From: Nocardioides anomalus
GTDB taxonomy: Bacteria; Actinomycetota; Actinomycetes; Propionibacteriales; Nocardioidaceae
Assembly (NCBI RefSeq): GCF_011046535.1
Contig: NZ_CP049257.1
Location: forward strand, 3,844,001-3,908,000
DNA: 64,000 nucleotides
Direction of reading: 5' to 3'
Shown here piece by piece: positions 1 through 64,000 of the stretch. Positions within the stretch are counted from its first letter, which is position 1. Every line of letters starts with the position of its first letter. Below the pieces are notes generated by a model. That model did no database searches. It was not told the DNA's origin and was given only the letters and a program-made list of their open reading frames with translations. Position numbers and translations under genes: made by a program.

Positions 1-94
1 CGCGGACCAGCAGCCCGATCTCCCGGGCGGTCTCGGCCCGCTCCGCGGCCCGTTCGCCGGCGGTTCCCGGCTGGTTCCTGTGGTCGACGGTCAT
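1..94 (-). CDS. Start of an unidentified gene, cut by the left window edge
   Basis: Only the first 31 codons are inside the window. The ATG at 94 reads leftward and follows a GAGAGGGA ribosome-binding stretch, so the start is well supported. The visible peptide begins MTVDHRNQPGTAGERAAERA and continues with an Ala/Glu/Arg-rich, probably helical segment. No family motif can be recognised. It is divergent from the GntR-type regulator that starts at 213, with 118 bases between the start codons, so the two may share control. No function can be proposed from so short a piece. Confidence 0.55.
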   Translation of the reverse strand, partial: MTVDHRNQPGTAGERAAERAETAREIGLLVR

Positions 95-212
95 CGTGTT
101 CCCTCTCGTCCTGGCGCCTTGCAACGGTTAGGTTGGCACCCGCGGCCTACCCGCCTGCAGGCATATCGGTGCTAATGTTTGTCAACGTTTCTCGCAGCGC
201 GGAGGAGTCCCC

Positions 213-974
213 ATGACCATGTCGGGCGTCAACGGGGCGGCCCAACGGCCTCCGAAGGCGGCGATGCTCGTGGCCCAGCGCATCGTGCAGGACGCGATCC
301 GCGGCAGCCTCCGGCCCGGCGACCTGCTGGAGCCCGAGCGCACGATGCTCGAGAAGTACCAGACCGGACGCGGCACCTTGCGCGAGGCGCTGCGCCTGCT
401 GGAGTTCCAGGGCGTCATCTCGCTCAAGCCCGGGCCGCGCGGCGGACCGGTGCTGCAGAACCCCGACGCCTCGCACCTCGGCAGCACCCTGGTGCTGCTC
501 ATGCAGCTGCAGGCGGCGCCGTTCCGCAACGTCGCCCAGGTGCGCACGGCGCTGGAGCCGATGATCTCGCGGCTGGCGGCCGAGCAGATGACCGAGGACT
601 CCCTGGTCGACCTGCGCGGCACGGTCGACCAGATGAAGGCCGAGATCGACGACCAGTACTCGTTCCTCGACGCCAACAAGCGCTTCCACGACATCATCGC
701 GTGGTCCTCGGGCAACGTGCTCTTCGCCTACATCATCGAGTCGCTGCTCGGGATCATGGACGGCACCCAGATCGGCGTCGACTACCCCGCCTTCCGCCGG
801 CAGGCGATCCTCAAGGCGCACGAGGAGATCTACGCCGCGCTCGCCGCGCGCGACCCGGCCGAGTCCGAGGCCCGGATGCGCGAGCACATCGAGGCCGCGC
901 AGCGCTACGTCGAGCGCAAGTACCCCCAGCTGATGGAGCAGACGATCCCCTGGGACCAGCGCATCCTCGGCTGA
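213..974 (+). CDS. GntR-family (FadR subfamily) transcriptional regulator
   Basis: This 253-residue protein has a winged helix-turn-helix at about residues 15-75 (VAQRIVQDAIRGSLRPGDLL, then RGTLREALRLLEFQGVI). An all-helical effector domain of the FCD type follows at about 95-240. The length is normal for FadR-subfamily repressors, which typically respond to a carboxylic acid or its CoA ester. A GGAGGAG ribosome-binding site at 201-207 fixes the ATG at 213. It converges on livF with only four bases between the stop codons. It is the only recognised regulator in the catabolic island up to about 22 kb, so it is the natural candidate to control it, by inference. The 118-base spacer upstream holds a short TTTGTCAACG element but no clear promoter. 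Confidence 0.9.
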   Translation: MTMSGVNGAAQRPPKAAMLVAQRIVQDAIRGSLRPGDLLEPERTMLEKYQTGRGTLREALRLLEFQGVISLKPGPRGGPVLQNPDASHLGSTLVLLMQLQAAPFRNVAQVRTALEPMISRLAAEQMTEDSLVDLRGTVDQMKAEIDDQYSFLDANKRFHDIIAWSSGNVLFAYIIESLLGIMDGTQIGVDYPAFRRQAILKAHEEIYAALAARDPAESEARMREHIEAAQRYVERKYPQLMEQTIPWDQRILG

Positions 975-978
975 GCGG

Positions 979-1704
979 TCAGTCACCGGCGCCGGCCAGG
1001 GCGGCCTCGCCCAGGAAGGCCAGCAGCACCGAGGCGTTGTTGCGCGCCTCGGCGGCCGGGCCGCTCCAGACAACCTCGCCGCGCGCCACGGCCACCACTT
1101 CGTCGGCGACGTCCAGACCGGCCTCGGCGTTCTGCTCGACCATGAGTACGCCGATGCCGGAGTCCGCCATCTGCCGCACCGTGGCCAGGATCGAGTCGGT
1201 GACCACCGGCGCGAGCCCCATCGACGGCTCGTCGAGCAGCACCGTCGTCGGCTGCGACATCAGGGCCCGGCCGAAGGCGAGCATCTGCTGCTCACCGCCG
1301 CTGAGCAGCCCGGCCGCGCTCGAGCGGCGCTCGGAGAGGATCGGGAACATCTCGTAGCACTGGGCCAGCGTCTTCTCGAAGGCGCTGCGCGAGGCGGTGT
1401 GCCCGCCGAGCCGGAGGTTCTCGGCCACGGTGAGCGGGGCGAACACCCGGCGCCCCTCGGGCACGAGTGCGACGCCGCGCTTGACGATCTTGTGGGCGGG
1501 CAGCCCGGTGATGTCCTTGCCGTCGAGCGTGACCCGCCCGTCGGTCGGCGCGTGCAGCCCGGCGATCGCCTTGAGCGTGGTGGTCTTGCCTGCGCCGTTG
1601 GCGCCCAGGACCAGGGTGATCTTGCCGGGGGTGGCGCTCAGGCTCACCCCACGGACGGCCTCGACGTTCCCGTAGCCCGCGTGCAGGTCGCTGACCTCAA
1701 GCAT
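979..1704 (-). CDS. livF: Branched-chain-type ABC transporter ATP-binding protein LivF
   Basis: This 241-residue cytoplasmic ATPase is one of two nucleotide-binding subunits of a LivFGHMJ-type importer. It has Walker A GANGAGKTT (about residues 33-41), the signature LSGGEQQML and Walker B VLLDEPSMGLAP. The wording PSMGLAP and the HDHD-free, short C-terminus are typical of LivF rather than LivG. It is the last gene of a five-gene leftward operon, and its ATG overlaps the end of livG by eight bases. Liv-type systems also carry aromatic acids, short amides and other organic acids. Given the catabolic genes around it, the substrate may not be an amino acid. Confidence 0.93.
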   Translation of the reverse strand: MLEVSDLHAGYGNVEAVRGVSLSATPGKITLVLGANGAGKTTTLKAIAGLHAPTDGRVTLDGKDITGLPAHKIVKRGVALVPEGRRVFAPLTVAENLRLGGHTASRSAFEKTLAQCYEMFPILSERRSSAAGLLSGGEQQMLAFGRALMSQPTTVLLDEPSMGLAPVVTDSILATVRQMADSGIGVLMVEQNAEAGLDVADEVVAVARGEVVWSGPAAEARNNASVLLAFLGEAALAGAGD

Positions 1705-2470
1705 CGTTGCGCCACTTCCTTCCGAGGTAGGCCTCCTGGACCAACGGGTTCTGCACGACCTCCGTCGGCGTCCCCTCGGCGATCAGCCGACCGGACGTCA
1801 TCGCGTAGACGTAGTCGCACGTGTCCACCATCATCTGCACGTCGTGCTCGACGAGCAGCTGGCACAACCCGCCACCGCGCATGCCCTGCATCAGCTCGGA
1901 GATCTCGGCGCGCTCGGTCTGGTTCATCCCGGCGGTCGGCTCGTCGAGGAGCAGCAGCCGGGGCCCCATGACCAGGGCGCGGGCGATCTCCACCCGGCGC
2001 TGGGTGCCGTAGGACAACTCGGAGGGGAAGTACTCCTCCATGCCGGTGAGCCCGGTGCGCTCGATGACCTCGGCCACCGAGACGTCGCCGCCGCCGCGGC
2101 CCGCCGTGTCCGCGCCGAGCTGGATGTTGCGCCGCACGTCGAGGTCCGGCAGCAGCCGGACGGTCTGGAAGGTGCGGGCCACCCCCAGTGCGGCCAGCTT
2201 GTGCGGCCGGGTGCGGCGGTACGACGAGCCGTCGATCAGCACGTCGCCGCGGGTCAGCTTGGTCATCCGGGTGATGGCGCCGATCAGCGTGCTCTTGCCC
2301 GAGCCGTTGGGACCGATGATCCCGTAGATCAGACCGGGACGCATGGTGAGGGTGACGCCGTCGACGGCCTTGACGCCGCCGTAGTGCACCGCGACGTCCT
2401 GGACCTCCAGGACCGGCGCCGCGGCCATGGGGTCGTCCTGCGCGGGGCGCTCGGGGTGGGTGGTGGTCAT
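1697..2470 (-). CDS. livG: Branched-chain-type ABC transporter ATP-binding protein LivG
   Basis: This 257-residue ATPase partners LivF. Walker A is GPNGSGKST, the signature region is LSYGTQRRVEIARAL and Walker B is LLLLDEPTAGMN, all typical of LivG. The ATG at 2470 was chosen because it follows a GAGGGGAC ribosome-binding site and overlaps the livM stop as ATGA. A much longer in-frame extension upstream lies over livM and is not real. Residues 1-20 (MTTTHPERPAQDDPMAAAPV) are a short nonconserved extension before the ATPase core. It is cotranscribed with livM and livF. Confidence 0.93.
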   Translation of the reverse strand: MTTTHPERPAQDDPMAAAPVLEVQDVAVHYGGVKAVDGVTLTMRPGLIYGIIGPNGSGKSTLIGAITRMTKLTRGDVLIDGSSYRRTRPHKLAALGVARTFQTVRLLPDLDVRRNIQLGADTAGRGGGDVSVAEVIERTGLTGMEEYFPSELSYGTQRRVEIARALVMGPRLLLLDEPTAGMNQTERAEISELMQGMRGGGLCQLLVEHDVQMMVDTCDYVYAMTSGRLIAEGTPTEVVQNPLVQEAYLGRKWRNDA

Positions 2471-3447
2471 GCTCGTCCCCTCGCGTCGGTCGTGGGTCGC
2501 GACAGCCCGTGCTGGTCCGGCGGTGTCGGCGCCGGGTCCGCGAGGACGAGCTCGGGTTCGTCGCCGTCGTCGCTGGCGAGCTCCTCCGCCCGGCCGTCGC
2601 GGCGGCGCCGCTTGCCCCAGCGGTAGCCGTCGACGAGCACCCCGTGGATGCCGCGGGGCAGCAGCACGGCGGCGATCGCGACGAGGATGCCGTAGATCAG
2701 CTCCTGCCACTGGCCGACCGCGCTGAGCAGGTCCGGCAGCCAGGTGAAGATGACCGCGCCGATGACCGCACCGACCCAGGAGCGGGCGCCGCCCACGATG
2801 ATCATGGTGAGCGCGAGCACGATGAGGGTGAAGCCGATGTCGAGCGGCTGGATGATGCTGCGGACCATCACGTTCATGCCGCCGGCGATGCCGCCCAGCG
2901 CGCCGCTGACCACGAAGGCGACGATGCGGTAGCGCCGCACGTCCACGCCGACCGAGGCGGCCAGCTGCGGGTCGTCGCGGACCGCCTCCACCCGGCGACC
3001 GGTGCGGCCCAGCTCACTGAAGGCGATGAGGGCCACGACGGCGACGGTGATGACGTACATCTGGCTCATCGAGAAGTCGGTGATGACGCCGTACAGGCCG
3101 GTCGAGGAGCCGGTGAACTCCCCGCCGTTGACGGCGATGACGCCGATGATGAGGTCGAAGGCGACGGTGGCCATGGCCAGGTAGAGGCCGTTGAGCCTGG
3201 CCAGCACCAGGCCCAGCACGAGCCCGATGCCGGCGGTCATCAGCGCGGCCAGCGCGATCGCCTCCAGCGCCCCCATCTCCTGGTGGATCACCAGCAGCGC
3301 GGCGGCGTACGCGCCGAAGCCGTAGCAGCCGGCGCCCGCGAAGGAGAAGACCCCCATGCGCAGCGGCACCTGGATGGACAGGGCCATGAGCAGCCCGGTC
3401 AGCGTCGACTGGATGAGGACCAGGTGCGAGTCGTAGAAGAGGCTCAT
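2467..3447 (-). CDS. livM: Branched-chain-type ABC transporter permease LivM
   Basis: This 326-residue integral membrane permease has about eight to nine hydrophobic segments, starting with LVLIQSTLTGLLMALSIQ. It includes the family stretch ARSWVGAVIGAVIFTWLPDLL near the C-terminus. A charged cytoplasmic tail rich in Arg and Asp follows from about residue 275. The ATG at 3447 overlaps the livH stop as ATGA, and the ATG of livG overlaps this stop in the same way, so translation is probably coupled. A longer reading frame upstream lies inside livH and was rejected. Together with LivH it forms the membrane channel. Confidence 0.92.
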   Translation of the reverse strand: MSLFYDSHLVLIQSTLTGLLMALSIQVPLRMGVFSFAGAGCYGFGAYAAALLVIHQEMGALEAIALAALMTAGIGLVLGLVLARLNGLYLAMATVAFDLIIGVIAVNGGEFTGSSTGLYGVITDFSMSQMYVITVAVVALIAFSELGRTGRRVEAVRDDPQLAASVGVDVRRYRIVAFVVSGALGGIAGGMNVMVRSIIQPLDIGFTLIVLALTMIIVGGARSWVGAVIGAVIFTWLPDLLSAVGQWQELIYGILVAIAAVLLPRGIHGVLVDGYRWGKRRRRDGRAEELASDDGDEPELVLADPAPTPPDQHGLSRPTTDARGRA

Positions 3448-4331
3448 GTCCGGCGCACCTCCTTGCGGCCGAAGAGGCCGGCGGGTCGTACCAGCAGGAC
3501 GAGGAAGATCAGGCCGAAGGACACCGCGTCGGTCCACGAGCCGCTGGTGTGGCCCTGGACGTAGACCTCGGCGAGCGCCAGGGCGAAGGCACCGAAGGCC
3601 ACGCCCCACATGCTGCCGACCCCGCCGAGGATGATGATCGCGAAGGCCTTGACCAGCAGCGTGTCACCGCTCTCCGGGGTGATGGCGCCGAGGTAGTAGG
3701 TGAACATCACGCCGGCGAGCCCGGCGAAGGCGCCCGAGGCCGCCATGGTCAGCAGGGCGAGCCGCTGCCGGTCGATGCCCATCAGGCTGGCGGTCTCGGC
3801 GTCCACGCCGATCGCCCGCATCGCCAGGCCCTGGCGGGTCAGCCGCAGCCACAGCGTCGTCGCGGCCCACAGGACCAGCGCGAGGATGATCGTGTAGACC
3901 GCGACGTTGGTGATGAATAGGTCGCCGTGGCGCCACACCGTCACGTCGAAGGTCGACTCCTGCAGACCGAAGGGGTTGCTCTTGGTGTGGTGCTGGGCGA
4001 TGGCCAGGGGGATGGTCGCCACCCCGATGCCGCCGATGAGGATCTGCATCTCCGCGCTGCGCTTGTCGCGCGCCCTCTTGAGGATCTGCTCGAAGGCCAG
4101 CTTCTGGATCACCAGGGACATCACCGCGCCGACCACCACGCCGATCAGCAGGACGGCCACCAGCGGCAGCGACACCGACTCCAGCAGGAGGTAGGCGGTG
4201 AAGGTCGAGAACATGAAGATCGACCCGTGCGAGAAGTTGAGGATGTCGATCGTGCCCCAGGTCAGGCTCATGCCCAACGCGAAGAGCAGGTAGACAGAGC
4301 CCAGGCTGACCGCGGTCAGAATTTCCTGCAT
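3444..4331 (-). CDS. livH: Branched-chain-type ABC transporter permease LivH
   Basis: This 295-residue permease has about eight membrane helices. The N-terminus MQEILTAVSLGSVYLLFALG and the following SLTWGTIDILNFSHGS are the classic LivH signature, in which family members read G..N.AHG. The C-terminal motif DAVSFGLIFLVLLVRPAGLF is also typical. An AGGAGAGGG ribosome-binding site precedes the ATG at 4331. It lies 75 bases downstream of the binding-protein gene and is the second gene of the operon. Confidence 0.93.
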   Translation of the reverse strand: MQEILTAVSLGSVYLLFALGMSLTWGTIDILNFSHGSIFMFSTFTAYLLLESVSLPLVAVLLIGVVVGAVMSLVIQKLAFEQILKRARDKRSAEMQILIGGIGVATIPLAIAQHHTKSNPFGLQESTFDVTVWRHGDLFITNVAVYTIILALVLWAATTLWLRLTRQGLAMRAIGVDAETASLMGIDRQRLALLTMAASGAFAGLAGVMFTYYLGAITPESGDTLLVKAFAIIILGGVGSMWGVAFGAFALALAEVYVQGHTSGSWTDAVSFGLIFLVLLVRPAGLFGRKEVRRT

Positions 4332-4406
4332 GTCCCTCTCCTGTCGTGACGACCCCGGTGCCGGGGCGGTGGCCAGCGGCCACCACCCCGGCGCGGGTCG
4401 TGGCTG

Positions 4407-5603
4407 CTAGCTGTCGCCCGCGGCGTACAGCAACTTGGTCCCGGTGCCGTCCCACTCGACGACGACGCCGGGAACCTCGATGGTGCCGTCCTTCCAGGCC
4501 AGATCGCTGCCGAGCGCGCCGTCCTCGGTCTTGCCGGCCTCGGTCTTCATCCCGTCCTTGATCCCGTCGCGGCTCGCGTCGCCGGCCTCTTTGATGGAGC
4601 GGGCCAGGAACCACGCGGCGTCGTAGGCCTCGGCAGCGTAGTTCAGCGGGTCCTCGCCGTACTCGGCCGTGTAGTCCTTGACGAACTGCTGGCTGGACGG
4701 AGCCGTCTGGGTCGCGTCGAAGTCGACGGGCCACGCCATCCCGGCGCCGTCGGCACCGGCCGGCTTGAGGTTGCCGGCGCTCGCGCCGGAGTTCCCCAGC
4801 ACCTTGCCGGTGTAGCCGGCCTGGCGCAGCTGGGTCATCGCCGTCGGGTTCGAGGCACCGATCTGCAGGATCGACACGACGTCGGGGTCGGTGTCGAGCA
4901 CCTGCTGGATCGCAGCCGAGTAGTCCTGCGTCGCCGAGGTGGTCTCGACCGACTTGGTGACCTCCATGCCCGTCTCCTCGGCGAGGTCGGGCAGCGTCTT
5001 GGTCCCGATCTCGTCGAGGGTCGGGGAGATGTTGGTGTAGATGATCCCGACGGACTTCCAGCCGTTGTCCTCGATGTACTTCTTCATGATCGGGTAGTAC
5101 GAGCTCATCAGTGGCGTGGCGCGGTAGGTGTAGTCACCCACGACCACACCGTCGCTGCCCGCCTGGGTGTAGATGACCGGCAGCCCGGCCTTCTGGGCCA
5201 GCGGCGACTGGGCGACCGCCTCCTGGCTCGAGACCGACCCGAAGGTCGCGGCGACGTTGCGGTCCGCGATCGCCGCGGTCATCTCGCTGGCCGCGGTCGC
5301 GGCATCGCCCTTGGTGTCCTTCCAGCTGAGGTCGATCTTCTTGCCGTCCCCGAGGAAGCCCTGCTCGTTGATCTGCTTGATCGCCAGCTCGTAGCCCTTC
5401 TGGGCGGACAGGCCGGCGAACGCGGCCGGCCCGGTGAGCGGCTCGATGCCGACGACCTTGACCGTGGACGGGATGCCGCCGCCACCGTCGGAGCCCCCGC
5501 TGCCGCCGTCGTCACCGCATGCGGCGACCGAGAGCACTGCCGCCATCGCGACCGCCAGCGTGGCGCCGCGGCGCGTGCGCCGCGATCCGTTGAAGCCGCC
5601 CAT
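4407..5603 (-). CDS. Liv-type ABC transporter substrate-binding lipoprotein
   Basis: This 398-residue extracytoplasmic receptor delivers substrate to LivHM. It has a lipoprotein signal: a basic N-terminus (SRRTRRG), the hydrophobic stretch ATLAVAMAAVLS and a lipobox VAAC with Cys29. A Gly/Asp/Ser-rich linker follows, then a type I periplasmic-binding fold starting VKVVGIEPLTGPAAFAG. The ATG at 5603 was preferred over one at 5627 because it follows GAGGAG at the right distance. The alternative would place the palindrome at 5626 inside the gene. As first gene of the operon it carries the promoter and putative operator. The ligand is unknown. Confidence 0.9.
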   Translation of the reverse strand: MGGFNGSRRTRRGATLAVAMAAVLSVAACGDDGGSGGSDGGGGIPSTVKVVGIEPLTGPAAFAGLSAQKGYELAIKQINEQGFLGDGKKIDLSWKDTKGDAATAASEMTAAIADRNVAATFGSVSSQEAVAQSPLAQKAGLPVIYTQAGSDGVVVGDYTYRATPLMSSYYPIMKKYIEDNGWKSVGIIYTNISPTLDEIGTKTLPDLAEETGMEVTKSVETTSATQDYSAAIQQVLDTDPDVVSILQIGASNPTAMTQLRQAGYTGKVLGNSGASAGNLKPAGADGAGMAWPVDFDATQTAPSSQQFVKDYTAEYGEDPLNYAAEAYDAAWFLARSIKEAGDASRDGIKDGMKTEAGKTEDGALGSDLAWKDGTIEVPGVVVEWDGTGTKLLYAAGDS

Positions 5604-5625
5604 CTCTTCTCCTCGATACTTTGAC

Positions 5626-5641
5626 AATCATGCGCATGATT
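5626..5641. promoter_or_regulatory. Perfect 16-bp palindrome, putative operator of the liv operon
   Basis: AATCATGCGCATGATT is a perfect inverted repeat in the leader of the liv operon, 22 bases upstream of the binding-protein start. It lies downstream of the best promoter candidate (5656-5685), where a bound repressor would block elongation. Related AAYCAT-N4-ATGRTT sites occur at 5760 and 19008, with a half site at 12859. That a regulator binds here is an inference. Confidence 0.55.
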
Positions 5642-5655
5642 CGCATGTGACCGAC

Positions 5656-5685
5656 ACCATAGGACGTGGGCGATGCTCGTGTAAA
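5656..5685 (-). promoter_or_regulatory. Candidate sigma-70-type promoter for the liv operon
   Basis: Read leftward, TTTACA (5685-5680) and TATGGT (5661-5656) are separated by 18 bases, a good -35/-10 pair in this GC-rich context. The predicted start of transcription lies just before the palindrome at 5626-5641 and the GAGGAG ribosome-binding site. Confidence 0.4.
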
Positions 5686-5759
5686 GGGTGGAGCGGAACT
5701 CTCAGGAACCGGGAGTCGACCTCGGCGACCCGCGTCCGGGGCGCCTGTCGCGGACCTCT

Positions 5760-5775
5760 ATCCATGCATATGATG
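5760..5775. promoter_or_regulatory. Operator-like inverted repeat overlapping the -10 box of the 5783 gene
   Basis: ATCCAT-GCAT-ATGATG matches the 16-bp palindrome at 5626 in layout, with one mismatch in each half site. A TATGAT -10 box (5769-5774) lies inside it, eight bases before the GTG at 5783. The downstream gene is therefore probably read from a leaderless transcript and could be repressed by a protein bound here. Confidence 0.42.
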
Positions 5776-5782
5776 CGTACTT

Positions 5783-6823
5783 GTGCGGATGGGTGTCATC
5801 CTCGGCGACGTCAGCAGCAGCGTCTCGCCACGCGAGCACCTCGACGGGCTGCTGAGGCAGGTCGAGGCCGCCCAGCGCAACGGGCTCTCCCACATCACGA
5901 TGGGCCAGCACTTCCTGTACGGCGACCTCCGGTGGCTCCAGCCGGTGCCCACCCTGGCGCGCATCGCGGCCGAGCTCGACGACCACGTGACGCTGGCGAC
6001 CACCGTCGTGCAGGTGCCGCTCTACCACCCGGTGATGCTGGCCGAGGACCTGGCGACCCTCGACATCCTCACCCGCGGCCGGCTGGTCGTCGGGGCGGGT
6101 GCGGGCTACCGGGAGGACGAGTTCACCGCTCTGGGCGTCGACTTCTCCCAGCGGTTCGCGATGTTCGAGGAGTCGCTGCAGATCATGCAGCAGATGTGGA
6201 CGCAGGACACCGTCACCTACGCCGGCCGGTTCTGGTCGGTCGAGGACGGCCACACCCACATCCGGCCGTGGCAGCAGCCGCACCCGCCGATCTGGATCGG
6301 CGCGATGAAGGACCGGGGCGTGCGTCGCTCGGCGCGGCTCGGTGACGGCTGGCCGATCACGCCCGAGACCCGCGGGCCGGAGCTGGTCCGGCTGCTCTCG
6401 GTCTACGAGGACGAGCGCGACCGGCTCGGCAAACCGCACGTCCGACACCCGCTGCGCCGCGAGGTCATCCCGGCGCCGACGACCGAGGCGGCCTACGCGC
6501 GGTTCGAGGCGATGGCCAAGGACCGGCTGCTGGCCTACGCCCAGCGACAGCTGGCCACGCGCGACGCGGACGAGATCAGCCAGCAGTTCCGCGAGGTGGC
6601 CCGGCAGGAGACGTTCATCGGCACGCCGGACGAGGTCGTCGCCCAGCTGCGGGACTTCGCGGCGCGGTTCCCCGTCGACCCGGTGCTGGTGCGCGCGCAG
6701 TGGCCGAGCATGACCAGCGACGAGGTGGTCGCCTACCTCGACGACCTCGGCCGGGACGTGGTGCCCGCCGTGGCCGAGCTGGAGTCGGTCGCACGCGTGG
6801 TTCGTGACCAGGCCCAGGACTAG
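5783..6823 (+). CDS. Luciferase-like (LLM) flavin- or F420-dependent monooxygenase
   Basis: This 346-residue protein has the bacterial luciferase TIM-barrel fold. Seen in order are MGVILGDVSSS at the first strand, VTLATTVVQVPLYHP in the flavin region, LTRGRLVVGAGAGYREDEF, the GRFWSVEDGHTHIRPWQQPHPPIWIGA stretch (split here only in reading) and a C-terminal FIGTPDEVVAQL motif. Members oxidise or reduce diverse substrates with FMNH2 or F420H2; the substrate here is unknown. The GTG at 5783 fits a leaderless start behind the TATGAT box; an ATG at 5789 is the alternative. No Shine-Dalgarno is visible. It is divergent from the liv operon and its stop overlaps the racemase stop by four bases. Confidence 0.87.
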   Translation: MRMGVILGDVSSSVSPREHLDGLLRQVEAAQRNGLSHITMGQHFLYGDLRWLQPVPTLARIAAELDDHVTLATTVVQVPLYHPVMLAEDLATLDILTRGRLVVGAGAGYREDEFTALGVDFSQRFAMFEESLQIMQQMWTQDTVTYAGRFWSVEDGHTHIRPWQQPHPPIWIGAMKDRGVRRSARLGDGWPITPETRGPELVRLLSVYEDERDRLGKPHVRHPLRREVIPAPTTEAAYARFEAMAKDRLLAYAQRQLATRDADEISQQFREVARQETFIGTPDEVVAQLRDFAARFPVDPVLVRAQWPSMTSDEVVAYLDDLGRDVVPAVAELESVARVVRDQAQD

Positions 6824-7959
6824 GCGACGACGCCGGACTCGCGCAGGCGCCGCACCTGCGGACCGTCGTACCCCAGCTCGGCGAGGACCTCGTCGGTGTC
6901 CGCACCGGGAGGCACGGCGTCGCCCGGGACCGGCGTGCTGCTCCGGGAGAAGCGCGGCGTCACCGCCGGCTGGTGGTGCACGCCGTCCGCCAGCGGGGCG
7001 TACGCCGCACGGGCGGTCGCCTGCGGGTGCGCACGGGCCTCGTCCAGGTCCAGCACCGGGCTCACGCAGGCCTCGACGCCGTCGAAGGCCGCAGCCCACT
7101 CGTCGCGGGTGCGGGCGGAGAACGCGTCGGTGAGCGCCTCGCGCAGCGCCGGCCAGCGGCTGCGGTCCTGGTGGGCGTCGGCGTGCTCGTCGAGGCCGAG
7201 GACGCCGAGGGCGGTGCGGAAGAAGCGCTGCTCGACCGCGCCGAAGGCGACCCAGCGACCGTCCGCGCAGGTGTAGACGTCGTAGTAGGGACAGCCCGAG
7301 TCGAGCAGGTTGTGACCGCGCTCGTCGGACCAGCGGCCCTGGGCGCGCAGGCCGTGCACGAGCCCCATCAGCGTCGCCGTGGACTCCAGCACGTTGGCGT
7401 CGACGACCTGGCCGCGACCGGAGCGGGCGACCTCGAGCAGCGCGCAGGCGACGCCGAACGCGAGCGAGGCGGCGGCGCCGCCGAAGTCGCCGACGAGGTT
7501 GAGCGGGGGCACCGGTCGCTCGCCGGCGCGTCCGATGCTGTGCAGGGCGCCGGTGAGCCCGATGTAGTTGAGGTCGTGGCCGACCACGCCGGCCCACGGT
7601 CCGTCCTGGCCCCAGCCCGTGAGCCGGCCGTACACCAGCCGGGGGTTCCGGGCCAGGCACGCATCGGGGCCAACGCCGAGCCGCTCGGCCACGCCCGGTC
7701 GGTAGCTCTCCACGAGCACGTCCGCCGTGGCGACCAGGTCGAGCAGCACCGCGGCGCCGTGGGGGTGCTTGAGGTCGAGCGCGAGGGAGCGGCGACCGCG
7801 CTCGAGGACGGGGTTGGGCGTGTAGTCCGCCGACGGCCCGGTGGTGCGGTCGACGCGCACCACCTCGGCGCCCATGTCGGCGAGCAGCATGACCGCGAAC
7901 GGGCCGGGCCCGATGCCGGCCAGCTCGACCACGCGCACCCCGGCGAGCGGCCCGCTCAC
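6820..7959 (-). CDS. Alpha-methylacyl-CoA racemase / class III CoA-transferase family (CaiB/BaiF)
   Basis: This 379-residue CaiB-fold protein probably inverts the configuration of 2-methyl-branched acyl-CoA esters. VGHDLNYIGLTGAL places a His at residue 128 and NLVGDFGGAA an Asp at 158. They match the acid-base pair His126/Asp156 described for the Mycobacterium racemase MCR. Class III CoA-transferases instead use a single Asp, and the GHDxNYI motif favours a racemase. Such enzymes are needed for methyl-branched isoprenoid and sterol side-chain degradation, which fits the AtuA-like gene upstream. The GTG at 7959 overlaps the ligase stop as GTGA. It is the last gene of the leftward operon. Confidence 0.85.
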   Translation of the reverse strand: MSGPLAGVRVVELAGIGPGPFAVMLLADMGAEVVRVDRTTGPSADYTPNPVLERGRRSLALDLKHPHGAAVLLDLVATADVLVESYRPGVAERLGVGPDACLARNPRLVYGRLTGWGQDGPWAGVVGHDLNYIGLTGALHSIGRAGERPVPPLNLVGDFGGAAASLAFGVACALLEVARSGRGQVVDANVLESTATLMGLVHGLRAQGRWSDERGHNLLDSGCPYYDVYTCADGRWVAFGAVEQRFFRTALGVLGLDEHADAHQDRSRWPALREALTDAFSARTRDEWAAAFDGVEACVSPVLDLDEARAHPQATARAAYAPLADGVHHQPAVTPRFSRSSTPVPGDAVPPGADTDEVLAELGYDGPQVRRLRESGVVA

Positions 7960-9487
7960 GACGACCCCTCGGCCGGCCCGGTGGCCAGCTCGGTGGCCGA
8001 CTCCTGGGCCGACTCCGCAGCGAGCAGCGCCCGCAGCTCCGCCTTGGCCACCTTCTCCAGCGTCGAGCGCGGCAGCGCGTCGACCACGCGGATCTCGCGC
8101 GGTCGCTTGGGCGGGGTGAGCAGGTCGGCGCAGCGCGCGTCGGCGTCGGCCACCGACACCGAGCGGCCGGGCTGAGCGAGCACGAAGGCCACCGGCACCT
8201 CCCCCAGCATCCGGTCCGGCCGCGCGACGACCGCGACCTCGCGCACGCCGGGCAGCGCGAGCAGCACCCGCTCGACCTCGAGCGCGCCGACGTTCTCGCC
8301 GCCGACCTTGAGCACGTCCTTGTCCCGCTCGACGAAGAAGAACGAGCCGTCCGCGTCGCAACGCACCCGGTCGCCGGTCCGGAACCAGCCGTGCTCGTCG
8401 TACGCCGCCGCGGTGCGCTCGGCGTCGTCGAGGTACTCCGAGAACAGCGAGACCCCGCGGATCCCCCGCACCCGCAGCTCGCCGGCCTCCCCCGGCGGCA
8501 CCGATCGCCCGTCGTCGCCGACCACGCGGACGGCGTACTCCGGCGCGGCCCGCCCCATCGACCCCGGCACGCCGGGGTGGGACAGCTCGCTCACGACCGG
8601 GTGGCTGACGGTCTCGGTCATCCCGAACCAGCCGACGACGGGGACGGGACCGGCGACGACCGAGCTGCTGCCCCAGCCGCGGAAGCGGTGGTCCGGGGGA
8701 CCTCGCGCCCCTCGAGCGCGCGCAGGCAGAAGGAGACCACTGAGGTCCACGTCGCGCGGTGATCGACCGCGGCCGACCAGAAGCGGCGGGCGGAGAACCG
8801 CGGCTGCAGGACGACGGTGCCGCCCGCGCACAGGCTGGGGAGGAAGGAGTAGGCGAGGGCGTTGGTGTGGAACAGCGGCAGGTGCACCAGGTAGACGTCC
8901 TCGGCGCCGAGCCCCTGGTGGACGGCGCCGACCTGGCCGGCCCACAGGCAGTTGGCCTGGGTCCAGACCACGGCCTTGGGGCGGGCGGTGGTGCCGGAGG
9001 TGTACTGGATGCTCGCGGGATCCGACCACGTCGCGGCGCGCGGGTACGCCGCGGGCCGGGCCCGGCGCAGCTCGTCGAGGTCGGTGACCACCCGGACGCC
9101 GGGAGCGGCCAGCGCCACGTCGTCCGCGCGCTCCGGCGTGGTGACGACGAGCCGGGCGGAACTGTGACCGAGGGCGTAGGCGAGCTCGTCCCGGCTGAGC
9201 CGGGGGTCGAGGCAGACCGCGACCGCGCCCAGCGTGGTCGCCGCCGTCCACGTCAGCAGGAAGGACGGGTGGTTGGGCAGGACCAGCGCCACCCGGTCCC
9301 CCGGCGCGGTGCCCGCGGCGTGCAGTCCGGCCGCGACCGCGTCGACGTCGCGCGCGAACTCCAGGCGCGTCCAGGTCCGGCCCGGCTCCTCGAAGGGCGC
9401 CCAGACGAGGAAGGGGCGGTCCGGCGTCCGGCGCGCCCAGGTGTCGACCAGCCACGCCGTGCTCCGGCCCAGGGCCGGTGCGCTCAC
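7956..9487 (-). pseudogene. Acyl-CoA ligase (AMP-forming), reading frame broken by one missing base
   Basis: An ANL-superfamily ligase of about 510 residues converts a carboxylic acid to its CoA ester with ATP. The first part (9487 to about 8700) carries the P-loop YTSGTTARPKAVV. The second part, in another frame, carries GWFGMTETVSHP, the hinge GWFRTGDRVRCD and the C-terminal catalytic Lys region RSTLEKVAKAELR. Both halves are well conserved. They join if the run of five G at 8695-8699 is read as six, giving REVPPDHRFRGWG. The GTG at 9487 overlaps the aldehyde dehydrogenase stop as GTGA. A base-calling error is more likely than true loss. It probably activates the acid made by the neighbouring dehydrogenase. 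Confidence 0.83.
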
Positions 9488-10947
9488 GCCGTCGACCACT
9501 GCAGGTGCTGGACGGTGAAGAACTCCGCGAATCCGTCCTCGCCCATCTCCGCACCGGTGCCGGAGCGCTTGGCCCCGACCCAGGGCACGTCGGGACGGGC
9601 ACCGCCGCCGCCGTTGATCGCGACCGTGCCCGTCTCGAGGCGCCGCGCGACGGCGACCGCGTCGTCGTGCGGACCCCAGACGAGCGCGTTGAGCCCGTAG
9701 CGCGAGTGGTTCGCGATCGCGACGGCCTCGTCGACGGTGTCGTAGGTGAGCACCACGGCGACCGGTGCGAAGAGCTCCTCCTGGCACAGCTCGTCGTCGG
9801 GGCCGACGCCGGTGACCAGGGTCGGCAGCAGGTGGAAGCCGGGGCCGTCACCCCGCCGCCCACCGGTGAGCACCTGCGCACCGCGCTCGACCGCTCGGGC
9901 CAGGTAGGCCTCGACCCGCTCGCGGTGCTCGGCGCTGATGAGCGGGCCGACCTCGGTCGTCTCGTCCTGCGGGTCGCCGGTCGGCACCTGCTCCTCCAGG
10001 AACCGGACGGCGCGCGAGACGAACGCGTCGGCGTCGTCGCGGTGCACGAGGATCCGGGTGGTCGCGCCGCAGCCCTGGCCGGCGTTGCGGCAGAACCGCA
10101 GTACAGACGCACCGACCACACGATCGAGGTCGGCGCCGGGCAGCACCACCGTCGGCGACTTGCCGCCGAGCTCGAGGACGACCTTGGTGTGGTGCTCGGC
10201 GGCGGCGCGCGCGACCTCCCTGCCCACCGCGTTGGAGCCGGTGAACGTCACCAGGTCGACATCCCGGTGGCCGGTCAGGCGCTGGCCGACCTCGGCCCCG
10301 CCGGTGACCAGGTTGAGCACCCCGGGCGGGACGCCGGCCTCCTCGGCCAGCCGCACCAGCGCGAGCGTGCACAGCGTGCCCCGGGGCGAGGGCAGCAGGA
10401 CGACGGGGCAGCCGGCGGCGAGGGCCGGGCCGACCTTCCACGCCGCCATGTTGAGCGGGTAGTTGTACGGCGTGACCGCGGCGACCACACCGATGCCGCG
10501 GCGCAGCAGCACGCTGCCGGCCGGCGCGGGCCCGGCGAGCGGGGGGAGCTCCTCGCGGTAGCCGCCGCGCGGTCCGGCCAGCGCACGCTCCGCCGCCCAG
10601 CGGAGGTTCGCCACGGGCGTCGCAGTCTGCAGGGTCCGGGCCAGGGTGATCGGCGAGCCGACCTCGGTGGCCACCAGTCGGGCCAGCGGCTCGTGCTCGC
10701 GCTCGAGCCGGTCGGCGAGGCGGCGCAGGACCGCCGCGCGGTCGGCGGGCACGGCGTCGCGCCAGTCGAGGAAGGCCGACCGTGCGGCCGCGACCGCGGC
10801 GTCCACCTGGTCGGGGCCGGACCCGGTCCACTCGCCGAGCGGTGCGCCGGTCGACGGGTCGACGGAGGTGAACCGCTCGCCGGTGCCGGCGGTCCACGCG
10901 CCGGCGACGAACGTGGTGCGGGCGGTGTCGGGGAGCACCACCATCAC
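9484..10947 (-). CDS. Aldehyde dehydrogenase (NAD(P)+-dependent)
   Basis: This 487-residue protein of the ALDH superfamily oxidises an aldehyde to the acid. Visible motifs are GVVAAVTPYNYPLNMAAWKV, FTGSNAVGREV (nucleotide region), VVLELGGKSP with the general-base Glu, and NAGQGCGATTR with the catalytic Cys. The PTLVTGV...QEELFAPV block follows. The length is normal. The GTG at 10947 overlaps the previous stop as GTGA; an ATG follows directly as codon two. Within the operon it fits between P450-type terminal oxidation and CoA activation by the ligase. Confidence 0.92.
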   Translation of the reverse strand: MMVVLPDTARTTFVAGAWTAGTGERFTSVDPSTGAPLGEWTGSGPDQVDAAVAAARSAFLDWRDAVPADRAAVLRRLADRLEREHEPLARLVATEVGSPITLARTLQTATPVANLRWAAERALAGPRGGYREELPPLAGPAPAGSVLLRRGIGVVAAVTPYNYPLNMAAWKVGPALAAGCPVVLLPSPRGTLCTLALVRLAEEAGVPPGVLNLVTGGAEVGQRLTGHRDVDLVTFTGSNAVGREVARAAAEHHTKVVLELGGKSPTVVLPGADLDRVVGASVLRFCRNAGQGCGATTRILVHRDDADAFVSRAVRFLEEQVPTGDPQDETTEVGPLISAEHRERVEAYLARAVERGAQVLTGGRRGDGPGFHLLPTLVTGVGPDDELCQEELFAPVAVVLTYDTVDEAVAIANHSRYGLNALVWGPHDDAVAVARRLETGTVAINGGGGARPDVPWVGAKRSGTGAEMGEDGFAEFFTVQHLQWSTA

Positions 10948-11243
10948 AGATCGAGATCCAGGATCAGCGACTGGTAGGCCTTGCCGTGCGGGTCGGCCCG
11001 CAGCGTCATCGACACCCCACCACCCAGGGCCCGGTCGAGGACGAAGTTCAGCCCGTGCACCCGGGGCAGCTCGTAGCGGACCACCCCTCCCTCCACGAGG
11101 GCGCCGAAGTGCGCCTGGACCCGCTCGGCGGTGAGCCGCTCGACGAGCAGCGGGTAGTCGGCCGGGTCGTAGGCGAACACGCAGATGTTGGAGACGTCGC
11201 CCTTGTCGCCGGACCGGCTGGCCGCGAGCTCGCGCAGCCTCAC
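10944..11243 (-). CDS. AtuA-associated small protein (ferredoxin-fold-like C-terminal module)
   Basis: This 99-residue protein begins VRLRELAASRSGDKGDVSNI, the hallmark start of the small domain that accompanies AtuA/DUF1446 proteins. In several bacteria the module is fused to the C-terminus of AtuA. Here it is a separate gene whose GTG overlaps the AtuA-like stop as GTGA, so the two are probably made in equal amounts and work together. The family belongs to acyclic-terpene utilisation operons, but its biochemical role is not established. No transmembrane or cofactor motif is visible. Confidence 0.75.
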   Translation of the reverse strand: MRLRELAASRSGDKGDVSNICVFAYDPADYPLLVERLTAERVQAHFGALVEGGVVRYELPRVHGLNFVLDRALGGGVSMTLRADPHGKAYQSLILDLDL

Positions 11244-12580
11244 GACCCGCTCACCTCGGTCCGCACCGGGACCAGCTCCCGCGGAACGTAGGCCGGGGTC
11301 ACCCCGATGGCCGGCACCACCGACGTGACGTTGCCCCCGCCGCCGGCGGGACCGAAGTAGAGGAGCTCGGTCTCGTGGGCCGCGGTGCGGGCGACGTCCA
11401 GCGAGGTGGTGCGCACCGCGAGCCGCAGGCGCACCTCCGAAGGGTAGCCGCCGGCCATCCGGACACCGAAGAGCGAGTCGACGCCCTGGAGGTCCACGCG
11501 CACCTCGTCCAGCTCCGCGGCGTACGGCTCGAGTCGCTTGCGCAGGACCTCCTCGGCGCGCCGCGCCCGCTCGACGCAGCCCGGGCCACCCCATGACATC
11601 TCCCCGGTGGCGCGCCAGCCCTGGTCGATGCCGACCAGGACCTTGAGCGTGTCCGGTCGTGCGTGACCGCGGGCGCCGGAGATGCGGACGCGGTCGGCGC
11701 CGAGGTCCTCGACCTCGACCTGCGTGAAGTCCGCGGTCACGTCCGGGGTGAGGTACGCCGCGGGGTCGTGGATCTCGTAGTAGAGCTGGGTCTTCATGGT
11801 CATCGCGTCGACCGCGCCACCGGTCCCCGGGAGCTTGGTGATCGTGACGGCACCGTCCTCGACCTCGGCGATCGGGAACCCGAGGTTCCACGGCTCGGGC
11901 ACGACGCGGTACGGCGGGTCCTCGTAGTTTCCGCCCGTGGAGTGCACGCCGCACTCGAGCAGGTGACCGACCATCGTGGCGTGGCCGAGGCGGTCCCAGT
12001 CGTCGAGCTCCCAGCCGAGCTCGTGGCAGATCGGCCCGACGAACAACGAGGGGTCGGCCAGCCTCCCGCCCAGCACGATCTGCGCGTCCTGGCGCAGGCA
12101 GTCGACGATGCCGTCGGCACCCAGGTAGACGTGCGCGGAGACGACCCGGTCACCGAGCGCGCCGACGGTCGTGCCGAGCTCGGGCAGCTCGGCGTCGAGC
12201 GCGGTGACCAGCAGCCGGACCTCGTCGCCGTGCACGACGCCGATGCGGACGCCGGGCAGGCCCACCTCCTTGAGCGCGCGGACGAAGTCGTCGCGGGCGG
12301 CGTCGGGGTTGGCGGCCCCGAAGTTGCCGACCACCCGTCGCCCGGCCGCGAGGTGCGAGCGCAGCAGCGGGACGAGGGCGGCGATGCGGCGGTCCTGGCC
12401 CGCGGAGGGGTCGGCCAGACGTCGCACCTGGGCGAGCGCCAGCGTGCGCTCGGCGAGGCAGTCGAAGCCGAGGTACGCCGCGCGGCCGCTCGCCGCCATC
12501 GCCTCGACGGCGTCGAGGCGGTCCTCGGCGTACGCCGAGCCCGAGGCCAGGACCAGCGGCCCGGGCGCCCCACCGGGCAC
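11240..12580 (-). CDS. AtuA-like protein (DUF1446; acyclic terpene utilisation family)
   Basis: This 446-residue protein has the DUF1446/AtuA pattern: LVLASGSAYAEDRLDAVEAM at the N-terminus, YLGFDCLAERTLALAQ, GNFGAANPDAA, VYLGADGIVDCLRQDAQIVLGGRLADP and a C-terminal PRELVPVRTEVSGS. Family members are encoded in the Pseudomonas atu cluster for citronellol/geraniol degradation and in many uncharacterised acyl-CoA operons. The reaction is unknown. The GTG at 12580 lies two bases after the ferredoxin stop. A possible role as a hydratase or lyase on a branched acyl-CoA is only a guess. Its presence with a methylacyl-CoA racemase points to isoprenoid-like substrates. Confidence 0.82.
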   Translation of the reverse strand: MPGGAPGPLVLASGSAYAEDRLDAVEAMAASGRAAYLGFDCLAERTLALAQVRRLADPSAGQDRRIAALVPLLRSHLAAGRRVVGNFGAANPDAARDDFVRALKEVGLPGVRIGVVHGDEVRLLVTALDAELPELGTTVGALGDRVVSAHVYLGADGIVDCLRQDAQIVLGGRLADPSLFVGPICHELGWELDDWDRLGHATMVGHLLECGVHSTGGNYEDPPYRVVPEPWNLGFPIAEVEDGAVTITKLPGTGGAVDAMTMKTQLYYEIHDPAAYLTPDVTADFTQVEVEDLGADRVRISGARGHARPDTLKVLVGIDQGWRATGEMSWGGPGCVERARRAEEVLRKRLEPYAAELDEVRVDLQGVDSLFGVRMAGGYPSEVRLRLAVRTTSLDVARTAAHETELLYFGPAGGGGNVTSVVPAIGVTPAYVPRELVPVRTEVSGS

Positions 12581-12582
12581 GG

Positions 12583-12774
12583 TCAGTCGACCTCGATGGC
12601 CAGTTCGGGGCAGCTGTCGGCGGCGAGCTGCGCCTCGTCCTCCTGGCCCGGGGGGACCGTCTCGCTCTTCACGTAGGCGTTGCCGTCCTCCTCACGCGCG
12701 AAGAACAGGTCCGGCGCGCTGATGCGGCACAGGCCGTGGCCCTGGCAGCGCTCGTCGTCGACCTTGACGTGCAT
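12583..12774 (-). CDS. 3Fe-4S ferredoxin of the P450-partner type
   Basis: This 63-residue ferredoxin has Cys10-x2-His13-x2-Cys16 and Cys55-Pro. Actinobacterial P450 partners bind a 3Fe-4S or unusual 4Fe-4S cluster with exactly this replacement of the second Cys by His. A GAGGAGGAG ribosome-binding site precedes the ATG at 12774. It is the first gene of the leftward operon and is divergent from the P450 gene across 135 bases. Although on opposite strands, the two are very likely redox partners, with the reductase at 15879 as electron donor. Confidence 0.92.
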   Translation of the reverse strand: MHVKVDDERCQGHGLCRISAPDLFFAREEDGNAYVKSETVPPGQEDEAQLAADSCPELAIEVD

Positions 12775-12835
12775 GGCTCCTCCTCGAGGGACTCGGCGTG
12801 CGGCCGCCCGCGTGGTGTCGTCGCCTGTGACGAGA

Positions 12836-12869
12836 TTGACAGCGAGCAAATCGAGTATAACCATCATCA
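12836..12869. promoter_or_regulatory. Divergent control region between ferredoxin and P450 operons
   Basis: The 17-mer GAGTATAACCATCATCA at 12853-12869 matches 15 of 17 positions of the sequence at 19002-19018, also in a divergent spacer. On the top strand TTGACA (12836-12841) precedes TATAAC (12856-12861), but the gap of 14 is short. On the bottom strand TATACT overlaps the same bases, so both promoters may share one -10 region. AACCAT-CATC is a half site of the repeat seen at 5626 and 19008. Confidence 0.45.
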
Positions 12870-12909
12870 CATTCATGGGAAGAGCCACCGAAGGACGGAT
12901 GATCCCGAG

Positions 12910-14199
12910 ATGACCGAGACCGCCTCGACGACACCCACCGGCCGCTGCCCCGTGGTGCACTTCGACCACAACTCGGCCGAGCACGCCGAGGACCCGGTGG
13001 CGTCGTACCGCAAGCTGCGCGCCGAGGCACCCGTCGCCTGGTCCGACGCCCACGGAGGCTACTGGATCCTCTCGGGCTACAAGCCGGTCTTCGAGGCCTC
13101 GCGCGACGACGACACCTTCTCCTCCGAGCGCAACAGCCACGGCGGCGAGGGGCTGTCGGTGGTCATCCCCAAGACCCCGGCGCCGTTCCACATCCCGATC
13201 GAGATCGACCCGCCCGAGTTCCGCAAGTGGCGCAAGCTCATCAACCCGATCACCGCCCCCGCCGCGATCGCGCGGATGGAGCAGATCGTGAAGTTCTACG
13301 TCACCAAGTTCATCGACGACATCATCGAGACCGGACACGCGGACATGACCTCGGTCATCGGTGTCCCCGCGATCGTCACGGTCGACTGGCTCGGCCTGCC
13401 CATCGAGCACTGGGAGCGCTACGCCTCGGCGTTCCACGCGCTGCTCATCGCGGTGCCCGGCACCGAGGAGTTCGACCAGGCCGTGAAGGTGGACCTCCCG
13501 TACCTCGAGGAGGTCACGCGCGGCATCATCGCCGAGCGCCGCGCCGACCCGCGCGACGACATCATCAGCTACCTCGTCGGCTGCGAGGTCGACGAGCGGG
13601 CGGTCACCGACGACGAGGTCTTCGCGATGGTCGACCTGCTGCTGTCCGGCGGCGTCGGCACCACGGCCTCGCTGGTCAGCAACACGGTGGTCTGGCTGCA
13701 CGAGCACCAGGACGTGCGCCAGGACCTCCTCGACCACCCCGAGAAGATGGACCGCGCCATCGAGGAGTTCCTCCGCTTCTTCTCCCCCACCCAAGGGCTC
13801 GCACGCACCGTCACCCAGGACACCGAGTTCATGGGCTGCCCGATGAAGCAGGGCGACCGCGTCCTGCTCTCGTGGGCCTCGGCCAACCGCGACCCCGAGC
13901 TGTTCGAGGCCCCCGACGACCTGGACATCGAGCGCTGGCCGAACCGTCACACCGCCTTCGGCATCGGCGTGCACCGCTGCGCCGGCGCGCACCTGGGCCG
14001 CGCCATGGCCAAGGAGCTGCTCACCCAGATCATCCACCGGATGAGCGACTACGAGGTGGACCGCAGCCAGCTCGTGCGCTACCCCCACCAGGGCACCAAC
14101 AACGGCTGGACCAGCATCCCGGCCACGTTCACGCCCGGGCCGCGGCTGCTGCCCGCCGACGCCACCTCGCCGGCCGACCTGGCCACCGAGCTGCACTGA
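12910..14199 (+). CDS. Cytochrome P450 monooxygenase
   Basis: This 429-residue soluble bacterial P450 is of the class fed by ferredoxin and ferredoxin reductase. The heme loop is FGIGVHRCAG with ligand Cys357. The K-helix ExxR lies in EEFLRFFSPTQGLAR and the PERF-like stretch in DIERWPN. The I-helix reads SGGVGTTAS (residues 246-254). The position that normally holds Asp or Glu before the conserved Thr is Gly250, while Thr251 is kept. The ATG at 12910 begins MTETASTTPTGRCPVVHFDH. The ribosome-binding site is weak (AAGGA 14 bases upstream). It leads the rightward operon. The substrate is unknown; context suggests hydroxylation of a hydrophobic acid or terpenoid. Confidence 0.93.
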   Translation: MTETASTTPTGRCPVVHFDHNSAEHAEDPVASYRKLRAEAPVAWSDAHGGYWILSGYKPVFEASRDDDTFSSERNSHGGEGLSVVIPKTPAPFHIPIEIDPPEFRKWRKLINPITAPAAIARMEQIVKFYVTKFIDDIIETGHADMTSVIGVPAIVTVDWLGLPIEHWERYASAFHALLIAVPGTEEFDQAVKVDLPYLEEVTRGIIAERRADPRDDIISYLVGCEVDERAVTDDEVFAMVDLLLSGGVGTTASLVSNTVVWLHEHQDVRQDLLDHPEKMDRAIEEFLRFFSPTQGLARTVTQDTEFMGCPMKQGDRVLLSWASANRDPELFEAPDDLDIERWPNRHTAFGIGVHRCAGAHLGRAMAKELLTQIIHRMSDYEVDRSQLVRYPHQGTNNGWTSIPATFTPGPRLLPADATSPADLATELH

Positions 14200-14202
14200 G
14201 AC

Positions 14203-15882
14203 GTGGCCACCCCCGTGACGACCGGCGCGCCGACCGCCGCCCAGGAGCGGTACGACGTCGTCGTGCTCGGCACCGGGGCAGCCGGTCTCACCGCGGCCCT
14301 GGCCGCCGCGCACGGCGGCGCGCGCGTCGCGCTGTTCGAGAAGGGCGAGCGGATCGGCGGCACCACGGCGCTGGCGAGCGCCGTGGTGTGGCTGCCGGCC
14401 AACCGGTACGCGCAGGCGGCCGGCGTACCGGACTCACGGGAGGAGGGCTTGGACTACCTGGAGTCCCTCTCCCACGGGATGATCCTGCCCGAGCTCGCCG
14501 AGGCCTTCGTCGACACCGTGCCCGAGCTCCTCGACTGGCTCGAGGACGAGACGCCCTGCCACTTCCAGCTCGTGCCCGGCTTCCCCGACTACCACCCTGA
14601 GCACCCCGGCGGGAAGCCGCAGGGGGGCCGCTCGGTCGAGCCGGTGCTCTTCTCCTACGCCCGCGTCCCGGGCTGGGCCGACCGGGTCGTGGGGACCCCG
14701 CGACGGATGAACGTGGCCGAGACCCCGACCGGTGGCGGCACCGGCGTGGTCCCGCCCGACCTGCTGGCCGAGCGCGAGGCCGAGCAGCTCGAGGGGCTCG
14801 GCCGGGCGCTGGTCGGCAGCCTGCTCGCCGGCTGCCTCGAGCGCGGCGTCGAGCCGGTCACGGGCACGCGCGCCACCCGCCTGGTCGTCGAGGGCGGCGC
14901 CGTCACCGGGGTGCAGCTCGACGGTCCGGACGGCCCGCGCACGGTCGAGGCGGGGGCGGTGGTGCTGGCCACCGGCGGCTTCGAGCACGACGCCGACCTG
15001 GTCCGCGACTTCCTGCGCGGCCCGATGCGCTCGCCGGCCGGCGTGGTGACCAACACCGGCGACGGCCTGCGCATGGCCATGCGGGTCGGGGCGCAGCTGG
15101 GCAACATGCGCGAGGCCTGGTGGGTCCCGGTCATGGAGCTGCCCGGCGAGCGGCCCGACGGCGGCCGCGACGTCTTCCTGGTCCTGCGCGAGCGGACCCT
15201 GCCGCGCTCGATCGTGGTCAACGGGAGCGGCCGGCGCTTCACCAACGAGGCCGCCAACTACAACGCGCTCGGCGGTGCCTTCCACGCCTTCGACCCCACC
15301 TCGTTCCGCTACGTCAACCAGCCCGCCTGGCTGATCTTCGACGAGGGCTTCGTGCAGCGCTACGGCTGCTTCGGCAACGGTCCGGGCAGCCCCGTCCCCG
15401 ACCACCTCCACCGCGCCGGCTCGCTGACCGAGCTGGCCGGTCTCATCGACGTGCCGGGGCCCGAGCTGGAGGAGACCGTGACCCGCTGGAACAAGCTGGT
15501 GGACTCCGGTCACGACGACGACTTCGGCCGCGGCGACAGCGCCTACGACGGGTGGTGCGGCGACCGCAGCGCCTACCCCGGGCCGATGGCCACACTCGGT
15601 CCGCTGGACACCGCGCCGTACTACGCCGTCGAGCTGGTCAGCTCGACGCTCGGCACCAAGGGCGGTCCGCGCACCGACGTGGACGGCCGCGTCCTGGACG
15701 TGGACGGCGCGGTCATCCCCGGACTGTTCGCGGCGGGCAACGTCATGGCCGGTCCCACCGGGATGGTCTACGGCGGCGCCGGCGGCACCCTCGGCCCGGC
15801 GATGGTCTTCGGCTTCCCGCGCCGGCCGGGCGGCGGCGGCGTGAGCGCGGCGACAGAGCACGAGAGGAAGGCCCGATCGTGA
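14203..15882 (+). CDS. FAD-dependent dehydrogenase of the KstD / fumarate-reductase flavoprotein family
   Basis: This 559-residue flavoprotein resembles 3-oxosteroid delta1-dehydrogenases. The FAD motif VVVLGTGAAGLTAALAAAHG is at about residues 19-38. VVLATGGFEHD is the second dinucleotide motif. AGNVMAGPTGMVYGGAGGTLGPAM near the C-terminus (two blocks) keeps the Tyr and Gly that activate the ketone in KstD. It probably introduces a C=C bond next to a carbonyl. It starts at a GTG three bases after the P450 stop. The last 24 residues (PRRPGGGGVSAATEHERKARS) are unlike the family. In the +1 frame the sequence gives FGF-RAGRAAAA and a stop at 15842-15844, so a small indel near 15816 is suspected. 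Confidence 0.85.
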   Translation: MATPVTTGAPTAAQERYDVVVLGTGAAGLTAALAAAHGGARVALFEKGERIGGTTALASAVVWLPANRYAQAAGVPDSREEGLDYLESLSHGMILPELAEAFVDTVPELLDWLEDETPCHFQLVPGFPDYHPEHPGGKPQGGRSVEPVLFSYARVPGWADRVVGTPRRMNVAETPTGGGTGVVPPDLLAEREAEQLEGLGRALVGSLLAGCLERGVEPVTGTRATRLVVEGGAVTGVQLDGPDGPRTVEAGAVVLATGGFEHDADLVRDFLRGPMRSPAGVVTNTGDGLRMAMRVGAQLGNMREAWWVPVMELPGERPDGGRDVFLVLRERTLPRSIVVNGSGRRFTNEAANYNALGGAFHAFDPTSFRYVNQPAWLIFDEGFVQRYGCFGNGPGSPVPDHLHRAGSLTELAGLIDVPGPELEETVTRWNKLVDSGHDDDFGRGDSAYDGWCGDRSAYPGPMATLGPLDTAPYYAVELVSSTLGTKGGPRTDVDGRVLDVDGAVIPGLFAAGNVMAGPTGMVYGGAGGTLGPAMVFGFPRRPGGGGVSAATEHERKARS

Positions 15883-17102
15883 CCCCCCACGAGAGCACCA
15901 TCGCCGTCGTCGGCGCCGGGCTGGCCGGTCTGCGCGCCTGCGAACGGCTGCGCGCGGCCGGGCACACCGGCCGGATCGTCGTCCTGGGCGAGGAGGCACA
16001 CCCGCCGTACAACCGACCGCCGCTGTCCAAGGAGCTGCTGCGCGGCACGCTGGACCGCGACAAGCTCCCGTTCCGCCAGCGCGCGGCGACCGAGGACGTC
16101 GAGTGGCGCCTCGGCACGCGCGTCGGGGCCGTCGACCTCGCCGGCCACACGGTCGCGCTCGACGACGGCACCGGGCTGGGCTGGGACGGACTGGTCTACG
16201 CGACGGGCGTCCGCGCCCGCCGGCTCGAGCTCGACGGCGCCGCCTGGCGGCACACCATCCGCACCCTCGACGACGCCCTGCGGCTGGCCCCCTCCCTCGC
16301 GCCCGGCACCCGCGTCGTCGTCATCGGGGCGGGCTTCATCGGCTGCGAGGTCGCGGCCACGGCGGTCGAGCGGGGCTGCGAGGTCACGGTCGTCGAGCCG
16401 CTCGGCACGCCGCTCGAGCGGGTCGTCGGCGCGCAGGTCGGCCGCGAGGTGCAGCGCCGCCACGAGCAGCACAACGTCCGCTTCGCGCTCGGCCGGACCG
16501 TCCGCGCGGTGGCCGACGCCGGCGAGCACCTCGAGGTCGAGCTCGACAACGGCGCCGGCCTGGCCGCCGACGTCATCGTCGAGGCGGTCGGCTCGGTGGC
16601 CAACACCGAACCCCTGGACGGGCAGGGCCTCGACCTCGCCCACGGCGTCCTGTGCGACGACGGCCTGCACCCGCTGCGGGACGGCGAGCCGGTGCTCGAC
16701 GTCGTCGCCGTCGGCGACGTGGCGCGCTTCCCGGTCCGGGCGTACGGCGACGCGCCCATCCGGGTCGAGCACTGGACGATGCCGACCGACATGGCCACGC
16801 ACGCCGCGTCGAGCCTGCTGGCCGGGCTGGCCGGCACCCAGGTCGACAGCACCGGCTTCGCACCGCTGCCCACCTTCTGGAGCGAGCAGTACGGCGTCCG
16901 CATGCAGTCCTTCGGGCTGCCGCACCTCGGCCTCGAGGACGTGCGCGTGCTCGACGGTGACCTGGCCGGCGAGGCCGCGGTCGGCTACCACCGCGACGGT
17001 CGCCTCGTCGGTGTCGTGCTGCTCGGGATGGGCAAGCGGATGCTGGAGTTCCGCACCGCCGTGGCCGAGGCGCGCGCGGCCAGCCTCGAGCCCGCTCGGT
17101 GA
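15879..17102 (+). CDS. NAD(P)H:ferredoxin reductase (FAD-dependent, for the P450 system)
   Basis: This 407-residue reductase has two Rossmann motifs: IAVVGAGLAGLRACERLRAA for FAD at the N-terminus and VVVIGAGFIGCEVAATAVER for the nicotinamide nucleotide in the middle. HPPYNRPPLSKELLRG, VYATGVRAR, VVAVGDVARFP and the C-terminal EHWTMPTDMATHAA also match putidaredoxin/rhodocoxin reductase-type enzymes. It passes electrons to the ferredoxin at 12583, which drives the P450 at 12910. The GTG at 15879 follows AGAGGAAGG and overlaps the upstream stop as GTGA. Confidence 0.93.
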   Translation: MTPHESTIAVVGAGLAGLRACERLRAAGHTGRIVVLGEEAHPPYNRPPLSKELLRGTLDRDKLPFRQRAATEDVEWRLGTRVGAVDLAGHTVALDDGTGLGWDGLVYATGVRARRLELDGAAWRHTIRTLDDALRLAPSLAPGTRVVVIGAGFIGCEVAATAVERGCEVTVVEPLGTPLERVVGAQVGREVQRRHEQHNVRFALGRTVRAVADAGEHLEVELDNGAGLAADVIVEAVGSVANTEPLDGQGLDLAHGVLCDDGLHPLRDGEPVLDVVAVGDVARFPVRAYGDAPIRVEHWTMPTDMATHAASSLLAGLAGTQVDSTGFAPLPTFWSEQYGVRMQSFGLPHLGLEDVRVLDGDLAGEAAVGYHRDGRLVGVVLLGMGKRMLEFRTAVAEARAASLEPAR

Positions 17103-18364
17103 CCCAGGCCCCGATCCCCGTCCCCGCCGAGGGCGACCGGCGCCTCGGCACCTTCCCCGCCTGGCTGGTCGTCGTGCTCATCGCGGCCATCGGGCTGAAC
17201 CTGCGCGCCAGCCTGGGGTCCATCCCCCCGCTGCTCACGGACATGAACGAGGACCTGCACCTCAGCAACACCGCCGCCGGGTTCCTCACCTCGCTCGCCG
17301 TCGTCTTCATGGGCATCAGCGCACCCATCGGCCAGCGCCTCGGGGCACGTCTCGGCGCCGAGCTCGCCACCGGCCTCGCCATGCTGCTGCTGGCCGCCGC
17401 CGGGCTCGCGCGGCTGCTGCCCCTGGGCGCCGGGCTCCTCTTCGTCTCGGTCGCCGTGGCGGGTCTGGCGATGGGCGGCGCATCGGCGCTGATGCCGTCG
17501 CTCGTCGGGCACCACCTGCCGCACATCCGCGGGCTCGCCATGGGCATCTACTCCGCGGGGCTGGCGATGGGGGTCGCGATCGCCGCGGGGACCGTCGTGC
17601 CCCTGGAGCACCTGCTCGGCGGGTGGCGGCCCGCGCTCGCGAGCTGGGGCGCCATCGCGGCCGCCGCCGCCGCGGTCTGGCTGCTCGCCGTCCCCCGGCT
17701 CCGGCGCAGCACCGCGGGCCGTCCCGTCGAGGCGCTGGTCGTGGACCACCGGATGCCGTGGCGCTCGCGGACGGCGTGGTGGGTCACCCTGTTCACCACG
17801 AACCAGATGGTGGTCGGCTTCAGCGGCCTGGCGTGGGTCACGCCGCTCTACGTCTCGCTGGGGATGACCAACCAGGAGGCGGCCAACCGGTTCGTCATCT
17901 TCCAGGTCGTGCAGCTCGCCACGATGCTGACGCTGCCCCCGCTGACCGACTACACGCGCGACCGCCGACCGCTCCTGGCCTTCGTCCTGGTCAGCACCAG
18001 CGTCGGCATCACCATGCTGCTCCTGGACCCCGTCGGGCTGTCCGTCCCCGCCATGCTGTTCTTCGGCGCCGGGGTCGGCGGCGGCTCCACGCTCGGGCTC
18101 CTGCTCATCGTCGACAGCACCCGGTCCCAGCCCGACGCCGCCCGGCTCGGCGCGATGGTCTTCCTCGTCGCGTTCATCGCCGGAGCGGCCGGCCCGGTCG
18201 TCCTCGGACTGCTGCGCGACCTCACCGGCGGCTTCACGGCCGGCTACGCGGTGATGCTCGGGCTGTCGGTGGCGATGCTGGCGCTCACGGTCGTCTACCG
18301 CCCCGGGCGCACCATCGAGGACGTCGCCGAGCCGGTGCCGGCGAGGGTGTCAGCTCACAGGTAG
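17099..18364 (+). CDS. MFS transporter, CynX/NimT-like
   Basis: This 421-residue membrane protein has about twelve hydrophobic segments. The first helix is followed by NLRASLGSIPPLLTDMNEDL, the hallmark of the cyanate/nitroimidazole transporter (CynX/NimT) branch. It then reads SLAVVFMGISAPIGQRLGAR, the loop between helices two and three. The GTG overlaps the reductase stop as GTGA, so it is the last gene of the P450 operon. It could import the growth substrate or export a toxic intermediate. Its stop overlaps the end of the convergent NTF2-like gene by ten bases. Confidence 0.88.
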   Translation: MTQAPIPVPAEGDRRLGTFPAWLVVVLIAAIGLNLRASLGSIPPLLTDMNEDLHLSNTAAGFLTSLAVVFMGISAPIGQRLGARLGAELATGLAMLLLAAAGLARLLPLGAGLLFVSVAVAGLAMGGASALMPSLVGHHLPHIRGLAMGIYSAGLAMGVAIAAGTVVPLEHLLGGWRPALASWGAIAAAAAAVWLLAVPRLRRSTAGRPVEALVVDHRMPWRSRTAWWVTLFTTNQMVVGFSGLAWVTPLYVSLGMTNQEAANRFVIFQVVQLATMLTLPPLTDYTRDRRPLLAFVLVSTSVGITMLLLDPVGLSVPAMLFFGAGVGGGSTLGLLLIVDSTRSQPDAARLGAMVFLVAFIAGAAGPVVLGLLRDLTGGFTAGYAVMLGLSVAMLALTVVYRPGRTIEDVAEPVPARVSAHR

Positions 18365-18921
18365 CGGTGCAGCCACTGCGAGCTGCCGGTGTAGAGCACC
18401 TCGGGCCAGTCGCTGGGCCGGCGGTCGCCGTAGGCCCGCATGCTGTCGGCGGCGCCGAAGCCCTCGGCGTACTCCGAGGAGGGCAGGTAGTACATGTAGG
18501 ACATCAGCCGCGCGGAGAACTTCCAGCGGCCGGCGTCGCGGCGGTACTCGTCCTTGTAGCGCAGCGCGACCTGCATCCCGACACCGTTGCGGAACACCTC
18601 GGCGTGCCCGGTCAGCAGGCCGTACGCCGAGTCGGGGTCCTCCTCGCGGAACCTGACCACGTGCCCGTGGGAGTAGTGGTTGGTCGGGCCGAGGGCCGCG
18701 AACCGGCCGAGGTAGGTCTCCACGATCGACTCCATCCCCGCGGCCTGGAAGACGCCGTCCTGGGAGTCGAGGGTGGCGTCCTCGGTGAAGATCGTGCGGA
18801 TCCCGTGCTCGTCGCGCTCGTCCATGATGACGCCGTAGAGGACGCCGAGCTCCTGGATGCCCTGGCGGTCCTCGACCCGCTGCAGGCGCCGCTCGAGGGA
18901 CGTGTCGGTCGTGCTGGTCAT
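18355..18921 (-). CDS. NTF2-like / SnoaL-like domain protein
   Basis: This 188-residue protein has a cone-shaped NTF2-like fold: LERRLQRVEDRQGIQELGVL at the start, IFTEDATLDSQDGVFQAAGM with conserved Asp, then NHYSHGHVVRF and WKFSARLMSYMYYLP in the sheet. Relatives include ring-hydroxylating dioxygenase small subunits, scytalone dehydratase and ketosteroid isomerase. A dehydratase or isomerase role on a cyclic intermediate is plausible but unproven. GAGGAG precedes the ATG at 18921. It diverges from the oxidoreductase pair across a spacer carrying the shared motif. Confidence 0.75.
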   Translation of the reverse strand: MTSTTDTSLERRLQRVEDRQGIQELGVLYGVIMDERDEHGIRTIFTEDATLDSQDGVFQAAGMESIVETYLGRFAALGPTNHYSHGHVVRFREEDPDSAYGLLTGHAEVFRNGVGMQVALRYKDEYRRDAGRWKFSARLMSYMYYLPSSEYAEGFGAADSMRAYGDRRPSDWPEVLYTGSSQWLHRYL

Positions 18922-19001
18922 GCGTGCTCCTCGGTGGTCGTGGGACGCATCGCCTCCGGTCGCCCGGGACTGGACAACCCTGGGTGACGTCCCTCACGCT
19001 A

Positions 19002-19023
19002 GAGGATAATCATCATCATGGTT
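19002..19023. promoter_or_regulatory. Divergent control element with operator-like inverted repeat
   Basis: GAGGATAATCATCATCA (19002-19018) is nearly identical to 12853-12869. Within it AATCAT-CATC-ATGGTT (19008-19023) repeats the layout of the perfect palindrome at 5626, with one mismatch. GATAAT at 19005-19010 would serve as a -10 box for the rightward gene. It sits between the NTF2-like gene and the korA-like gene. Confidence 0.45.
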
Positions 19024-19055
19024 TGTGGCCAGGGCCGCGGACCGAGGGAGGAACC

Positions 19056-20921
19056 GTGGCACCGCAGGTCGTGGAGCTCGCCCGGGTCGTCATCCGTTTC
19101 GCCGGGGACTCGGGCGACGGGATGCAACTGACCGGCGACCGCTTCACCCAGGAGGCAGCGAGCTTCGGCAACGACCTGTCCACGCTGCCGAACTTCCCGG
19201 CCGAGATCCGCGCTCCGCAGGGCACGATGGCCGGCGTCTCGAGCTTCCAGCTCCACTTCGCCGACCACGACATCCTCACTCCCGGCGATCGGCCCGACGT
19301 CCTGGTGGCGATGAACCCGGCGGCACTCAAGGCCAACGTCGGCGACCTGCGGCCCGGGGCGACGCTCATCGTCGACACCCACGACTTCACCCCGCGCAAC
19401 CTGGCCAAGGTGGGCTACGCCTCGAACCCGCTCGAGGACGGGTCGCTCGCGGACCTCGCCGTGCACACGCTCGACCTCACCGGCATGACGGTGGAGTCGG
19501 TCAAGGAGTTCGGGCTCTCGCGCAAGGACGCGGCCCGGGCCAAGAACATGTACTCCCTGGGTCTGCTGTCCTGGCTCTACGGCCGCGACGTCGAGGGCAC
19601 CGTCGCCCACCTCCAGGCCCGGTTCGCGCGCAAGCCGGAGATCCGCGACGCCAACGTCGCGGCACTGCGGGCGGGCTGGAACTTCGGCGAGACCACCGAG
19701 GTCTTCGCGGTGTCCTACACGGTCAAGCCGGCCGCGGCCGCGCCCGGTCGCTACCGCAACGTCACCGGCAACACCGCGCTGGCCTACGGCCTGGTCGCGG
19801 CCGGGCGGCTCAGCGGGCTGCCGGTCTTCCTCGGCGCCTACCCGATCACGCCGGCCTCCGACATCCTCCACGAGCTCAGCAAGCACAAGGCCTTCGGCGT
19901 CACCACGTTCCAGGCCGAGGACGAGATCGCCGGGATCGGCGCGGCCCTCGGCGCGGCGTACGGCGGCGCGCTGGGGGTGACCACGACGTCGGGACCGGGC
20001 ATGGCGCTGAAGGCCGAGACCATCGGCCTGGCGGTGATGCTCGAGCTGCCCCTGGTGGTCGTCGACGTGCAGCGCGGCGGACCCTCCACCGGGCTGCCGA
20101 CCAAGACCGAGCAGTCCGACCTGCTGATGGCCATGTACGGCCGCAACGGCGAGGCCCCGTTGCCGGTGGTCGCGCCTCGCTCGCCCTCGGACTGCTTCGA
20201 CGCCGCCATCGAGGCGGCCCGCATCGCCGTCACGCACCGCACGCCGGTGGTGCTGCTCTCCGACGGCTACCTGGCCAACGGCTCGGAGCCGTGGCGGCTG
20301 CCCGCGGTCGCCGACCTGCCGCGCATCGAGCCCGCGTTCGCGACACCCCCGGCCGACGGCGAGCCCTTCCACCCCTACGCCCGGGACCCGGAGACGCTGG
20401 CCCGGCCCTGGGCGCCGCCCGGGGTGGCGGGCCTCGAGCACCGCATCGGCGGCATCGAGAAGGCCGACCTGACCGGCGACATCTCCTACGACGCCGACAA
20501 CCACGACCGCATGGTGCGGCTGCGTCAGGCCAAGGTCGACGCCGTGCGCGTGCCCCTCGCCGAGGTCGACGACCCGTCGGCCGCCGACGGACCGGGCGCG
20601 CGGCTGCTCGTCGTGGGCTGGGGCTCGACGTACGGCCCCATCGGCGCGGGCGTGCGGCGGCTGCGCCGGCACGGGCACGCGGTCGCCCAGCTGCACCTGC
20701 GGCACCTGAACCCGCTCCCGGCGGACCTGGAGACGGTGCTGCGCTCCTACGACCGGGTCGTGTGCCCGGAGATGAACCTGGGCCAGCTGGCCTCGCTGCT
20801 GCGCGACCGCTACCTGGTCGACGTGCGGCGCCTGACCACCGTGCGGGGCATGCCGTTCCGCGCCGAGCAGCTGGAGGCCGAGCTCCTCGACCACCTCGCC
20901 ACCCTGGGAGAGCCCGCGTGA
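19056..20921 (+). CDS. korA: 2-oxoacid:ferredoxin oxidoreductase, alpha (gamma-alpha fused) subunit
   Basis: This 621-residue subunit pairs with the next gene to oxidise a 2-oxoacid, typically 2-oxoglutarate, with CoA and ferredoxin. An N-terminal gamma domain (VIRFAGDSGDGMQLTGDRFT) is followed by the alpha domain. That domain has GAYPITPASDILHELSKHK, TSGPGMALKAETIGLAVMLE, VDVQRGGPSTGLPTKTEQSD and a C-terminal transketolase-like region. The GTG at 19056 follows GGGAGGAA. Aerobic actinobacteria usually carry one KorAB as an oxygen-tolerant TCA enzyme. This may therefore be the housekeeping copy rather than part of the catabolic cluster. Confidence 0.92.
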   Translation: MAPQVVELARVVIRFAGDSGDGMQLTGDRFTQEAASFGNDLSTLPNFPAEIRAPQGTMAGVSSFQLHFADHDILTPGDRPDVLVAMNPAALKANVGDLRPGATLIVDTHDFTPRNLAKVGYASNPLEDGSLADLAVHTLDLTGMTVESVKEFGLSRKDAARAKNMYSLGLLSWLYGRDVEGTVAHLQARFARKPEIRDANVAALRAGWNFGETTEVFAVSYTVKPAAAAPGRYRNVTGNTALAYGLVAAGRLSGLPVFLGAYPITPASDILHELSKHKAFGVTTFQAEDEIAGIGAALGAAYGGALGVTTTSGPGMALKAETIGLAVMLELPLVVVDVQRGGPSTGLPTKTEQSDLLMAMYGRNGEAPLPVVAPRSPSDCFDAAIEAARIAVTHRTPVVLLSDGYLANGSEPWRLPAVADLPRIEPAFATPPADGEPFHPYARDPETLARPWAPPGVAGLEHRIGGIEKADLTGDISYDADNHDRMVRLRQAKVDAVRVPLAEVDDPSAADGPGARLLVVGWGSTYGPIGAGVRRLRRHGHAVAQLHLRHLNPLPADLETVLRSYDRVVCPEMNLGQLASLLRDRYLVDVRRLTTVRGMPFRAEQLEAELLDHLATLGEPA

Positions 20922-21898
20922 CCACGACCGACCTGCCCCTGCCCACGCTGGGCTCGAACCAGGGCGGCACCGCGCTCGTCCCGCCGGTCGAGGCCCCGCA
21001 GACCGGCAAGGAGTTCGCCTCCGACCAGGAGGTGCGCTGGTGTCCCGGCTGCGGCGACTACGCGGTCCTCAAGGCGGTGCAGGGCTTCCTGCCCGACCTG
21101 GGGCTGCGCCGGGAGAACATCGCCTTCGTCTCCGGGATCGGCTGCTCCTCGCGCTTCCCCTACTACCTCGACACCTACGGCCTGCACTCGATCCACGGCC
21201 GGGCGCCGGCCATCGCCACCGGCTTGGCCACCACGCGGCCGGACCTGTCGGTGTGGGTGGTGACCGGTGACGGGGACGCGCTCTCCATCGGTGGCAACCA
21301 CCTCATCCACGCGATGCGCCGCAACGTGAACATCACGATCCTGTTGTTCAACAACCGCATCTACGGGCTGACCAAGGGTCAGTACTCCCCCACGTCGCCG
21401 CCCGGGCTCGTCACCAAGTCCACACCGTCCGGCTCGGTCGACCACCCGTTCAACCCGGTCTCGCTGGCCCTGGGCGCGGAGGCGAGCTTCGTGGCCCGCA
21501 CCCTCGACTCCGACCGCTTGCACCTCACGGCGGTGCTGTCCGCGGCCGCTGCGCACCGTGGCACCTCGCTGGTGGAGATCTACCAGAACTGCCCGATCTT
21601 CAACGACGGCGCGTTCGACGCGCTCAAGGGTCCCGAGGGCGCCGCGCGCCTGCTGCGGCTCGAGGCCGGGCTCGAGGTCACCGTCGACGGCGCGACCTGG
21701 GCCCACGACCCGGCCGAGACGAACCCCAGCCGCCAGTTCGCACTGTCGCGGATGGACGCCCAGGTGCCGATCGGGGTGTTCCGCGCGGTGCAGCGCCCGG
21801 CGTACGACGACCAGGTGCGTCAGCAGGTCGAGGCGGCCGGTCCGGCGGGCGACCTGCAGGCGCTCATCGACGGCGCGGACACCTGGACGGTGGCCTGA
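20918..21898 (+). CDS. korB: 2-oxoacid:ferredoxin oxidoreductase, beta subunit
   Basis: This 326-residue thiamine-diphosphate subunit contributes the 4Fe-4S cluster. RWCPGCGDYAVL and SGIGCSSRFPYY give three cluster Cys, and YQNCPIFNDG a fourth. VVTGDGDALSIGGNHLIHAM with FNNRIYGLTKGQYSPTS forms the ThDP-Mg site. The GTG overlaps the korA stop as GTGA. About 25 residues precede the conserved core, normal for actinobacterial KorB. Electrons go to a ferredoxin that is not encoded next to it. Confidence 0.93.
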   Translation: MTTTDLPLPTLGSNQGGTALVPPVEAPQTGKEFASDQEVRWCPGCGDYAVLKAVQGFLPDLGLRRENIAFVSGIGCSSRFPYYLDTYGLHSIHGRAPAIATGLATTRPDLSVWVVTGDGDALSIGGNHLIHAMRRNVNITILLFNNRIYGLTKGQYSPTSPPGLVTKSTPSGSVDHPFNPVSLALGAEASFVARTLDSDRLHLTAVLSAAAAHRGTSLVEIYQNCPIFNDGAFDALKGPEGAARLLRLEAGLEVTVDGATWAHDPAETNPSRQFALSRMDAQVPIGVFRAVQRPAYDDQVRQQVEAAGPAGDLQALIDGADTWTVA

Positions 21899-21920
21899 CT
21901 CAGCGCCGGCGCCAGGCCCG

Positions 21921-22313
21921 CTACGCGCCGGTCGACCAGAGCGCGACGGCGACCAGCACCGGCTGGAAGAACAGTCGGGCGAAGCGCTTGGCGTCGGTGT
22001 CGAGGCCGAAGCCGTCGCGGTGGTGGACCCACTGCGCGAGGTTGCCGGGGAAGACCGCGACGAAGAACGCCGCGGCGATCCAGCCGACCGTCGTGCGTCG
22101 GGAGCGGGCGAGCACCAGCGCGGAGCCGAGGGCGACCTCGACGACACCGGAGGCCAGCACGGTGGTGTCGGGGTCGAGAGGCACGAAATCCGGGACCTGG
22201 GCCCGGAACTCCTGGCGCGCGACGGTCAGGTGGGTGACGCCCGCGCCGGTGAGGGCGAGGCCGAGCAGGACCCGGCCGGCGGTGCGCGCGAGGCCGGTCG
22301 ACCGGTCAGTCAT
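21921..22313 (-). CDS. DoxX-like small membrane protein
   Basis: This 130-residue protein has four hydrophobic segments (GRVLLGLALTGAGVTHLTVA, TVLASGVVEVALGSALVLA, VGWIAAAFFVAVFPGNLAQW, FFQPVLVAVALW). The motif FPGNLAQWVHHRDGFGLDT is typical of the DoxX-like family. The ATG at 22313 overlaps the ohr stop by eight bases, making it the third gene of the ohrR operon. DoxX-type proteins are linked to thiol and peroxide stress in actinobacteria, which fits. The exact activity is unknown. Confidence 0.8.
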   Translation of the reverse strand: MTDRSTGLARTAGRVLLGLALTGAGVTHLTVARQEFRAQVPDFVPLDPDTTVLASGVVEVALGSALVLARSRRTTVGWIAAAFFVAVFPGNLAQWVHHRDGFGLDTDAKRFARLFFQPVLVAVALWSTGA

Positions 22314-22728
22314 CGCTGACGTCGACGCGCACGTCGATGTTGCCGCGGGTGGCGTTGGAGTAGGGGCAGACCTGGTGCGCGGCGTCGGCCAGCGCCTGGG
22401 CCTGGTCGTGCGGGAGGCCGGGGGTGACGACCTCGAGGCGGACGGCGAGCTCGAAGCCGCCGGCGTCGTTCGGGCCGATGGAGACCTCGGCGCCGACGGT
22501 GCTGTCGCTGATGTCGACCTTCTGGCGGCGGGCCACGCCCTGGAGCGCGGAGTGGAAGCAGGCGGAGTAGCCGGCCGCGAACAGCATCTCCGGGTTGGCC
22601 GCGCCACCGGCGCCGCCCATCTCCTGCGGGACCGCGAGGTCGAGGTCGAGGATGCCGTCGCCACTGCGGACGTGGCCGTTGCGGCCGGCTCCGGTGGCGA
22701 GGGCGTCGGCGGTGTACAGGGTCTCCAC
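22306..22728 (-). CDS. ohr: Organic hydroperoxide resistance protein (Ohr/OsmC family peroxidase)
   Basis: This 140-residue thiol peroxidase reduces organic and fatty-acid hydroperoxides. The peroxidatic Cys57 lies in GYSACFHSAL and the resolving Cys121 in QVCPYSNATRGN, both at the family positions. NPEMLFAAGYSACF is the Ohr signature. The GTG at 22728 follows AAGGAGA in the 16-base gap after ohrR. It is controlled with its repressor from the operator at 23208. A lipid-peroxide role fits a neighbourhood of oxygenases. Confidence 0.95.
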   Translation of the reverse strand: METLYTADALATGAGRNGHVRSGDGILDLDLAVPQEMGGAGGAANPEMLFAAGYSACFHSALQGVARRQKVDISDSTVGAEVSIGPNDAGGFELAVRLEVVTPGLPHDQAQALADAAHQVCPYSNATRGNIDVRVDVSDD

Positions 22729-22744
22729 GGTGGTCTCCTTCGGT

Positions 22745-23203
22745 TCAGCCCCGCAGCGGCTCGGCCGCCGCGGCGCGCATGGACGCGTCCAGGTGGTGCA
22801 GGGTGCCGATCAGGTCGTGCGCCGCCGCCTCGTCGGGCAGCCCGGTGCCGCGGGCGATCCGCTCGGGCAGGCCGGCGAGCTCCTCGCGCAGCTCCTCGCC
22901 GCGCGCGGTGAGCGCGACGGTCACGACGCGCTCGTCGGCGTCGCGGCGCTCGCGGCGCAGCAGGCCGTCGCGCTCCATGCGCCGCAGCAGCGGCGAGACG
23001 GTGCCGGTGTCGAGGTGCATCCGCTCGCAGAGCGTGGACACGCTCACGTCGCCCTCGGTCCAGAGCACGACGAGGACGAGGTACTGCGGGTAGGTGAGCC
23101 CCCACGGCTCGAGCAGAGTGCGGTAGGCCTGCGTGGTCGACCGCGCCGCGGCGTACACCGCGAAGCACACCATCTGGTCGGTCACGGGCACGCCGACCAA
23201 CAT
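22745..23203 (-). CDS. ohrR: MarR-family peroxide sensor OhrR
   Basis: This 152-residue winged-helix repressor has the reactive Cys13 in DQMVCFAVYAA, equivalent to Cys15 of Bacillus OhrR. AYRTLLEPWGLTYPQYLVLV supplies the Tyr residues that hold the thiol. MHLDTGTVSPLLRRMERDGL is the recognition helix and DADERVVTVALTARG the wing. Oxidation of the Cys by organic peroxide should release it from DNA. The ATG at 23203 abuts the operator and has no Shine-Dalgarno; a GTG at 23185 (VTDQM) is an alternative. It heads the operon ohrR-ohr-doxX. Confidence 0.93.
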   Translation of the reverse strand: MLVGVPVTDQMVCFAVYAAARSTTQAYRTLLEPWGLTYPQYLVLVVLWTEGDVSVSTLCERMHLDTGTVSPLLRRMERDGLLRRERRDADERVVTVALTARGEELREELAGLPERIARGTGLPDEAAAHDLIGTLHHLDASMRAAAAEPLRG

Positions 23204-23207
23204 GGCA

Positions 23208-23228
23208 CACAACCAGGTTGTGCACAAC
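23208..23228. promoter_or_regulatory. Putative OhrR operator: two overlapping palindromes
   Basis: CACAACC-A-GGTTGTG (23208-23222) is a perfect 7-1-7 inverted repeat. It overlaps GTTGTGCACAAC (23217-23228), a perfect 12-bp palindrome. They fill the spacer between divergent ohrR (23203) and the oxidoreductase gene at 23250. Two side-by-side dimer sites would allow cooperative repression of both genes. Confidence 0.6.
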
Positions 23229-23249
23229 TCGAGTCGGTAGCGTGCGGTC

Positions 23250-24269
23250 GTGCTCCTCGACGTGCAGCTCGACGGACCGCCGGAGCGGGCCGCGGCGCGT
23301 GCGGCCGAGCTGGTCGGGGCCGGGGTGGCGGGGCTGTTCACCTTCGAGGGGCCGCACGACGTGTTCCTGCCCCTGGCCGCGGCCGCGGCGGCCGGGGTCA
23401 CGACCGACCTGATGACCAACGTGGCCATCGCGATGCCGCGCTCGCCGATGCACCTCGCGCACACCGCGCACGACCTGCAGCGGATGAGCCGGGGGCGGTT
23501 CCGCCTCGGGCTGGGCTCGCAGATCCGACCGCACGTCGAGCACCGGTACGGCGCGACCTGGTCGCCCCCGGCGGCCCGGATGCGCGAGATCGTCCGGGCG
23601 GTCCGCGCGATCCTCACGTCCTGGCAGGACGGCACGCCCCTGGACTTCCGCGGCGAGCACACCCGCCACACGCTGATGCCGCCGACGTTCGTGCCGGGTC
23701 CGCTGGAGTGGGGACCGCCGCCGCTGCTTCTCGGCGCGCTCGGCCCGGTGATGACGCGCACCGCGGCCGAGGTGGCCGACGGCCTGCTGGTGATGCCGTT
23801 CCACAGCCACCGGCACGTGCGCGAGCGGACCCTGCCCGCGGTCGAGGAGGGACTCGCCCGGCGGGAGGTGGCCACACCGTTCGTGCTGTGTCCGCAGGCA
23901 ATCCTGGCCATGGGCACCACGCCGGAGCAGCAGGCCCGGGCGACGCTCGGCGTGCGCGGGCTGCTGGCGTTCTACGGCTCCACGCCGGCGTACCGCCCGG
24001 TGCTCGACGTCGAGGGCTGGGGCGAGGTCCAGCCCGAGCTCAACGCCCTGTCCAAGCGGGGCGACGTCGCGGCCATGCTGGACCTGGTCACCGACGAGAT
24101 GGTCGACCGCCTGGCCGTGCGCGGGACGCCGGAGGAGTGCGCGGCCGAGCTGCACCGGCGCTTCGGCGACCTGGGCGAGCGGGTGTGCTGCTACTTCCCC
24201 GGGTACGACGCGCCGCTGGCCGACGTCGCCGCGCTGGCCGCGGCGCTCGCTCAGAGCTCCGCGCGGTAG
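23250..24269 (+). CDS. F420-dependent LLM-class oxidoreductase (MSMEG_2256-like)
   Basis: This 339-residue luciferase-fold protein begins VLLDVQLDGPPERAAARAAE and continues GLFTFEGPHDVFLPLAAAA, the pattern of the actinobacterial MSMEG_2256-type F420-dependent family. LQRMSRGRFRLGLGSQIRPH forms the cofactor loop. The C-terminus carries VRGTPEECAAELHRRF. The GTG at 23250 lies six bases behind a TAGCGT box (23238-23243), so a leaderless start is likely. Because it diverges from ohrR over the palindromes, it may be peroxide-regulated. The last 19 bases overlap the end of the convergent acetyltransferase gene. The substrate is unknown. Confidence 0.85.
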   Translation: MLLDVQLDGPPERAAARAAELVGAGVAGLFTFEGPHDVFLPLAAAAAAGVTTDLMTNVAIAMPRSPMHLAHTAHDLQRMSRGRFRLGLGSQIRPHVEHRYGATWSPPAARMREIVRAVRAILTSWQDGTPLDFRGEHTRHTLMPPTFVPGPLEWGPPPLLLGALGPVMTRTAAEVADGLLVMPFHSHRHVRERTLPAVEEGLARREVATPFVLCPQAILAMGTTPEQQARATLGVRGLLAFYGSTPAYRPVLDVEGWGEVQPELNALSKRGDVAAMLDLVTDEMVDRLAVRGTPEECAAELHRRFGDLGERVCCYFPGYDAPLADVAALAAALAQSSAR

Positions 24270-24754
24270 ACCACCACCGGCAGGCCATGTCGGGAGACCG
24301 TGTGCCGGTCGAGGGTGAGCCCGACCCGCTCGGCCACGGCGACCGACGCGGCGTTGCCGGGCGCGATGATCGCGATGAGGTGGTCGACCCCGCGGGCCCG
24401 GGCCAGCTCACGGCAGGCGGTGGCCGCCTCGGTGGCCAGGCCGAGGCCCTGGTGGGCGGGCAGCAGGTGGTAGCCGAGCTCGAGGTGCTCCTCGCCGTCC
24501 ACGACCTGCCAGGTGAGCCCGCCGTCGCCCACGAAGGCGCCGTCGCGGTCGCGCAGCAGCCACAGCCCGAAGCCGTCGCGGTCGTAGTTGCGCTGCTGCC
24601 ACCGGATCCACCCCAGCGCCTCGTCGCGCGAGAACGGGTGCGGGTAGTGCGCCATCACCCCGGCGTCGCCGAGCAGCCGGGCCAGGTCGTCGAGGTCGGC
24701 CTCGGTCATCTCGTCGTAGGTCAGGCGCGACGAGGTGGGCAGAGCGGGCCTCAC
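24251..24754 (-). CDS. GNAT-family N-acetyltransferase (RimJ/RimL-like)
   Basis: This 167-residue protein has the GNAT fold. LTYDEMTEADLDDLARLL is the N-terminal strand-helix. LELGYHLLPAHQGLGLATEA is the acetyl-CoA-binding motif A, where Q/R-x-x-G-x-G/A is read as QGLGLA. IIAPGNAASVAVAERVGL is motif B, typical of the Acetyltransf_3 branch that modifies protein N-termini or small amines. The GTG at 24754 overlaps the stop of the upstream oxidoreductase as GTGA. The target is unknown. Confidence 0.88.
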   Translation of the reverse strand: MRPALPTSSRLTYDEMTEADLDDLARLLGDAGVMAHYPHPFSRDEALGWIRWQQRNYDRDGFGLWLLRDRDGAFVGDGGLTWQVVDGEEHLELGYHLLPAHQGLGLATEAATACRELARARGVDHLIAIIAPGNAASVAVAERVGLTLDRHTVSRHGLPVVVYRAEL

Positions 24755-25617
24755 GCCAGCTCCGCCACCTGGTCGACCAGCACCACGTCGGAGGAGGTCG
24801 GGATGAGGTGGACCTCGTCGGTGCCGGCGTCCTCGAGCCGGCGCAGCAGGTCGCGCAGCTCAGCCGGAGTGCCGGCGAAGCCGGTGGTCGGCGCCATCGC
24901 GTCGACCAGGGAGGCCGGGATCCAGTCCATGTAGTGCCTCAGGTGGCGGTGGACCTGGGCGCGGGCGGCGTCGCGGTCGGCGGAGAGCGCGACCCAGAAC
25001 GACGTGGTCAGCAGCGGTGCGGGCCGGCCGGCCTCGGCCCAGGCCGACCGGGCCACGTCGTACAGGGCGGAGACGGCGGGCACGTCCAGGTCCAGCGTCA
25101 CGCCCGCCAGCCCGGACGCCCAGGACGCGGCCGAGCGCAGCGTCCTGGGCCCCATGGTGCCGACGAGCAGCGGCGGCCCGCCGTCCTGCAGCGGCGGCGG
25201 ACCGGCGGTGCCGTCGCGCCACACGGCCCGCACCTGCTCGGCGAGGTCGGTGAGGGTCCGGTAGGACTGGCGGTACGTCGAGCCGGCGGCGCGGTAGTCC
25301 TCCTCGCGGCCGCCGACGCCGAGGCCCACGGTGAGCCGGCCGCGCGAGAGCCGGTCGGCGGTGGCCAGGGCCTTGGCCAGCGGCACGGGCTGGTGCAGCT
25401 GCGGCACGATCACCGTCGTCACCAGCCGGACCCGCGAGGTCCAGGCGGAGACCGCGCCGAGCAGGGTGAGCGTCTCGGGGTTGTCGAAGGCGACGCGCTC
25501 GCCGAAGCAGAGCGACGCGTAGGGACCCTCGTCGACCGCCCGGGACCAGCGCTCGAGCGTGTCCGGCGCGGCCCACAGGTCGGGCTCCATCACCGGCAGC
25601 GTCATCCCCAGGCGCAC
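24751..25617 (-). CDS. LLM-class flavin/F420-dependent oxidoreductase
   Basis: This 288-residue luciferase-fold protein begins VRLGMTLPVMEPDLWAAPDT. Other motifs are SLCFGERVAFDNPETLTLL, TTVIVPQLHQPVPLAKALAT, SRGRLTVGLGVGGREEDY and FAGTPAELRDLLRR. It is slightly short for the family. GTG at 25617 or ATG at 25605 could be the start. It lies 12 bases downstream of the protease gene on the same strand but is unlikely to be functionally linked to it. The third LLM protein in 20 kb, it shows low similarity to the other two by eye. Confidence 0.83.
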   Translation of the reverse strand: MRLGMTLPVMEPDLWAAPDTLERWSRAVDEGPYASLCFGERVAFDNPETLTLLGAVSAWTSRVRLVTTVIVPQLHQPVPLAKALATADRLSRGRLTVGLGVGGREEDYRAAGSTYRQSYRTLTDLAEQVRAVWRDGTAGPPPLQDGGPPLLVGTMGPRTLRSAASWASGLAGVTLDLDVPAVSALYDVARSAWAEAGRPAPLLTTSFWVALSADRDAARAQVHRHLRHYMDWIPASLVDAMAPTTGFAGTPAELRDLLRRLEDAGTDEVHLIPTSSDVVLVDQVAELA

Positions 25618-25629
25618 GGGGGCAGCCTG

Positions 25630-28600
25630 TCAGAACGGCGCGGTCGAGACCCCGAGCCCGTCGACGCGCACCCGCTTGTCCTTGGCCGCGACGATCCGCA
25701 CGGTCCCGCTGCGGGGCGCCGCGAAGTGCCCGATCCGCACGGCCCGCGAGCCGACCGGACCGGCCGTGCGCACGGTGGCCAGCAGCGCGCCGTCGAGGTA
25801 GACCTTGAGCGCGCCGTACCCCGACCCGGTGCGCACCAGCAGCGCGAGCTCGCGCGCACCGGTCACGTACGTCGACAGGGCGGCGCCGCGGTGCCGGGTC
25901 TGCGAGCAGGTCCCGAGGTACGCCGCGCCGGTCGCCTTGCGCTTCCAGCTCCCGCTCGGGGTCAGGGCGGCGTCGTCCAGCGGCACGGCGAACTCGCGGG
26001 CGGCGGGCGTCTCGTCGCCGCGGGCGGCGGCCGTGAGCCGGTGGGTGCCGGCGGCGAGGTCGCGCAGCGTCAGGGACGGCGCTGCGCACGGGACCGGCGC
26101 GCCGTCGAGCCGGCAGTCGATGGCCACGGCCCGGGTCGCGGACACGCCCCAGGTGCCGGTGCCGGAGAGCAGCCAGCCGGCCGGCCCGGACGTGATCGTG
26201 GTGTCCGGCGCCGCGTCCTGGGGCGCCCTGGTGACGGTGAACGTGGCGGTCGCGCTCCCGGCGTAGGACCCGCCCACGGTGAGGGTCAGCGGGTGTGGCC
26301 CGGGCTCGGCGGCGTAGGTGCACGTCGCGACGCCGGCGGTGCTCACCGGCGCGGCCGGGCACGGCGTCGTGCTGCCGTCGCGGAAGCGCACCGTCGCCCG
26401 GTCCAGCGCACCGGGGCTGCCGTCGGCCGCCTGGGTGACCTGCGCGGTGAGCGTCACCGACGGTCCCGCGATGGTGGTCGGCGAGGTGAGCGCGACGGCC
26501 GCGTCCTCGGGCGTCACGGTGACGGTCACGTCGAAGCCCTCGCTCGCAACCCCGTCGGACACGCTGACGTGCACGGGGTAGGAGCCGGGCTCCGCGGTCG
26601 GCGTACCGCCGAGGGCCCACGACCCGGCGCCCCCGCTGAGCGCGAGCCCCGGCGGGAGACCGCTCGCGGTGGCGGTGAGGGCGCCGAGCCCCTGGCCGGT
26701 GGTGGCCGAGAAGGCCACGGACGCCGGGTCGCTGTAGACCACGGGCCAGGTCGTCGGCACCGCGTCGTGCTCGACCACGAGCGGCGGCGGCGCCCCGCTG
26801 CCCTGGAGGGCGAACGACGCGTGGTTGACGTCGTAGAAGTAGTTGCCGACGGCCTCGACGCGCAGCCGCGCCGCACCCGCGGTGAGGTCGGGCAGGGTGA
26901 CGGTCTCGCTGCCGTCGTTGGGGGTGGCGGCGGCCAGCACGGTCGGGTACGTCGCGCCGCCGTCGGTCGACAGCGTGATGCGCACCGAGGCGGCCAGCGC
27001 CGCCGTGCCGGTCGTCCACGTGACCACCTGGCTGCTGCCGCCCGGCAGCGTGGCCGGCGTGGCCTGGCTGGTGACGCGGAACGGGCCGACGCTCTTGTCG
27101 AGGGTCAGCACCACGTCGTCCGACGCGGTGCCGCCGCCCTGCGGCGACGCGTCGCGGGCGGTGAGGCGCAGGTGCAGCGCGGCCGGGGCGTACGCCGCCG
27201 TGGGCAGCAGCGCGGCGAGGCAACCGGTCTGTCCGGCTCCGGTCGGGCAGGTGCCGGTGGCGGCGTTGGTCGCCCCGGCGACCACCTGCGCGAGGTCGGG
27301 GAAGCTGCGCGTCGGGCCGCCGTCGACGACCCGGAACAGCGGGCCGCCCGTGCGCGGCTGGGTGGTCAGCGGCGTACCCGTGCCCAGGCCGCTGACGTCG
27401 GTCTGCTCCCAGGTGTAGGTGAGCGGGTCGCGGTCGGCGTCGGTCGCGCTGCCGGTGAGCGCGAACGGCGTGCGCACCGGGATGGTCCGGTCCGCCGGCG
27501 CGGTCGCGACCGGTGCGTGGTTGGTCGTGGCGGTCGCGACGCCGCCGCTCCCGGCCGCCGGGTCGCCGGCGTCGATGTCGTCGACCGCGGCGGTGAACGT
27601 GCCGGCGGCCGGCTCCACCACCGGCTCGGGGACGTCCGCGAACAGCGTGGTCCCCCAGCTGCGGAAGTAGAGCGCGAAGCCGCGGTCGTCGAAGGCGTCG
27701 CTGTCGAAGAACGGGCGGACCTGCACCGACGTGCCGCTCGGCGCCACCGCCGCGATCGCCGCCTTGATGCCGTCGGCGGTGTAGTTCGTGCCCCGGGTGA
27801 TGACCGCGGTCCTGGTGCCGGCGAAGGAGAGGCGGAACGACTCGTTGACGTCGAAGCCGGACAGCGCCACGGACTGCCACTCGAAGACCGCGTCCGGCGC
27901 CTCGGTCACGTAGTCGGCGATCTGGGCGCGGCTGGCCGAGGCGAAGACCGGGTCGGCGTGCGGCTGCAGGTCGTCGGCACCGCACACGCCGGCGTACCCC
28001 ATCACCGAGCTGCCCGAGCCGGGCTCGACCGCCGTGACGCCGTACCGGTTGCCCGCGCACGCGCCGCCGGTCCCGTCGAAGGTGTGCGTCGCGCCGAGCT
28101 GGTGGCCGAGCTCGTGGGCGACGTAGTCCACGGCGAACGCGTCGCCCGACGGCGCGGCCAGCCCGGTGCAGCCGCCCGCCTTGGTCGGGTGTCCGGCCAC
28201 GCCCAGGTACGCCGCACCGCCGCCGGCCACCCCGAGCAGCACGTGCCCGACGTCGTAGCGGCGCGCGCCGACCAGCTGCCCTGTCACCCAGCGGTTGCGG
28301 TCCAGCAGCGCCGGCTGGCAGCCCGCGGCCAGCATCCCGGCCGGGAAGCAGGCGCTCTTGCCGCACGGTCCGTTCGCGCCCTGCGCCTGCCCGGTCGTCG
28401 CGAGGTTGAGCGCGGTGTCGGTCCCGTCGACCAGCACGAACCGGATCCCGAGGTCGTCGCCGTAGACCTGGTCCAGCCGGTTGACCAGCGTCACCTTGGC
28501 CGCCAGCACCGCGGCGTCGCTCGCGGCGCCCGTCAGACCCGGAGCGACGTAGGCCGCGTAGGTCGGGTCCGACAGCAGCGCCAGCCGGTAGGTCCGCAGC

Positions 28601-29178
28601 GTCACCAGCCCGCCCGGCGTCTCGGCCACCTGCGGCACCGCTTCCCCGGTGGCGTCCTGCGGCAGGTCCGGCTCGACCAGCCCGCGCTCCGGCGCCGGCA
28701 GGCTCGCGCCGGCGTACGACAGGCTCAGCCGGTCGCCGTCGCGGTACGCCGGGTCGACGTACCACGCCGGCCCGTCGCCGAGCACCGACGCGTGCACCCC
28801 GGCCGGCGTCACGTCGATGCGGACCGTGCCCGGACCCGCCACCGCCGTCCCCGCCCACGTCCGGAGCTCCGGGTGCGCCGCGGCCAGCGCCGGCTCCAGC
28901 ACCGTCGTCGGCGACACGTCGAAGGCCACCAGCCGCCCGTCCGGGTCCGGCAGCTCCACCCGCCCCCGCTCCAGCGACCCCACCAGCGCCGCCCGGTCCA
29001 CGGCGTACGCCGCGGCGCTGCTCGGCGTCACGGTCCGCGCCCGGGCCGGGTCCAGCCGTGTCGACGCGCGCGTCCACGCGCCCGACGGCGCGGCGGCCAC
29101 GGGGGTCGGCGTCGCGGGCTGGACGAGCAGCGCGCCGAGCACAGCCGCTGCCAGGAGCGCCCGGTGGGGTCGCGGCAC
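25630..29178 (-). CDS. Secreted reprolysin-like zinc metalloprotease with Ig-like and Big repeats
   Basis: This is a 1182-residue exported protein. The signal peptide RALLAAAVLGALLVQPATPTPVAAA is followed by a propeptide-like domain to about 190. The protease domain has HELGHQLGATH (His355, Glu356, His359, His365) and a Met-turn SVMGYAGVCG, matching M12B/Reprolysin_4 metalloproteases. The C-terminal half is a chain of beta-sandwich modules: one containing NHAPVATAPADRTIPVRTPF, a putative-Ig/cadherin-like stretch, and Big-type repeats. The GTG at 29178 lies six bases behind a CACAAT box, suggesting a leaderless message. It probably degrades extracellular protein. Confidence 0.88.
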   Translation of the reverse strand: MPRPHRALLAAAVLGALLVQPATPTPVAAAPSGAWTRASTRLDPARARTVTPSSAAAYAVDRAALVGSLERGRVELPDPDGRLVAFDVSPTTVLEPALAAAHPELRTWAGTAVAGPGTVRIDVTPAGVHASVLGDGPAWYVDPAYRDGDRLSLSYAGASLPAPERGLVEPDLPQDATGEAVPQVAETPGGLVTLRTYRLALLSDPTYAAYVAPGLTGAASDAAVLAAKVTLVNRLDQVYGDDLGIRFVLVDGTDTALNLATTGQAQGANGPCGKSACFPAGMLAAGCQPALLDRNRWVTGQLVGARRYDVGHVLLGVAGGGAAYLGVAGHPTKAGGCTGLAAPSGDAFAVDYVAHELGHQLGATHTFDGTGGACAGNRYGVTAVEPGSGSSVMGYAGVCGADDLQPHADPVFASASRAQIADYVTEAPDAVFEWQSVALSGFDVNESFRLSFAGTRTAVITRGTNYTADGIKAAIAAVAPSGTSVQVRPFFDSDAFDDRGFALYFRSWGTTLFADVPEPVVEPAAGTFTAAVDDIDAGDPAAGSGGVATATTNHAPVATAPADRTIPVRTPFALTGSATDADRDPLTYTWEQTDVSGLGTGTPLTTQPRTGGPLFRVVDGGPTRSFPDLAQVVAGATNAATGTCPTGAGQTGCLAALLPTAAYAPAALHLRLTARDASPQGGGTASDDVVLTLDKSVGPFRVTSQATPATLPGGSSQVVTWTTGTAALAASVRITLSTDGGATYPTVLAAATPNDGSETVTLPDLTAGAARLRVEAVGNYFYDVNHASFALQGSGAPPPLVVEHDAVPTTWPVVYSDPASVAFSATTGQGLGALTATASGLPPGLALSGGAGSWALGGTPTAEPGSYPVHVSVSDGVASEGFDVTVTVTPEDAAVALTSPTTIAGPSVTLTAQVTQAADGSPGALDRATVRFRDGSTTPCPAAPVSTAGVATCTYAAEPGPHPLTLTVGGSYAGSATATFTVTRAPQDAAPDTTITSGPAGWLLSGTGTWGVSATRAVAIDCRLDGAPVPCAAPSLTLRDLAAGTHRLTAAARGDETPAAREFAVPLDDAALTPSGSWKRKATGAAYLGTCSQTRHRGAALSTYVTGARELALLVRTGSGYGALKVYLDGALLATVRTAGPVGSRAVRIGHFAAPRSGTVRIVAAKDKRVRVDGLGVSTAPF

Positions 29179-29246
29179 CTCAGCATTGTGGGCGGCTCCA
29201 CGCAGACCCGTGGCCGAATCGGGAGATCGCGCCTAGGTTCGGCGAG

Positions 29247-30830
29247 GTGGACACCTCGCAGCTCGTCGCCACCGCCCGCAGCCAGTCGCTCGGCGACCTG
29301 CCGCGCCGCTCGGCGCGGCGCTACCCGGACAAGCTGGCCGTCGTCGACGGCGACGTCCGGCTGACCTTCGCCGAGCTCGACGCGGTGGTGGACCGGGCGG
29401 CGGCGGCGATGGCCGAGGCGGGGCTGGTCAAGGGCGACCGGCTGGCGCTGCTGTGCCACAACTCGTGGCAGTTCGCGGTGCTGGTCTTCGCGACCGCGCG
29501 CATCGGCGTGGTGCTGGTGCCGGTGAACTTCATGCTCGGTGCGGACGAGGTCGCCTTCATCCTCGACCACAGCGGGGCCAGGGCATTCGTGGTCGAGGAC
29601 GCGCTGGTGGCCACGGCGGACGCGGCGCTCGCCTCCACCGGCGAGGGGACGGTGACGACCAGGCGCGTGGTGCGGCTGGGCGAGACCGAGGCGCCGCAGG
29701 ACTGGCCCGACCTCCAGGAGTGGCTGGACCACGAAGGCACGCCGCCGCAGGTGCTGGTCGGCGACGACGACCCGGTCCGGATGATGTTCACCTCGGGCAC
29801 CGAGTCGCGGCCCAAGGGTGCGCTGCTGACGAGCCGGTCGCTGCTGTGGCAGTACGCCACGTGCGCGATCGACGGCGAGTACTCCCCCGACGACGTCGAC
29901 GTGCACTCGCTGCCGCTCTACCACTGCGCGCAGCTCGACGTGTTCCTCGGCCCGGACGTGTGGATCGGCGCGACGTCGGTGATCCTGCGCGGGCCGGACC
30001 CGGCGACGGTCCTGGCGGCGATCGAGGAGCACGGGGCCAACCGCTTCTTCGCGCCGCCCACGGTGTGGATCGGGCTGCTGCGGCACCCGGGCTTCGACGA
30101 CGCCGACCTCGCCACGCTGACCAAGGGCTACTACGGCGCCTCGCCGATGCCGGTCGAGGTGCTCAAGGAGATGCAGCAGCGGCTGCCCGACGTACGCCTG
30201 TGGAACTTCTACGGTCAGACCGAGATGTCCCCGCTGGCCACCTCGCTCGGCCCGGACGAGCAGCTCTCGCACGCGGGTTCGGCCGGGCGCGCCTCGCTCA
30301 ACGTGGAGACGCGCATCGTCGACGACGAGGACCGCGAGGTGGCGCAGGGCGAGGTCGGCGAGATCGTGCACCGCTCGCCGCACGCGACGCTCGGCTACCA
30401 CCGCGACGAGGAGAAGACCCGCGAGTCCTTCCGGGGCGGCTGGTTCCACTCCGGCGACCTCGGGTACGTCGACGAGACCGGTCACCTCTACGTGGTCGAC
30501 CGCAAGAAGGACATGATCAAGACCGGCGGCGAGAACGTCGCGTCGCGCGAGGTCGAGGAGGCGATCTACCGCCTCGACGGGGTGGCCGAGGTCGCGGTCT
30601 TCGGGGTCAGCCACCCGCGGTGGGTCGAGGCCGTGGTCGCGGCGGTGGTGCCCAAGGCCGGCGCGACCCTCACGCCCGAGGCCGTCCTCGAGCACGCGCG
30701 CTCGGTGCTGGCGGGCTACAAGACGCCCAAGTACGTCGTCCTCGTCGACGCGCTGCCCAAGAACCCGAGCGGCAAGATCGTCAAGCGCGACCTCCGGGAC
30801 GAACACGCGGGCATCGCCGACGGTGGCTGA
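29247..30830 (+). CDS. Fatty-acid/aryl acyl-CoA synthetase (AMP-forming)
   Basis: This 527-residue ANL-family ligase has the P-loop MMFTSGTESRPKGALL, the A5 motif WNFYGQTEMSP, the hinge FHSGDLGYVDETGHLYVVDRKKDMI and the C-terminal catalytic Lys in KNPSGKIVKRDLR. Complete and in frame, it resembles FadD-type enzymes. The GTG at 29247 lies seven bases after TAGGTT (29234-29239), a likely leaderless start divergent from the protease gene. The last codons GGT-GGC-TGA lie inside a dispersed inverted repeat. The substrate cannot be told from sequence. Confidence 0.9.
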   Translation: MDTSQLVATARSQSLGDLPRRSARRYPDKLAVVDGDVRLTFAELDAVVDRAAAAMAEAGLVKGDRLALLCHNSWQFAVLVFATARIGVVLVPVNFMLGADEVAFILDHSGARAFVVEDALVATADAALASTGEGTVTTRRVVRLGETEAPQDWPDLQEWLDHEGTPPQVLVGDDDPVRMMFTSGTESRPKGALLTSRSLLWQYATCAIDGEYSPDDVDVHSLPLYHCAQLDVFLGPDVWIGATSVILRGPDPATVLAAIEEHGANRFFAPPTVWIGLLRHPGFDDADLATLTKGYYGASPMPVEVLKEMQQRLPDVRLWNFYGQTEMSPLATSLGPDEQLSHAGSAGRASLNVETRIVDDEDREVAQGEVGEIVHRSPHATLGYHRDEEKTRESFRGGWFHSGDLGYVDETGHLYVVDRKKDMIKTGGENVASREVEEAIYRLDGVAEVAVFGVSHPRWVEAVVAAVVPKAGATLTPEAVLEHARSVLAGYKTPKYVVLVDALPKNPSGKIVKRDLRDEHAGIADGG

Positions 30831-30954
30831 GGTGCGAGGAGCCCTGGCGACGAGCCTCGAAGCCAGGTGACGCGGGGCACCGGACGCGCGCGGGTGCCTC
30901 CCCTGCGGGTGCTTCGAGGCTCGGCCGTGGACGGCCTCGCACCTCAGCCACCGT
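30820..30954. repeat. REP/BIME-like long imperfect inverted repeat
   Basis: ACGGTGGCTGAGGTGCGAGG (30820-30839) is perfectly complementary to 30935-30954. Inside it, GAGCCTCGAAGC (30852-30863) pairs perfectly with 30911-30922. The transcript could fold into one long hairpin. GGTGGYTGAGG...CCTCGAAGCCA-type units are reminiscent of dispersed extragenic palindromes in Nocardioides-like genomes, from memory. It supplies the stop codon of the acyl-CoA synthetase and may act as its terminator. The rest of the 222-base spacer to 31052 shows no gene. Confidence 0.7.
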
Positions 30955-31052
30955 GACCGGGACTGACCTCCCGACCGCGCGGGAGCCCCTCCCTGCGGGT
31001 GGGGTGGCCGCACCGATGTATCAGGACCGCCGGTGGCGCTCTCCTGGGTGCC

Positions 31053-32212
31053 ATGACCGACGTGCTGCTGCCGACACCGGAGCGCGTGGACGGTCTCGGG
31101 ACCCTCACGCACCGACCGGACGACCCCACCCGCCCGACGCCGTACCTCGAGCTCGACGTGCCCCACGCCGTCGCGACGTACCACCGGCTGGCCCGGGCCC
31201 TGCCCGGCACCGCGCTGCACTACGCGGTCAAGGCCAACCCCGACCCGGTCCTGCTCGCGGCGCTGGCCCGCGCGGGCTGCCGCTTCGACGTGGCCAGCCC
31301 CGCGGAGATGACCGCGGCGACGCTGGCCGGCGCGGACCCGGGCGGGCTCGTCTACTCCAACCCGGTGAAGCGGCGCGAGGACGTCCGCTTCGCCGCCCGG
31401 CTCGGCGTGACGACGTACGCCGTCGACGCGCTCGCCGAGGTGGCCAAGGTCGCCGACGAGGCCCCCGGCAGCCGCGTGCTGTGCCGGCTGGTGACCTCCG
31501 GCGAGGGCTCGGACTGGCCGCTCTCGCGCAAGTTCGGCTGCTCCACCGGCGAGGCGGTGACCGTCCTGCGCGAGGCCGCCCGCCTCGGCCTGACCGTGGC
31601 CGGCGTCAGCTTCCACGTCGGCTCCCAGCAGCGTGATCCCGAGGCCTGGGGGGTCCGGTCCGCAGCGCGGCGGCGGTGTTCGCCGCGCTGCGGACCGAGG
31701 GGATCCACCCCTGGCTGCTCGACCTGGGCGGCGGGTTCCCCACCGCCCTGGACGCGCAGTGCCCACCGCCCGAGGCGTACGGCGCTGCGATCGAGCGCCA
31801 CCTCGCCGACGCCTTCGGCGAGGACCGGCCCACGACCATCGCCGAGCCCGGCCGGGGCATCGCGGCCGAGGCCGGCGTCCTGCACGCCAGCGTCATCGGC
31901 GTGGTGCACCGCGCCGGCACCCGCTGGGTCTTCCTCGACGCCGGCGTCTTCACCGGCCTGATCGAGACTCTGGACGAGGCGATCCGCTACCCGCTGGCCA
32001 CCGACGTCGCGGGCCCGACCGGGCCCTGCGTGCTGGCCGGTCCGACGTGCGACAGCGCCGACGTGCTCTACGAGCGGGTGCCGGTCGAGCTGCCGCTCGC
32101 GCTGGCCGAGGGCGACCGGGTGCGGTTCCACTGCGCGGGCGTCTACACCGCGACGTACTCCAGCGTCGGCTTCAACGGCTTCGCCCCGCTGGCCACCGCC
32201 GTCCGCTCGTGA
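31053..32212 (+). pseudogene. Ornithine/lysine-type decarboxylase (PLP fold III), frame broken by one missing base
   Basis: A group IV (alanine-racemase fold) decarboxylase of about 385 residues; ornithine to putrescine is the likely reaction. The first frame carries LHYAVKANPDPVLLAAL with the PLP Lys and GVSFHVGSQQRDPEAW. The second carries WLLDLGGGFP, TIAEPGRGIAAEAG, GPTCDSADVLYE with the active-site Cys, and YSSVGFNGFAP. The frames join if the G6 run at 31648-31653 is read as G7, giving WGGPVRSAAAVF. All catalytic motifs are intact, so an error or very recent mutation is likely. The ATG at 31053 starts MTDVLLPTPERV. The next gene overlaps its stop as GTGA. Confidence 0.85.
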
Positions 32213-33393
32213 GGGGGGTGCGCCGGCTGCTGGCCGGCTACGCGTGCGCCTCGGTCGCGATCGGGCTGCCCTGGCCGCTGCTCGTCGTGGCGGTCTGGGA
32301 CCAGGGGCCGCTGGTGGCGGGCCTGACCGGCGCGGCGCGGATGGCGCCGTACGTCCTGCTCTCCTGGGCCGTCGGCTCCATCGGCGACCACGTGCGCCGC
32401 GACCGGCTGGTCCGGGTCACCCTGGCCGGCCGGGTCCTCTTCCTCGGCGCCGCCGCGCTCGCGCTGGCCGCCGGCCACACGACGCTCGCGGTCGTGGGGG
32501 CGGCGCTCGCGGTCGCGGTCGGCACACCGACCTACCCCGCCATCGCGGCGGCGCTGCCGGCCATCGGCGGACCGCAGCGAGTCCGCGCCACCGAGCTGCT
32601 CGTCACCATCGAGGTCGCGGCCTGGGTCGTCGGCCCGGCCCTCGGTGGGCTGCTGCTGGCCGCGCCGACGCGACCGTGGACGCTCGCCGCCGGCGTGGCC
32701 CTGGCCGCGCTCGGCCTCGTGCTCAGCACCGGCGTCACGGTCCCCGGACCCGCCGACCGGGCGCCGCACGCCGTGGCGGGGATGCTCCGCCACGTCTTCG
32801 GCACCCCTGCCGCCCGCGGCGCCCTGGCCCTGGCCGGGCTGCTCAACCTGGTGGTCACGGCGACCGGCCTGGCGCTGCTGCCGCTCTGCCTCGGCGCATG
32901 GGGCACCGGCCAGACCGGCTTCGGCACCGCGACCGCCTGCCTGGGCCTCGGCGCCCTCGCCGCCCCGCTGCTCTCCGGCGGCCACGCCGCGGTCCGCGGC
33001 CCGCTCGCGATGGGAGCGGCCCTGGTCCTGGTCGCCGTCACGCCCGTCCACTGGGTCGTCCTGCCCGTCCTGGCGCTGGCCGGGGCCACCGGCGTGCTCG
33101 TCGAGAGCCGGGCCACCGGCGCCCTCCAGGACGCCGTACCCGACCACCACCGCGCCGGCGCCCTCGGCCTCATGGACACGGTCATGGTCGGCGCCTGCCT
33201 GATCGGCAGCCTGGTCGCACCCGCCCTCGTCGGCCTGGTCGGCGGTCGGGTGGTCCTGCTGCTGGCGGCGTCCGCCGTGGCGCTGACCGCGCTGGCCGCG
33301 CTCCGGAGTCCCTACGATGCTCGCGATGACCGACCAGCAGCGCGACCCGATCCGCGAGGCGCACCGGCAGTGGGTGCGGCACGGGTGGGCTGA
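32209..33393 (+). CDS. MFS transporter of unknown substrate
   Basis: This 394-residue protein has about ten to twelve hydrophobic segments, starting RRLLAGYACASVAIGLPWPL. The loop SIGDHVRRDRLVRVTLAGR between early helices is the typical MFS signature region. The GTG at 32209 overlaps the decarboxylase stop as GTGA, so polyamine or ornithine movement is a reasonable guess but unproven. Its 3' end overlaps the start of the MarR gene by 68 bases in a different frame. The C-terminal 20 residues are therefore constrained by two genes. Confidence 0.85.
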   Translation: MRGVRRLLAGYACASVAIGLPWPLLVVAVWDQGPLVAGLTGAARMAPYVLLSWAVGSIGDHVRRDRLVRVTLAGRVLFLGAAALALAAGHTTLAVVGAALAVAVGTPTYPAIAAALPAIGGPQRVRATELLVTIEVAAWVVGPALGGLLLAAPTRPWTLAAGVALAALGLVLSTGVTVPGPADRAPHAVAGMLRHVFGTPAARGALALAGLLNLVVTATGLALLPLCLGAWGTGQTGFGTATACLGLGALAAPLLSGGHAAVRGPLAMGAALVLVAVTPVHWVVLPVLALAGATGVLVESRATGALQDAVPDHHRAGALGLMDTVMVGACLIGSLVAPALVGLVGGRVVLLLAASAVALTALAALRSPYDARDDRPAARPDPRGAPAVGAARVG

Positions 33394-33829
33394 CGCCGCC
33401 GACGGCATGGTCATGGTCACCTCGCTGGTCCGGGCGCAGCAGCTGCTCATGGAGCGCATCGACGCCGTGCTGCGGCCGCTGGAGCTGACCTTCGCGCGCT
33501 ACGAGGTCCTGCGCCTGCTGTCCTTCTCGAGCGCCGGCGCGATGCCGATGACCCGGCTCGGCTCCCTGCTCCAGGTGCACCCGACGTCGGTGACGAGCGC
33601 GGTGGACCGCCTCGAGCGCCAGGGGTACGTCGAGCGCCAGCGCCAGGACGAGGACCGCCGGGTCGTGCTCGCGGCCATCACCGACGCCGGTCGCGCGGTC
33701 GTCGAGAGGGCCACCGACGGGCTCAACGGCGAGGTCTTCGAGCAGCCCGGGCTCGACGCGCGCCAGCTCGAGGAGCTGACGGGCCTGCTCGGCGCGCTCC
33801 GCCGCCGCGCGGGCGACACGGTGGACTGA
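33326..33829 (+). CDS. MarR-family transcriptional regulator
   Basis: This 167-residue winged-helix protein reads MTSLVRAQQLLMERIDAVL-like dimer helices, LTFARYEVLRLLSFSS, LLQVHPTSVTSAVDRLERQGY as the recognition helix, and QDEDRRVVLAAITDAGRAVV as the wing. The ATG at 33326 was chosen over 33317 because a TACGAT box (33313-33318) lies seven bases upstream, the leaderless pattern seen elsewhere here. Its promoter therefore lies inside the MFS gene. No operator is obvious. It may regulate the decarboxylase/MFS pair. Confidence 0.88.
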   Translation: MTDQQRDPIREAHRQWVRHGWADAADGMVMVTSLVRAQQLLMERIDAVLRPLELTFARYEVLRLLSFSSAGAMPMTRLGSLLQVHPTSVTSAVDRLERQGYVERQRQDEDRRVVLAAITDAGRAVVERATDGLNGEVFEQPGLDARQLEELTGLLGALRRRAGDTVD

Positions 33830-33846
33830 CCGGGTACACCTGGGGG

Positions 33847-34581
33847 GTGAGCGAATCGCACCTCGGCCTGCCCGCCGACATCCGCGCCTGCCTCTTCGAC
33901 CTCGACGGGGTGCTGACCTCGACGGCGTCGGTGCACGCGGCGGCGTGGAAGGAGGCCTTCGACGAGTTCCTCCACGAGCACGACGCGAGCGCGGCACCGT
34001 TCGACATCGACCGCGACTACCCGGCGTACGTCGACGGCAAGCCGCGCCGCGACGGCGTCCGCGACTTCCTCGCCTCCCGCGGGATCGAGCTGCCCGAGGG
34101 CGCGGACGACGACGCGCCGGACGCGCACACCGTCTCCGGCATCGGCAACCGCAAGCAGGGCCTGCTGCTCGAGGTGGTCAAGCGCGACGGGGTGCAGCCC
34201 TACCCGGGCGCCGTCCGCTTCCTCGAGGCCGCGCGTGACGCCGGGCTGCGCCGGGCGGTGGTGTCCTCGAGCGAGAACTGCCAGGCCTTCGTCGAGGCCG
34301 CCGGCATCGAGGACCTGCTCGAGGTGCGCGTGGACGGCGTCAGCGTGCGCGAGCAGGGCCTGCACGGCAAGCCGGCGCCCGACACGTTCCTGGCCGCGGC
34401 GCAGGAGCTCGGCGTGCCGGCCGCCCAGGCCGCCGTCTTCGAGGACGCCCTGGCCGGCGTCGAGGCCGGCCGGGCCGGCCACTTCGGCTTCGTGGTGGGG
34501 GTGGACCGGGCCCACCAGGCCGACGCGCTCAAGGAGCACGGCGCGTCCGTGGTCGTCAACGACATCGGCGACCTGCTGTGA
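33847..34581 (+). CDS. pgmB: Beta-phosphoglucomutase family HAD phosphatase
   Basis: This 244-residue HAD-superfamily protein has motif I CLFDLDGVLTSTA with nucleophile Asp18 and acid Asp20. Motif II is RRAVVSSSENCQAF, the motif III Lys lies in HGKPAPDTFLAA, and motif IV is VFEDALAGVEAGRAG. SGIGNRKQ in the cap matches actinobacterial beta-phosphoglucomutase-like proteins. It should convert beta-glucose 1-phosphate, released by the phosphorylase encoded next, to glucose 6-phosphate. The GTG at 33847 lies six bases behind TACACC. The next gene overlaps its stop. Confidence 0.9.
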   Translation: MSESHLGLPADIRACLFDLDGVLTSTASVHAAAWKEAFDEFLHEHDASAAPFDIDRDYPAYVDGKPRRDGVRDFLASRGIELPEGADDDAPDAHTVSGIGNRKQGLLLEVVKRDGVQPYPGAVRFLEAARDAGLRRAVVSSSENCQAFVEAAGIEDLLEVRVDGVSVREQGLHGKPAPDTFLAAAQELGVPAAQAAVFEDALAGVEAGRAGHFGFVVGVDRAHQADALKEHGASVVVNDIGDLL

Positions 34582-36935
34582 GCACCCCGACGACGCCGGC
34601 GAAGGCGCCGTACCCCGTCGAGGCGTGGGTCGTCCGCGAGCCCGAGCTCGACCTGGACCGGCTGGCCATCACCGAGTCGGTCTTCGCGCTCAGCAACGGC
34701 CACATCGGGCTGCGCGGCAACCTCGACGAGGGCGACCCGCACGGGCTGCCCGGGAGCTACCTGTCGTCGTACTACGAGTCGCGCCCGCTGCCCTACGCCG
34801 AGTCGGCGTACGGCAACCCCGAGGACGGCCAGACCGTCGTCAACGTGACCGACGGCAAGCTGTTCCGGGTCCTGGTCGACGACGAGCCCTTCGACGTCCG
34901 GTACGGCGAGCTCGAGCGCCACGAGCGCGTCCTCGACCTGCGCGCGGGCACCCTGCACCGTGAGGTCGAGTGGGTCACCCCGGCCGGCCAGCGGGTCCGG
35001 ATCCGCAGCACCCGGCTCGTCTCCTTCACCCACCGCTCGATCGTGGCCATCCGGCACGAGGTCGAGGCCGTGGACCAGCCGCTGCGCGTCATCGTGCAGT
35101 CCGAGCTGGTGGCCAACGAGACCGTGCCCGTCGCCGACGACGACCCCCGCGTGGCCGCGGCCATGGAGTCACCGCTGGAGTCCGAGGAGCACTTCGGCGA
35201 CACCACCCGCGCCCACCTGGTGCACATCACCAAGGGCTCGCGGCAGCGGATGGCCTCGGCCATGGACCACCACGTGCACGGCCCGGACGGCACCGAGGTC
35301 TCGACCGAGGCGCACGCCGACTGGGCGCGCACCACGGTCGGGTGCCGGCTCGAGCCGGGCGAGTCGCTGGTCATCACCAAGTACGTCTCCTACGGCTGGT
35401 CCTCCCAGCGCACCGTGCCCGCCCTGCGCGACCAGGTCGCGGCCGCGCTGACCAGCGCCGCGCAGGAGGGCTGGGACTCGATGCTCGAGGCGCAGCGGGC
35501 CTACCTGGACGCGTTCTGGGAGACCGCCGACGTGGTCGTCGAGGGCGACGACGAGGTCCAGCAGGCCGTGCGGTTCGCGCTGTTCCACGTGCTCCAGGCC
35601 GGCGCCCGCGCCGAGCGCCGGGCCATCGCCGCCAAGGGCCTCACCGGGCCGGGGTACGACGGCCACGCGTTCTGGGACACCGAGATGTTCGTCCTGCCGG
35701 TGCTGTCCTACGTCCACCCGGACGCGGCGTCCGACGCGCTGCTGTGGCGCTACTCCACCCTCGACCTGGCCCGCGAGCGCGCCCAGCAGCTCGGCCTGGC
35801 CGGCGCGGCGTTCGCCTGGCGGACCATCCGCGGACAGGAGTGCTCGGCGTACTGGCCGGCCGGGACGGCGGCGTTCCACGTCAACGCCGACGTGGTCGAC
35901 GCGCTGGTCCGCTACGTGCACGCCACGGGTGACGAGGCCTTCGAGCGCGACGTGGCCACCGAGGTGCTCGTCGAGGTCGCCCGGCTGTGGATGTCGCTGG
36001 GCCACCACGACCGCCACGGCGCGTTCCGCATCCAGGGCGTCACCGGCCCCGACGAGTACTCCGCGCTGGCCGACGACAACGTCTACACCAACCTGATGGC
36101 CCAGCGGAGCCTGCGGGCGGCCGCCGTCGTGGCCCAGCGCCACCGCGAGGTCGCCACCCGGCTCGCGGTCACCGACGACGAGATCGCGGCGTGGGAGACC
36201 GCCGCCGACCTGGTCCTCGTCGCCTTCAACGACGAGCTCGGCGTGCACGAGCAGGCCACCGGCTTCAGCGACCTCGCACCCTGGGACTTCGAGCGCCACC
36301 ACGACTACCCGCTGCTGCTGAGCGAGCCGTACGGCGAGCTCTACCGCCGCCAGGTCGTCAAGCAGGCCGACCTGGTCCTCGCCCTGCACTGGCGCGGCGA
36401 CGCGTTCACACCGGTGGAGAAGGCCCGCGCCTTCGCCTACTACGAGCCGATCACCGTGCGCGACAGCTCGCTCTCGGCCTGCACCCAGGCCGTGGTCGCG
36501 GCCGAGGTCGGCCACCTCGAGCTGGCCCACGAGTACCTCGCCGAGGCCGCGCTCATGGACCTGCGCAACCTGGCCCACAACACCAAGGACGGCCTGCACA
36601 TCGCCTCGCTGGCCGGCACCTGGCTCGGCCTGGTCGCCGGCTTCGGCGGCCTGCGCGACCACGACGGCCGGCTCACCTTCGCCCCCGCGCTCCCGCACGG
36701 CATCACCCGGCTGAGCTTCTCGCTGCTCTGGCGCGGCAGCCGGCTCACGGTCAGCGCCGAGCCCGCCCGGACGACGTACGCCGTGGCGGACGGCGACGAG
36801 CCCGTGACGCTCGGTCACGCCGGTCAGCAGGTGACGATCGCCCCCGGCGAGCCGGTCACCCTGGCGAACCGGCACGTCGAGCCGCTCACCCCGGTGCCCA
36901 CCCAGCCGCCCGGCCGGGAGCCCTACCGGCGCTGA
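34578..36935 (+). CDS. Glycoside hydrolase family 65 disaccharide phosphorylase
   Basis: This 785-residue GH65 enzyme cleaves an alpha-linked glucose disaccharide with phosphate to give beta-glucose 1-phosphate. The N-terminal beta-sandwich reads ITESVFALSNGHIGLRGNLD. The catalytic (alpha/alpha)6 barrel includes AFWDTEMFVLPVLSYVHP and GVTGPDEYSALADDNVYTN with the general acid Glu493. Motif HNTKDGLHIASLAGTWLG follows. Trehalose, kojibiose, nigerose or maltose are the known options, and sequence alone does not decide. The GTG overlaps the mutase stop, so the two enzymes form a phosphorolytic pathway. No signal peptide is present, so the sugar is intracellular. Confidence 0.92.
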   Translation: MSTPTTPAKAPYPVEAWVVREPELDLDRLAITESVFALSNGHIGLRGNLDEGDPHGLPGSYLSSYYESRPLPYAESAYGNPEDGQTVVNVTDGKLFRVLVDDEPFDVRYGELERHERVLDLRAGTLHREVEWVTPAGQRVRIRSTRLVSFTHRSIVAIRHEVEAVDQPLRVIVQSELVANETVPVADDDPRVAAAMESPLESEEHFGDTTRAHLVHITKGSRQRMASAMDHHVHGPDGTEVSTEAHADWARTTVGCRLEPGESLVITKYVSYGWSSQRTVPALRDQVAAALTSAAQEGWDSMLEAQRAYLDAFWETADVVVEGDDEVQQAVRFALFHVLQAGARAERRAIAAKGLTGPGYDGHAFWDTEMFVLPVLSYVHPDAASDALLWRYSTLDLARERAQQLGLAGAAFAWRTIRGQECSAYWPAGTAAFHVNADVVDALVRYVHATGDEAFERDVATEVLVEVARLWMSLGHHDRHGAFRIQGVTGPDEYSALADDNVYTNLMAQRSLRAAAVVAQRHREVATRLAVTDDEIAAWETAADLVLVAFNDELGVHEQATGFSDLAPWDFERHHDYPLLLSEPYGELYRRQVVKQADLVLALHWRGDAFTPVEKARAFAYYEPITVRDSSLSACTQAVVAAEVGHLELAHEYLAEAALMDLRNLAHNTKDGLHIASLAGTWLGLVAGFGGLRDHDGRLTFAPALPHGITRLSFSLLWRGSRLTVSAEPARTTYAVADGDEPVTLGHAGQQVTIAPGEPVTLANRHVEPLTPVPTQPPGREPYRR

Positions 36936-36950
36936 GCGCTGCCGCGGACC

Positions 36951-38576
36951 TCAGCAGTTCGCCACGTTGTTGTCGACGAACGGCGTACCACGCAGCGAGC
37001 CCGAGGTGGCGCCGTTGTTGTAGAACGCGTCGGCCGAGACGTAGTAGGCGCCGTTCCACGGCGACTGGGCGATCCGGTACCACCACGTGTTGCCGTCCGC
37101 GACCCGGAACCCCGTCAGCTTGCAGGCGATCTGGACGGTCTGGTTCGAGGCGATGGTGGGACCCTCCGAGCCCCCGGCGTTGGTGTAGTTGGTCCACGTG
37201 TGGGCCACGCTGCCGGTGGTCTCCGCCCAGGTCGTGGGCGCGGGCGGTGGCTGTGGCGGGTTCGGGTCGACAGGCCCCCCTGGGTCGGTCTCCGTGGGTG
37301 GAGGTCCGCTCCCGACGCCCGTCCCCGACGAGTCGCACCTGACCCACGCGCCGTTCTGGTCGGGAAGGCTGTCGAGGACGGTCGCCGTGAGCACGTCGGG
37401 GCCAGGCGCTCCGGAGTTCTTCAGGCAGTAGTAGACGGCCGAGGTCGGGATCCAGTACCGCTTCCCGCCACTCACCCACCAGGCGGTCTTCTGGGTCTTG
37501 CGGTCTCCGTCCCACTGCACGATGTGACCGTTGAAGGCCTGGGCGGCGGAGAGCACGTTCTTCTTGGCGTGCAGGAAGCCCTTGACGTACTCCGAGTTGC
37601 CTGGCCAGCTGCGGCCACCGATGGCGCCGCTGGCGCTGATCTGGAGGTCCGCGCGCGCACCCGCCGAGTTCTGCTGCACGACGTGCACGGTCGAACCGGA
37701 CACCGAGTCGACGACCTGCACGTGACCGTACTGACCGATGTCGCCCGAGCCGTACCAGACGATGACGTCGCCCGGGACGGGGATGTAGCCGCTGCCGTTG
37801 GGGTGCTGTTCGAAGTCCGTCTTGCTCGCGTGGTCCCAGAACTCCCAGGCGTCGCCACGGATGCGGGTGCTCCAGCCCTTCGCGGTGATGAGCCGGTTGA
37901 CGAGCTCGACGCACTGGTACGGATTGCTCAGACTCGTGCACTTCGGGCCGTTCGAGAAGACGTCCACACCGCCGCCACGGCTCTGCATCCAGTCACCCGC
38001 CCGGACCAGGACCGTCCCTGTCGGCTCGCACCCAGAGGCTCCGATGCCGTCGGTCGACGCGTGCATCACGTCGACCTCGACCCGGCGCGTGAGGGCGGTC
38101 CCGTCGCGCTTCGACGTCGAGTGGCCCTTGCCGGCGGCGCCGACCTTGACCACGCCGTGCGCGACGACCCGTGCGGCGTTCGCCTTCTTGGCGCGACAGG
38201 CGACACTCAGCCGCCAGGTCCCGGCCAGCGCGTGACGCGCGGTCGTCCAGGAGAACTGCACACGCCCGGTCTCGACCAGGACGACCCTGCTCCGGACCTG
38301 CTTCGGGGCCGTGCGCCGGGAGCCGGAGTGGGTCGCCGTCAACGAGCACCGGGACCGCTTGGGGACACTCGACTCCACGAGCTCCGGCTCACCCGGCCCC
38401 AGCAGCTTGTTGCTGATGGTCAAGGCGTGCCGGTGACCTCTCGCGTGCGTCGTCGGCTGGGCTTCGTGCAGCCCGTCCGACGTCCCCACCCCTACCGCGG
38501 AGGTGTCCAGAGCACCCACAGCTGCAAGGAGCATGGCCACCACCACGACCTTGCTCGACGCACCGACTGCGCGCAC
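36951..38576 (-). CDS. Secreted CHAP-domain cell-wall hydrolase-like protein
   Basis: This exported protein of about 541 residues begins with a signal sequence (SSKVVVVAMLLAAVGALDTSA). A basic beta-rich domain of unknown type follows to about 195. The CHAP domain then has Cys in NPYQCVELVNRLI, His in IGQYGHVQVVDS and VPGDVIVWYG. Next are a YWIPTSAVYYCL module, a Pro/Gly linker and a C-terminal SH3-like domain ending in Cys. CHAP enzymes cut peptidoglycan amide bonds. The GTG at 38576 was chosen for its GGGGGA ribosome-binding site and signal peptide; an ATG at 38660 is the alternative. It converges on the GH65 gene. Confidence 0.8.
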   Translation of the reverse strand: MRAVGASSKVVVVAMLLAAVGALDTSAVGVGTSDGLHEAQPTTHARGHRHALTISNKLLGPGEPELVESSVPKRSRCSLTATHSGSRRTAPKQVRSRVVLVETGRVQFSWTTARHALAGTWRLSVACRAKKANAARVVAHGVVKVGAAGKGHSTSKRDGTALTRRVEVDVMHASTDGIGASGCEPTGTVLVRAGDWMQSRGGGVDVFSNGPKCTSLSNPYQCVELVNRLITAKGWSTRIRGDAWEFWDHASKTDFEQHPNGSGYIPVPGDVIVWYGSGDIGQYGHVQVVDSVSGSTVHVVQQNSAGARADLQISASGAIGGRSWPGNSEYVKGFLHAKKNVLSAAQAFNGHIVQWDGDRKTQKTAWWVSGGKRYWIPTSAVYYCLKNSGAPGPDVLTATVLDSLPDQNGAWVRCDSSGTGVGSGPPPTETDPGGPVDPNPPQPPPAPTTWAETTGSVAHTWTNYTNAGGSEGPTIASNQTVQIACKLTGFRVADGNTWWYRIAQSPWNGAYYVSADAFYNNGATSGSLRGTPFVDNNVANC

Positions 38577-38746
38577 CTGTTCCCCCGCTCCCCGTTGCCG
38601 CCGCCGGGGCAGGTCCCAGCGCGCCAGCGCAGTCAACGTCAGCGAGCCGTGGTGCGCCATAGCCCGTCCGGGGTGGCCCGGACGGACTACGGCGACCAGC
38701 GCTACCTGCGGTCTCGCCTCGCTTCGGCGCCGCCGGCGGGCTAGGA

Positions 38747-38766
38747 TTACTAGGACGTCCAACTAA
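38747..38766. promoter_or_regulatory. 20-bp imperfect palindrome over the icmF start of transcription
   Basis: TTACTAGGACGTCCAACTAA is symmetric at 16 of 20 positions (TTAsTwGGACGTCCwAsTAA). A TAGGAT -10 box (38742-38747) directly precedes it and a GAAGG ribosome-binding site follows before the ATG at 38782. The AT-rich flanks stand out in this genome. TetR-type regulators favour such sites; binding is inferred. Confidence 0.55.
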
Positions 38767-38781
38767 CGAAGGTCCACGCGC

Positions 38782-41700
38782 ATGAGCGAGCTCCACGTCC
38801 CGCAGCACCCGGTGCGCCTGGTCACGGCCAGCAGCCTCTTCGACGGCCACGACGCGTCGATCAACATCATGCGCCGGATCTTCATGGCCCAGGGCTGCGA
38901 GGTGGTCCACCTCGGCCACAACCGCAGCGTCCAGGAGGTCGTCGACGCCGCGGTCGAGGAGGACGTCCAGGGCGTCGCCGTCAGCAGCTACCAGGGCGGC
39001 CACATCGAGTACTTCGAGTACCTCGTCCAGTCGCTCAAGGAGCGCGGCGCCGACCACGTCCACGTCGTGGGCGGGGGCGGCGGGGTGATCGTGCACGACG
39101 AGATCGAGCGGCTGCGCGCCAGCGGGGTGACGATCTTCTCCCCCGAGGACGGCCAGCGGCTCGGGCTGCCGGGGATGATCAACACCGTCGTCCGCGACCT
39201 CGACTTCGACCTCTGGGACCGCAAGCCCGTCACGGCCGACGCGGTCATCAGCGGCGACCGGATGGCCATCGCCCGCGCGATCACCGGCGTGGAGGAGGGC
39301 CGCCTCGACGCCGCCATGACCCACGCGCTCGAGCAGGCGGCCGGCCAGCGCCACGTCCCGGTCCTGGGCATCACCGGCACCGGCGGCTCGGGCAAGTCCA
39401 GCCTCACCGACGAGCTCGTGCGCCGGCTCCGCGTCGACCAGCAGGACAAGCTGCGCGTCGCGGTGGTCGCGGTCGACCCGACCCGGCGCAAGGGCGGCGG
39501 CGCGCTGCTCGGCGACCGGATCCGGATGAACGCCGTCGACGGCGACCGGGTCTACTTCCGGAGCCTGGCGACCCGCGGGGCGCACGAGCTGCCCGACTAC
39601 CTCAGCGGCATCATCACCGTGCTCAAGGCGGCCGGCTTCGACCTGGTCGTCGTGGAGACCCCGGGCATCGGCCAGGGCGACGCGGCGGTGGTGCCGTTCG
39701 TGGACGCGAGCATGTACGTCATGACGCCGGAGTTCGGCGCGGCCAGCCAGCTGGAGAAGATCGACATGCTCGACTTCGCCGACGTCGTGGCCATCAACAA
39801 GTTCGAGCGTCGTGGCGCCGAGGACGCCCTGCGCGACGTCGGGCGCCAGCTGGTCCGCAACCGTGAGGCGTTCGGCCGGCGCCCCGAGGACATGCCGGTC
39901 TTCGGCACCAGCGCGGCGACCTTCAACGACGACGGCGTCACCGCGCTCTACCAGCACCTGCGCGGCGTGCTCGACCTCGAGGCCGGCGTCCTGCCCCCGG
40001 TCGACGTGCGGCACTCGTCCAGGCTGCGCGCCGTCGTGCCCCCGGAGCGGACGCGCTACCTCGCCGAGATCACCGAGACCGTCCGCGGCCACCACGCCCG
40101 CACCGAGGAGCTCGTCGACCAGGCCCGCGCCGTGCAGCGGCTGCGCTGGGTGGCCGACACGGTGGCCGACGCGCGCGCCGCGCTCGCCCCCAGCCTCGAG
40201 GCGGCCGAGGCCGCGCTCGACCGGGAGGTCAGCACCGAGCTCGAGCAGTGGCCCTCCGTGGTCGCCGAGTACGACGCGCACCCGGGCCGCGAGTCGCTGT
40301 CCGGCAACCGCATCCCGCGGGTCGCCGTGCCCCGCTACGAGGACCACGGCGAGCTGGTCCGCTGGCTGCGCCGCGAGAACCTCCCCGGCCGGTTCCCCTT
40401 CACCGCCGGCGTCTTCCCGTTCAAGCGGGACAACGAGGACCCGGCCCGGATGTTCGCCGGCGAGGGCGACCCGGCGCGCACCAACCGGCGCTTCAAGGTG
40501 CTCTCCGAGGGCCAGCCCGCGACGCGGCTGTCCACGGCGTTCGACTCGGTCACGCTCTACGGTCGCGACCCCGACGAGCGACCCGACATCTACGGCAAGG
40601 TCGGCACCTCCGGCGTCAGCGTGGCCACGCTGGACGACATGAAGCAGCTCTACGACGGCTTCGACCTGCTCGACCCGACCACCAGCGTCAGCATGACCAT
40701 CAACGGCCCGGCCCCGACCGTGCTGGCCTTCTTCCTCAACACCGCGATGGACCAGGCCCGCGAGCGCGGGCTCGACCCCCACGAGGCGCTCAAGACCGTC
40801 CGCGGCACCGTGCAGGCCGACATCCTCAAGGAGGACCAGGGCCAGAACACCTGCCTGTTCTCCACCGAGTTCAGCCTGCGCTGCATGGCCGACATCCAGG
40901 AGTGGTTCATCGAGCAGGGGATCCGCAACTTCTACTCGGTCTCCATCTCCGGCTACCACATCGCCGAGGCCGGGGCGAACCCCATCAGCCAGCTCGCCTT
41001 CACCCTGGCCAACGGCTTCACCTACGTCGAGTCCTACCTCGCGCGCGGCATGGACATCGACGCCTTCGCGCCCAACCTGTCGTTCTTCTTCTCCAACGGC
41101 ATGGACCCGGAGTACTCCGTCATCGGCCGCGTCGCCCGCCGGATCTGGGCGGTGGCGATGAAGGAGAAGTACGGCGCCGGAGAGCGCAGCCAGAAGCTGA
41201 AGTACCACGTGCAGACCTCGGGCCGTTCCCTGCACGCGCAGGAGATGGACTTCAACGACATCCGCACCACGCTCCAGGCACTGATCGCGATCTACGACAA
41301 CGCCCAGTCGCTGCACACCAACGCCTACGACGAGGCGGTCACCACCCCCACCACCGAGTCCGTACGCCGCGCGCTCGCGATCCAGCTCATCATCAACAAG
41401 GAGTGGGGCCTGGCGCTGAACGAGAACCCGCTCCAGGGCTCGTTCATCATCGACGAGCTGACCGACCTGGTCGAGGAGGCGGTGCTCAAGGAGTTCGACG
41501 CCATCAACGAGCGCGGCGGCGTGCTCGGCGCGATGGAGACCGGCTACCAGCGCGGCCGGATCCAGGACGAGTCGATGCTCTACGAGCACCGCAAGCACGA
41601 CGGCTCGCTGCCGATCATCGGCGTCAACACCTTCCGCCGATCCGAGGGCGCCGACGAGGGCACCCCCGACCACGTCGAGCTGGCCCGCGCGACCGAGGAC

Positions 41701-41907
41701 GAGAAGTCCTCCCAGCTGCGGCGGGTGCACGCGTTCCAGGCCGCGCACGAGCAGGAGGCTGCCGCGGCCCTCGCCCGGCTCAAGGAGGCGGCGACCAACG
41801 ACGAGAACGTCTTCGCCGTCCTCATGGACGCCGCCCGCGTCTGCTCGCTCGGTCAGGTCACCGAGGCGTTCTTCGAGGTCGGTGGCGCGTACCGGCGCAA
41901 CGTGTGA
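38782..41907 (+). CDS. icmF: Fused isobutyryl-CoA mutase IcmF (B12-dependent, with G-protein chaperone domain)
   Basis: This 1041-residue protein has three parts. The N-terminal cobalamin-binding domain (1-140) has Asp21-x-His23 as lower-ligand motif DGHDAS and VVGGGGGVI. The MeaI-like GTPase domain (about 190-420) has P-loop GITGTGGSGKSS from residue 196. The acyl-CoA mutase barrel spans about 500-1041 with LSTAFDSVTLYGRDPDERPD and VSISGYHIAEAGANPISQLA. Methylmalonyl-CoA mutases instead carry RPWTIRQYAG and are not GTPase-fused, so IcmF is favoured. It interconverts isobutyryl- and n-butyryl-CoA and sometimes pivalyl-CoA. DxHxxG reads DxHxxS. The BtuF-like gene follows with a GTGA overlap. 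Confidence 0.93.
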   Translation: MSELHVPQHPVRLVTASSLFDGHDASINIMRRIFMAQGCEVVHLGHNRSVQEVVDAAVEEDVQGVAVSSYQGGHIEYFEYLVQSLKERGADHVHVVGGGGGVIVHDEIERLRASGVTIFSPEDGQRLGLPGMINTVVRDLDFDLWDRKPVTADAVISGDRMAIARAITGVEEGRLDAAMTHALEQAAGQRHVPVLGITGTGGSGKSSLTDELVRRLRVDQQDKLRVAVVAVDPTRRKGGGALLGDRIRMNAVDGDRVYFRSLATRGAHELPDYLSGIITVLKAAGFDLVVVETPGIGQGDAAVVPFVDASMYVMTPEFGAASQLEKIDMLDFADVVAINKFERRGAEDALRDVGRQLVRNREAFGRRPEDMPVFGTSAATFNDDGVTALYQHLRGVLDLEAGVLPPVDVRHSSRLRAVVPPERTRYLAEITETVRGHHARTEELVDQARAVQRLRWVADTVADARAALAPSLEAAEAALDREVSTELEQWPSVVAEYDAHPGRESLSGNRIPRVAVPRYEDHGELVRWLRRENLPGRFPFTAGVFPFKRDNEDPARMFAGEGDPARTNRRFKVLSEGQPATRLSTAFDSVTLYGRDPDERPDIYGKVGTSGVSVATLDDMKQLYDGFDLLDPTTSVSMTINGPAPTVLAFFLNTAMDQARERGLDPHEALKTVRGTVQADILKEDQGQNTCLFSTEFSLRCMADIQEWFIEQGIRNFYSVSISGYHIAEAGANPISQLAFTLANGFTYVESYLARGMDIDAFAPNLSFFFSNGMDPEYSVIGRVARRIWAVAMKEKYGAGERSQKLKYHVQTSGRSLHAQEMDFNDIRTTLQALIAIYDNAQSLHTNAYDEAVTTPTTESVRRALAIQLIINKEWGLALNENPLQGSFIIDELTDLVEEAVLKEFDAINERGGVLGAMETGYQRGRIQDESMLYEHRKHDGSLPIIGVNTFRRSEGADEGTPDHVELARATEDEKSSQLRRVHAFQAAHEQEAAAALARLKEAATNDENVFAVLMDAARVCSLGQVTEAFFEVGGAYRRNV

Positions 41908-42623
41908 GGCCCGCCCAGCGGGTCGTCAGCCTGGTCCCCTCCATCACCGAGGCCCTGGCCTCGGTGGACCGCGACGCCCTGGTCGGCGCCACCGACTGGT
42001 GCACCCACCCGGCCGACCTCGACGACACCCTCGAGGCCCGGGTCCGCGGCACCAAGAACCCGGACCTGGCCGCGATCCGCGCCCTGCGCCCGGACGTGGT
42101 GATCGCGAACCGGGAGGAGAACCGCGAGCTCGACGTCCGGCGCCTGCGCGCGTCCGGAGTCCACGTGCACGTGACGCGGATCGAGACCGTGCCGGACGCC
42201 TTCGCGGCGTACGACGAGCTGTTCGACGACGTCCTGGGCTGGCCGCGCCCGGACTGGCTCGAGCACGCGCGCAGGCTGTGGCTCGGCCCGCTGCCCGAGG
42301 TCACCGCCACCGTGGCCGTCGCGATCTGGCGCGACCCGTGGATGGTCGTGGGCGGTCGCACCTTCACCGGCGACCTGGCCCGCCGGCTCGGCTGGGCCAA
42401 CGCGTACGCCGACAGCACGGACCGCTACCCCACGGTCGACCCGACCGAGCTGGCCGGCGTGGACCTGGTGCTGCTGCCCGACGAGCCCTACGTCTTCACC
42501 GCCGACGACGGTCCGGAGGCCTTCCCGGGCACCCCGACCCGGCTGGTCAGCGGCCGGCTGCTGACCTGGTACGGCCCGTCGCTGGTCGAGGCCCACGCGA
42601 GCCTCGCCCGGAGGGGTGACTAG
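41904..42623 (+). CDS. BtuF-like helical-backbone metal receptor without signal peptide
   Basis: This 239-residue protein has the fold of periplasmic B12/siderophore receptors: RVVSLVPSITEALASVDRDA, LVGATDWCTHPADL, VRGTKNPDLAAIRALRPDVVIAN and WMVVGGRTFTGDLARRLGWANAYAD. It starts directly at the first strand with no export signal or lipobox, so it should be cytoplasmic. Its GTG overlaps the icmF stop as GTGA. That suggests a role in supplying or holding the cobalamin cofactor of IcmF, which is an inference. An iron-chelate ligand is the alternative. Confidence 0.8.
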   Translation: MRPAQRVVSLVPSITEALASVDRDALVGATDWCTHPADLDDTLEARVRGTKNPDLAAIRALRPDVVIANREENRELDVRRLRASGVHVHVTRIETVPDAFAAYDELFDDVLGWPRPDWLEHARRLWLGPLPEVTATVAVAIWRDPWMVVGGRTFTGDLARRLGWANAYADSTDRYPTVDPTELAGVDLVLLPDEPYVFTADDGPEAFPGTPTRLVSGRLLTWYGPSLVEAHASLARRGD

Positions 42624-42697
42624 TCACTTCGGGCCATTTGTGGCGCCGAACCCCAGTTCTGCGACACCGGGGTGCTCCCGGGCAGAAGACTGGGGTG
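42616..42697. promoter_or_regulatory. Palindrome and inverted repeat before the histidine kinase gene
   Basis: GTGACTAGTCAC (42616-42627) is a perfect palindrome enclosing the stop codon of the previous gene. CCCCAGTTCTGC (42651-42662) pairs with GCAGAAGACTGGGG (42682-42695) except for two extra bases. AAGACT (42686-42691) may be the -10 box, six bases before the GTG at 42698. The structure could be a terminator, an operator or both. Confidence 0.4.
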
Positions 42698-44328
42698 GTG
42701 ACGACGTTGGAGGACGTCGGGCACTCGTCCTGGAGGGGGCGTGCGCCTCTGGTCATCGCGGGGACGATCCCGCTGGTGATCGTCCTCGTCCTGCCCTGGC
42801 GCGCCCAGCCCCTCGCGGAGGTGCCGGGCTTCCCCGCGCTCTGGCTGGCCCTCCTGGTGGGCTGCGACCTGCTCACCGTGCTGCTGCTGTGGAGCCAGTA
42901 CCGCGCCGGCGCCTCCCCCGACTGCTCGCGCTGTCGTGGGCCTTCCTGTGGTCGGCCGTCGTCGCCGTCGCCATCGCCGCGGCGGTGCCCGGCGTGCTCG
43001 CCCGCCGGCCGACGTTCGCCACCGACAGCAACAGCCTGCAGTGGCTGTGGGTCTCGCGGCACGTGGTGCCGCCGGCGCTCATCGCGCTGGCCCTGGCCCC
43101 CTGGCCCGCCGCGCTGGAGCGGCGCTCCGACACCGCCCGCGGGCGGGGCCGGCGGGTGGTGGTCTCGGCCGTGGTCGTGCTGGTCCTCACCGGCGCCCTC
43201 GTCGGGCTGATCGCGGTGGCGCCCGACCGGCTCCCCACCATCACCGTCGACGGCGGCGCGAACCGGCTCGACCCCTTCGGCACCGTCTCGGTCGCCGTCC
43301 TCAACGGCCTCGCGGTCGTGCTCGCGGTCTGGGGCGTGGCCCGGCGGCGCAGCACCGAGGGGCTCGAGCGCTGGGCCGTGGTCGCGTCGGTGGCCTTCCT
43401 CGGCGACGTGTGGCTGACCGCGCTCTTCGAGGACCGCTACACCGTCGCCTACTACCTGGCCCGCGCGCTGGGCCTGGCCTCGTCGGCCTTCGTGCTGCTC
43501 GCCATCCTGCGCGAGACCTCGCAGATCCAGGTCCACACCTCCGAGACCGCCCACCGGCTGGAGGAGCGCAACGCCGAGCTGCTCGAGGCCAACCGGCTGC
43601 GCGACCACCTCACCGCCATCGTGAGCCACGACCTCCGCACGCCGCTGTCCGGGCTGCAGGGCTACCTCGAGCTGCTCCGCGACGACGACCTGGACAGCCC
43701 GCTCGCGCACCGGATGGTCGAGCGCTCCTGGATGCTCACCCGCCGGCTCACCCTGCTGACCGAGGACCTGCTCGCCGCGGCCACCCTCGAGCACGGCGAC
43801 CTGGTCGTCACCCCCGAGCCCGTCGACCTCGACCAACAGCTTCGCGAGTGCGCCGCCTGCTTCCCCGACCTCGACCTCCAGCTCCACTGCCCGACCGGCC
43901 TCGCGGCGTACGCCGACCCGCTGCGGCTCCAGCAGGTCCTGGCCAACCTGGTCCGCAACGCCCAGAAGCACGGCGCCGAGCCCGTCCTCATCAGCGCCCG
44001 CCCCGACCCCGCGCTGCCCGGGGGCGTGACCATCTCGGTCGCCGACGCCGGGCCCGGTGTGCCGGCAGGGTTCGTGCCGCGGCTCTTCGACCGCTACACC
44101 CAGGTCGCGGACACCGCCACCGGCGGCTCCGGCCTCGGCCTGTCGGTCGTCCGCGACCTGGTCCTGGCCCACGGCGGCGACATCCACTACGACCGGGCCC
44201 GCAACGCCTTCGTCTTCACCCTCCCGCCGCCGGCGCGCCGGTCCCGCGACGGGTCCGGCTCAGTCCCGACGCACCAGCCAGCGGCCGAGGAGCGTGCCGG
44301 CGTCCTCGAGGAGCAGCCCCAGCCGTAG
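42698..44328 (+). pseudogene. Membrane sensor histidine kinase, frame broken by one missing base
   Basis: A sensor kinase of about 540 residues. The N-terminal half has about eight hydrophobic segments in a MASE4-like arrangement (APLVIAGTIPLVIVLVLPW onward). A coiled-coil linker RLEERNAELLEANRLRDHL follows, then HisKA with IVSHDLRTPLSGLQGY, and HATPase_c with VLANLVRNAQKHG, ADAGPGVP and GGSGLGLSVVRDLVLAHGG. The frames join if the C5 run at 42915-42919 is read as C6, giving GASPRLLALSW. All catalytic motifs are intact, so a base-call error is likely. The GTG at 42698 follows AAGACT by six bases. The 3' end overlaps the convergent reductase gene by 69 bases. No response regulator is adjacent. 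Confidence 0.83.
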
Positions 44329-44931
44329 GGCCACGTCGACGTCCGCCCCGACCGTGATGCGCGGGTGGTCGCCCCCGAGCAGCTGCGGCACCCAGGTCAG
44401 GTCGAGCTCGTCGGCCACGCCGTCGGCGACCAGGTCGCGCAGCAGGTGCGGGCCACCCTCGCCGAGCTGGTGGCCCCAGCCGCGCTCGGCGAGCGTGGCC
44501 TTGAGGGCCGCGAGGTCGACACCGTCGCGTCCCAGGACCAGGACCTGCTCGTCGCCGAGCAGCTCACGCGCCTCGTCGAGGTGCTGGGCCGTCTCGCAGG
44601 TGGCCACCAGCACCGAGCCGCGCTCGGCGTCGCGGAGCTGCGCGGGCACCTCGGCCTTCCGCGTGACCAGGACGAGCGGCTTGCCGATGTCCTCGTAGCC
44701 CTCGTCGCGCGCGGTCCCTGCGCCCACGACCACCACGTCGCACAGCCGGCGCAGCGTCTCGAAGACCCGGTGGTCGGCGTCGTTGTTGATGCCGCCGCTC
44801 GTGCCCCCGGCGCCGGTCGCAGCGCCGTCGAGGCTGCTGATCATGTTCACCCGCAGCCAGGGCGACTCCGGGGCGGCGTACAGCTCGTCCAGGTCGTCGT
44901 CGCTCAGCGTGCTCAGCTGTCGCAGGTCCAC
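44260..44931 (-). CDS. RibD C-terminal-like pyrimidine reductase family protein
   Basis: This 223-residue protein has the dihydrofolate-reductase-like fold of RibD/RibG reductases. Seen are LRVNMISSLDGAATGAGGTSG, DVVVVGAGTARDEGY, LLRDLVADGVADELDLTWVP and PRITVGADVDVALRL, with GEGGPHLL as the NADPH loop. There is no deaminase domain. It is too short to be bifunctional RibD. The GTG at 44931 overlaps the upstream stop by 19 bases, placing it last in an operon with the FolP2-like gene. A pterin or pyrimidine reduction linked to that enzyme is possible but unproven. Confidence 0.85.
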   Translation of the reverse strand: MDLRQLSTLSDDDLDELYAAPESPWLRVNMISSLDGAATGAGGTSGGINNDADHRVFETLRRLCDVVVVGAGTARDEGYEDIGKPLVLVTRKAEVPAQLRDAERGSVLVATCETAQHLDEARELLGDEQVLVLGRDGVDLAALKATLAERGWGHQLGEGGPHLLRDLVADGVADELDLTWVPQLLGGDHPRITVGADVDVALRLGLLLEDAGTLLGRWLVRRD

Positions 44932-45392
44932 CGCACCACCCAGTACTGCACCCCGAGGGGCGCCTCGTCGTAGTCCACCTGCGCCGCCCCGCGGCGCCCC
45001 AGCCCGTCCAGCCGCTCGAGCGGCGCCGTGGTCGCCCACAGCTCCTCGCCCAGCCCCAGGTCCGGCCTCGCGCTCCCCTCGAGCAGCCACGCCCGCACGG
45101 CGTCGTCGAAGGGCACCGCGCGCTCGTCGTACGGTCCGGGCGACTCGTCGGTGCGCCGCGCGCTGCCGTTGGCCATGAGAAGGTACGACGGCTCGTCCCC
45201 GGTCCGCGCGGTCGAGGCCAGGAGGTGCTCGGCCACCCGCCGGCCCTGCTCGTCGGCCACCACGGTGACGTCCGCGCCCAGCCACGCCACGGCGGCCAGC
45301 GCCGCGGCCCGGACCTCGGGCACCGGATCCTCGCGGCCGGCGTACTGCGGCAGGAAGGCGAGCACCGGAGGCGCCACCACGACGCGGGTCAC
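44913..45392 (-). CDS. Unknown protein resembling class III extradiol dioxygenase (LigB-like) subunit B
   Basis: This 159-residue protein begins VTRVVVAPPVLAFLPQYAGR and contains YLLMANGSARRTDESPGPYD followed by FDDAVRAWLL. This pattern matches small actinobacterial proteins annotated as LigB-like. The fold is shared with ring-opening dioxygenases, but no clear set of iron-binding His residues is visible in this short version, so catalysis is doubtful. The GTG at 45392 overlaps the folP-like stop as GTGA. Its place between a pterin-type synthase homologue and a reductase hints at a common small-molecule pathway. Confidence 0.55.
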   Translation of the reverse strand: MTRVVVAPPVLAFLPQYAGREDPVPEVRAAALAAVAWLGADVTVVADEQGRRVAEHLLASTARTGDEPSYLLMANGSARRTDESPGPYDERAVPFDDAVRAWLLEGSARPDLGLGEELWATTAPLERLDGLGRRGAAQVDYDEAPLGVQYWVVRWTCDS

Positions 45393-46252
45393 GCCAGCCC
45401 CCGGATGGCCCGCTGCGGCAGCCGGCGGCCGGCGATGGTGCTGACCATGTCCACCGTCTGCCGGGTCTCGCGGACCTCGTGCACGCGGTAGATCCGCGCG
45501 CCGGCCAGCGCGCACACCGAGGTCGCCGCCAGCGTCCCGGTCAGCCGCTGCTTGGCGGGCAGGTCGAGCGTCTCGCCCACGAAGTCCTTGTTGGACAGCG
45601 AGACCAGCACCGGCCAGCCCGTCGCCACCATCTCCCCCAGCCGGCGCGTCACCTCGAGGGAGTGGAAGGTGTTCTTGGCGAAGTCGTGCGCCGGGTCGAT
45701 GACGATCGACTCCCGCGCGACCCCCGCGGCCAGCGCCCGCTCGGCCAGCCCCAACGTCGCCTCGAGCACCGAGGCCATCACGTCGTCGTACTCGATGCGG
45801 TGCGGGTCCGTGCGCGGCTTGAGCCCGCCGGTGTGCGTGCACACCACCCCGGCCCGGAACTCCGCGGCCACCTCCAGCAGCGCCGGGTCGTGGCCGCCCC
45901 ACGCGTCGTTGAGCACGTCCGCGCCCTCGGCGCAGACCGCCCGCGCCACCTCCGAGCGCCAGGTGTCGACGCTGATGACCAGGTCCGGGTACGCCGCGCG
46001 CACCCGCGCCACGAACGACGCGACCCGCCCGATCTCCTCCTCGGCGCTCACCGCCGGCCCGTAGCCGGCCTTCACGCCCCCGATGTCGACGATCTCCGCG
46101 CCCTCGTCGACCACCTGCGCGACCCGCTCGAAGGCCACGTCCTCGGCGTACGTCGCGCCCTGGTCGTAGAAGGAGTCCGGCGTCCGGTTGACGATTGCCA
46201 TCATCAGCGTCTCGTCGTCGGCGAACTCGTGCCGACCCAGGCGCAGCGTCAC
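45389..46252 (-). CDS. folP2: Dihydropteroate synthase homologue, FolP2-like (probably not a true DHPS)
   Basis: This 287-residue TIM-barrel protein is related to dihydropteroate synthase. MMAIVNRTPDSFYDQG matches the first pterin loop. The second loop, normally GGESTRPG, reads IGGVKAGYG (residues 57-65), so the Ser/Thr/Arg that bind the pyrophosphate and p-aminobenzoate are absent. Mycobacterial FolP2 carries the same kind of change and lacks synthase activity. VLVSLSNKDFVGETLDLP and RVHEVRETRQTVDMV complete the barrel. The GTG at 46252 lies six bases after TAACCT (leaderless pattern). Role unknown; a different pterin-like condensation is possible. Confidence 0.87.
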   Translation of the reverse strand: MTLRLGRHEFADDETLMMAIVNRTPDSFYDQGATYAEDVAFERVAQVVDEGAEIVDIGGVKAGYGPAVSAEEEIGRVASFVARVRAAYPDLVISVDTWRSEVARAVCAEGADVLNDAWGGHDPALLEVAAEFRAGVVCTHTGGLKPRTDPHRIEYDDVMASVLEATLGLAERALAAGVARESIVIDPAHDFAKNTFHSLEVTRRLGEMVATGWPVLVSLSNKDFVGETLDLPAKQRLTGTLAATSVCALAGARIYRVHEVRETRQTVDMVSTIAGRRLPQRAIRGLA

Positions 46253-46261
46253 CCGGCGAGG

Positions 46262-47611
46262 TTATCCGGCTGCCTCGTCGCGCCTGCGCCGGCGCCACCA
46301 CACCCAGCCGGCCGCCGGCAGCACGACCACGGCCGCACCGGACGCCGCGGTGGTCGCCACCGGGTCGCCCTTCCCGCTCCGCTCGGCCTTCGGCGGCCCC
46401 CCGGGGCAGTCGCCCGGCGTGGGCTCGGCCGTGGGACTGGCCGTGGCGGTCGGCTCGTCGGTCGGCGTGGGCTCGTCGCTGGCCGTCGGCGTGGCGGTCG
46501 CGGTCGGCTCGCAGGTCGGGTCGGCGGTCGGCTTCGTGCTGGGCTCACCGCTGGGCTCGGCCGTGGGGCTCGCGGACGCCGTGGGCGTCGGGGTCGCACT
46601 GGGCGTGGGGCTGGGCGTCGGCTGGGGCGTCGCGGTCGGGGTGGGCTTCACCGACGGCGACGGCACCGGCGGCGCCGCGTCGAACGTCGTGCCGCCCTCG
46701 TAGGACTCGTCCGGCACCAGGGTCACGCCGGCGGTCGGGTCGCTGCCCGGGCCGGTGACGGGGAGCTGCTCGCGCGCCATCACGGTGGTGTCGACGGGCT
46801 TGCGGGCGTCGACCCAGTAGTCGTGGCGCACCCGCAGCACGGCCCGCAGCCACTCGTGTCCGGAGTGGTAGCGCTTGACCGCCGCGCGCAGCCGCTCGTC
46901 CTTGCTCAGGTCACCGGGGCCGGCGCACAGGAACACGGCCACGCCGAGCGACGCGTCGTCGAGGTCCTGCGGGTTGCGGCGGCCGTCGCTGTCGCCGTCC
47001 ACGCGCACCACCGACCACGTCGACGGCAGGAGCAGCATCGGACCGACGGCGCGGTCGACCCGCTGCTCGCCGTCGACGAGGCCGCCGTCGGTGTCGGCGA
47101 CACGGGCGGTGCCGTTCTTGCCGGTCAGCCTGGGCCCGAGCACCTTCGGGTGCACCACGGCGCGGTCGTTGAGCACCGAGCCGCCCACCCGGCCGTGGTC
47201 GGAGGCGACCTTGCCGATCGCGGCCAGCGTCTCCCAGTCCAGCCGGCACGACGGGTCCGCGCGGTTGATCACGTCGGCCGCGCGCTGGTAGGCCGCCAGC
47301 GCCACGGACGGGACGTCGGTCGCGGTCAGCGCGGCGCCCTGCACCGACCAGGTGAAGGCGAGGTCGCCGCGCGAGGCCACCGCCCGGCGCGCGTCGTACG
47401 GCGCCAGCAGCGCGCCCGCCTCCGGCTCGGCGTACGTCGCGGGCTCCGCGGCCGGAGCGGCGTACGCCGCCGGGTAGCGCTCCGCGGTCCGGGCCGAGTC
47501 GAACGAGGGACGGGTCAGACCGGCGAGCACCGCCGTGGCCAGGACCGCGAGCACCGCGACCGAGCCCAGCAGGCGCCACAGACGCCGGACCTCGACCATC
47601 CACTCCCCCAT
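46262..47611 (-). CDS. Membrane-anchored lytic transglycosylase-like protein lacking the catalytic Glu
   Basis: This 449-residue envelope protein has an N-terminal signal-anchor (LLGSVAVLAVLATAVLAGL). A SLT_2-like domain spans about 95-280 (ALAAYQRAADVINRADPSCR, then LAAIGKVASDHGR). Family members read IGRVES.HGR with Glu as catalytic acid; here Ala136 takes that place. GPMLLLPSTWSVVRVDGDSD and VAVFLCAGPGDLS match MltB-like actinobacterial proteins. A Pro/Thr/Ser/Glu-rich spacer (about 315-405), a second hydrophobic segment and RRRRR follow. It may bind rather than cut glycan. ATG at 47611 or 47599 could be the start; the latter has GGGGAG close upstream. Confidence 0.8.
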   Translation of the reverse strand: MGEWMVEVRRLWRLLGSVAVLAVLATAVLAGLTRPSFDSARTAERYPAAYAAPAAEPATYAEPEAGALLAPYDARRAVASRGDLAFTWSVQGAALTATDVPSVALAAYQRAADVINRADPSCRLDWETLAAIGKVASDHGRVGGSVLNDRAVVHPKVLGPRLTGKNGTARVADTDGGLVDGEQRVDRAVGPMLLLPSTWSVVRVDGDSDGRRNPQDLDDASLGVAVFLCAGPGDLSKDERLRAAVKRYHSGHEWLRAVLRVRHDYWVDARKPVDTTVMAREQLPVTGPGSDPTAGVTLVPDESYEGGTTFDAAPPVPSPSVKPTPTATPQPTPSPTPSATPTPTASASPTAEPSGEPSTKPTADPTCEPTATATPTASDEPTPTDEPTATASPTAEPTPGDCPGGPPKAERSGKGDPVATTAASGAAVVVLPAAGWVWWRRRRRDEAAG

Positions 47612-47761
47612 GCCTCGTGTGACGCTGCGGAGCAGCCGTCGGTTCGTTCCCGGCGAGCTGCGCTCGGAGCAACCTGCACGCTCTTCGTGAACACTAAGCG
47701 ACGTGGGGACGACCGGACGAGGCCCGGTCGGCGACGGTCACCCTTATCGGTGAGGCCAGGC

Positions 47762-48676
47762 TCAGCCGGCCCAGACCTCGGCGAAGCCCGCCGGCCGCGT
47801 GCCGACCCTGGCGTCGCGCAGCTCCCACGAGGCCCACGGCCCGGACAGCGACGCCACCCGCGGGTCGCTCACCGACGTCACGGTGCCGCTCGGGTCGGTG
47901 ACCCACACGGTGTCGGCCTTGCGCACCAGGTCGAAGCGCGCCGACCGGCCCGCCAGGGTGTACGTCCCGGACCCGATGGTCTCCGCGGCCCGCCCGTCGA
48001 CGGCCACCAGCCGCCACCCGCTCGGCGTCACCACCAGGCGCATCCCGGTCCGCGGCGTGGCCTGCCCGTCCAGGTCCAGGATCGAGGTGTGCCACGCGGT
48101 CAGCGCCGCCGACCCCGAGTGGTTCGGCGCGAAGACCACCCTCGCCCCGATCCGTCGTACGTCGGCCTTGGTCCACTTCTCCAGCCAGCTCACAGCGTCC
48201 GGGCTCCGCGCTGCCCCGTGGGTCATCAGCCCGTCCACGACCCCCAGCGGCCACGCCAGCGTCCCGGCCTCCCGGAACCCGGCGCCCACCGGCCACGCGT
48301 CGCCGGAGGAGAAGTCCGAGCGCATCGTCAGGGGCACCTTGGGCGCCGGCGCGCTCGCCTGGGCGGGCGCCGTGGGCGCCTCGCTCGCCGGCGCGGCGAC
48401 GTCCGTCGGCTCGGGACTGGCACTGTCCTCGTCCGGCTGCGCCAGGGTCGAGGCCACGCTCGGCGGCGGGCTCGCCACGGCGTCCGTGCCGGACTCCCGC
48501 GTGTTGCTGACGTAGGTCAGCCCGACGATGGTCAGCCCACCGATGATCGCGACGTTGAGGACCATCACGGCCTTGTTCCACGACGTCCGGTCGAACCGGC
48601 CACCGCTCTGCGGCGTCCGCGGCCGTCGCGTCACCCCAGGTGCGACCACGCGCTCGCGATCTGGAGCCTGCGTCAC
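47762..48676 (-). CDS. Membrane-anchored protein of unknown function
   Basis: This 304-residue protein is not recognised. It has a short basic cytoplasmic N-terminus and one membrane helix (AVMVLNVAIIGGLTIVGLTYV). A Pro/Ala/Ser-rich linker follows, then an extracytoplasmic domain from about residue 115 with alternating strands (MRSDFSSGDAWPVGAGFREA, ARVVFAPNHSGSAALTAWHT, GMRLVVTPSGWRLVAVDG). The beta pattern suggests a concanavalin-like sandwich. The GTG at 48676 was chosen for its AAGGGGAG ribosome-binding site; a longer frame upstream is not convincing. It stands alone between envelope genes. Confidence 0.7.
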   Translation of the reverse strand: MTQAPDRERVVAPGVTRRPRTPQSGGRFDRTSWNKAVMVLNVAIIGGLTIVGLTYVSNTRESGTDAVASPPPSVASTLAQPDEDSASPEPTDVAAPASEAPTAPAQASAPAPKVPLTMRSDFSSGDAWPVGAGFREAGTLAWPLGVVDGLMTHGAARSPDAVSWLEKWTKADVRRIGARVVFAPNHSGSAALTAWHTSILDLDGQATPRTGMRLVVTPSGWRLVAVDGRAAETIGSGTYTLAGRSARFDLVRKADTVWVTDPSGTVTSVSDPRVASLSGPWASWELRDARVGTRPAGFAEVWAG

Positions 48677-48966
48677 GATTCTCCCCTTGGTCCTGCGTTC
48701 CGACGTTCCTGCAGCCGGGTTGATTGTCGTCCACGACGACGGCACCGACCCAACCAATGGCCCGTTCGTGCTACCTCGCCTGCGGCACGGACTAGTTCTC
48801 GGGAAGGTTCCGGCCACCCGACCGCCTCACGCCGCGCTGCTGCTGCCCGCCGGCACGAAGATCGCCGTGACGGCCCCGAGGTGGTCGTCGCCGCCGGCAC
48901 GCTGATCCTCGGTCGACGGCGCAGGACCCAGACACCACCCGGAGCCGTGCTCGGCTGGCGAGGTGA
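48677..48966. other. Intergenic stretch with no convincing gene
   Basis: About 290 bases between the membrane protein and the small peptide gene hold only the ribosome-binding site at the left. Codon use is not gene-like in any frame, and there are no clear homologues by eye. No terminator-like hairpin or tRNA is visible. A short rightward stretch (VVHDDGTDPTNGPFVLPRL around 48725) has no plausible start and may be a decayed fragment. Confidence 0.4.
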
Positions 48967-49116
48967 CTACTGACGTCCCGCGACCACGGCTTCGAGCGCA
49001 GCGGGAGCAAGCGCGGTCGATTCGTTGGCGGAACGCCGGAGGAGGAGACCGACTCCGACACCGACCGGGACCGACAGCGTCAGCCACGCGACGACAGCCA
49101 CCAGCAGCAGCACCAT
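48967..49116 (-). CDS. Small single-helix membrane protein
   Basis: The 49-residue peptide begins MVLLLVAVVAWLTLSVPVGV, a clear membrane helix, followed by a short cationic turn LLLRRS and an Ala-rich tail. Such tiny membrane proteins are common in actinobacteria but have no known role. The ATG at 49116 has only a weak AAGG upstream. A longer frame from 49179 adds an unconvincing N-terminus. It is kept because of the well-formed helix and stop. Confidence 0.45.
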   Translation of the reverse strand: MVLLLVAVVAWLTLSVPVGVGVGLLLRRSANESTALAPAALEAVVAGRQ

Positions 49117-49188
49117 GCCTTCATGGTGCCCGGCAGGCGCGTCGAATTCCCGGGAATCGCCACTCTCCGGTGGTCGCACCGCCGAGGC

Positions 49189-49932
49189 TCAGCGCAGCAT
49201 CTCGCGGATCGCCCGGGCCAGCGCCCGCGCGTACCGCTCCTGACCCTGCGGAGACGTCATCACCGCGGCGTCGCCGCGGTCGCGCATGTTGCCGGCCTCC
49301 AGCATCACCGTCGGCACGTCGGACAGGTTGAGCGTCCCGAGGTCGCCGCGCTCGTCCAGGCCGTCCCCGCCCGCGATGTAGGTCGCCACGTCGAACCCGC
49401 CCTTGACCAGCGCCGCCTTGGTCACCGACGCCAGCCGCCTGGACGCCGCGAAGATGTCGTCGGTCCACGGTGCCCGGTCCGGCGGGTAGATCACGTGGAA
49501 GCCGTGCGCGCCCGCGGCGTACGACCCGTCGCCGTGGATGCTGATCTTGAGGTCCGCGCCGCGCGCGTTGCCGGCCCGGCCCCGGACGTCGACGCACGGC
49601 CCCCACCGGTCCTCCGAGTTGGACTTCCGGGTCAGCACCACCGTGGCGCCCGCCTTGACCAGCTTCACCTGCAGCCGCTTGGTCACCTTCCAGGCGAACG
49701 TCGCCTCGGAGTACCCGCCGTCGGTCGACGTCCCCGTCGTGTTGCACGGCTTGGTGAACCCGCCGGCCGGCACCGGCCGGTTGATCTCGGCCGGGAAGTT
49801 GTGGTTGCCCAGCTGGTGCCCGGCGTCCAGCACGACGACCTTGCCCGCCAGCGGCTGGTCGGCGGGTACGGCGGGCGCGGCCGTCGGCCCGGCCGCCAGC
49901 GCGGCCAGCAGCGGCGCGAGGAACCAGCTCAC
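49189..49932 (-). CDS. N-acetylmuramoyl-L-alanine amidase (Amidase_3, zinc-dependent)
   Basis: This 247-residue secreted amidase cuts the muramoyl-alanine bond of peptidoglycan. The signal peptide is VSWFLAPLLAALAAGPTAAPA. Zinc ligands are the His in VVLDAGHQ, the Glu in YSEATFAWKV and the His in LKISIHGDGS. The catalytic Glu lies in VPTVMLEAGNM. Unusually for this family an insertion (NHNFPAEINRPVPAGGFTKP) follows the first motif, as in related actinobacterial proteins. The GTG at 49932 overlaps the galE stop as GTGA, so it is cotranscribed with galE. Confidence 0.9.
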   Translation of the reverse strand: MSWFLAPLLAALAAGPTAAPAVPADQPLAGKVVVLDAGHQLGNHNFPAEINRPVPAGGFTKPCNTTGTSTDGGYSEATFAWKVTKRLQVKLVKAGATVVLTRKSNSEDRWGPCVDVRGRAGNARGADLKISIHGDGSYAAGAHGFHVIYPPDRAPWTDDIFAASRRLASVTKAALVKGGFDVATYIAGGDGLDERGDLGTLNLSDVPTVMLEAGNMRDRGDAAVMTSPQGQERYARALARAIREMLR

Positions 49933-50933
49933 TCGTAGCCCAGGATCTCCTGGCGCTTCTCGCCCCAGGCCAGCGCGGAGGCGATCGCGTCCTGCAACGA
50001 CAGCTCGTGGTGCCACCCGAGCAGCTCGTGCGCCCGGTCGACGTTGGCGTACGCGCCCACGGCGTCCCCCGGCCGCGGCGGGGCCTCGCTCAGCGGCACC
50101 TCGTGCCCGAAGACCTCCTCGAACGCCGCGACGAGCTCGCGGACCGTCGTACCGGAGCCCGTCCCGAGGTTGATGACCACGCTAGGCTCGCCGGTCGCCG
50201 CGAGCACCCGGTCGAACTCCTCGACCGCCTTCACGTGGGCCCGCGCGATGTCCCAGACGTGGATGTAGTCGCGGATCCCCGTCCCGTCCCGCGTCGGCAG
50301 GTCGGTCCCGGTGATCGTGAAGCTGTCCTTCTGGCCCCGCGCCGCCATCACCAGCTGCCCCAGCACGTGCGACGGCTCCTTGGCGTAGATCCCCGACTCC
50401 AGGTCGGGGTCGGACCCGATCGGGTTGAAGTAGCGCAGGATGATCGCCCGCAGCTCCGTCGCCGCCGCCATGTCCTGCAGGACCTGCTCCATCATGTGCT
50501 TGGTCCGGGCGTACGGCGAGTTGGGCGCCAGCGGGTCACCCTCGAGGACCTCGAAGCCCTCCTTGGCGGCGTACAGGCTGGCCGAGCTGGAGAACAGCAC
50601 CCGCGGCTTGCCGAGCCTCTCGAGCTGGTCGAACAGCTCCAGGGACTTCGCCACGTTGTCCCGGTAGTACTCGTAGGGCTGCTCCACCGACTCCGGCACG
50701 ATGATCCGCGCCGCCATGTGGATGGTCGCGTCCAGGTCCGGGTGCTCGTCCACCACCCGTGCCAGCAGGTCCCGGTCCGCGATGTCGCCCTCGTAGAAGA
50801 TCCGGTCCCTCACGAACACCTGCGGCCCGGTCAGCAGCGAGTCCAGGACGACCGGCACGTGCCCGGCCTCCTCCAGCGCCTTGGCCGTGATCGAGCCGAT
50901 GTACCCGGCGCCGCCGGTGACGAGGACCTTCAT
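49929..50933 (-). CDS. galE: UDP-glucose 4-epimerase
   Basis: This 334-residue extended SDR enzyme interconverts UDP-glucose and UDP-galactose. VLVTGGAGYIGSITAKALEE binds NAD. LFSSSASLYAAKE and SPYARTKHMMEQVL give the Ser and the Tyr-x3-Lys pair. LRYFNPIGSDPD and YIHVWDIARAHVKA are substrate-loop motifs of GalE. The ATG at 50933 lies six bases after TAGGCT (50945-50940), a leaderless pattern. It supplies galactose units for cell-wall polymers near the rhamnose genes. Confidence 0.93.
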   Translation of the reverse strand: MKVLVTGGAGYIGSITAKALEEAGHVPVVLDSLLTGPQVFVRDRIFYEGDIADRDLLARVVDEHPDLDATIHMAARIIVPESVEQPYEYYRDNVAKSLELFDQLERLGKPRVLFSSSASLYAAKEGFEVLEGDPLAPNSPYARTKHMMEQVLQDMAAATELRAIILRYFNPIGSDPDLESGIYAKEPSHVLGQLVMAARGQKDSFTITGTDLPTRDGTGIRDYIHVWDIARAHVKAVEEFDRVLAATGEPSVVINLGTGSGTTVRELVAAFEEVFGHEVPLSEAPPRPGDAVGAYANVDRAHELLGWHHELSLQDAIASALAWGEKRQEILGYE

Positions 50934-50958
50934 GACGCCAGCCTAGAGAAGGCGCACC

Positions 50959-54262
<3,304 letters not shown>

Positions 54263-54279
<17 letters not shown>

Positions 54280-54547
54280 GCCCGGCCAGCGCCGGCCGCA
54301 CGTCGGCCAGGTAGACGAACGCCGCGATCGTGAAGGCGATCGACAGGATGCCGATCGGCGACCCGATCAGCTGCAGCACGACCCCGAGCCCGAGGATGAT
54401 GCACCAGGCCGGCTTGGTCAGCTTGTCGGCGGCCTTGTAGGCCTCGCCGGAGAACAGCAGCGAGCTGCCGAGGGCGAAGATCTTCACCGCCAGCAGGACG
54501 AAGAACACGACGAGCATGACCGTGCCCTCGACCTGGAAGACGTTCAT
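54263..54547 (-). CDS. DUF2516 family small membrane protein
   Basis: This 94-residue protein has hydrophobic segments MLVVFFVLLAVKIFALGSSL and IILGLGVVLQLIGSPIGILS onward, probably three helices, and a basic end LTRRR. The intervening YKAADKLTKPAWCIILG is typical of DUF2516. The function is unknown. In mycobacteria the homologue (Rv0476) follows hbhA, as here. The ATG at 54547 lies six bases after TAGGCT. Its stop overlaps the rfbCD end by 17 bases. Confidence 0.85.
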
Positions 54548-54568
54548 GCCGCCAGCCTAGAGGACGCA

Positions 54569-54604
54569 CGACGGCCCCCGCGGACTCATCCGCGGGGGCC
54601 GTCG
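54569..54604 (-). terminator. Strong stem-loop terminator after the HBHA-like gene
   Basis: A perfect 15-bp stem (54569-54583 with 54590-54604; arm CGACGGCCCCCGCGG) encloses the six-base loop ACTCAT, 15 bases beyond the stop of the HBHA-like gene. No U tract follows, as usual for actinobacteria. It separates that gene from the DUF2516 promoter. Confidence 0.75.
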
Positions 54605-54618
54605 ACGACCTGCTCAGG

Positions 54619-55191
54619 TCACTTGCTGGCGGTGGCCTTCTTGGCCGGCGCCTTCTTGGCGGTGGCCTTCTTGGCCGGCGCCTTCTTGGCGGTGGCCTTC
54701 CTGGCCGGCGCCTTCTTGGCCGTGGTGGTCACACCGGTGCTCTTCTTCACCGGGCCCGGGTCGACGACGCTGGCGGTCTCCTTGCGGGTCCGCTTGACCA
54801 CGCGCTCGCCGCGCTTGGCCAGCGAGTCGAAGGTGCCGGTCGCGGTGGCGACGCTGGTGCTCACGAGCTTCTGGGCGTCACCCTGCAGCTCGGCGACGCG
54901 CTTCTCGATGGCGGTGCGGCGGGCGCGGGCGTCCTTGGACAGCTCGTCGACGCGCGCGGTGACGACGGTGGTCGCCTGGCTGCGCAGCGCCTTGGGCTGG
55001 AGGTCCAGGCCGCGGACCGACTTCTGGGCCTCGACGAACGCCTTGACGGCGTCCTTCTGGACGGTCTCGATGCGCTTCTGCGCCTCGGCGACGTACTCCT
55101 TGACGGCCTCGAGGGCCAGGTCAGCCGCGCCGACGCCCGCGTGCAGGGTCTTGGTGGCCTCGGTCTTGATGTCGAACTTGGTGGTGGCCAT
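54619..55191 (-). CDS. HBHA-like protein: coiled coil with lysine/alanine-rich tail
   Basis: This 190-residue protein has a long helical coiled coil (EAVKEYVAEAQKRIETVQKD, RVDELSKDARARRTAIEKRV). The tail is made of AKKAPAKKAT repeats. In mycobacteria the heparin-binding haemagglutinin HbhA, a surface and lipid-associated protein, has the same layout. A histone-H1-like DNA-binding role for the tail is the other option. The ATG at 55191 follows AGGAG by eight bases; a GTG at 55200 overlaps the upstream stop. The order XRE regulator-HBHA-DUF2516 is as in Mycobacterium (Rv0474-Rv0476). Confidence 0.8.
   Translation of the reverse strand: MATTKFDIKTEATKTLHAGVGAADLALEAVKEYVAEAQKRIETVQKDAVKAFVEAQKSVRGLDLQPKALRSQATTVVTARVDELSKDARARRTAIEKRVAELQGDAQKLVSTSVATATGTFDSLAKRGERVVKRTRKETASVVDPGPVKKSTGVTTTAKKAPARKATAKKAPAKKATAKKAPAKKATASK
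54631..54720. repeat. Three tandem 30-bp repeats inside the HBHA-like gene
   Basis: Units at 54631-54660, 54661-54690 and 54691-54720 are identical except for one base (t to c at 54701). Each encodes one A-K-K-A-P-A-K/R-K-A-T block of the tail. Near identity suggests recent expansion by slippage, so copy number may vary among strains. Confidence 0.85.
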
Positions 55192-55196
55192 GGTGG

Positions 55197-55631
55197 TCAC
55201 TCCTCTTCCTTGGTGGTGGTGGCGGCAGCCGGGGACGAGTGGATGCCGTTCTGCGCGAGGAACGACGCGTAGACGTCGAGCAGCGACTGCTTCTGCCGCT
55301 CGGTCAGTTGCGTGTCGCCGAGGACGGCGAGCTCGACCGAGCCCCCGACACCGTCGGCCGGGTTGATGATCCCGGCTCGCACGTACAGCGACTCCGCGGA
55401 GATCCGCATCGCCTTGGCGATCTGCTGCAGCACCTCGGCGGAGGGCTTGCGCAGGCCGCGCTCGATCTGGCTCAGGTAGGGGTTGGAGACCCCTGCCTGC
55501 TCGGCCAGCTGCCTCAGCGAGAGCCGCGCCGAGAGGCGCTGCTCCTTGAGGTACTCGCCGAGCGCGCCAGCGGTTTTGTTGACCTGCTCCCCGACGCGCT
55601 CGCCGACCTCGCCGACTCGTCCCTTGGCCAT
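55197..55631 (-). CDS. XRE-family helix-turn-helix regulator
   Basis: This 144-residue protein has an HTH_3 domain at about residues 26-80 (EYLKEQRLSARLSLRQLAEQ, AGVSNPYLSQIERGLRKPSA). A C-terminal region, ELAVLGDTQLTERQKQSLLD, follows. It is homologous in layout to mycobacterial Rv0474, encoded just before hbhA. The ATG at 55631 follows GGAGAC. A 7-bp inverted repeat lies directly upstream. It is probably cotranscribed with the HBHA-like gene and may regulate it. Confidence 0.88.
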   Translation of the reverse strand: MAKGRVGEVGERVGEQVNKTAGALGEYLKEQRLSARLSLRQLAEQAGVSNPYLSQIERGLRKPSAEVLQQIAKAMRISAESLYVRAGIINPADGVGGSVELAVLGDTQLTERQKQSLLDVYASFLAQNGIHSSPAAATTTKEEE

Positions 55632-55642
55632 GTCTCCATGGT

Positions 55643-55668
55643 GCTTGCTCTAGTTAGCAGAAGCAAGC
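55643..55668. promoter_or_regulatory. Inverted repeat upstream of the XRE gene, possible operator
   Basis: GCTTGCT (55643-55649) and AGCAAGC (55662-55668) are perfectly inverted, 12 bases apart, and flank a TAACTA -10-like box read leftward. This is a plausible autoregulatory site for the XRE protein. Confidence 0.4.
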
Positions 55669-55733
55669 TGAGGCGCTGTGCGTCGCGTCACAAGGCCAGC
55701 GGGGCCGGGCCATCCCGGCGCTAGCAGCAGCAA

Positions 55734-56693
55734 TCAGAACGCCGACCGCACCTCGCCCACCGGCTCCCCGGCACCCAGGACGGGCACGTGACCGGTGTCG
55801 GTCAGCGCCGCGGCGTCCACGCCCGCCTCGGTCGGTACGCCGTCGCGACGCAGCGCCTCGGCCATCACCACCGGCCGGGCCCGGGCTCCCCCGTCGTCGA
55901 TCTTGAGGGCGTACGCGCGGCCGTCCGGCAACGCGACCGCGTAGCACGCCTCGGCCCCCGCCTTCCCGATCGCCCCGGGCACGGCCGTGAGCAGCCTCCG
56001 CTCATCGCGCGTCGTACCGGAGACGTACTCGGGATGGCTCCTGATCGCGTCCGCGATCCGCTGCTCGGGGCCCTCGGTGGCCACCGCCAGCGCCCGGAAC
56101 CCGCGGGCCAGCCCGGTCAGCGACGCCGACAGCAGTGGTGCGCCGCAGCCGTCGACCGCGGTCACGGCGACCGGCTCACCGGTGACCTCCGCGAACGTCT
56201 CCGCGATGCCCCGCTGCAGGGGGTGCTCGGGGTCGAGGTACGTCGCGGTGTCCCAGCCGTTCACCACGCAGGTGAGCAGCATGGCCGCGTGCTTGCCCGA
56301 GCAGTTCATGAGCACCGGCCGCCGCTGCTCACCGGCCCGGATCGCGGCCTCCCTGGCCGCGTCGTCGAGCGGGTAGTCCGGCACGTTCTGCAGCGCGGAC
56401 TCCTCGAGCCCGCCCACCGCCAGGATCCGGCGCACGCCCTCGATGTGGAACGGCTCGCCGCTGTGCGACGCGCAGGCCAGGGCCAGCAGCTCCGGCGGCA
56501 GGTCGAGTCCGAGCCGCACCATGCCCAGCGCCTGCAGCGGCTTGTTGCTCGAGCGCGGCAGGACCGGCGAGGACACGTCGCCGACCGACCACGCGGGCGA
56601 CCCGTCGGCGGCCAGCGCCACGAGCGAGCCGCGGTGGCGGCACTCCACGAACCCGTTGCGGACGACCTCGGCGACGACGACAGGCTCACTCAC
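55734..56693 (-). CDS. L-asparaginase II-like (Rhizobium type)
   Basis: This 319-residue protein belongs to the asparaginase family unlike E. coli AnsB. The N-terminus VAEVVRNGFVECRHRGSLVA leads to PRSSNKPLQALGMVRLGL with the SxxK pair. ACASHSGEPFHIEGVRRIL and LMNCSGKHAAML follow, and TAVDGCGAPLLSAS holds the conserved Cys. It should hydrolyse asparagine in the cytoplasm. The GTG at 56693 lies six bases after TAGCCT. It is divergent from cysC across 25 bases. Confidence 0.88.
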   Translation of the reverse strand: MSEPVVVAEVVRNGFVECRHRGSLVALAADGSPAWSVGDVSSPVLPRSSNKPLQALGMVRLGLDLPPELLALACASHSGEPFHIEGVRRILAVGGLEESALQNVPDYPLDDAAREAAIRAGEQRRPVLMNCSGKHAAMLLTCVVNGWDTATYLDPEHPLQRGIAETFAEVTGEPVAVTAVDGCGAPLLSASLTGLARGFRALAVATEGPEQRIADAIRSHPEYVSGTTRDERRLLTAVPGAIGKAGAEACYAVALPDGRAYALKIDDGGARARPVVMAEALRRDGVPTEAGVDAAALTDTGHVPVLGAGEPVGEVRSAF

Positions 56694-56718
56694 CGCGCCA
56701 GGCTAGGCGCCTGAGAAG

Positions 56719-57939
56719 ATGGCGCTCGTGCCGACCCCACCCGTGCCGCAGCACCACCCGACACCGGTGGAGCTGGACGACCTGGAGCTGCTCTCGACCG
56801 GCGCGCTGAGCGACCTCCGCGCCTTCAACGAGCCGGGCAGCCCGGTCACGCTCGCGCTCCCCGACGACGTCGCCGCCCAGGCCCGCAGCGTCGGCGCCGT
56901 GGAGCTGGTCGACCCCGAGGGGCTGCCCCTGGCTCGGGTCTCCTGGCCCGAGGGCGTGGTCGAGCCGCTGACCCACCCGCAGTACGGCCCGTTCCGCGAC
57001 CTCGCGCTGGCCCCCGCGGCGTACCGCGAGCAGTACGCCGGCCGCACGGTCGTCCCCGTCACCGAGCCGCTGACCACCGCGCAGCTCGAGGAGCTCGCCC
57101 CGCTCGGGCCGGTCACGCTGCTGGCCCTGACCGGCACCGGCACGCCGTGGCTCTCGCCGGTCGGGCTCGTGCGCGCCACCCGCGCCGCCGCCCGCCTGCT
57201 GCCGGACGCCGTCGTGGTGACCGCCCCGCTCGCCTCCCACGGTGACGCGGAGACGGACCACGCCCTCGGCGTACGCGTGGTGGAGGCGTTCGCCGCCGGC
57301 GACCCCGTGCACGCCCTGGACAACGCGGACGACGACTACCCGGGCGAGGTAGCCGCCGTGGTCGACCACGACCGGCCGCCGCCCGAGCGCCAGGGCCTGG
57401 TCGTGTTCTTCACCGGCCTGTCCGGCAGCGGCAAGTCCACGCTGGCCCGCGCCTTCGTGGACCTCCTCCTGGAGCAGGGCGAGCGCACCGTGACCTCGCT
57501 CGACGGCGACGTCGTGCGCCGCAACCTCTCCGCCGGCCTGACGTTCTCCAAACAGGACCGCGAGACCAACATCCGCCGGATCGGCTGGGTGGCCGCCGAG
57601 ATCAGCCGGCACGGCGGGGTCGCGGTGGTCAGCCCGATCGCGCCGTTCGACCAGACGCGGCAGGACGTGCGGCGGATGGTCGAGGACGCCGGCGGCGCGT
57701 TCTTCCTGGTGCACGTGGCCACGCCGCTGGAGGAGTGCGAGCGGCGCGACCGCAAGGGCCTCTACGCCAAGGCGCGGCGCGGCGAGATCCCGGAGTTCAC
57801 CGGCATCTCCTCGCCGTACGAGGAGCCCCAGGACGCCGACGTCCGCGTGGACACCACCGGCCGCACCATCCCGGACGCCCTGAACGACGTCCTCGTGGGC
57901 CTGCGCGACGCCGGGTACGTCGACCTCGGCCGCCCCTAG
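56719..57939 (+). CDS. cysC: Adenylyl-sulfate (APS) kinase with degenerate ATP-sulfurylase-like N-terminus
   Basis: This 406-residue protein's C-terminal 180 residues are a complete APS kinase: P-loop GLSGSGKST (233-241), DGDVVRRNLSAGLTFSKQDR, IAPFDQTRQDVRRM and KGLYAKARRGEIPEFTGISS. The first 220 residues resemble the PUA-like and catalytic parts of an ATP sulfurylase (LPLARVSWPEGVVEPLT, GPVTLLALTGTGTPWLS) but lack the Q-x-R-N and H-x-G-H motifs. That half is therefore probably inactive or structural. It makes PAPS from the APS produced by CysDN. The ATG at 56719 or the GTG at 56728, which has GAAGAT seven bases upstream, could be the start. Confidence 0.9.
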   Translation: MALVPTPPVPQHHPTPVELDDLELLSTGALSDLRAFNEPGSPVTLALPDDVAAQARSVGAVELVDPEGLPLARVSWPEGVVEPLTHPQYGPFRDLALAPAAYREQYAGRTVVPVTEPLTTAQLEELAPLGPVTLLALTGTGTPWLSPVGLVRATRAAARLLPDAVVVTAPLASHGDAETDHALGVRVVEAFAAGDPVHALDNADDDYPGEVAAVVDHDRPPPERQGLVVFFTGLSGSGKSTLARAFVDLLLEQGERTVTSLDGDVVRRNLSAGLTFSKQDRETNIRRIGWVAAEISRHGGVAVVSPIAPFDQTRQDVRRMVEDAGGAFFLVHVATPLEECERRDRKGLYAKARRGEIPEFTGISSPYEEPQDADVRVDTTGRTIPDALNDVLVGLRDAGYVDLGRP

Positions 57940-58121
57940 CCGCCTGCTGGAGCACGTCGCCCCGGCGTGAGGGCGACGCCGATCTCACGCTCGATGGACG
58001 CGACCCCTATCGTCGGGGACAGAGGCCGCCTCAGGGTGCGTGGCGCGTCTCGAGGAGTTGGCGGGCGCGCTGGTGCCTGCACTCTCCCGCTGACGCGCCC
58101 GCGCGCACGGAAGAGCTCCGG

Positions 58122-59120
58122 ATGGACCTGTTCACCACCACCGCCCTGTCGATCCTGGCGGCCGGCTTCTTCGTCGGCGTCGTGGTCGGGCTGACCGGCA
58201 TGGGCGGCGGCGCCCTCATGACGCCCGCGCTCATCTTCCTGGGCGTCGGCGACGCCGCGACGGTCGTCACCGCCGACCTCACCGCGGCCGCCGTCTACAA
58301 GACCGGCGGCGCGGTCGTGCACGCCCGCGAGGGCTCGCCCAACCTCCCCCTGGCCAAGTGGCTGATCCTGGGCTCGGTCCCCTTCGCGCTGCTCGGGCCG
58401 CACCTGGTCGCCGGGCTGACCAGTGACGAGGACCAGCTCGACTACGTGCTCAAGATGGCGATCGGCTTCGCGCTGCTGCTCGCCGCCTCGACGTACGCCC
58501 TGCGCCTCTACATCAACCTGCGCCGGGTCCGCGGCGGCGCGGCCGAGGCCGACCCGAACCCGCCCATCCGCGCCGTACCCACCCTGCTCGTCGGCGCCCT
58601 CGGCGGTCTCCTCGTCGGCGTCACCAGCGTCGGCAGCGGCTCGGTCATCATGGTCGCCCTGCTGATGCTCTACCCCGGCCTCAGCGCCGTGCGCCTGGTC
58701 GGCACCGACCTGGTCCAGGCGGTCCCCCTCGTGCTGGCCGCGGCGATCTCCAACATCGCCCTCAACGGCCTCGACTGGGACCTGCTGATCCCGCTGGTCA
58801 TCGGCTCGGTCCCCGGCACCCTCATCGGCAGCGCCATCGCCCCGCGTGTCCCGCAGTCCTTCATCCGCCGCGGCATCGTCGTCGTCCTGACCATGAGCGG
58901 GGTGGCCCTGCTCGACAAGGCCGGCTGGGCCCCGCTCGGCAAGGACGAGACGCACCCGCTCCTCATCGCCGGCATCGGCGTCGCGATGATCGTGCTCGTC
59001 CCCCTCATCTGGGGGCTGCTGCGCCGCCAGCAGGGGTTGCCGATGTTCGGCGCGCCGACCGTCGCCGAGCTCGAGGGCGAACGCCGGGAGCCGGCTCAGG
59101 GCCGCCCGAGCGCGCGGTAG
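58122..59120 (+). CDS. TauE/SafE-family sulfite/organosulfonate membrane permease
   Basis: This 332-residue membrane protein has about eight helices. The repeated signature GFFVGVVVGLTGMGGGALMT and LLVGALGGLLVGVTSVGSGS marks the two halves of the TauE/SafE fold. ADLTAAAVYKTGGAVVHAREG follows the first half. Located between APS kinase and cysDN, it may import sulfate-related anions or export sulfite. The ATG at 58122 was chosen at the start of the first helix. The 182-base spacer upstream (57940-58121) holds no clear gene. Its stop overlaps the convergent ugd gene by 25 bases. Confidence 0.87.
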   Translation: MDLFTTTALSILAAGFFVGVVVGLTGMGGGALMTPALIFLGVGDAATVVTADLTAAAVYKTGGAVVHAREGSPNLPLAKWLILGSVPFALLGPHLVAGLTSDEDQLDYVLKMAIGFALLLAASTYALRLYINLRRVRGGAAEADPNPPIRAVPTLLVGALGGLLVGVTSVGSGSVIMVALLMLYPGLSAVRLVGTDLVQAVPLVLAAAISNIALNGLDWDLLIPLVIGSVPGTLIGSAIAPRVPQSFIRRGIVVVLTMSGVALLDKAGWAPLGKDETHPLLIAGIGVAMIVLVPLIWGLLRRQQGLPMFGAPTVAELEGERREPAQGRPSAR

Positions 59121-60409
59121 GTCCACCCGGCCGCGCGCCACTCGGCGGGATCGAGGCAGTTGCGGCCGTCGATGAGGCGCGGCACTGCGACCTGACCCCT
59201 GAGCGTCGCTGGGTCGAGCGCGACGTACTCCGGCCACTCGGTGAGCAGCAGCACCGCCTCGGCGTCGCGGACGGCGTCCTCGACCGTCTCCGCGTACGTC
59301 AGGTCCGGCCACTTCTTCCGGGCGTTGTCGATGGCCTGCGGGTCGGTGACCGTGACCTGCGCACCCTGGAGCTGCATCTGCGCCGCGACGCTGAGCGCCG
59401 GCGAGTCGCGGATGTCGTCGCTGTCCGGCTTGAACGCCGCACCCAGAACGGCCAGCCGCCGGCCGACGATGGACCCGCCGCACACCTCGCGGGCCAGGTC
59501 CACCATCCGCACCCGGCGGCGCAGGTTGATGGAGTCGACCTCGCGCAGGAAGCTCAGCGCCTGGTCAACGCCGAGCTCGCCGGCGCGGGCCATGAAGGCC
59601 CGGATGTCCTTGGGCAGGCAACCGCCGCCGAAGCCGACCCCGGCGTTGAGGAACTTCCGCCCGATCCGGTCGTCGAAGCCGATCGCGTCGGCCAGCTGCG
59701 TCACGTCGGCCCCCGTGGCCTCGCACAGCTCGGCCATGGCGTTGATGAAGGAGATCTTGGTGGCCAGGAACGAGTTCGCGGCGACCTTGACCAGCTGGGA
59801 GGTCGCCAGGTCGGTCTCGATCTTCGGCGTGCCGTCCGCCAGGGCCGCGGCGTACACCTCGTCGAGGACGGCCGCCGCCCGCACGCCGCCCTCCCCCGGG
59901 CGCACGCCGTACACGATGCGGTCGGGGTGCAGCGTGTCCTGGACCGCGTGCCCCTCGCGCAGGAACTCGGGGTTCCACACCAGCTCCGCGGCGGGTTCCC
60001 GCTCCTCCACCCACTCGGCGAGCGACTCGGCGGTCCCGACCGGCACCGTCGACTTGCCGACGATGACGTCGCCCGGCTTGAGCAGCCCCAAGACCGTCTC
60101 GGTGGCCGCCCGTACGTAGGTCAGGTCGGCGGCGTTCTCGTGCTTCTTCTGCGGCGTGCCCACGCAGATGAAGTGCACCGTCGCGCCCGCCGCCCGCGAC
60201 GGGTCGGTGGTGAACTCGAGCCGCCCCGTGGCCAGGGCGTCGCGCAGCAGCTCCTGGAGCCCTGGCTCGTGGAACGGCGGGCGGCCGGCCGCCAGGGCGG
60301 CGATCTGCTCCTCGACGACGTCGACGCCGACCACCTCGTGGCCCAGCGACGCCATGCACGCGGCGTGGACCGCACCGAGGTAGCCACAGCCGAACACGGA
60401 GATCTGCAC
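59096..60409 (-). CDS. UDP-glucose 6-dehydrogenase
   Basis: This 437-residue enzyme oxidises UDP-glucose twice to UDP-glucuronate. ISVFGCGYLGAVHAACMASL binds NAD. GKSTVPVGTAESLAEW, WNPEFLREGHAV and GVGFGGGCLPKDIRAF (catalytic Cys264) are the UGD motifs. LGAAFKPDSDDIRDSPAL lies in the C-terminal domain. The GTG at 60409 lies six bases after TACACT (60421-60416), a leaderless pattern. The product feeds cell-surface polysaccharide; it is not linked to the sulfur genes on both sides. Confidence 0.93.
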   Translation of the reverse strand: MQISVFGCGYLGAVHAACMASLGHEVVGVDVVEEQIAALAAGRPPFHEPGLQELLRDALATGRLEFTTDPSRAAGATVHFICVGTPQKKHENAADLTYVRAATETVLGLLKPGDVIVGKSTVPVGTAESLAEWVEEREPAAELVWNPEFLREGHAVQDTLHPDRIVYGVRPGEGGVRAAAVLDEVYAAALADGTPKIETDLATSQLVKVAANSFLATKISFINAMAELCEATGADVTQLADAIGFDDRIGRKFLNAGVGFGGGCLPKDIRAFMARAGELGVDQALSFLREVDSINLRRRVRMVDLAREVCGGSIVGRRLAVLGAAFKPDSDDIRDSPALSVAAQMQLQGAQVTVTDPQAIDNARKKWPDLTYAETVEDAVRDAEAVLLLTEWPEYVALDPATLRGQVAVPRLIDGRNCLDPAEWRAAGWTYRALGRP

Positions 60410-60621
60410 ACCCGGAGTGTAGGGAGCGGAGCGTCGCGCGGCTGAGCACGACGTGACGCCGAGGTGGCCACTGCCCGCACACCGGGTGGCGCGCGAAACT
60501 GCAGTTCCTTGCCAGAGTTTGGCCATCAGTTCGCCGCCGTACGGGGCGGCCGATACCCTGAGGGCTGCTGCCCAGCACATCCGCAGCGCGCCCCGATGCC
60601 AGAAGAGGTCTCTCGCACCTG

Positions 60622-61536
60622 ATGTCAGTCACCCACGCCGACTACCGCCTGAGCCAGCTGGACCAGCTCGAGGCCGAGTCGATCCACATCTTCCGCGAGG
60701 TCGCGGCGGAGTTCGAGAAGCCGGTCCTGATGTTCTCCGGCGGCAAGGACTCCATCGTCATGATGCGACTGGCCGAGAAGGCGTTCTTCCCGGCCAAGAT
60801 CCCGTTCCCGGTGCTGCAGGTCGACACGGGCTACGACTTCCCCGAGGTCCTCCAGACCCGCGACAACTGGGTCAACCGGCTCGGCGTGCGCCTCATCGTG
60901 GCCTCGGTCGAGGAGGCGATCGCCAACGGCGTGGTCGTCGACGACGGCAAGACCAGCCGCAACCGACTGCAGATCGGCACCCTGCTGAACGCCCTCGAGG
61001 AGGGCGGCTTCACGGCCGCCTTCGGTGGCGGCCGCCGCGACGAGGAGAAGGCGCGCGCCAAGGAGCGGGTCTACTCCCACCGCGACGAGTTCGGCCAGTG
61101 GGACCCGAAGAACCAGCGTCCCGAGCTCTGGAGCCTCTACAACGGCCGCCTGCACGAGGGCGAGCACATGCGGATCTTCCCGATCAGCAACTGGACCGAG
61201 CTCGACATCTGGGACTACATCGGTCGCGAGGACATCGAGATCCCCTCGATCTACTTCTCCCACCAGCGCCGGGTCTTCGAGCGCGACGGGATGCTGCTGT
61301 CCGAGTCGGACTTCAACCCGCTGCGTTCTGGCGAGACCGTCGAGGAGCGCACCGTCCGCTTCCGCACCGTCGGTGACCTGACGCTGACCGGCTGCGTGGA
61401 GTCCGAGGCGTCGACCATCCCCGAGATCATCGCCGAGGTCGCCGTGGCCACGGTCACCGAGCGCGGCGCCACCCGTGGCGACGACCGGTTCTCCGAGGCC
61501 GCCATGGAGGACCGGAAGAAGGAGGGCTACTTCTGA
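60622..61536 (+). CDS. cysD: Sulfate adenylyltransferase subunit 2
   Basis: This 304-residue catalytic subunit of the heterodimeric ATP sulfurylase makes APS from sulfate and ATP. VLMFSGGKDSIVMMRLAEKA is the PP-loop, VDTGYDFPEVLQTRD follows, and IFPISNWTELDIWDYIGRED and the SHQRRVFERDG loop are CysD hallmarks. The ATG at 60622 begins MSVTHADYRLSQLDQLEAES. The 212-base upstream spacer holds a leader with an AGAAGAGG stretch and a GATACC box. It is coupled to cysN through a TGATG overlap. Confidence 0.95.
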   Translation: MSVTHADYRLSQLDQLEAESIHIFREVAAEFEKPVLMFSGGKDSIVMMRLAEKAFFPAKIPFPVLQVDTGYDFPEVLQTRDNWVNRLGVRLIVASVEEAIANGVVVDDGKTSRNRLQIGTLLNALEEGGFTAAFGGGRRDEEKARAKERVYSHRDEFGQWDPKNQRPELWSLYNGRLHEGEHMRIFPISNWTELDIWDYIGREDIEIPSIYFSHQRRVFERDGMLLSESDFNPLRSGETVEERTVRFRTVGDLTLTGCVESEASTIPEIIAEVAVATVTERGATRGDDRFSEAAMEDRKKEGYF

Positions 61537-62834
61537 TGGCCGACACCACCGAGACCCCCGTCCAGGGCCTGGCCGGCCGCGACGCCGACCTCCTCCGCTT
61601 CGCCACCGCAGGCTCCGTCGACGACGGCAAGTCCACCCTCATCGGGCGGCTGCTGCTGGACTCCAAGTCGATCTTCGCCGACCAGCTCGAGGCGGTGGAG
61701 GCCACCAGCCTCAGCAAGGGCTACGACTACACCGACCTCGCGCTGCTGACCGACGGCCTGCGCTCCGAGCGCGAGCAGGGCATCACCATCGACGTGGCCT
61801 ACCGCTACTTCGCGACGCCGCAGCGCAAGTTCATCATCGCCGACACCCCGGGCCACGTGCAGTACACCCGCAACATGGTCACCGGCGCCTCCACCGCCGA
61901 CCTCGGCCTCGTGCTCGTCGACGCCCGCCAGGGCCTGACCGAGCAGTCCCGCCGCCACGCGGTGATCCTCTCGCTGCTCCGGGTCCCGCACCTCGTGCTG
62001 GCCGTGAACAAGATGGACCTCGTCGACTACGACCAGGCTACGTACGAGAAGATCCACGCCGAGTTCCGCTCGTTCGCGACCAAGCTCAACATCCCCGACC
62101 TCGAGGTCATCCCGATCTCGGCCCTCAAGGGCGACAACGTCGTCGAGCGCTCCGAGCACATGGGCTGGTACTCCGGCCCCACCCTCATGCACCACCTCGA
62201 GCACGTCCACGTCGCCTCGGACCGCGACCTCGTCGACGTCCGCTTCCCGGTGCAGTACGTCGTGCGTCCCAAGTCGGATGAGCACCACGACTACCGCGGG
62301 TACGCCGGCCAGGTCGCCGGCGGCGTCCTCAAGCCGGGCGACGAGGTCGTCGTCCTCCCCAGCGGCATGACCAGCAAGATCGCCGGCATCGACCTCTTCG
62401 ACCGTGAGATCTCCGAGGCCTACCCGCCCATGTCTGTCACGGTCCGGCTCGAGGACGACGTGGACGTCTCCCGCGGTGACCTCATCGCCCGCGTCAACAA
62501 CGCCCCGCAGCCCAGCCAGGACATCGACGCGATGGTCTGCTGGATGACCACGCAGCCGCTGCGCCCGCGCCAGAAGCTGTCCATCAAGCACACCACGCGG
62601 ACGGCGCGTGCACTGGTCAAGGACATCCAGTACCGCCTGGACGTCAACACGCTGCACCGCGACCAGGAGACCAAGGAGCTCGGCGTCAACGAGATCGGCC
62701 GGATCCAGCTCCGCACGACGCAGCCGCTCCTGTGCGACCCGTACTCCAAGAACCGCACCACCGGCTCGTTCATCCTCATCGACGAGGCCACCGGGGTGAC
62801 CGTCGGCGCCGGCATGATCAACAGCGGCAGCTGA
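61536..62834 (+). CDS. cysN: Sulfate adenylyltransferase subunit 1 (GTPase)
   Basis: This 432-residue EF-Tu-like GTPase drives CysD. G1 is TAGSVDDGKSTLIGRLLLDS, G3 IIADTPGHVQYTRNM, and G4 VLAVNKMDLVDYDQ. The switch region GITIDVAYRYFATP follows. It ends after domain III without a fused APS kinase, which is encoded separately upstream. The ATG overlaps the cysD stop by one base (TGATG). Confidence 0.95.
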   Translation: MADTTETPVQGLAGRDADLLRFATAGSVDDGKSTLIGRLLLDSKSIFADQLEAVEATSLSKGYDYTDLALLTDGLRSEREQGITIDVAYRYFATPQRKFIIADTPGHVQYTRNMVTGASTADLGLVLVDARQGLTEQSRRHAVILSLLRVPHLVLAVNKMDLVDYDQATYEKIHAEFRSFATKLNIPDLEVIPISALKGDNVVERSEHMGWYSGPTLMHHLEHVHVASDRDLVDVRFPVQYVVRPKSDEHHDYRGYAGQVAGGVLKPGDEVVVLPSGMTSKIAGIDLFDREISEAYPPMSVTVRLEDDVDVSRGDLIARVNNAPQPSQDIDAMVCWMTTQPLRPRQKLSIKHTTRTARALVKDIQYRLDVNTLHRDQETKELGVNEIGRIQLRTTQPLLCDPYSKNRTTGSFILIDEATGVTVGAGMINSGS

Positions 62835-62856
62835 GCACAGCCGTCTGACCAGACGA

Positions 62857-62891
62857 CGACACCGGCCGCCGTACGTCGGCGACCGGTGTCG
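62857..62891. terminator. Stem-loop between convergent cysN and DUF1416 genes
   Basis: CGACACCGG (62857-62865) and CCGGTGTCG (62883-62891) form a perfect 9-bp stem whose loop also contains GCCG/CGGC pairing. It lies 22 bases after the cysN stop and 18 before the DUF1416 stop, so it could end transcription from both sides. A small hairpin CGTCTG-AC-CAGACG precedes it. Confidence 0.6.
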
Positions 62892-62909
62892 AGGTGTCGG
62901 TGTCGGAGC

Positions 62910-63206
62910 TCAGATCGCGACGGTCACCTCGGCGACCGAGCCGACCTGGGCGTGCACCTTGCGGTCGACCGGGTCGGTGCGCGGCGCGAGGGTGCGCAGC
63001 GTCCAGTCGCCCTCGTTGGCGAAGAAGCGGAAGTGGCCGGTCGCGCTCGTCGGGACCTCGGCGGTGAACTCGCCGGTGCGGTCGAGCAGGCGGACGTAGG
63101 CATTGCCGACGGGCTCCTCACCGCGGACGACCTGGCCCTGGATGACGGCCTCCTTGGCCACGTCGACGCCGTCGAGGGAGAGGCCGCCGCGGGTCGCGCC
63201 GCACAT
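62910..63206 (-). CDS. DUF1416 family protein
   Basis: This 98-residue protein begins MCGATRGGLSLDGVDVAKEA, then VIQGQVVRGEEPVGNAYVRL and a beta-sandwich pattern to GSVAEVTVAI. The fold resembles a carboxypeptidase-regulatory-like or transthyretin domain. The conserved N-terminal MCGA may be a modified or sulfur-accepting Cys. In actinobacteria it almost always follows the sulfurtransferase SseA, as here with an ATGA overlap, suggesting a partner in sulfur transfer. The activity is unknown. Confidence 0.88.
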   Translation of the reverse strand: MCGATRGGLSLDGVDVAKEAVIQGQVVRGEEPVGNAYVRLLDRTGEFTAEVPTSATGHFRFFANEGDWTLRTLAPRTDPVDRKVHAQVGSVAEVTVAI

Positions 63207-64000
63207 CAGGCGTCGCCCTTCTCGTCGCCGAGGACCACGGGGACGCCGACGAGCGAGCCGTACTCGGTCCAGGAGCCGTCGTAGTTCTTGACGTTGTCCT
63301 GGCCGAGGAGCTCCTTGAGGACGAACCAGGTGTGCGAGGAGCGCTCGCCGATGCGGCAGTAGGCGATGGTGTCCTTGTCCCAGTCGACGCCCGCGTCGGA
63401 GTAGATCTCCTTGAGCTCGTCGTCGGACTTGAAGGTGCCGTCGTCGTTCGCGGCCTTGGACCACGGGACGTTGGCCGCGGTGGGGATGTGGCCGCCGCGC
63501 TGGGCCTGCTCCTGCGGGAGGTGCGCCGGGGCGAGCAGGCGGCCGGCGTACTCGTCGGGGCTGCGGACGTCGACGAGGTTCTGGGTGCCGATGGCCTCGA
63601 CGACCTCGTCGCGGAACGCGCGGATGCTGCTGTCCTGCTCCTGCGCGGTGTACGACGTCTTCTCCCGGCTCACGGCGTCGTCGGTCAGCTCGCGCGAGTC
63701 GAGCTCCCACTTCTTGCGGCCGCCGTCGAGGAGCTTGACGTCCTGGTGGCCGTAGAGCTTGAAGTACCAGTAGGCGTAGGCCGCGAACCAGTTGTTGTTG
63801 CCGCCGTACAGCACGATCGTGTCGTCGTTCGCCACGCCGCGGTCGGACAGGAGCGCCTCGAACTGCGCCTTGTTCACGAAGTCGCGTCGCACCTGGTCCT
63901 GCAGGTCGGTGGTCCAGTCGAGCTTGATGGCGCCCTTGATGTGGCCCTTGTCGTACGCCGTGGTGTCCTCGTCCACCTCGATCAGCACGACCTTCGGGTC
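63206..64000 (-). CDS. sseA: Rhodanese-type sulfurtransferase, start beyond the right edge
   Basis: At least 264 residues are visible; about 20 N-terminal residues lie outside the window. Two rhodanese domains are seen. The inactive first one has IEVDEDTTAYDKGHIKGAIK and DDTIVLYGGNNNWFAAYAYW. The second has LVDVRSPDEYAGRLLAPAHL and the active loop IAYCRIGERSSHTWF with the catalytic Cys. CRIGER is typical of thiosulfate sulfurtransferases of the actinobacterial SseA/CysA2 type. It is translationally coupled to DUF1416. It moves sulfane sulfur from thiosulfate or 3-mercaptopyruvate. Confidence 0.92.
   Translation of the reverse strand, partial: DPKVVLIEVDEDTTAYDKGHIKGAIKLDWTTDLQDQVRRDFVNKAQFEALLSDRGVANDDTIVLYGGNNNWFAAYAYWYFKLYGHQDVKLLDGGRKKWELDSRELTDDAVSREKTSYTAQEQDSSIRAFRDEVVEAIGTQNLVDVRSPDEYAGRLLAPAHLPQEQAQRGGHIPTAANVPWSKAANDDGTFKSDDELKEIYSDAGVDWDKDTIAYCRIGERSSHTWFVLKELLGQDNVKNYDGSWTEYGSLVGVPVVLGDEKGDA

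Follow-up and report, generated by a model that had tools for sequence, protein, structure and literature searches.

The window analysed here, a stretch of 64,000 nucleotides from Nocardioides anomalus (NZ_CP049257.1, positions 3,844,001 to 3,908,000), carries part of a conserved gene island for which a role in the aerobic degradation of an alicyclic or terpenoid acid or ketone with a methyl branch is, in our view, moderately probable, with an AtuA protein and an AtuA-ferredoxin-like protein (AtuFd) as its C–C lyase. Tertiary and ring carbons block ordinary β-oxidation, and to our knowledge the aerobic bacterial clearance of saturated-ring acids, such as naphthenic acids and terpenoids, is poorly mapped at the gene level. 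A structural match now proposes a concrete enzyme role for the AtuA/PF23544 pair, and a conserved island with named relatives is a place where this role can be examined. The conserved block comprises about 38 kb (C1:3825213-3862921 of the genome) and starts 18.8 kb to the left of the window. A sequence-only reading had delimited the cluster to positions 979..18921; every gene it named was found in its place by Pfam and ORF evidence, but the block is about twice as long and that interval represents only its right-hand half. The longer block adds a β-oxidation set, and of its 35 called ORFs, 30 are shared by all three Nocardioides genomes under comparison.

The proposed lyase subunits are both encoded on the minus strand: AtuA (11240..12580; PF07287) would be the large and AtuFd (10944..11243; PF23544) the small subunit. 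The large-subunit model was built on a fused AtuA from Marinobacter, about 35% identical to the window AtuA, and its best PDB fold match is chain A of citramalate lyase (9EVF, an entry whose title names ADP and pyruvate), while the model of the window's own AtuFd best matches chain B. A predicted CmlA fold in the large subunit, seen by way of the Marinobacter relative, is hence combined with a predicted CmlB fold in the adjacent small subunit; the one further fold-search row at E ≤ 0.001, 4pg5 (TM 0.10), was taken as spurious. The AtuA family profile also matches CmlA (9ERQ_A, E 1e-8). With phmmer, the window AtuA alone matched no solved structure, and CmlA was found only by the family profile and the fold search. 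No sequence relationship between AtuFd and DUF4387 was detected (hhalign probability 4) and the AtuFd profile found nothing in the PDB, so that the likeness of the small subunits is confined to their predicted folds. Because the small subunit belongs to PF23544 rather than DUF4387, we do not classify the pair as CmlAB citramalate lyase proper, only as acting in a similar manner. Unlike CmlAB (9ERQ, 9EVF), the pair also stands in a context of CoA-ester catabolism. The sequence-only reading had rightly noted the pair and left its role unassigned; judged by predicted folds, AtuA and AtuFd are similar to the two chains of a C–C lyase of the citramalate-lyase kind and would catalyze a reaction of this kind. 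One review reports ring opening of a cyclohexane by the AtuA-like ThnQS, at a tertiary alcohol (PMC12016498); against a lyase role of AtuA, another review names LiuE rather than AtuA as the enzyme that releases acetate in terpene catabolism (PMC4097962).

A complete three-component P450 system is encoded, as had been claimed, by a cytochrome P450 (about 12910..14199, plus strand; PF00067), a ferredoxin reductase (15879..17102, plus; PF07992, PF14759) and a P450-type ferredoxin of 63 aa (12583..12774, minus; CxxHxxC...CP). From the gene calls the ferredoxin was first suspected to be missing, and its ORF was then located through six orthologues, which occupy the same position in six of eight relatives and of which the one in L041 matches PF13459/PF13370. 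The I-helix of the P450 reads GGVGTT, without the usual acid, and the nearest solved structures are P450cin, CYP125, CYP130 and CYP142. The KstD-like FAD dehydrogenase (14203..15882, plus; PF00890) keeps the catalytic residues of a desaturase, in agreement with its earlier assignment: Tyr119, Tyr318, Tyr487 and Gly491 of KstD1 are conserved in 10 of 12 sequences, the window's included, in a comparison without the main KstD of G553, whose gene runs across the boundary between two retrieved stretches. In the paralogues L011 4410-5954 and L042 3945-5633, which form one group, these residues are not aligned. The best NCBIfam model is that of the 4-oxocyclohexanecarboxylate dehydrogenase ChcC1 (NF053676), but the 448 bits lie far below its cut-off of 1000, and only 420 bits are reached against a cut-off of 788 on the steroid KstD model (NF005882); neither identity was accepted.

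The luciferase-like (LLM) oxidoreductase (5783..6823, plus; PF00296) is present in all eight relatives. It had been labeled an oxygenase, which is doubtful, since it may be an F420 oxidoreductase: the best NCBIfam model is the F420 subfamily TIGR03619 (143.3 bits, cut-off 166.9; the protein stays below the cut-offs of all 25 best-listed models), and two Micromonosporaceae have Fno, in one case also FbiC, within the cluster. An F420 synthesis gene and Fno are found above cut-off elsewhere in the window genome, and F420 use by the LLM enzyme appears likely from these sequence matches. Its best PDB sequence match, 7bip, is named only luciferase-like monooxygenase.

Aldehyde oxidation and CoA activation could be mediated by an aldehyde dehydrogenase (ALDH; 9484..10947, minus; PF00171) and an acyl-CoA ligase. 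The adjacent class-III CoA-transferase/α-methylacyl-CoA racemase (AMACR) homolog (6820..7959, minus) matches 1x74/8rmw with E 1.1e-110 over residues 1-356 and has the GHD and VGDF segments in five of five sequences checked, the window's among them, which we take to contain the catalytic His126 and Asp156; by sequence it is a true AMACR homolog, as the sequence-only reading had it. The ligase named there is present, but its gene is not intact in this genome assembly: it is split over two frames on the minus strand, with the N-terminal half at 8618..9499 (PF00501 positions 2-271) and the C-terminal half at 7956..8621 (PF13193 and the end of PF00501), whereas in all seven relatives counted the ligase of 510-556 aa is read in a single frame without a break; N. 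nitrophenolicus also has an intact ligase. A search of the window genome at E ≤ 1e-60 gave no intact copy elsewhere, and the pathway may therefore be non-functional in this strain. The import genes, all on the minus strand, comprise LivF- and LivG-type ATPases (979..1704, PF00005; 1697..2470, PF00005 and PF12399), LivM- and LivH-type permeases (2467..3447 and 3444..4331, both PF02653) and a LivK-type binding protein (4407..5603, PF13458). A GntR/FCD regulator (213..974, plus; PF07729, PF00392) shares 73-83% identity with its counterparts in G553, G338, G510 and L010. Beside it, the left edge of the window cuts through an acyl-CoA dehydrogenase gene that belongs to the β-oxidation set of the block (C1:3842847-3844124; Pfam acyl-CoA dehydrogenase on the L006 part), leaving its 5′ end inside (1..124, minus); orthologs flank the regulator gene in G553, G338 and L010, and none was seen in G510.

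In the pathway that we propose, the substrate would enter through the Liv importer, the MFS protein or both, and the P450 with its ferredoxin and reductase would hydroxylate an unactivated C–H bond. The LLM enzyme, probably with F420, could then perform the oxidation of alcohol to ketone or another hydride step, followed by desaturation of a putative ring ketone by the KstD-like enzyme. According to their families, ALDH, ligase and AMACR would contribute aldehyde oxidation, CoA activation and epimerization of an α-methyl group. Acyl-CoA dehydrogenase and hydratases might subsequently place a hydroxyl group on a tertiary carbon, which is a dead end for β-oxidation; here the predicted lyase folds suggest that AtuA and AtuFd would cut beside the tertiary alcohol, so that a carboxylate fragment is lost or the ring is opened. 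A dehydrogenase and a thiolase would complete the breakdown of the product.

The genomic comparison that the sequence-only reading had itself named as a test found the genes kept together in other genomes: AtuA, AtuFd, ligase, LLM and P450 stay together in all eight loci whose AtuA is at least 69% identical, which belong to Nocardioides, Planosporangium, Plantactinospora and Rhodococcus and include N. alkalitolerans DSM 16699, R. aetherivorans DSM 44752 and R. ruber NBRC 15591. Gene order and orientation vary, from a one-strand series in Rhodococcus to a divergent arrangement in Nocardioides. ALDH, AMACR and KstD are missing from the Plantactinospora locus, and AMACR, ferredoxin, reductase, MFS and Liv genes were not seen in the 21-kb Rhodococcus stretches; these genes are therefore not indispensable or lie elsewhere. 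The views of L011 and L027 are cut by the locus ends, and absences there were not scored as losses. L027 (Nocardioides sp. TF02-7), whose own sequence shows numerous frame breaks, was excluded from the ligase, KstD-residue and racemase-motif counts, the tree and the identity correlations; the LLM gene of G510, divided between two retrieved stretches, was likewise kept out of the latter, and G512, the fifth family genome (44%), is represented by a 4.3-kb locus only. Of a list of 26 AtuA loci, 20 have an AtuA of at most 60% identity; several of these are short, and they were not counted as P450-type relatives; none has a P450 within the cluster, and one 34% match lies about 9 kb off (L021). In sister clusters with a P450 of 58-59% identity, P450, KstD, LLM, SnoaL, ALDH, MaoC and ACAD occur together in all three loci opened (six genomes of the family have a P450 of 56-59% identity), AtuA being absent from the stretch read. 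In the AtuA tree, the window protein groups with three Nocardioides sequences (99/99) and two Micromonosporaceae sequences group together (97/99). Among plasmids, AtuA homologs (E ≤ 1e-60) occur in 78 records, all below 60% identity, so that nothing in this collection points to a copy recently carried by a plasmid.

Other interpretations of the island were weighed against this pathway. Baeyer–Villiger ring opening, which we regard as rather unlikely, would have an FMN-dependent LLM monooxygenase convert the ring ketone formed after the P450 to a lactone that an esterase opens, with AtuA confined to the lower pathway. The match to 7bip, named only luciferase-like monooxygenase, would fit, and an Abhydrolase_3 esterase adjoins the second P450 in three loci (Planosporangium, TF02-7 and N. 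alkalitolerans, the last with a partial match); however, the window copy showed no esterase, the F420 subfamily as best NCBIfam model and the Fno and FbiC neighbors speak against this reading, and a lactone route would not need the KstD-like enzyme. Improbable, too, is an aromatization in which P450, an alcohol dehydrogenase and the KstD-like desaturase turn a cyclohexane carboxylate into a 4-hydroxybenzoate-like aromatic. The chc cluster of Sinomonas cyclohexanicum is described, after Yamamoto 2021, with a P450 system, dehydrogenation and two KstD-type desaturases of the ring ketone acting on cyclohexanecarboxylate (PMC9795900), and besides the ChcC1 match a second KstD-like gene exists in L011, L042 and L051. 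Yet the ChcC1 score is far too low, the block of the window has one such desaturase only, and no ring-cleaving dioxygenase is among the island genes scanned; moreover, unlike chc as described, the block adds a Liv importer as well as AMACR, AtuA and β-oxidation genes, and the latter three would be superfluous.

The actinobacterial sterol pathway likewise has a P450, AMACR, a KstD-type enzyme and a thiolase, and in a sterol or bile-acid variant the P450 would act on the side-chain end, AMACR on the methyl branch and the KstD-like enzyme on ring A, as the resemblance to CYP125 and CYP142 and the conserved KstD residues might suggest. We give this only a slight chance, for a separate KstD (893 bits against a cut-off of 788) and a steroid thiolase (688 against 515) are encoded elsewhere in this genome, near 1.92-1.96 Mb, and the cluster's enzyme scores poorly on the steroid model. 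Two of the four island genomes (G338, G510) have no KstD or FadA5 match above cut-off, which disfavors a steroid substrate; of the substrate classes first suggested, alicyclic or methyl-branched acids still fit and steroid-like ones are unlikely. Somewhat less credit still is due to the view that general catabolic parts travel together without forming one pathway: gene losses in Plantactinospora and Rhodococcus are independent and other catabolic blocks lie alongside, but the same genes are found together again although their order and orientation differ, and the sister clusters, which have no AtuA in the stretch read, keep their common core. Use of acyclic terpenes such as citronellol or geraniol by a classic atu-type route is very improbable. 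The atu pathway of Pseudomonas and Thauera (PMC4847356) shares with the island an AtuA, a CoA-ester gene set and a tertiary carbon to be passed, but the geranyl-CoA carboxylase is lacking, as had been recognized before: no acyl-CoA carboxylase domain occurs among the island genes scanned, and a biotin-dependent carboxylase pair adjoins a different AtuA copy 0.54 Mb away (L007). The window AtuA is of another subfamily and falls outside the group of Marinobacter AtuA and this second copy, although both are long-branched and such rows (the genome's own CmlA and AtuA2, Marinobacter and others) are unsurely placed.

As a tentative extension, possible rather than probable, the island could represent an unrecognized aerobic actinobacterial pathway family in which P450, F420-linked LLM and KstD-type desaturase oxidize saturated rings before AtuA–AtuFd opens the ring or cuts a side chain at a tertiary alcohol; AtuA/PF23544 would then be a widespread nucleotide-dependent C–C lyase, of the type employed to cleave citramalate, to use acyclic terpenes and to degrade naphthalene anaerobically. 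A literature search found no recognized description of the cluster, though subscription journals were mostly outside it, so one may exist; the chcpca cluster of R. aetherivorans was set aside, since its description (PMC5906575) gives a bad/ali-like set different from the island, and PMC7358434, which merely mentions a gene annotated as a lyase, was not drawn on. Other catabolic blocks adjoin the island, one of which (L005:12656-19405) encodes a thiolase, ECH, AtuFd, AtuA, an amidohydrolase and two ACADs. It has most of the gene kinds that the review lists for the thn operon of anaerobic naphthalene degraders (N47, NaphS2; PMC12016498), where AtuA-like lyases act on a cyclohexane ring together with acyl-CoA dehydrogenases, hydratases, a thiolase and a CoA-transferase. 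In contrast, the island is aerobic (P450, KstD-like), and the likeness is one of described gene kinds, with ThnQ/ThnS as possible counterparts of AtuA/AtuFd. At the right end of the noted interval, the MFS transporter (17099..18364, plus; PF07690) is nearest to the CynX/NimT model (TIGR00896, 205 bits, cut-off 406), and the SnoaL_4 fold protein (18355..18921, minus; PF13577) has distant matches to the uncharacterized protein 3b8l (E 6.7e-7) and the LinA dehydrochlorinase 3a76 (E 8e-4).

The block of catabolic genes to which AtuA belongs is larger than first described. All of the catabolic genes that the sequence-only reading had claimed at window positions 979..18921 are present where it placed them, but the extent it gave did not stand. 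When 40 kb were read leftward of the window, which covers C1:3844001-3908000, and compared gene by gene with the Nocardioides genomes G553, G338, and G510, a conserved island emerged at C1:3825213-3862921, whose gene order is shared, small gains and losses aside, with G553 and G338 and, in the opposite orientation, with G510. Thirty of the 35 called island ORFs recur in all three genomes with 60–93% identity, in a count that treats the ligase as two halves and leaves out the ferredoxin. The left part of the island encodes a second class-III CoA-transferase, an aldehyde dehydrogenase (ALDH), a ligase, an LLM protein, two SnoaL-fold proteins, and SDRs, together with a thiolase, two enoyl-CoA hydratases (ECH), and an acyl-CoA dehydrogenase (ACAD), the last not seen in G510. 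Its ALDH is 85–86% identical in Rhodococcus and, at E <= 1e-180, is confined to exactly four genomes of the family, the island carriers. In Rhodococcus, G338, and G510, an ACAD, a CitE-type lyase, and a MaoC hydratase (the latter two assigned by family matches on the Rhodococcus proteins) stand between ligase and ALDH; G553 retains the dehydrogenase alone, and the trio is absent from this position in the window genome, a single contig of 5.12 Mb, where a CitE with 57% identity is encoded at 3802073, approximately 23 kb left of the island.

The core of this gene set is kept together in all eight relatives with a close AtuA. Scanning of genome contigs with an AtuA alignment yielded 26 loci, and a family search added four more genomes. 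AtuA is 69–84% identical in eight distinct relatives, namely Nocardioides alkalitolerans (also G338), G553, G510, Nocardioides sp. TF02-7, Planosporangium thailandense, Plantactinospora mayteni, Rhodococcus aetherivorans, and R. ruber, and in all eight AtuA, AtuFd, P450, LLM, and ligase are clustered, which bears out the supposed conservation of the cluster. ALDH and the KstD-like dehydrogenase occur in seven (both are missing from Plantactinospora), ferredoxin and ferredoxin reductase in six (neither was seen in the 21-kb Rhodococcus stretches), and the racemase AMACR in five. The Rhodococcus genes form a series on one strand: AtuA, AtuFd, ALDH, ligase, LLM, P450, SDR, SnoaL, and KstD. At the remaining 20 of the 26 scan loci (AtuA 31–60% identical), P450 is absent from the cluster. 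Window-type AtuA is rare, being found at E <= 1e-100 in 5 of 294 genomes of the family, including the window genome and one sequence merely 44% identical, and in 1 of 296 genomes drawn from the phylum, the window genome itself. Its closest named matches are from Nocardioides, and in the AtuA tree it groups with N. alkalitolerans and two genomes of the same genus; the GC content of the window is 73%. The pairwise identities of AtuA, P450, and LLM covary across the relatives (r = 0.82 for 28 pairs, 0.90 and 0.96 for 21 pairs each), as expected under joint inheritance, although species relatedness alone gives the same pattern. At the Acidimicrobiia-type MAG loci L014–L023 and L026, AtuA, AtuFd, ligase, LLM, and two CoA-transferases occur together in 9 of 11 cases (L022 is short and L026 has no ligase), and neither P450 nor KstD was found in the cluster.

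The acyl-CoA ligase at 7956-9499 (minus strand) lies in two reading frames. All seven relatives counted carry an intact gene. Among the genomes counted, the break was seen in the window genome alone, and a search of the rest of that genome at E <= 1e-60 revealed no unbroken copy. The break may reflect real decay or an assembly error.

The P450 chain is complete, as had been proposed. A ferredoxin of 63 residues is encoded at 12583-12774 (minus strand), between AtuA and the divergently oriented P450, at a position equivalent to that in six of the eight relatives. It carries a CxxHxxC...CP pattern, which we take to be typical of P450 ferredoxins, and one orthologue from the relatives has matches to PF13459 and PF13370, ferredoxin families with a single cluster. 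The nearest solved structures to the P450 (12910-14199) are P450cin, CYP125, CYP130, and CYP142. Its I-helix reads GGVGTT, with Gly at the position where an acid is expected, as in 14 of 15 P450 sequences including this one; the exception is an outlier with 42% identity. Three relatives (L011:16955-19116, L027, and L039) have an additional P450 that shares about 60% identity with the first and lies beside an Abhydrolase_3 esterase (a partial match in L039). For the LLM, the top-scoring model is an F420 subfamily, with a score under the cut-off. An NADPH:F420 reductase is found among the cluster genes of Plantactinospora and Planosporangium (90% identical to each other), in the latter along with FbiC, and the window genome encodes both functions outside the cluster. 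The LLM is likely to use F420. The racemase aligns with M. tuberculosis MCR (E 1.1e-110) and contains the GHD and VGDF segments, which the island's second CoA-transferase lacks.

A steroid-like acid had been among the substrates envisaged. Aligned with KstD1 (4c3x), the KstD-like enzyme has Tyr, Tyr, Tyr, and Gly at Tyr119, Tyr318, Tyr487, and Gly491, residues whose roles are described in PMC5348764; the 20-residue offset of the 4c3x chain was deduced from the tyrosines falling into register. Of the 12 sequences aligned, 10 share this set, and the two exceptions are members of a second KstD-like group. The best NCBIfam model is that of the 4-oxocyclohexanecarboxylate dehydrogenase ChcC1, with 448 bits. 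The steroid model scores lower (420), and neither score comes near its cut-off. KstD and steroid thiolase over curated cut-offs are encoded in the window genome (near 1.92–1.96 Mb) and in G553, but G338 and G510 have no match over these cut-offs to either. Since the island persists there all the same, it is unlikely to serve mainly steroids.

Sister clusters in other Nocardioides combine P450 (58–59% identical), KstD-like (60–64%), LLM (45–47%), MaoC (68–69%), SnoaL, ALDH, and ACAD in all three opened loci (L073, L074, and L075), and no AtuA was found in the 19–20 kb read at each. The oxidation module is thus a family of clusters in which AtuA is one possible partner. Two of these loci contain a UGSC-family gene.

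AtuA-AtuFd would cut the C-C bond next to a tertiary alcohol made by dehydrogenase and hydratase steps, in a reaction that may be nucleotide-dependent, given the ADP in 9EVF, the structure of citramalate lyase. A review of anaerobic PAH degradation (PMC12016498) describes the AtuA-like ThnQS as opening a cyclohexane ring at a tertiary alcohol. The literature is not unanimous on the acetate-releasing step of terpene catabolism, because PMC4097962 assigns it to LiuE. PMC4682846 places a functionally unassigned DUF1446 gene downstream of methylaspartate ammonia-lyase, which would agree with the later name CmlA.

The window genome has further AtuA loci. A second catabolic block (L005:1865-19405, equal to C1:3805865-3823405) comprises an OYE-type flavoenzyme, P450, LLM, CmlA with DUF4387, AtuA with AtuFd, an amidohydrolase, two ACADs, ECH, and thiolase. 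Within it, L005:12656-19405 (thiolase, ECH, AtuFd, AtuA, amidohydrolase, and two ACADs), after which the CmlA and DUF4387 pair comes, shares most gene kinds with the thn list of anaerobic naphthalene degradation. Among G553, G338, and G510, within the stretches fetched, this block adjoins the island in G553 alone. At L007:2614-10425, a further AtuA with AtuFd has as neighbours two ACADs and a carboxylase pair of the biotin-dependent type; this looks like an atu or liu locus.
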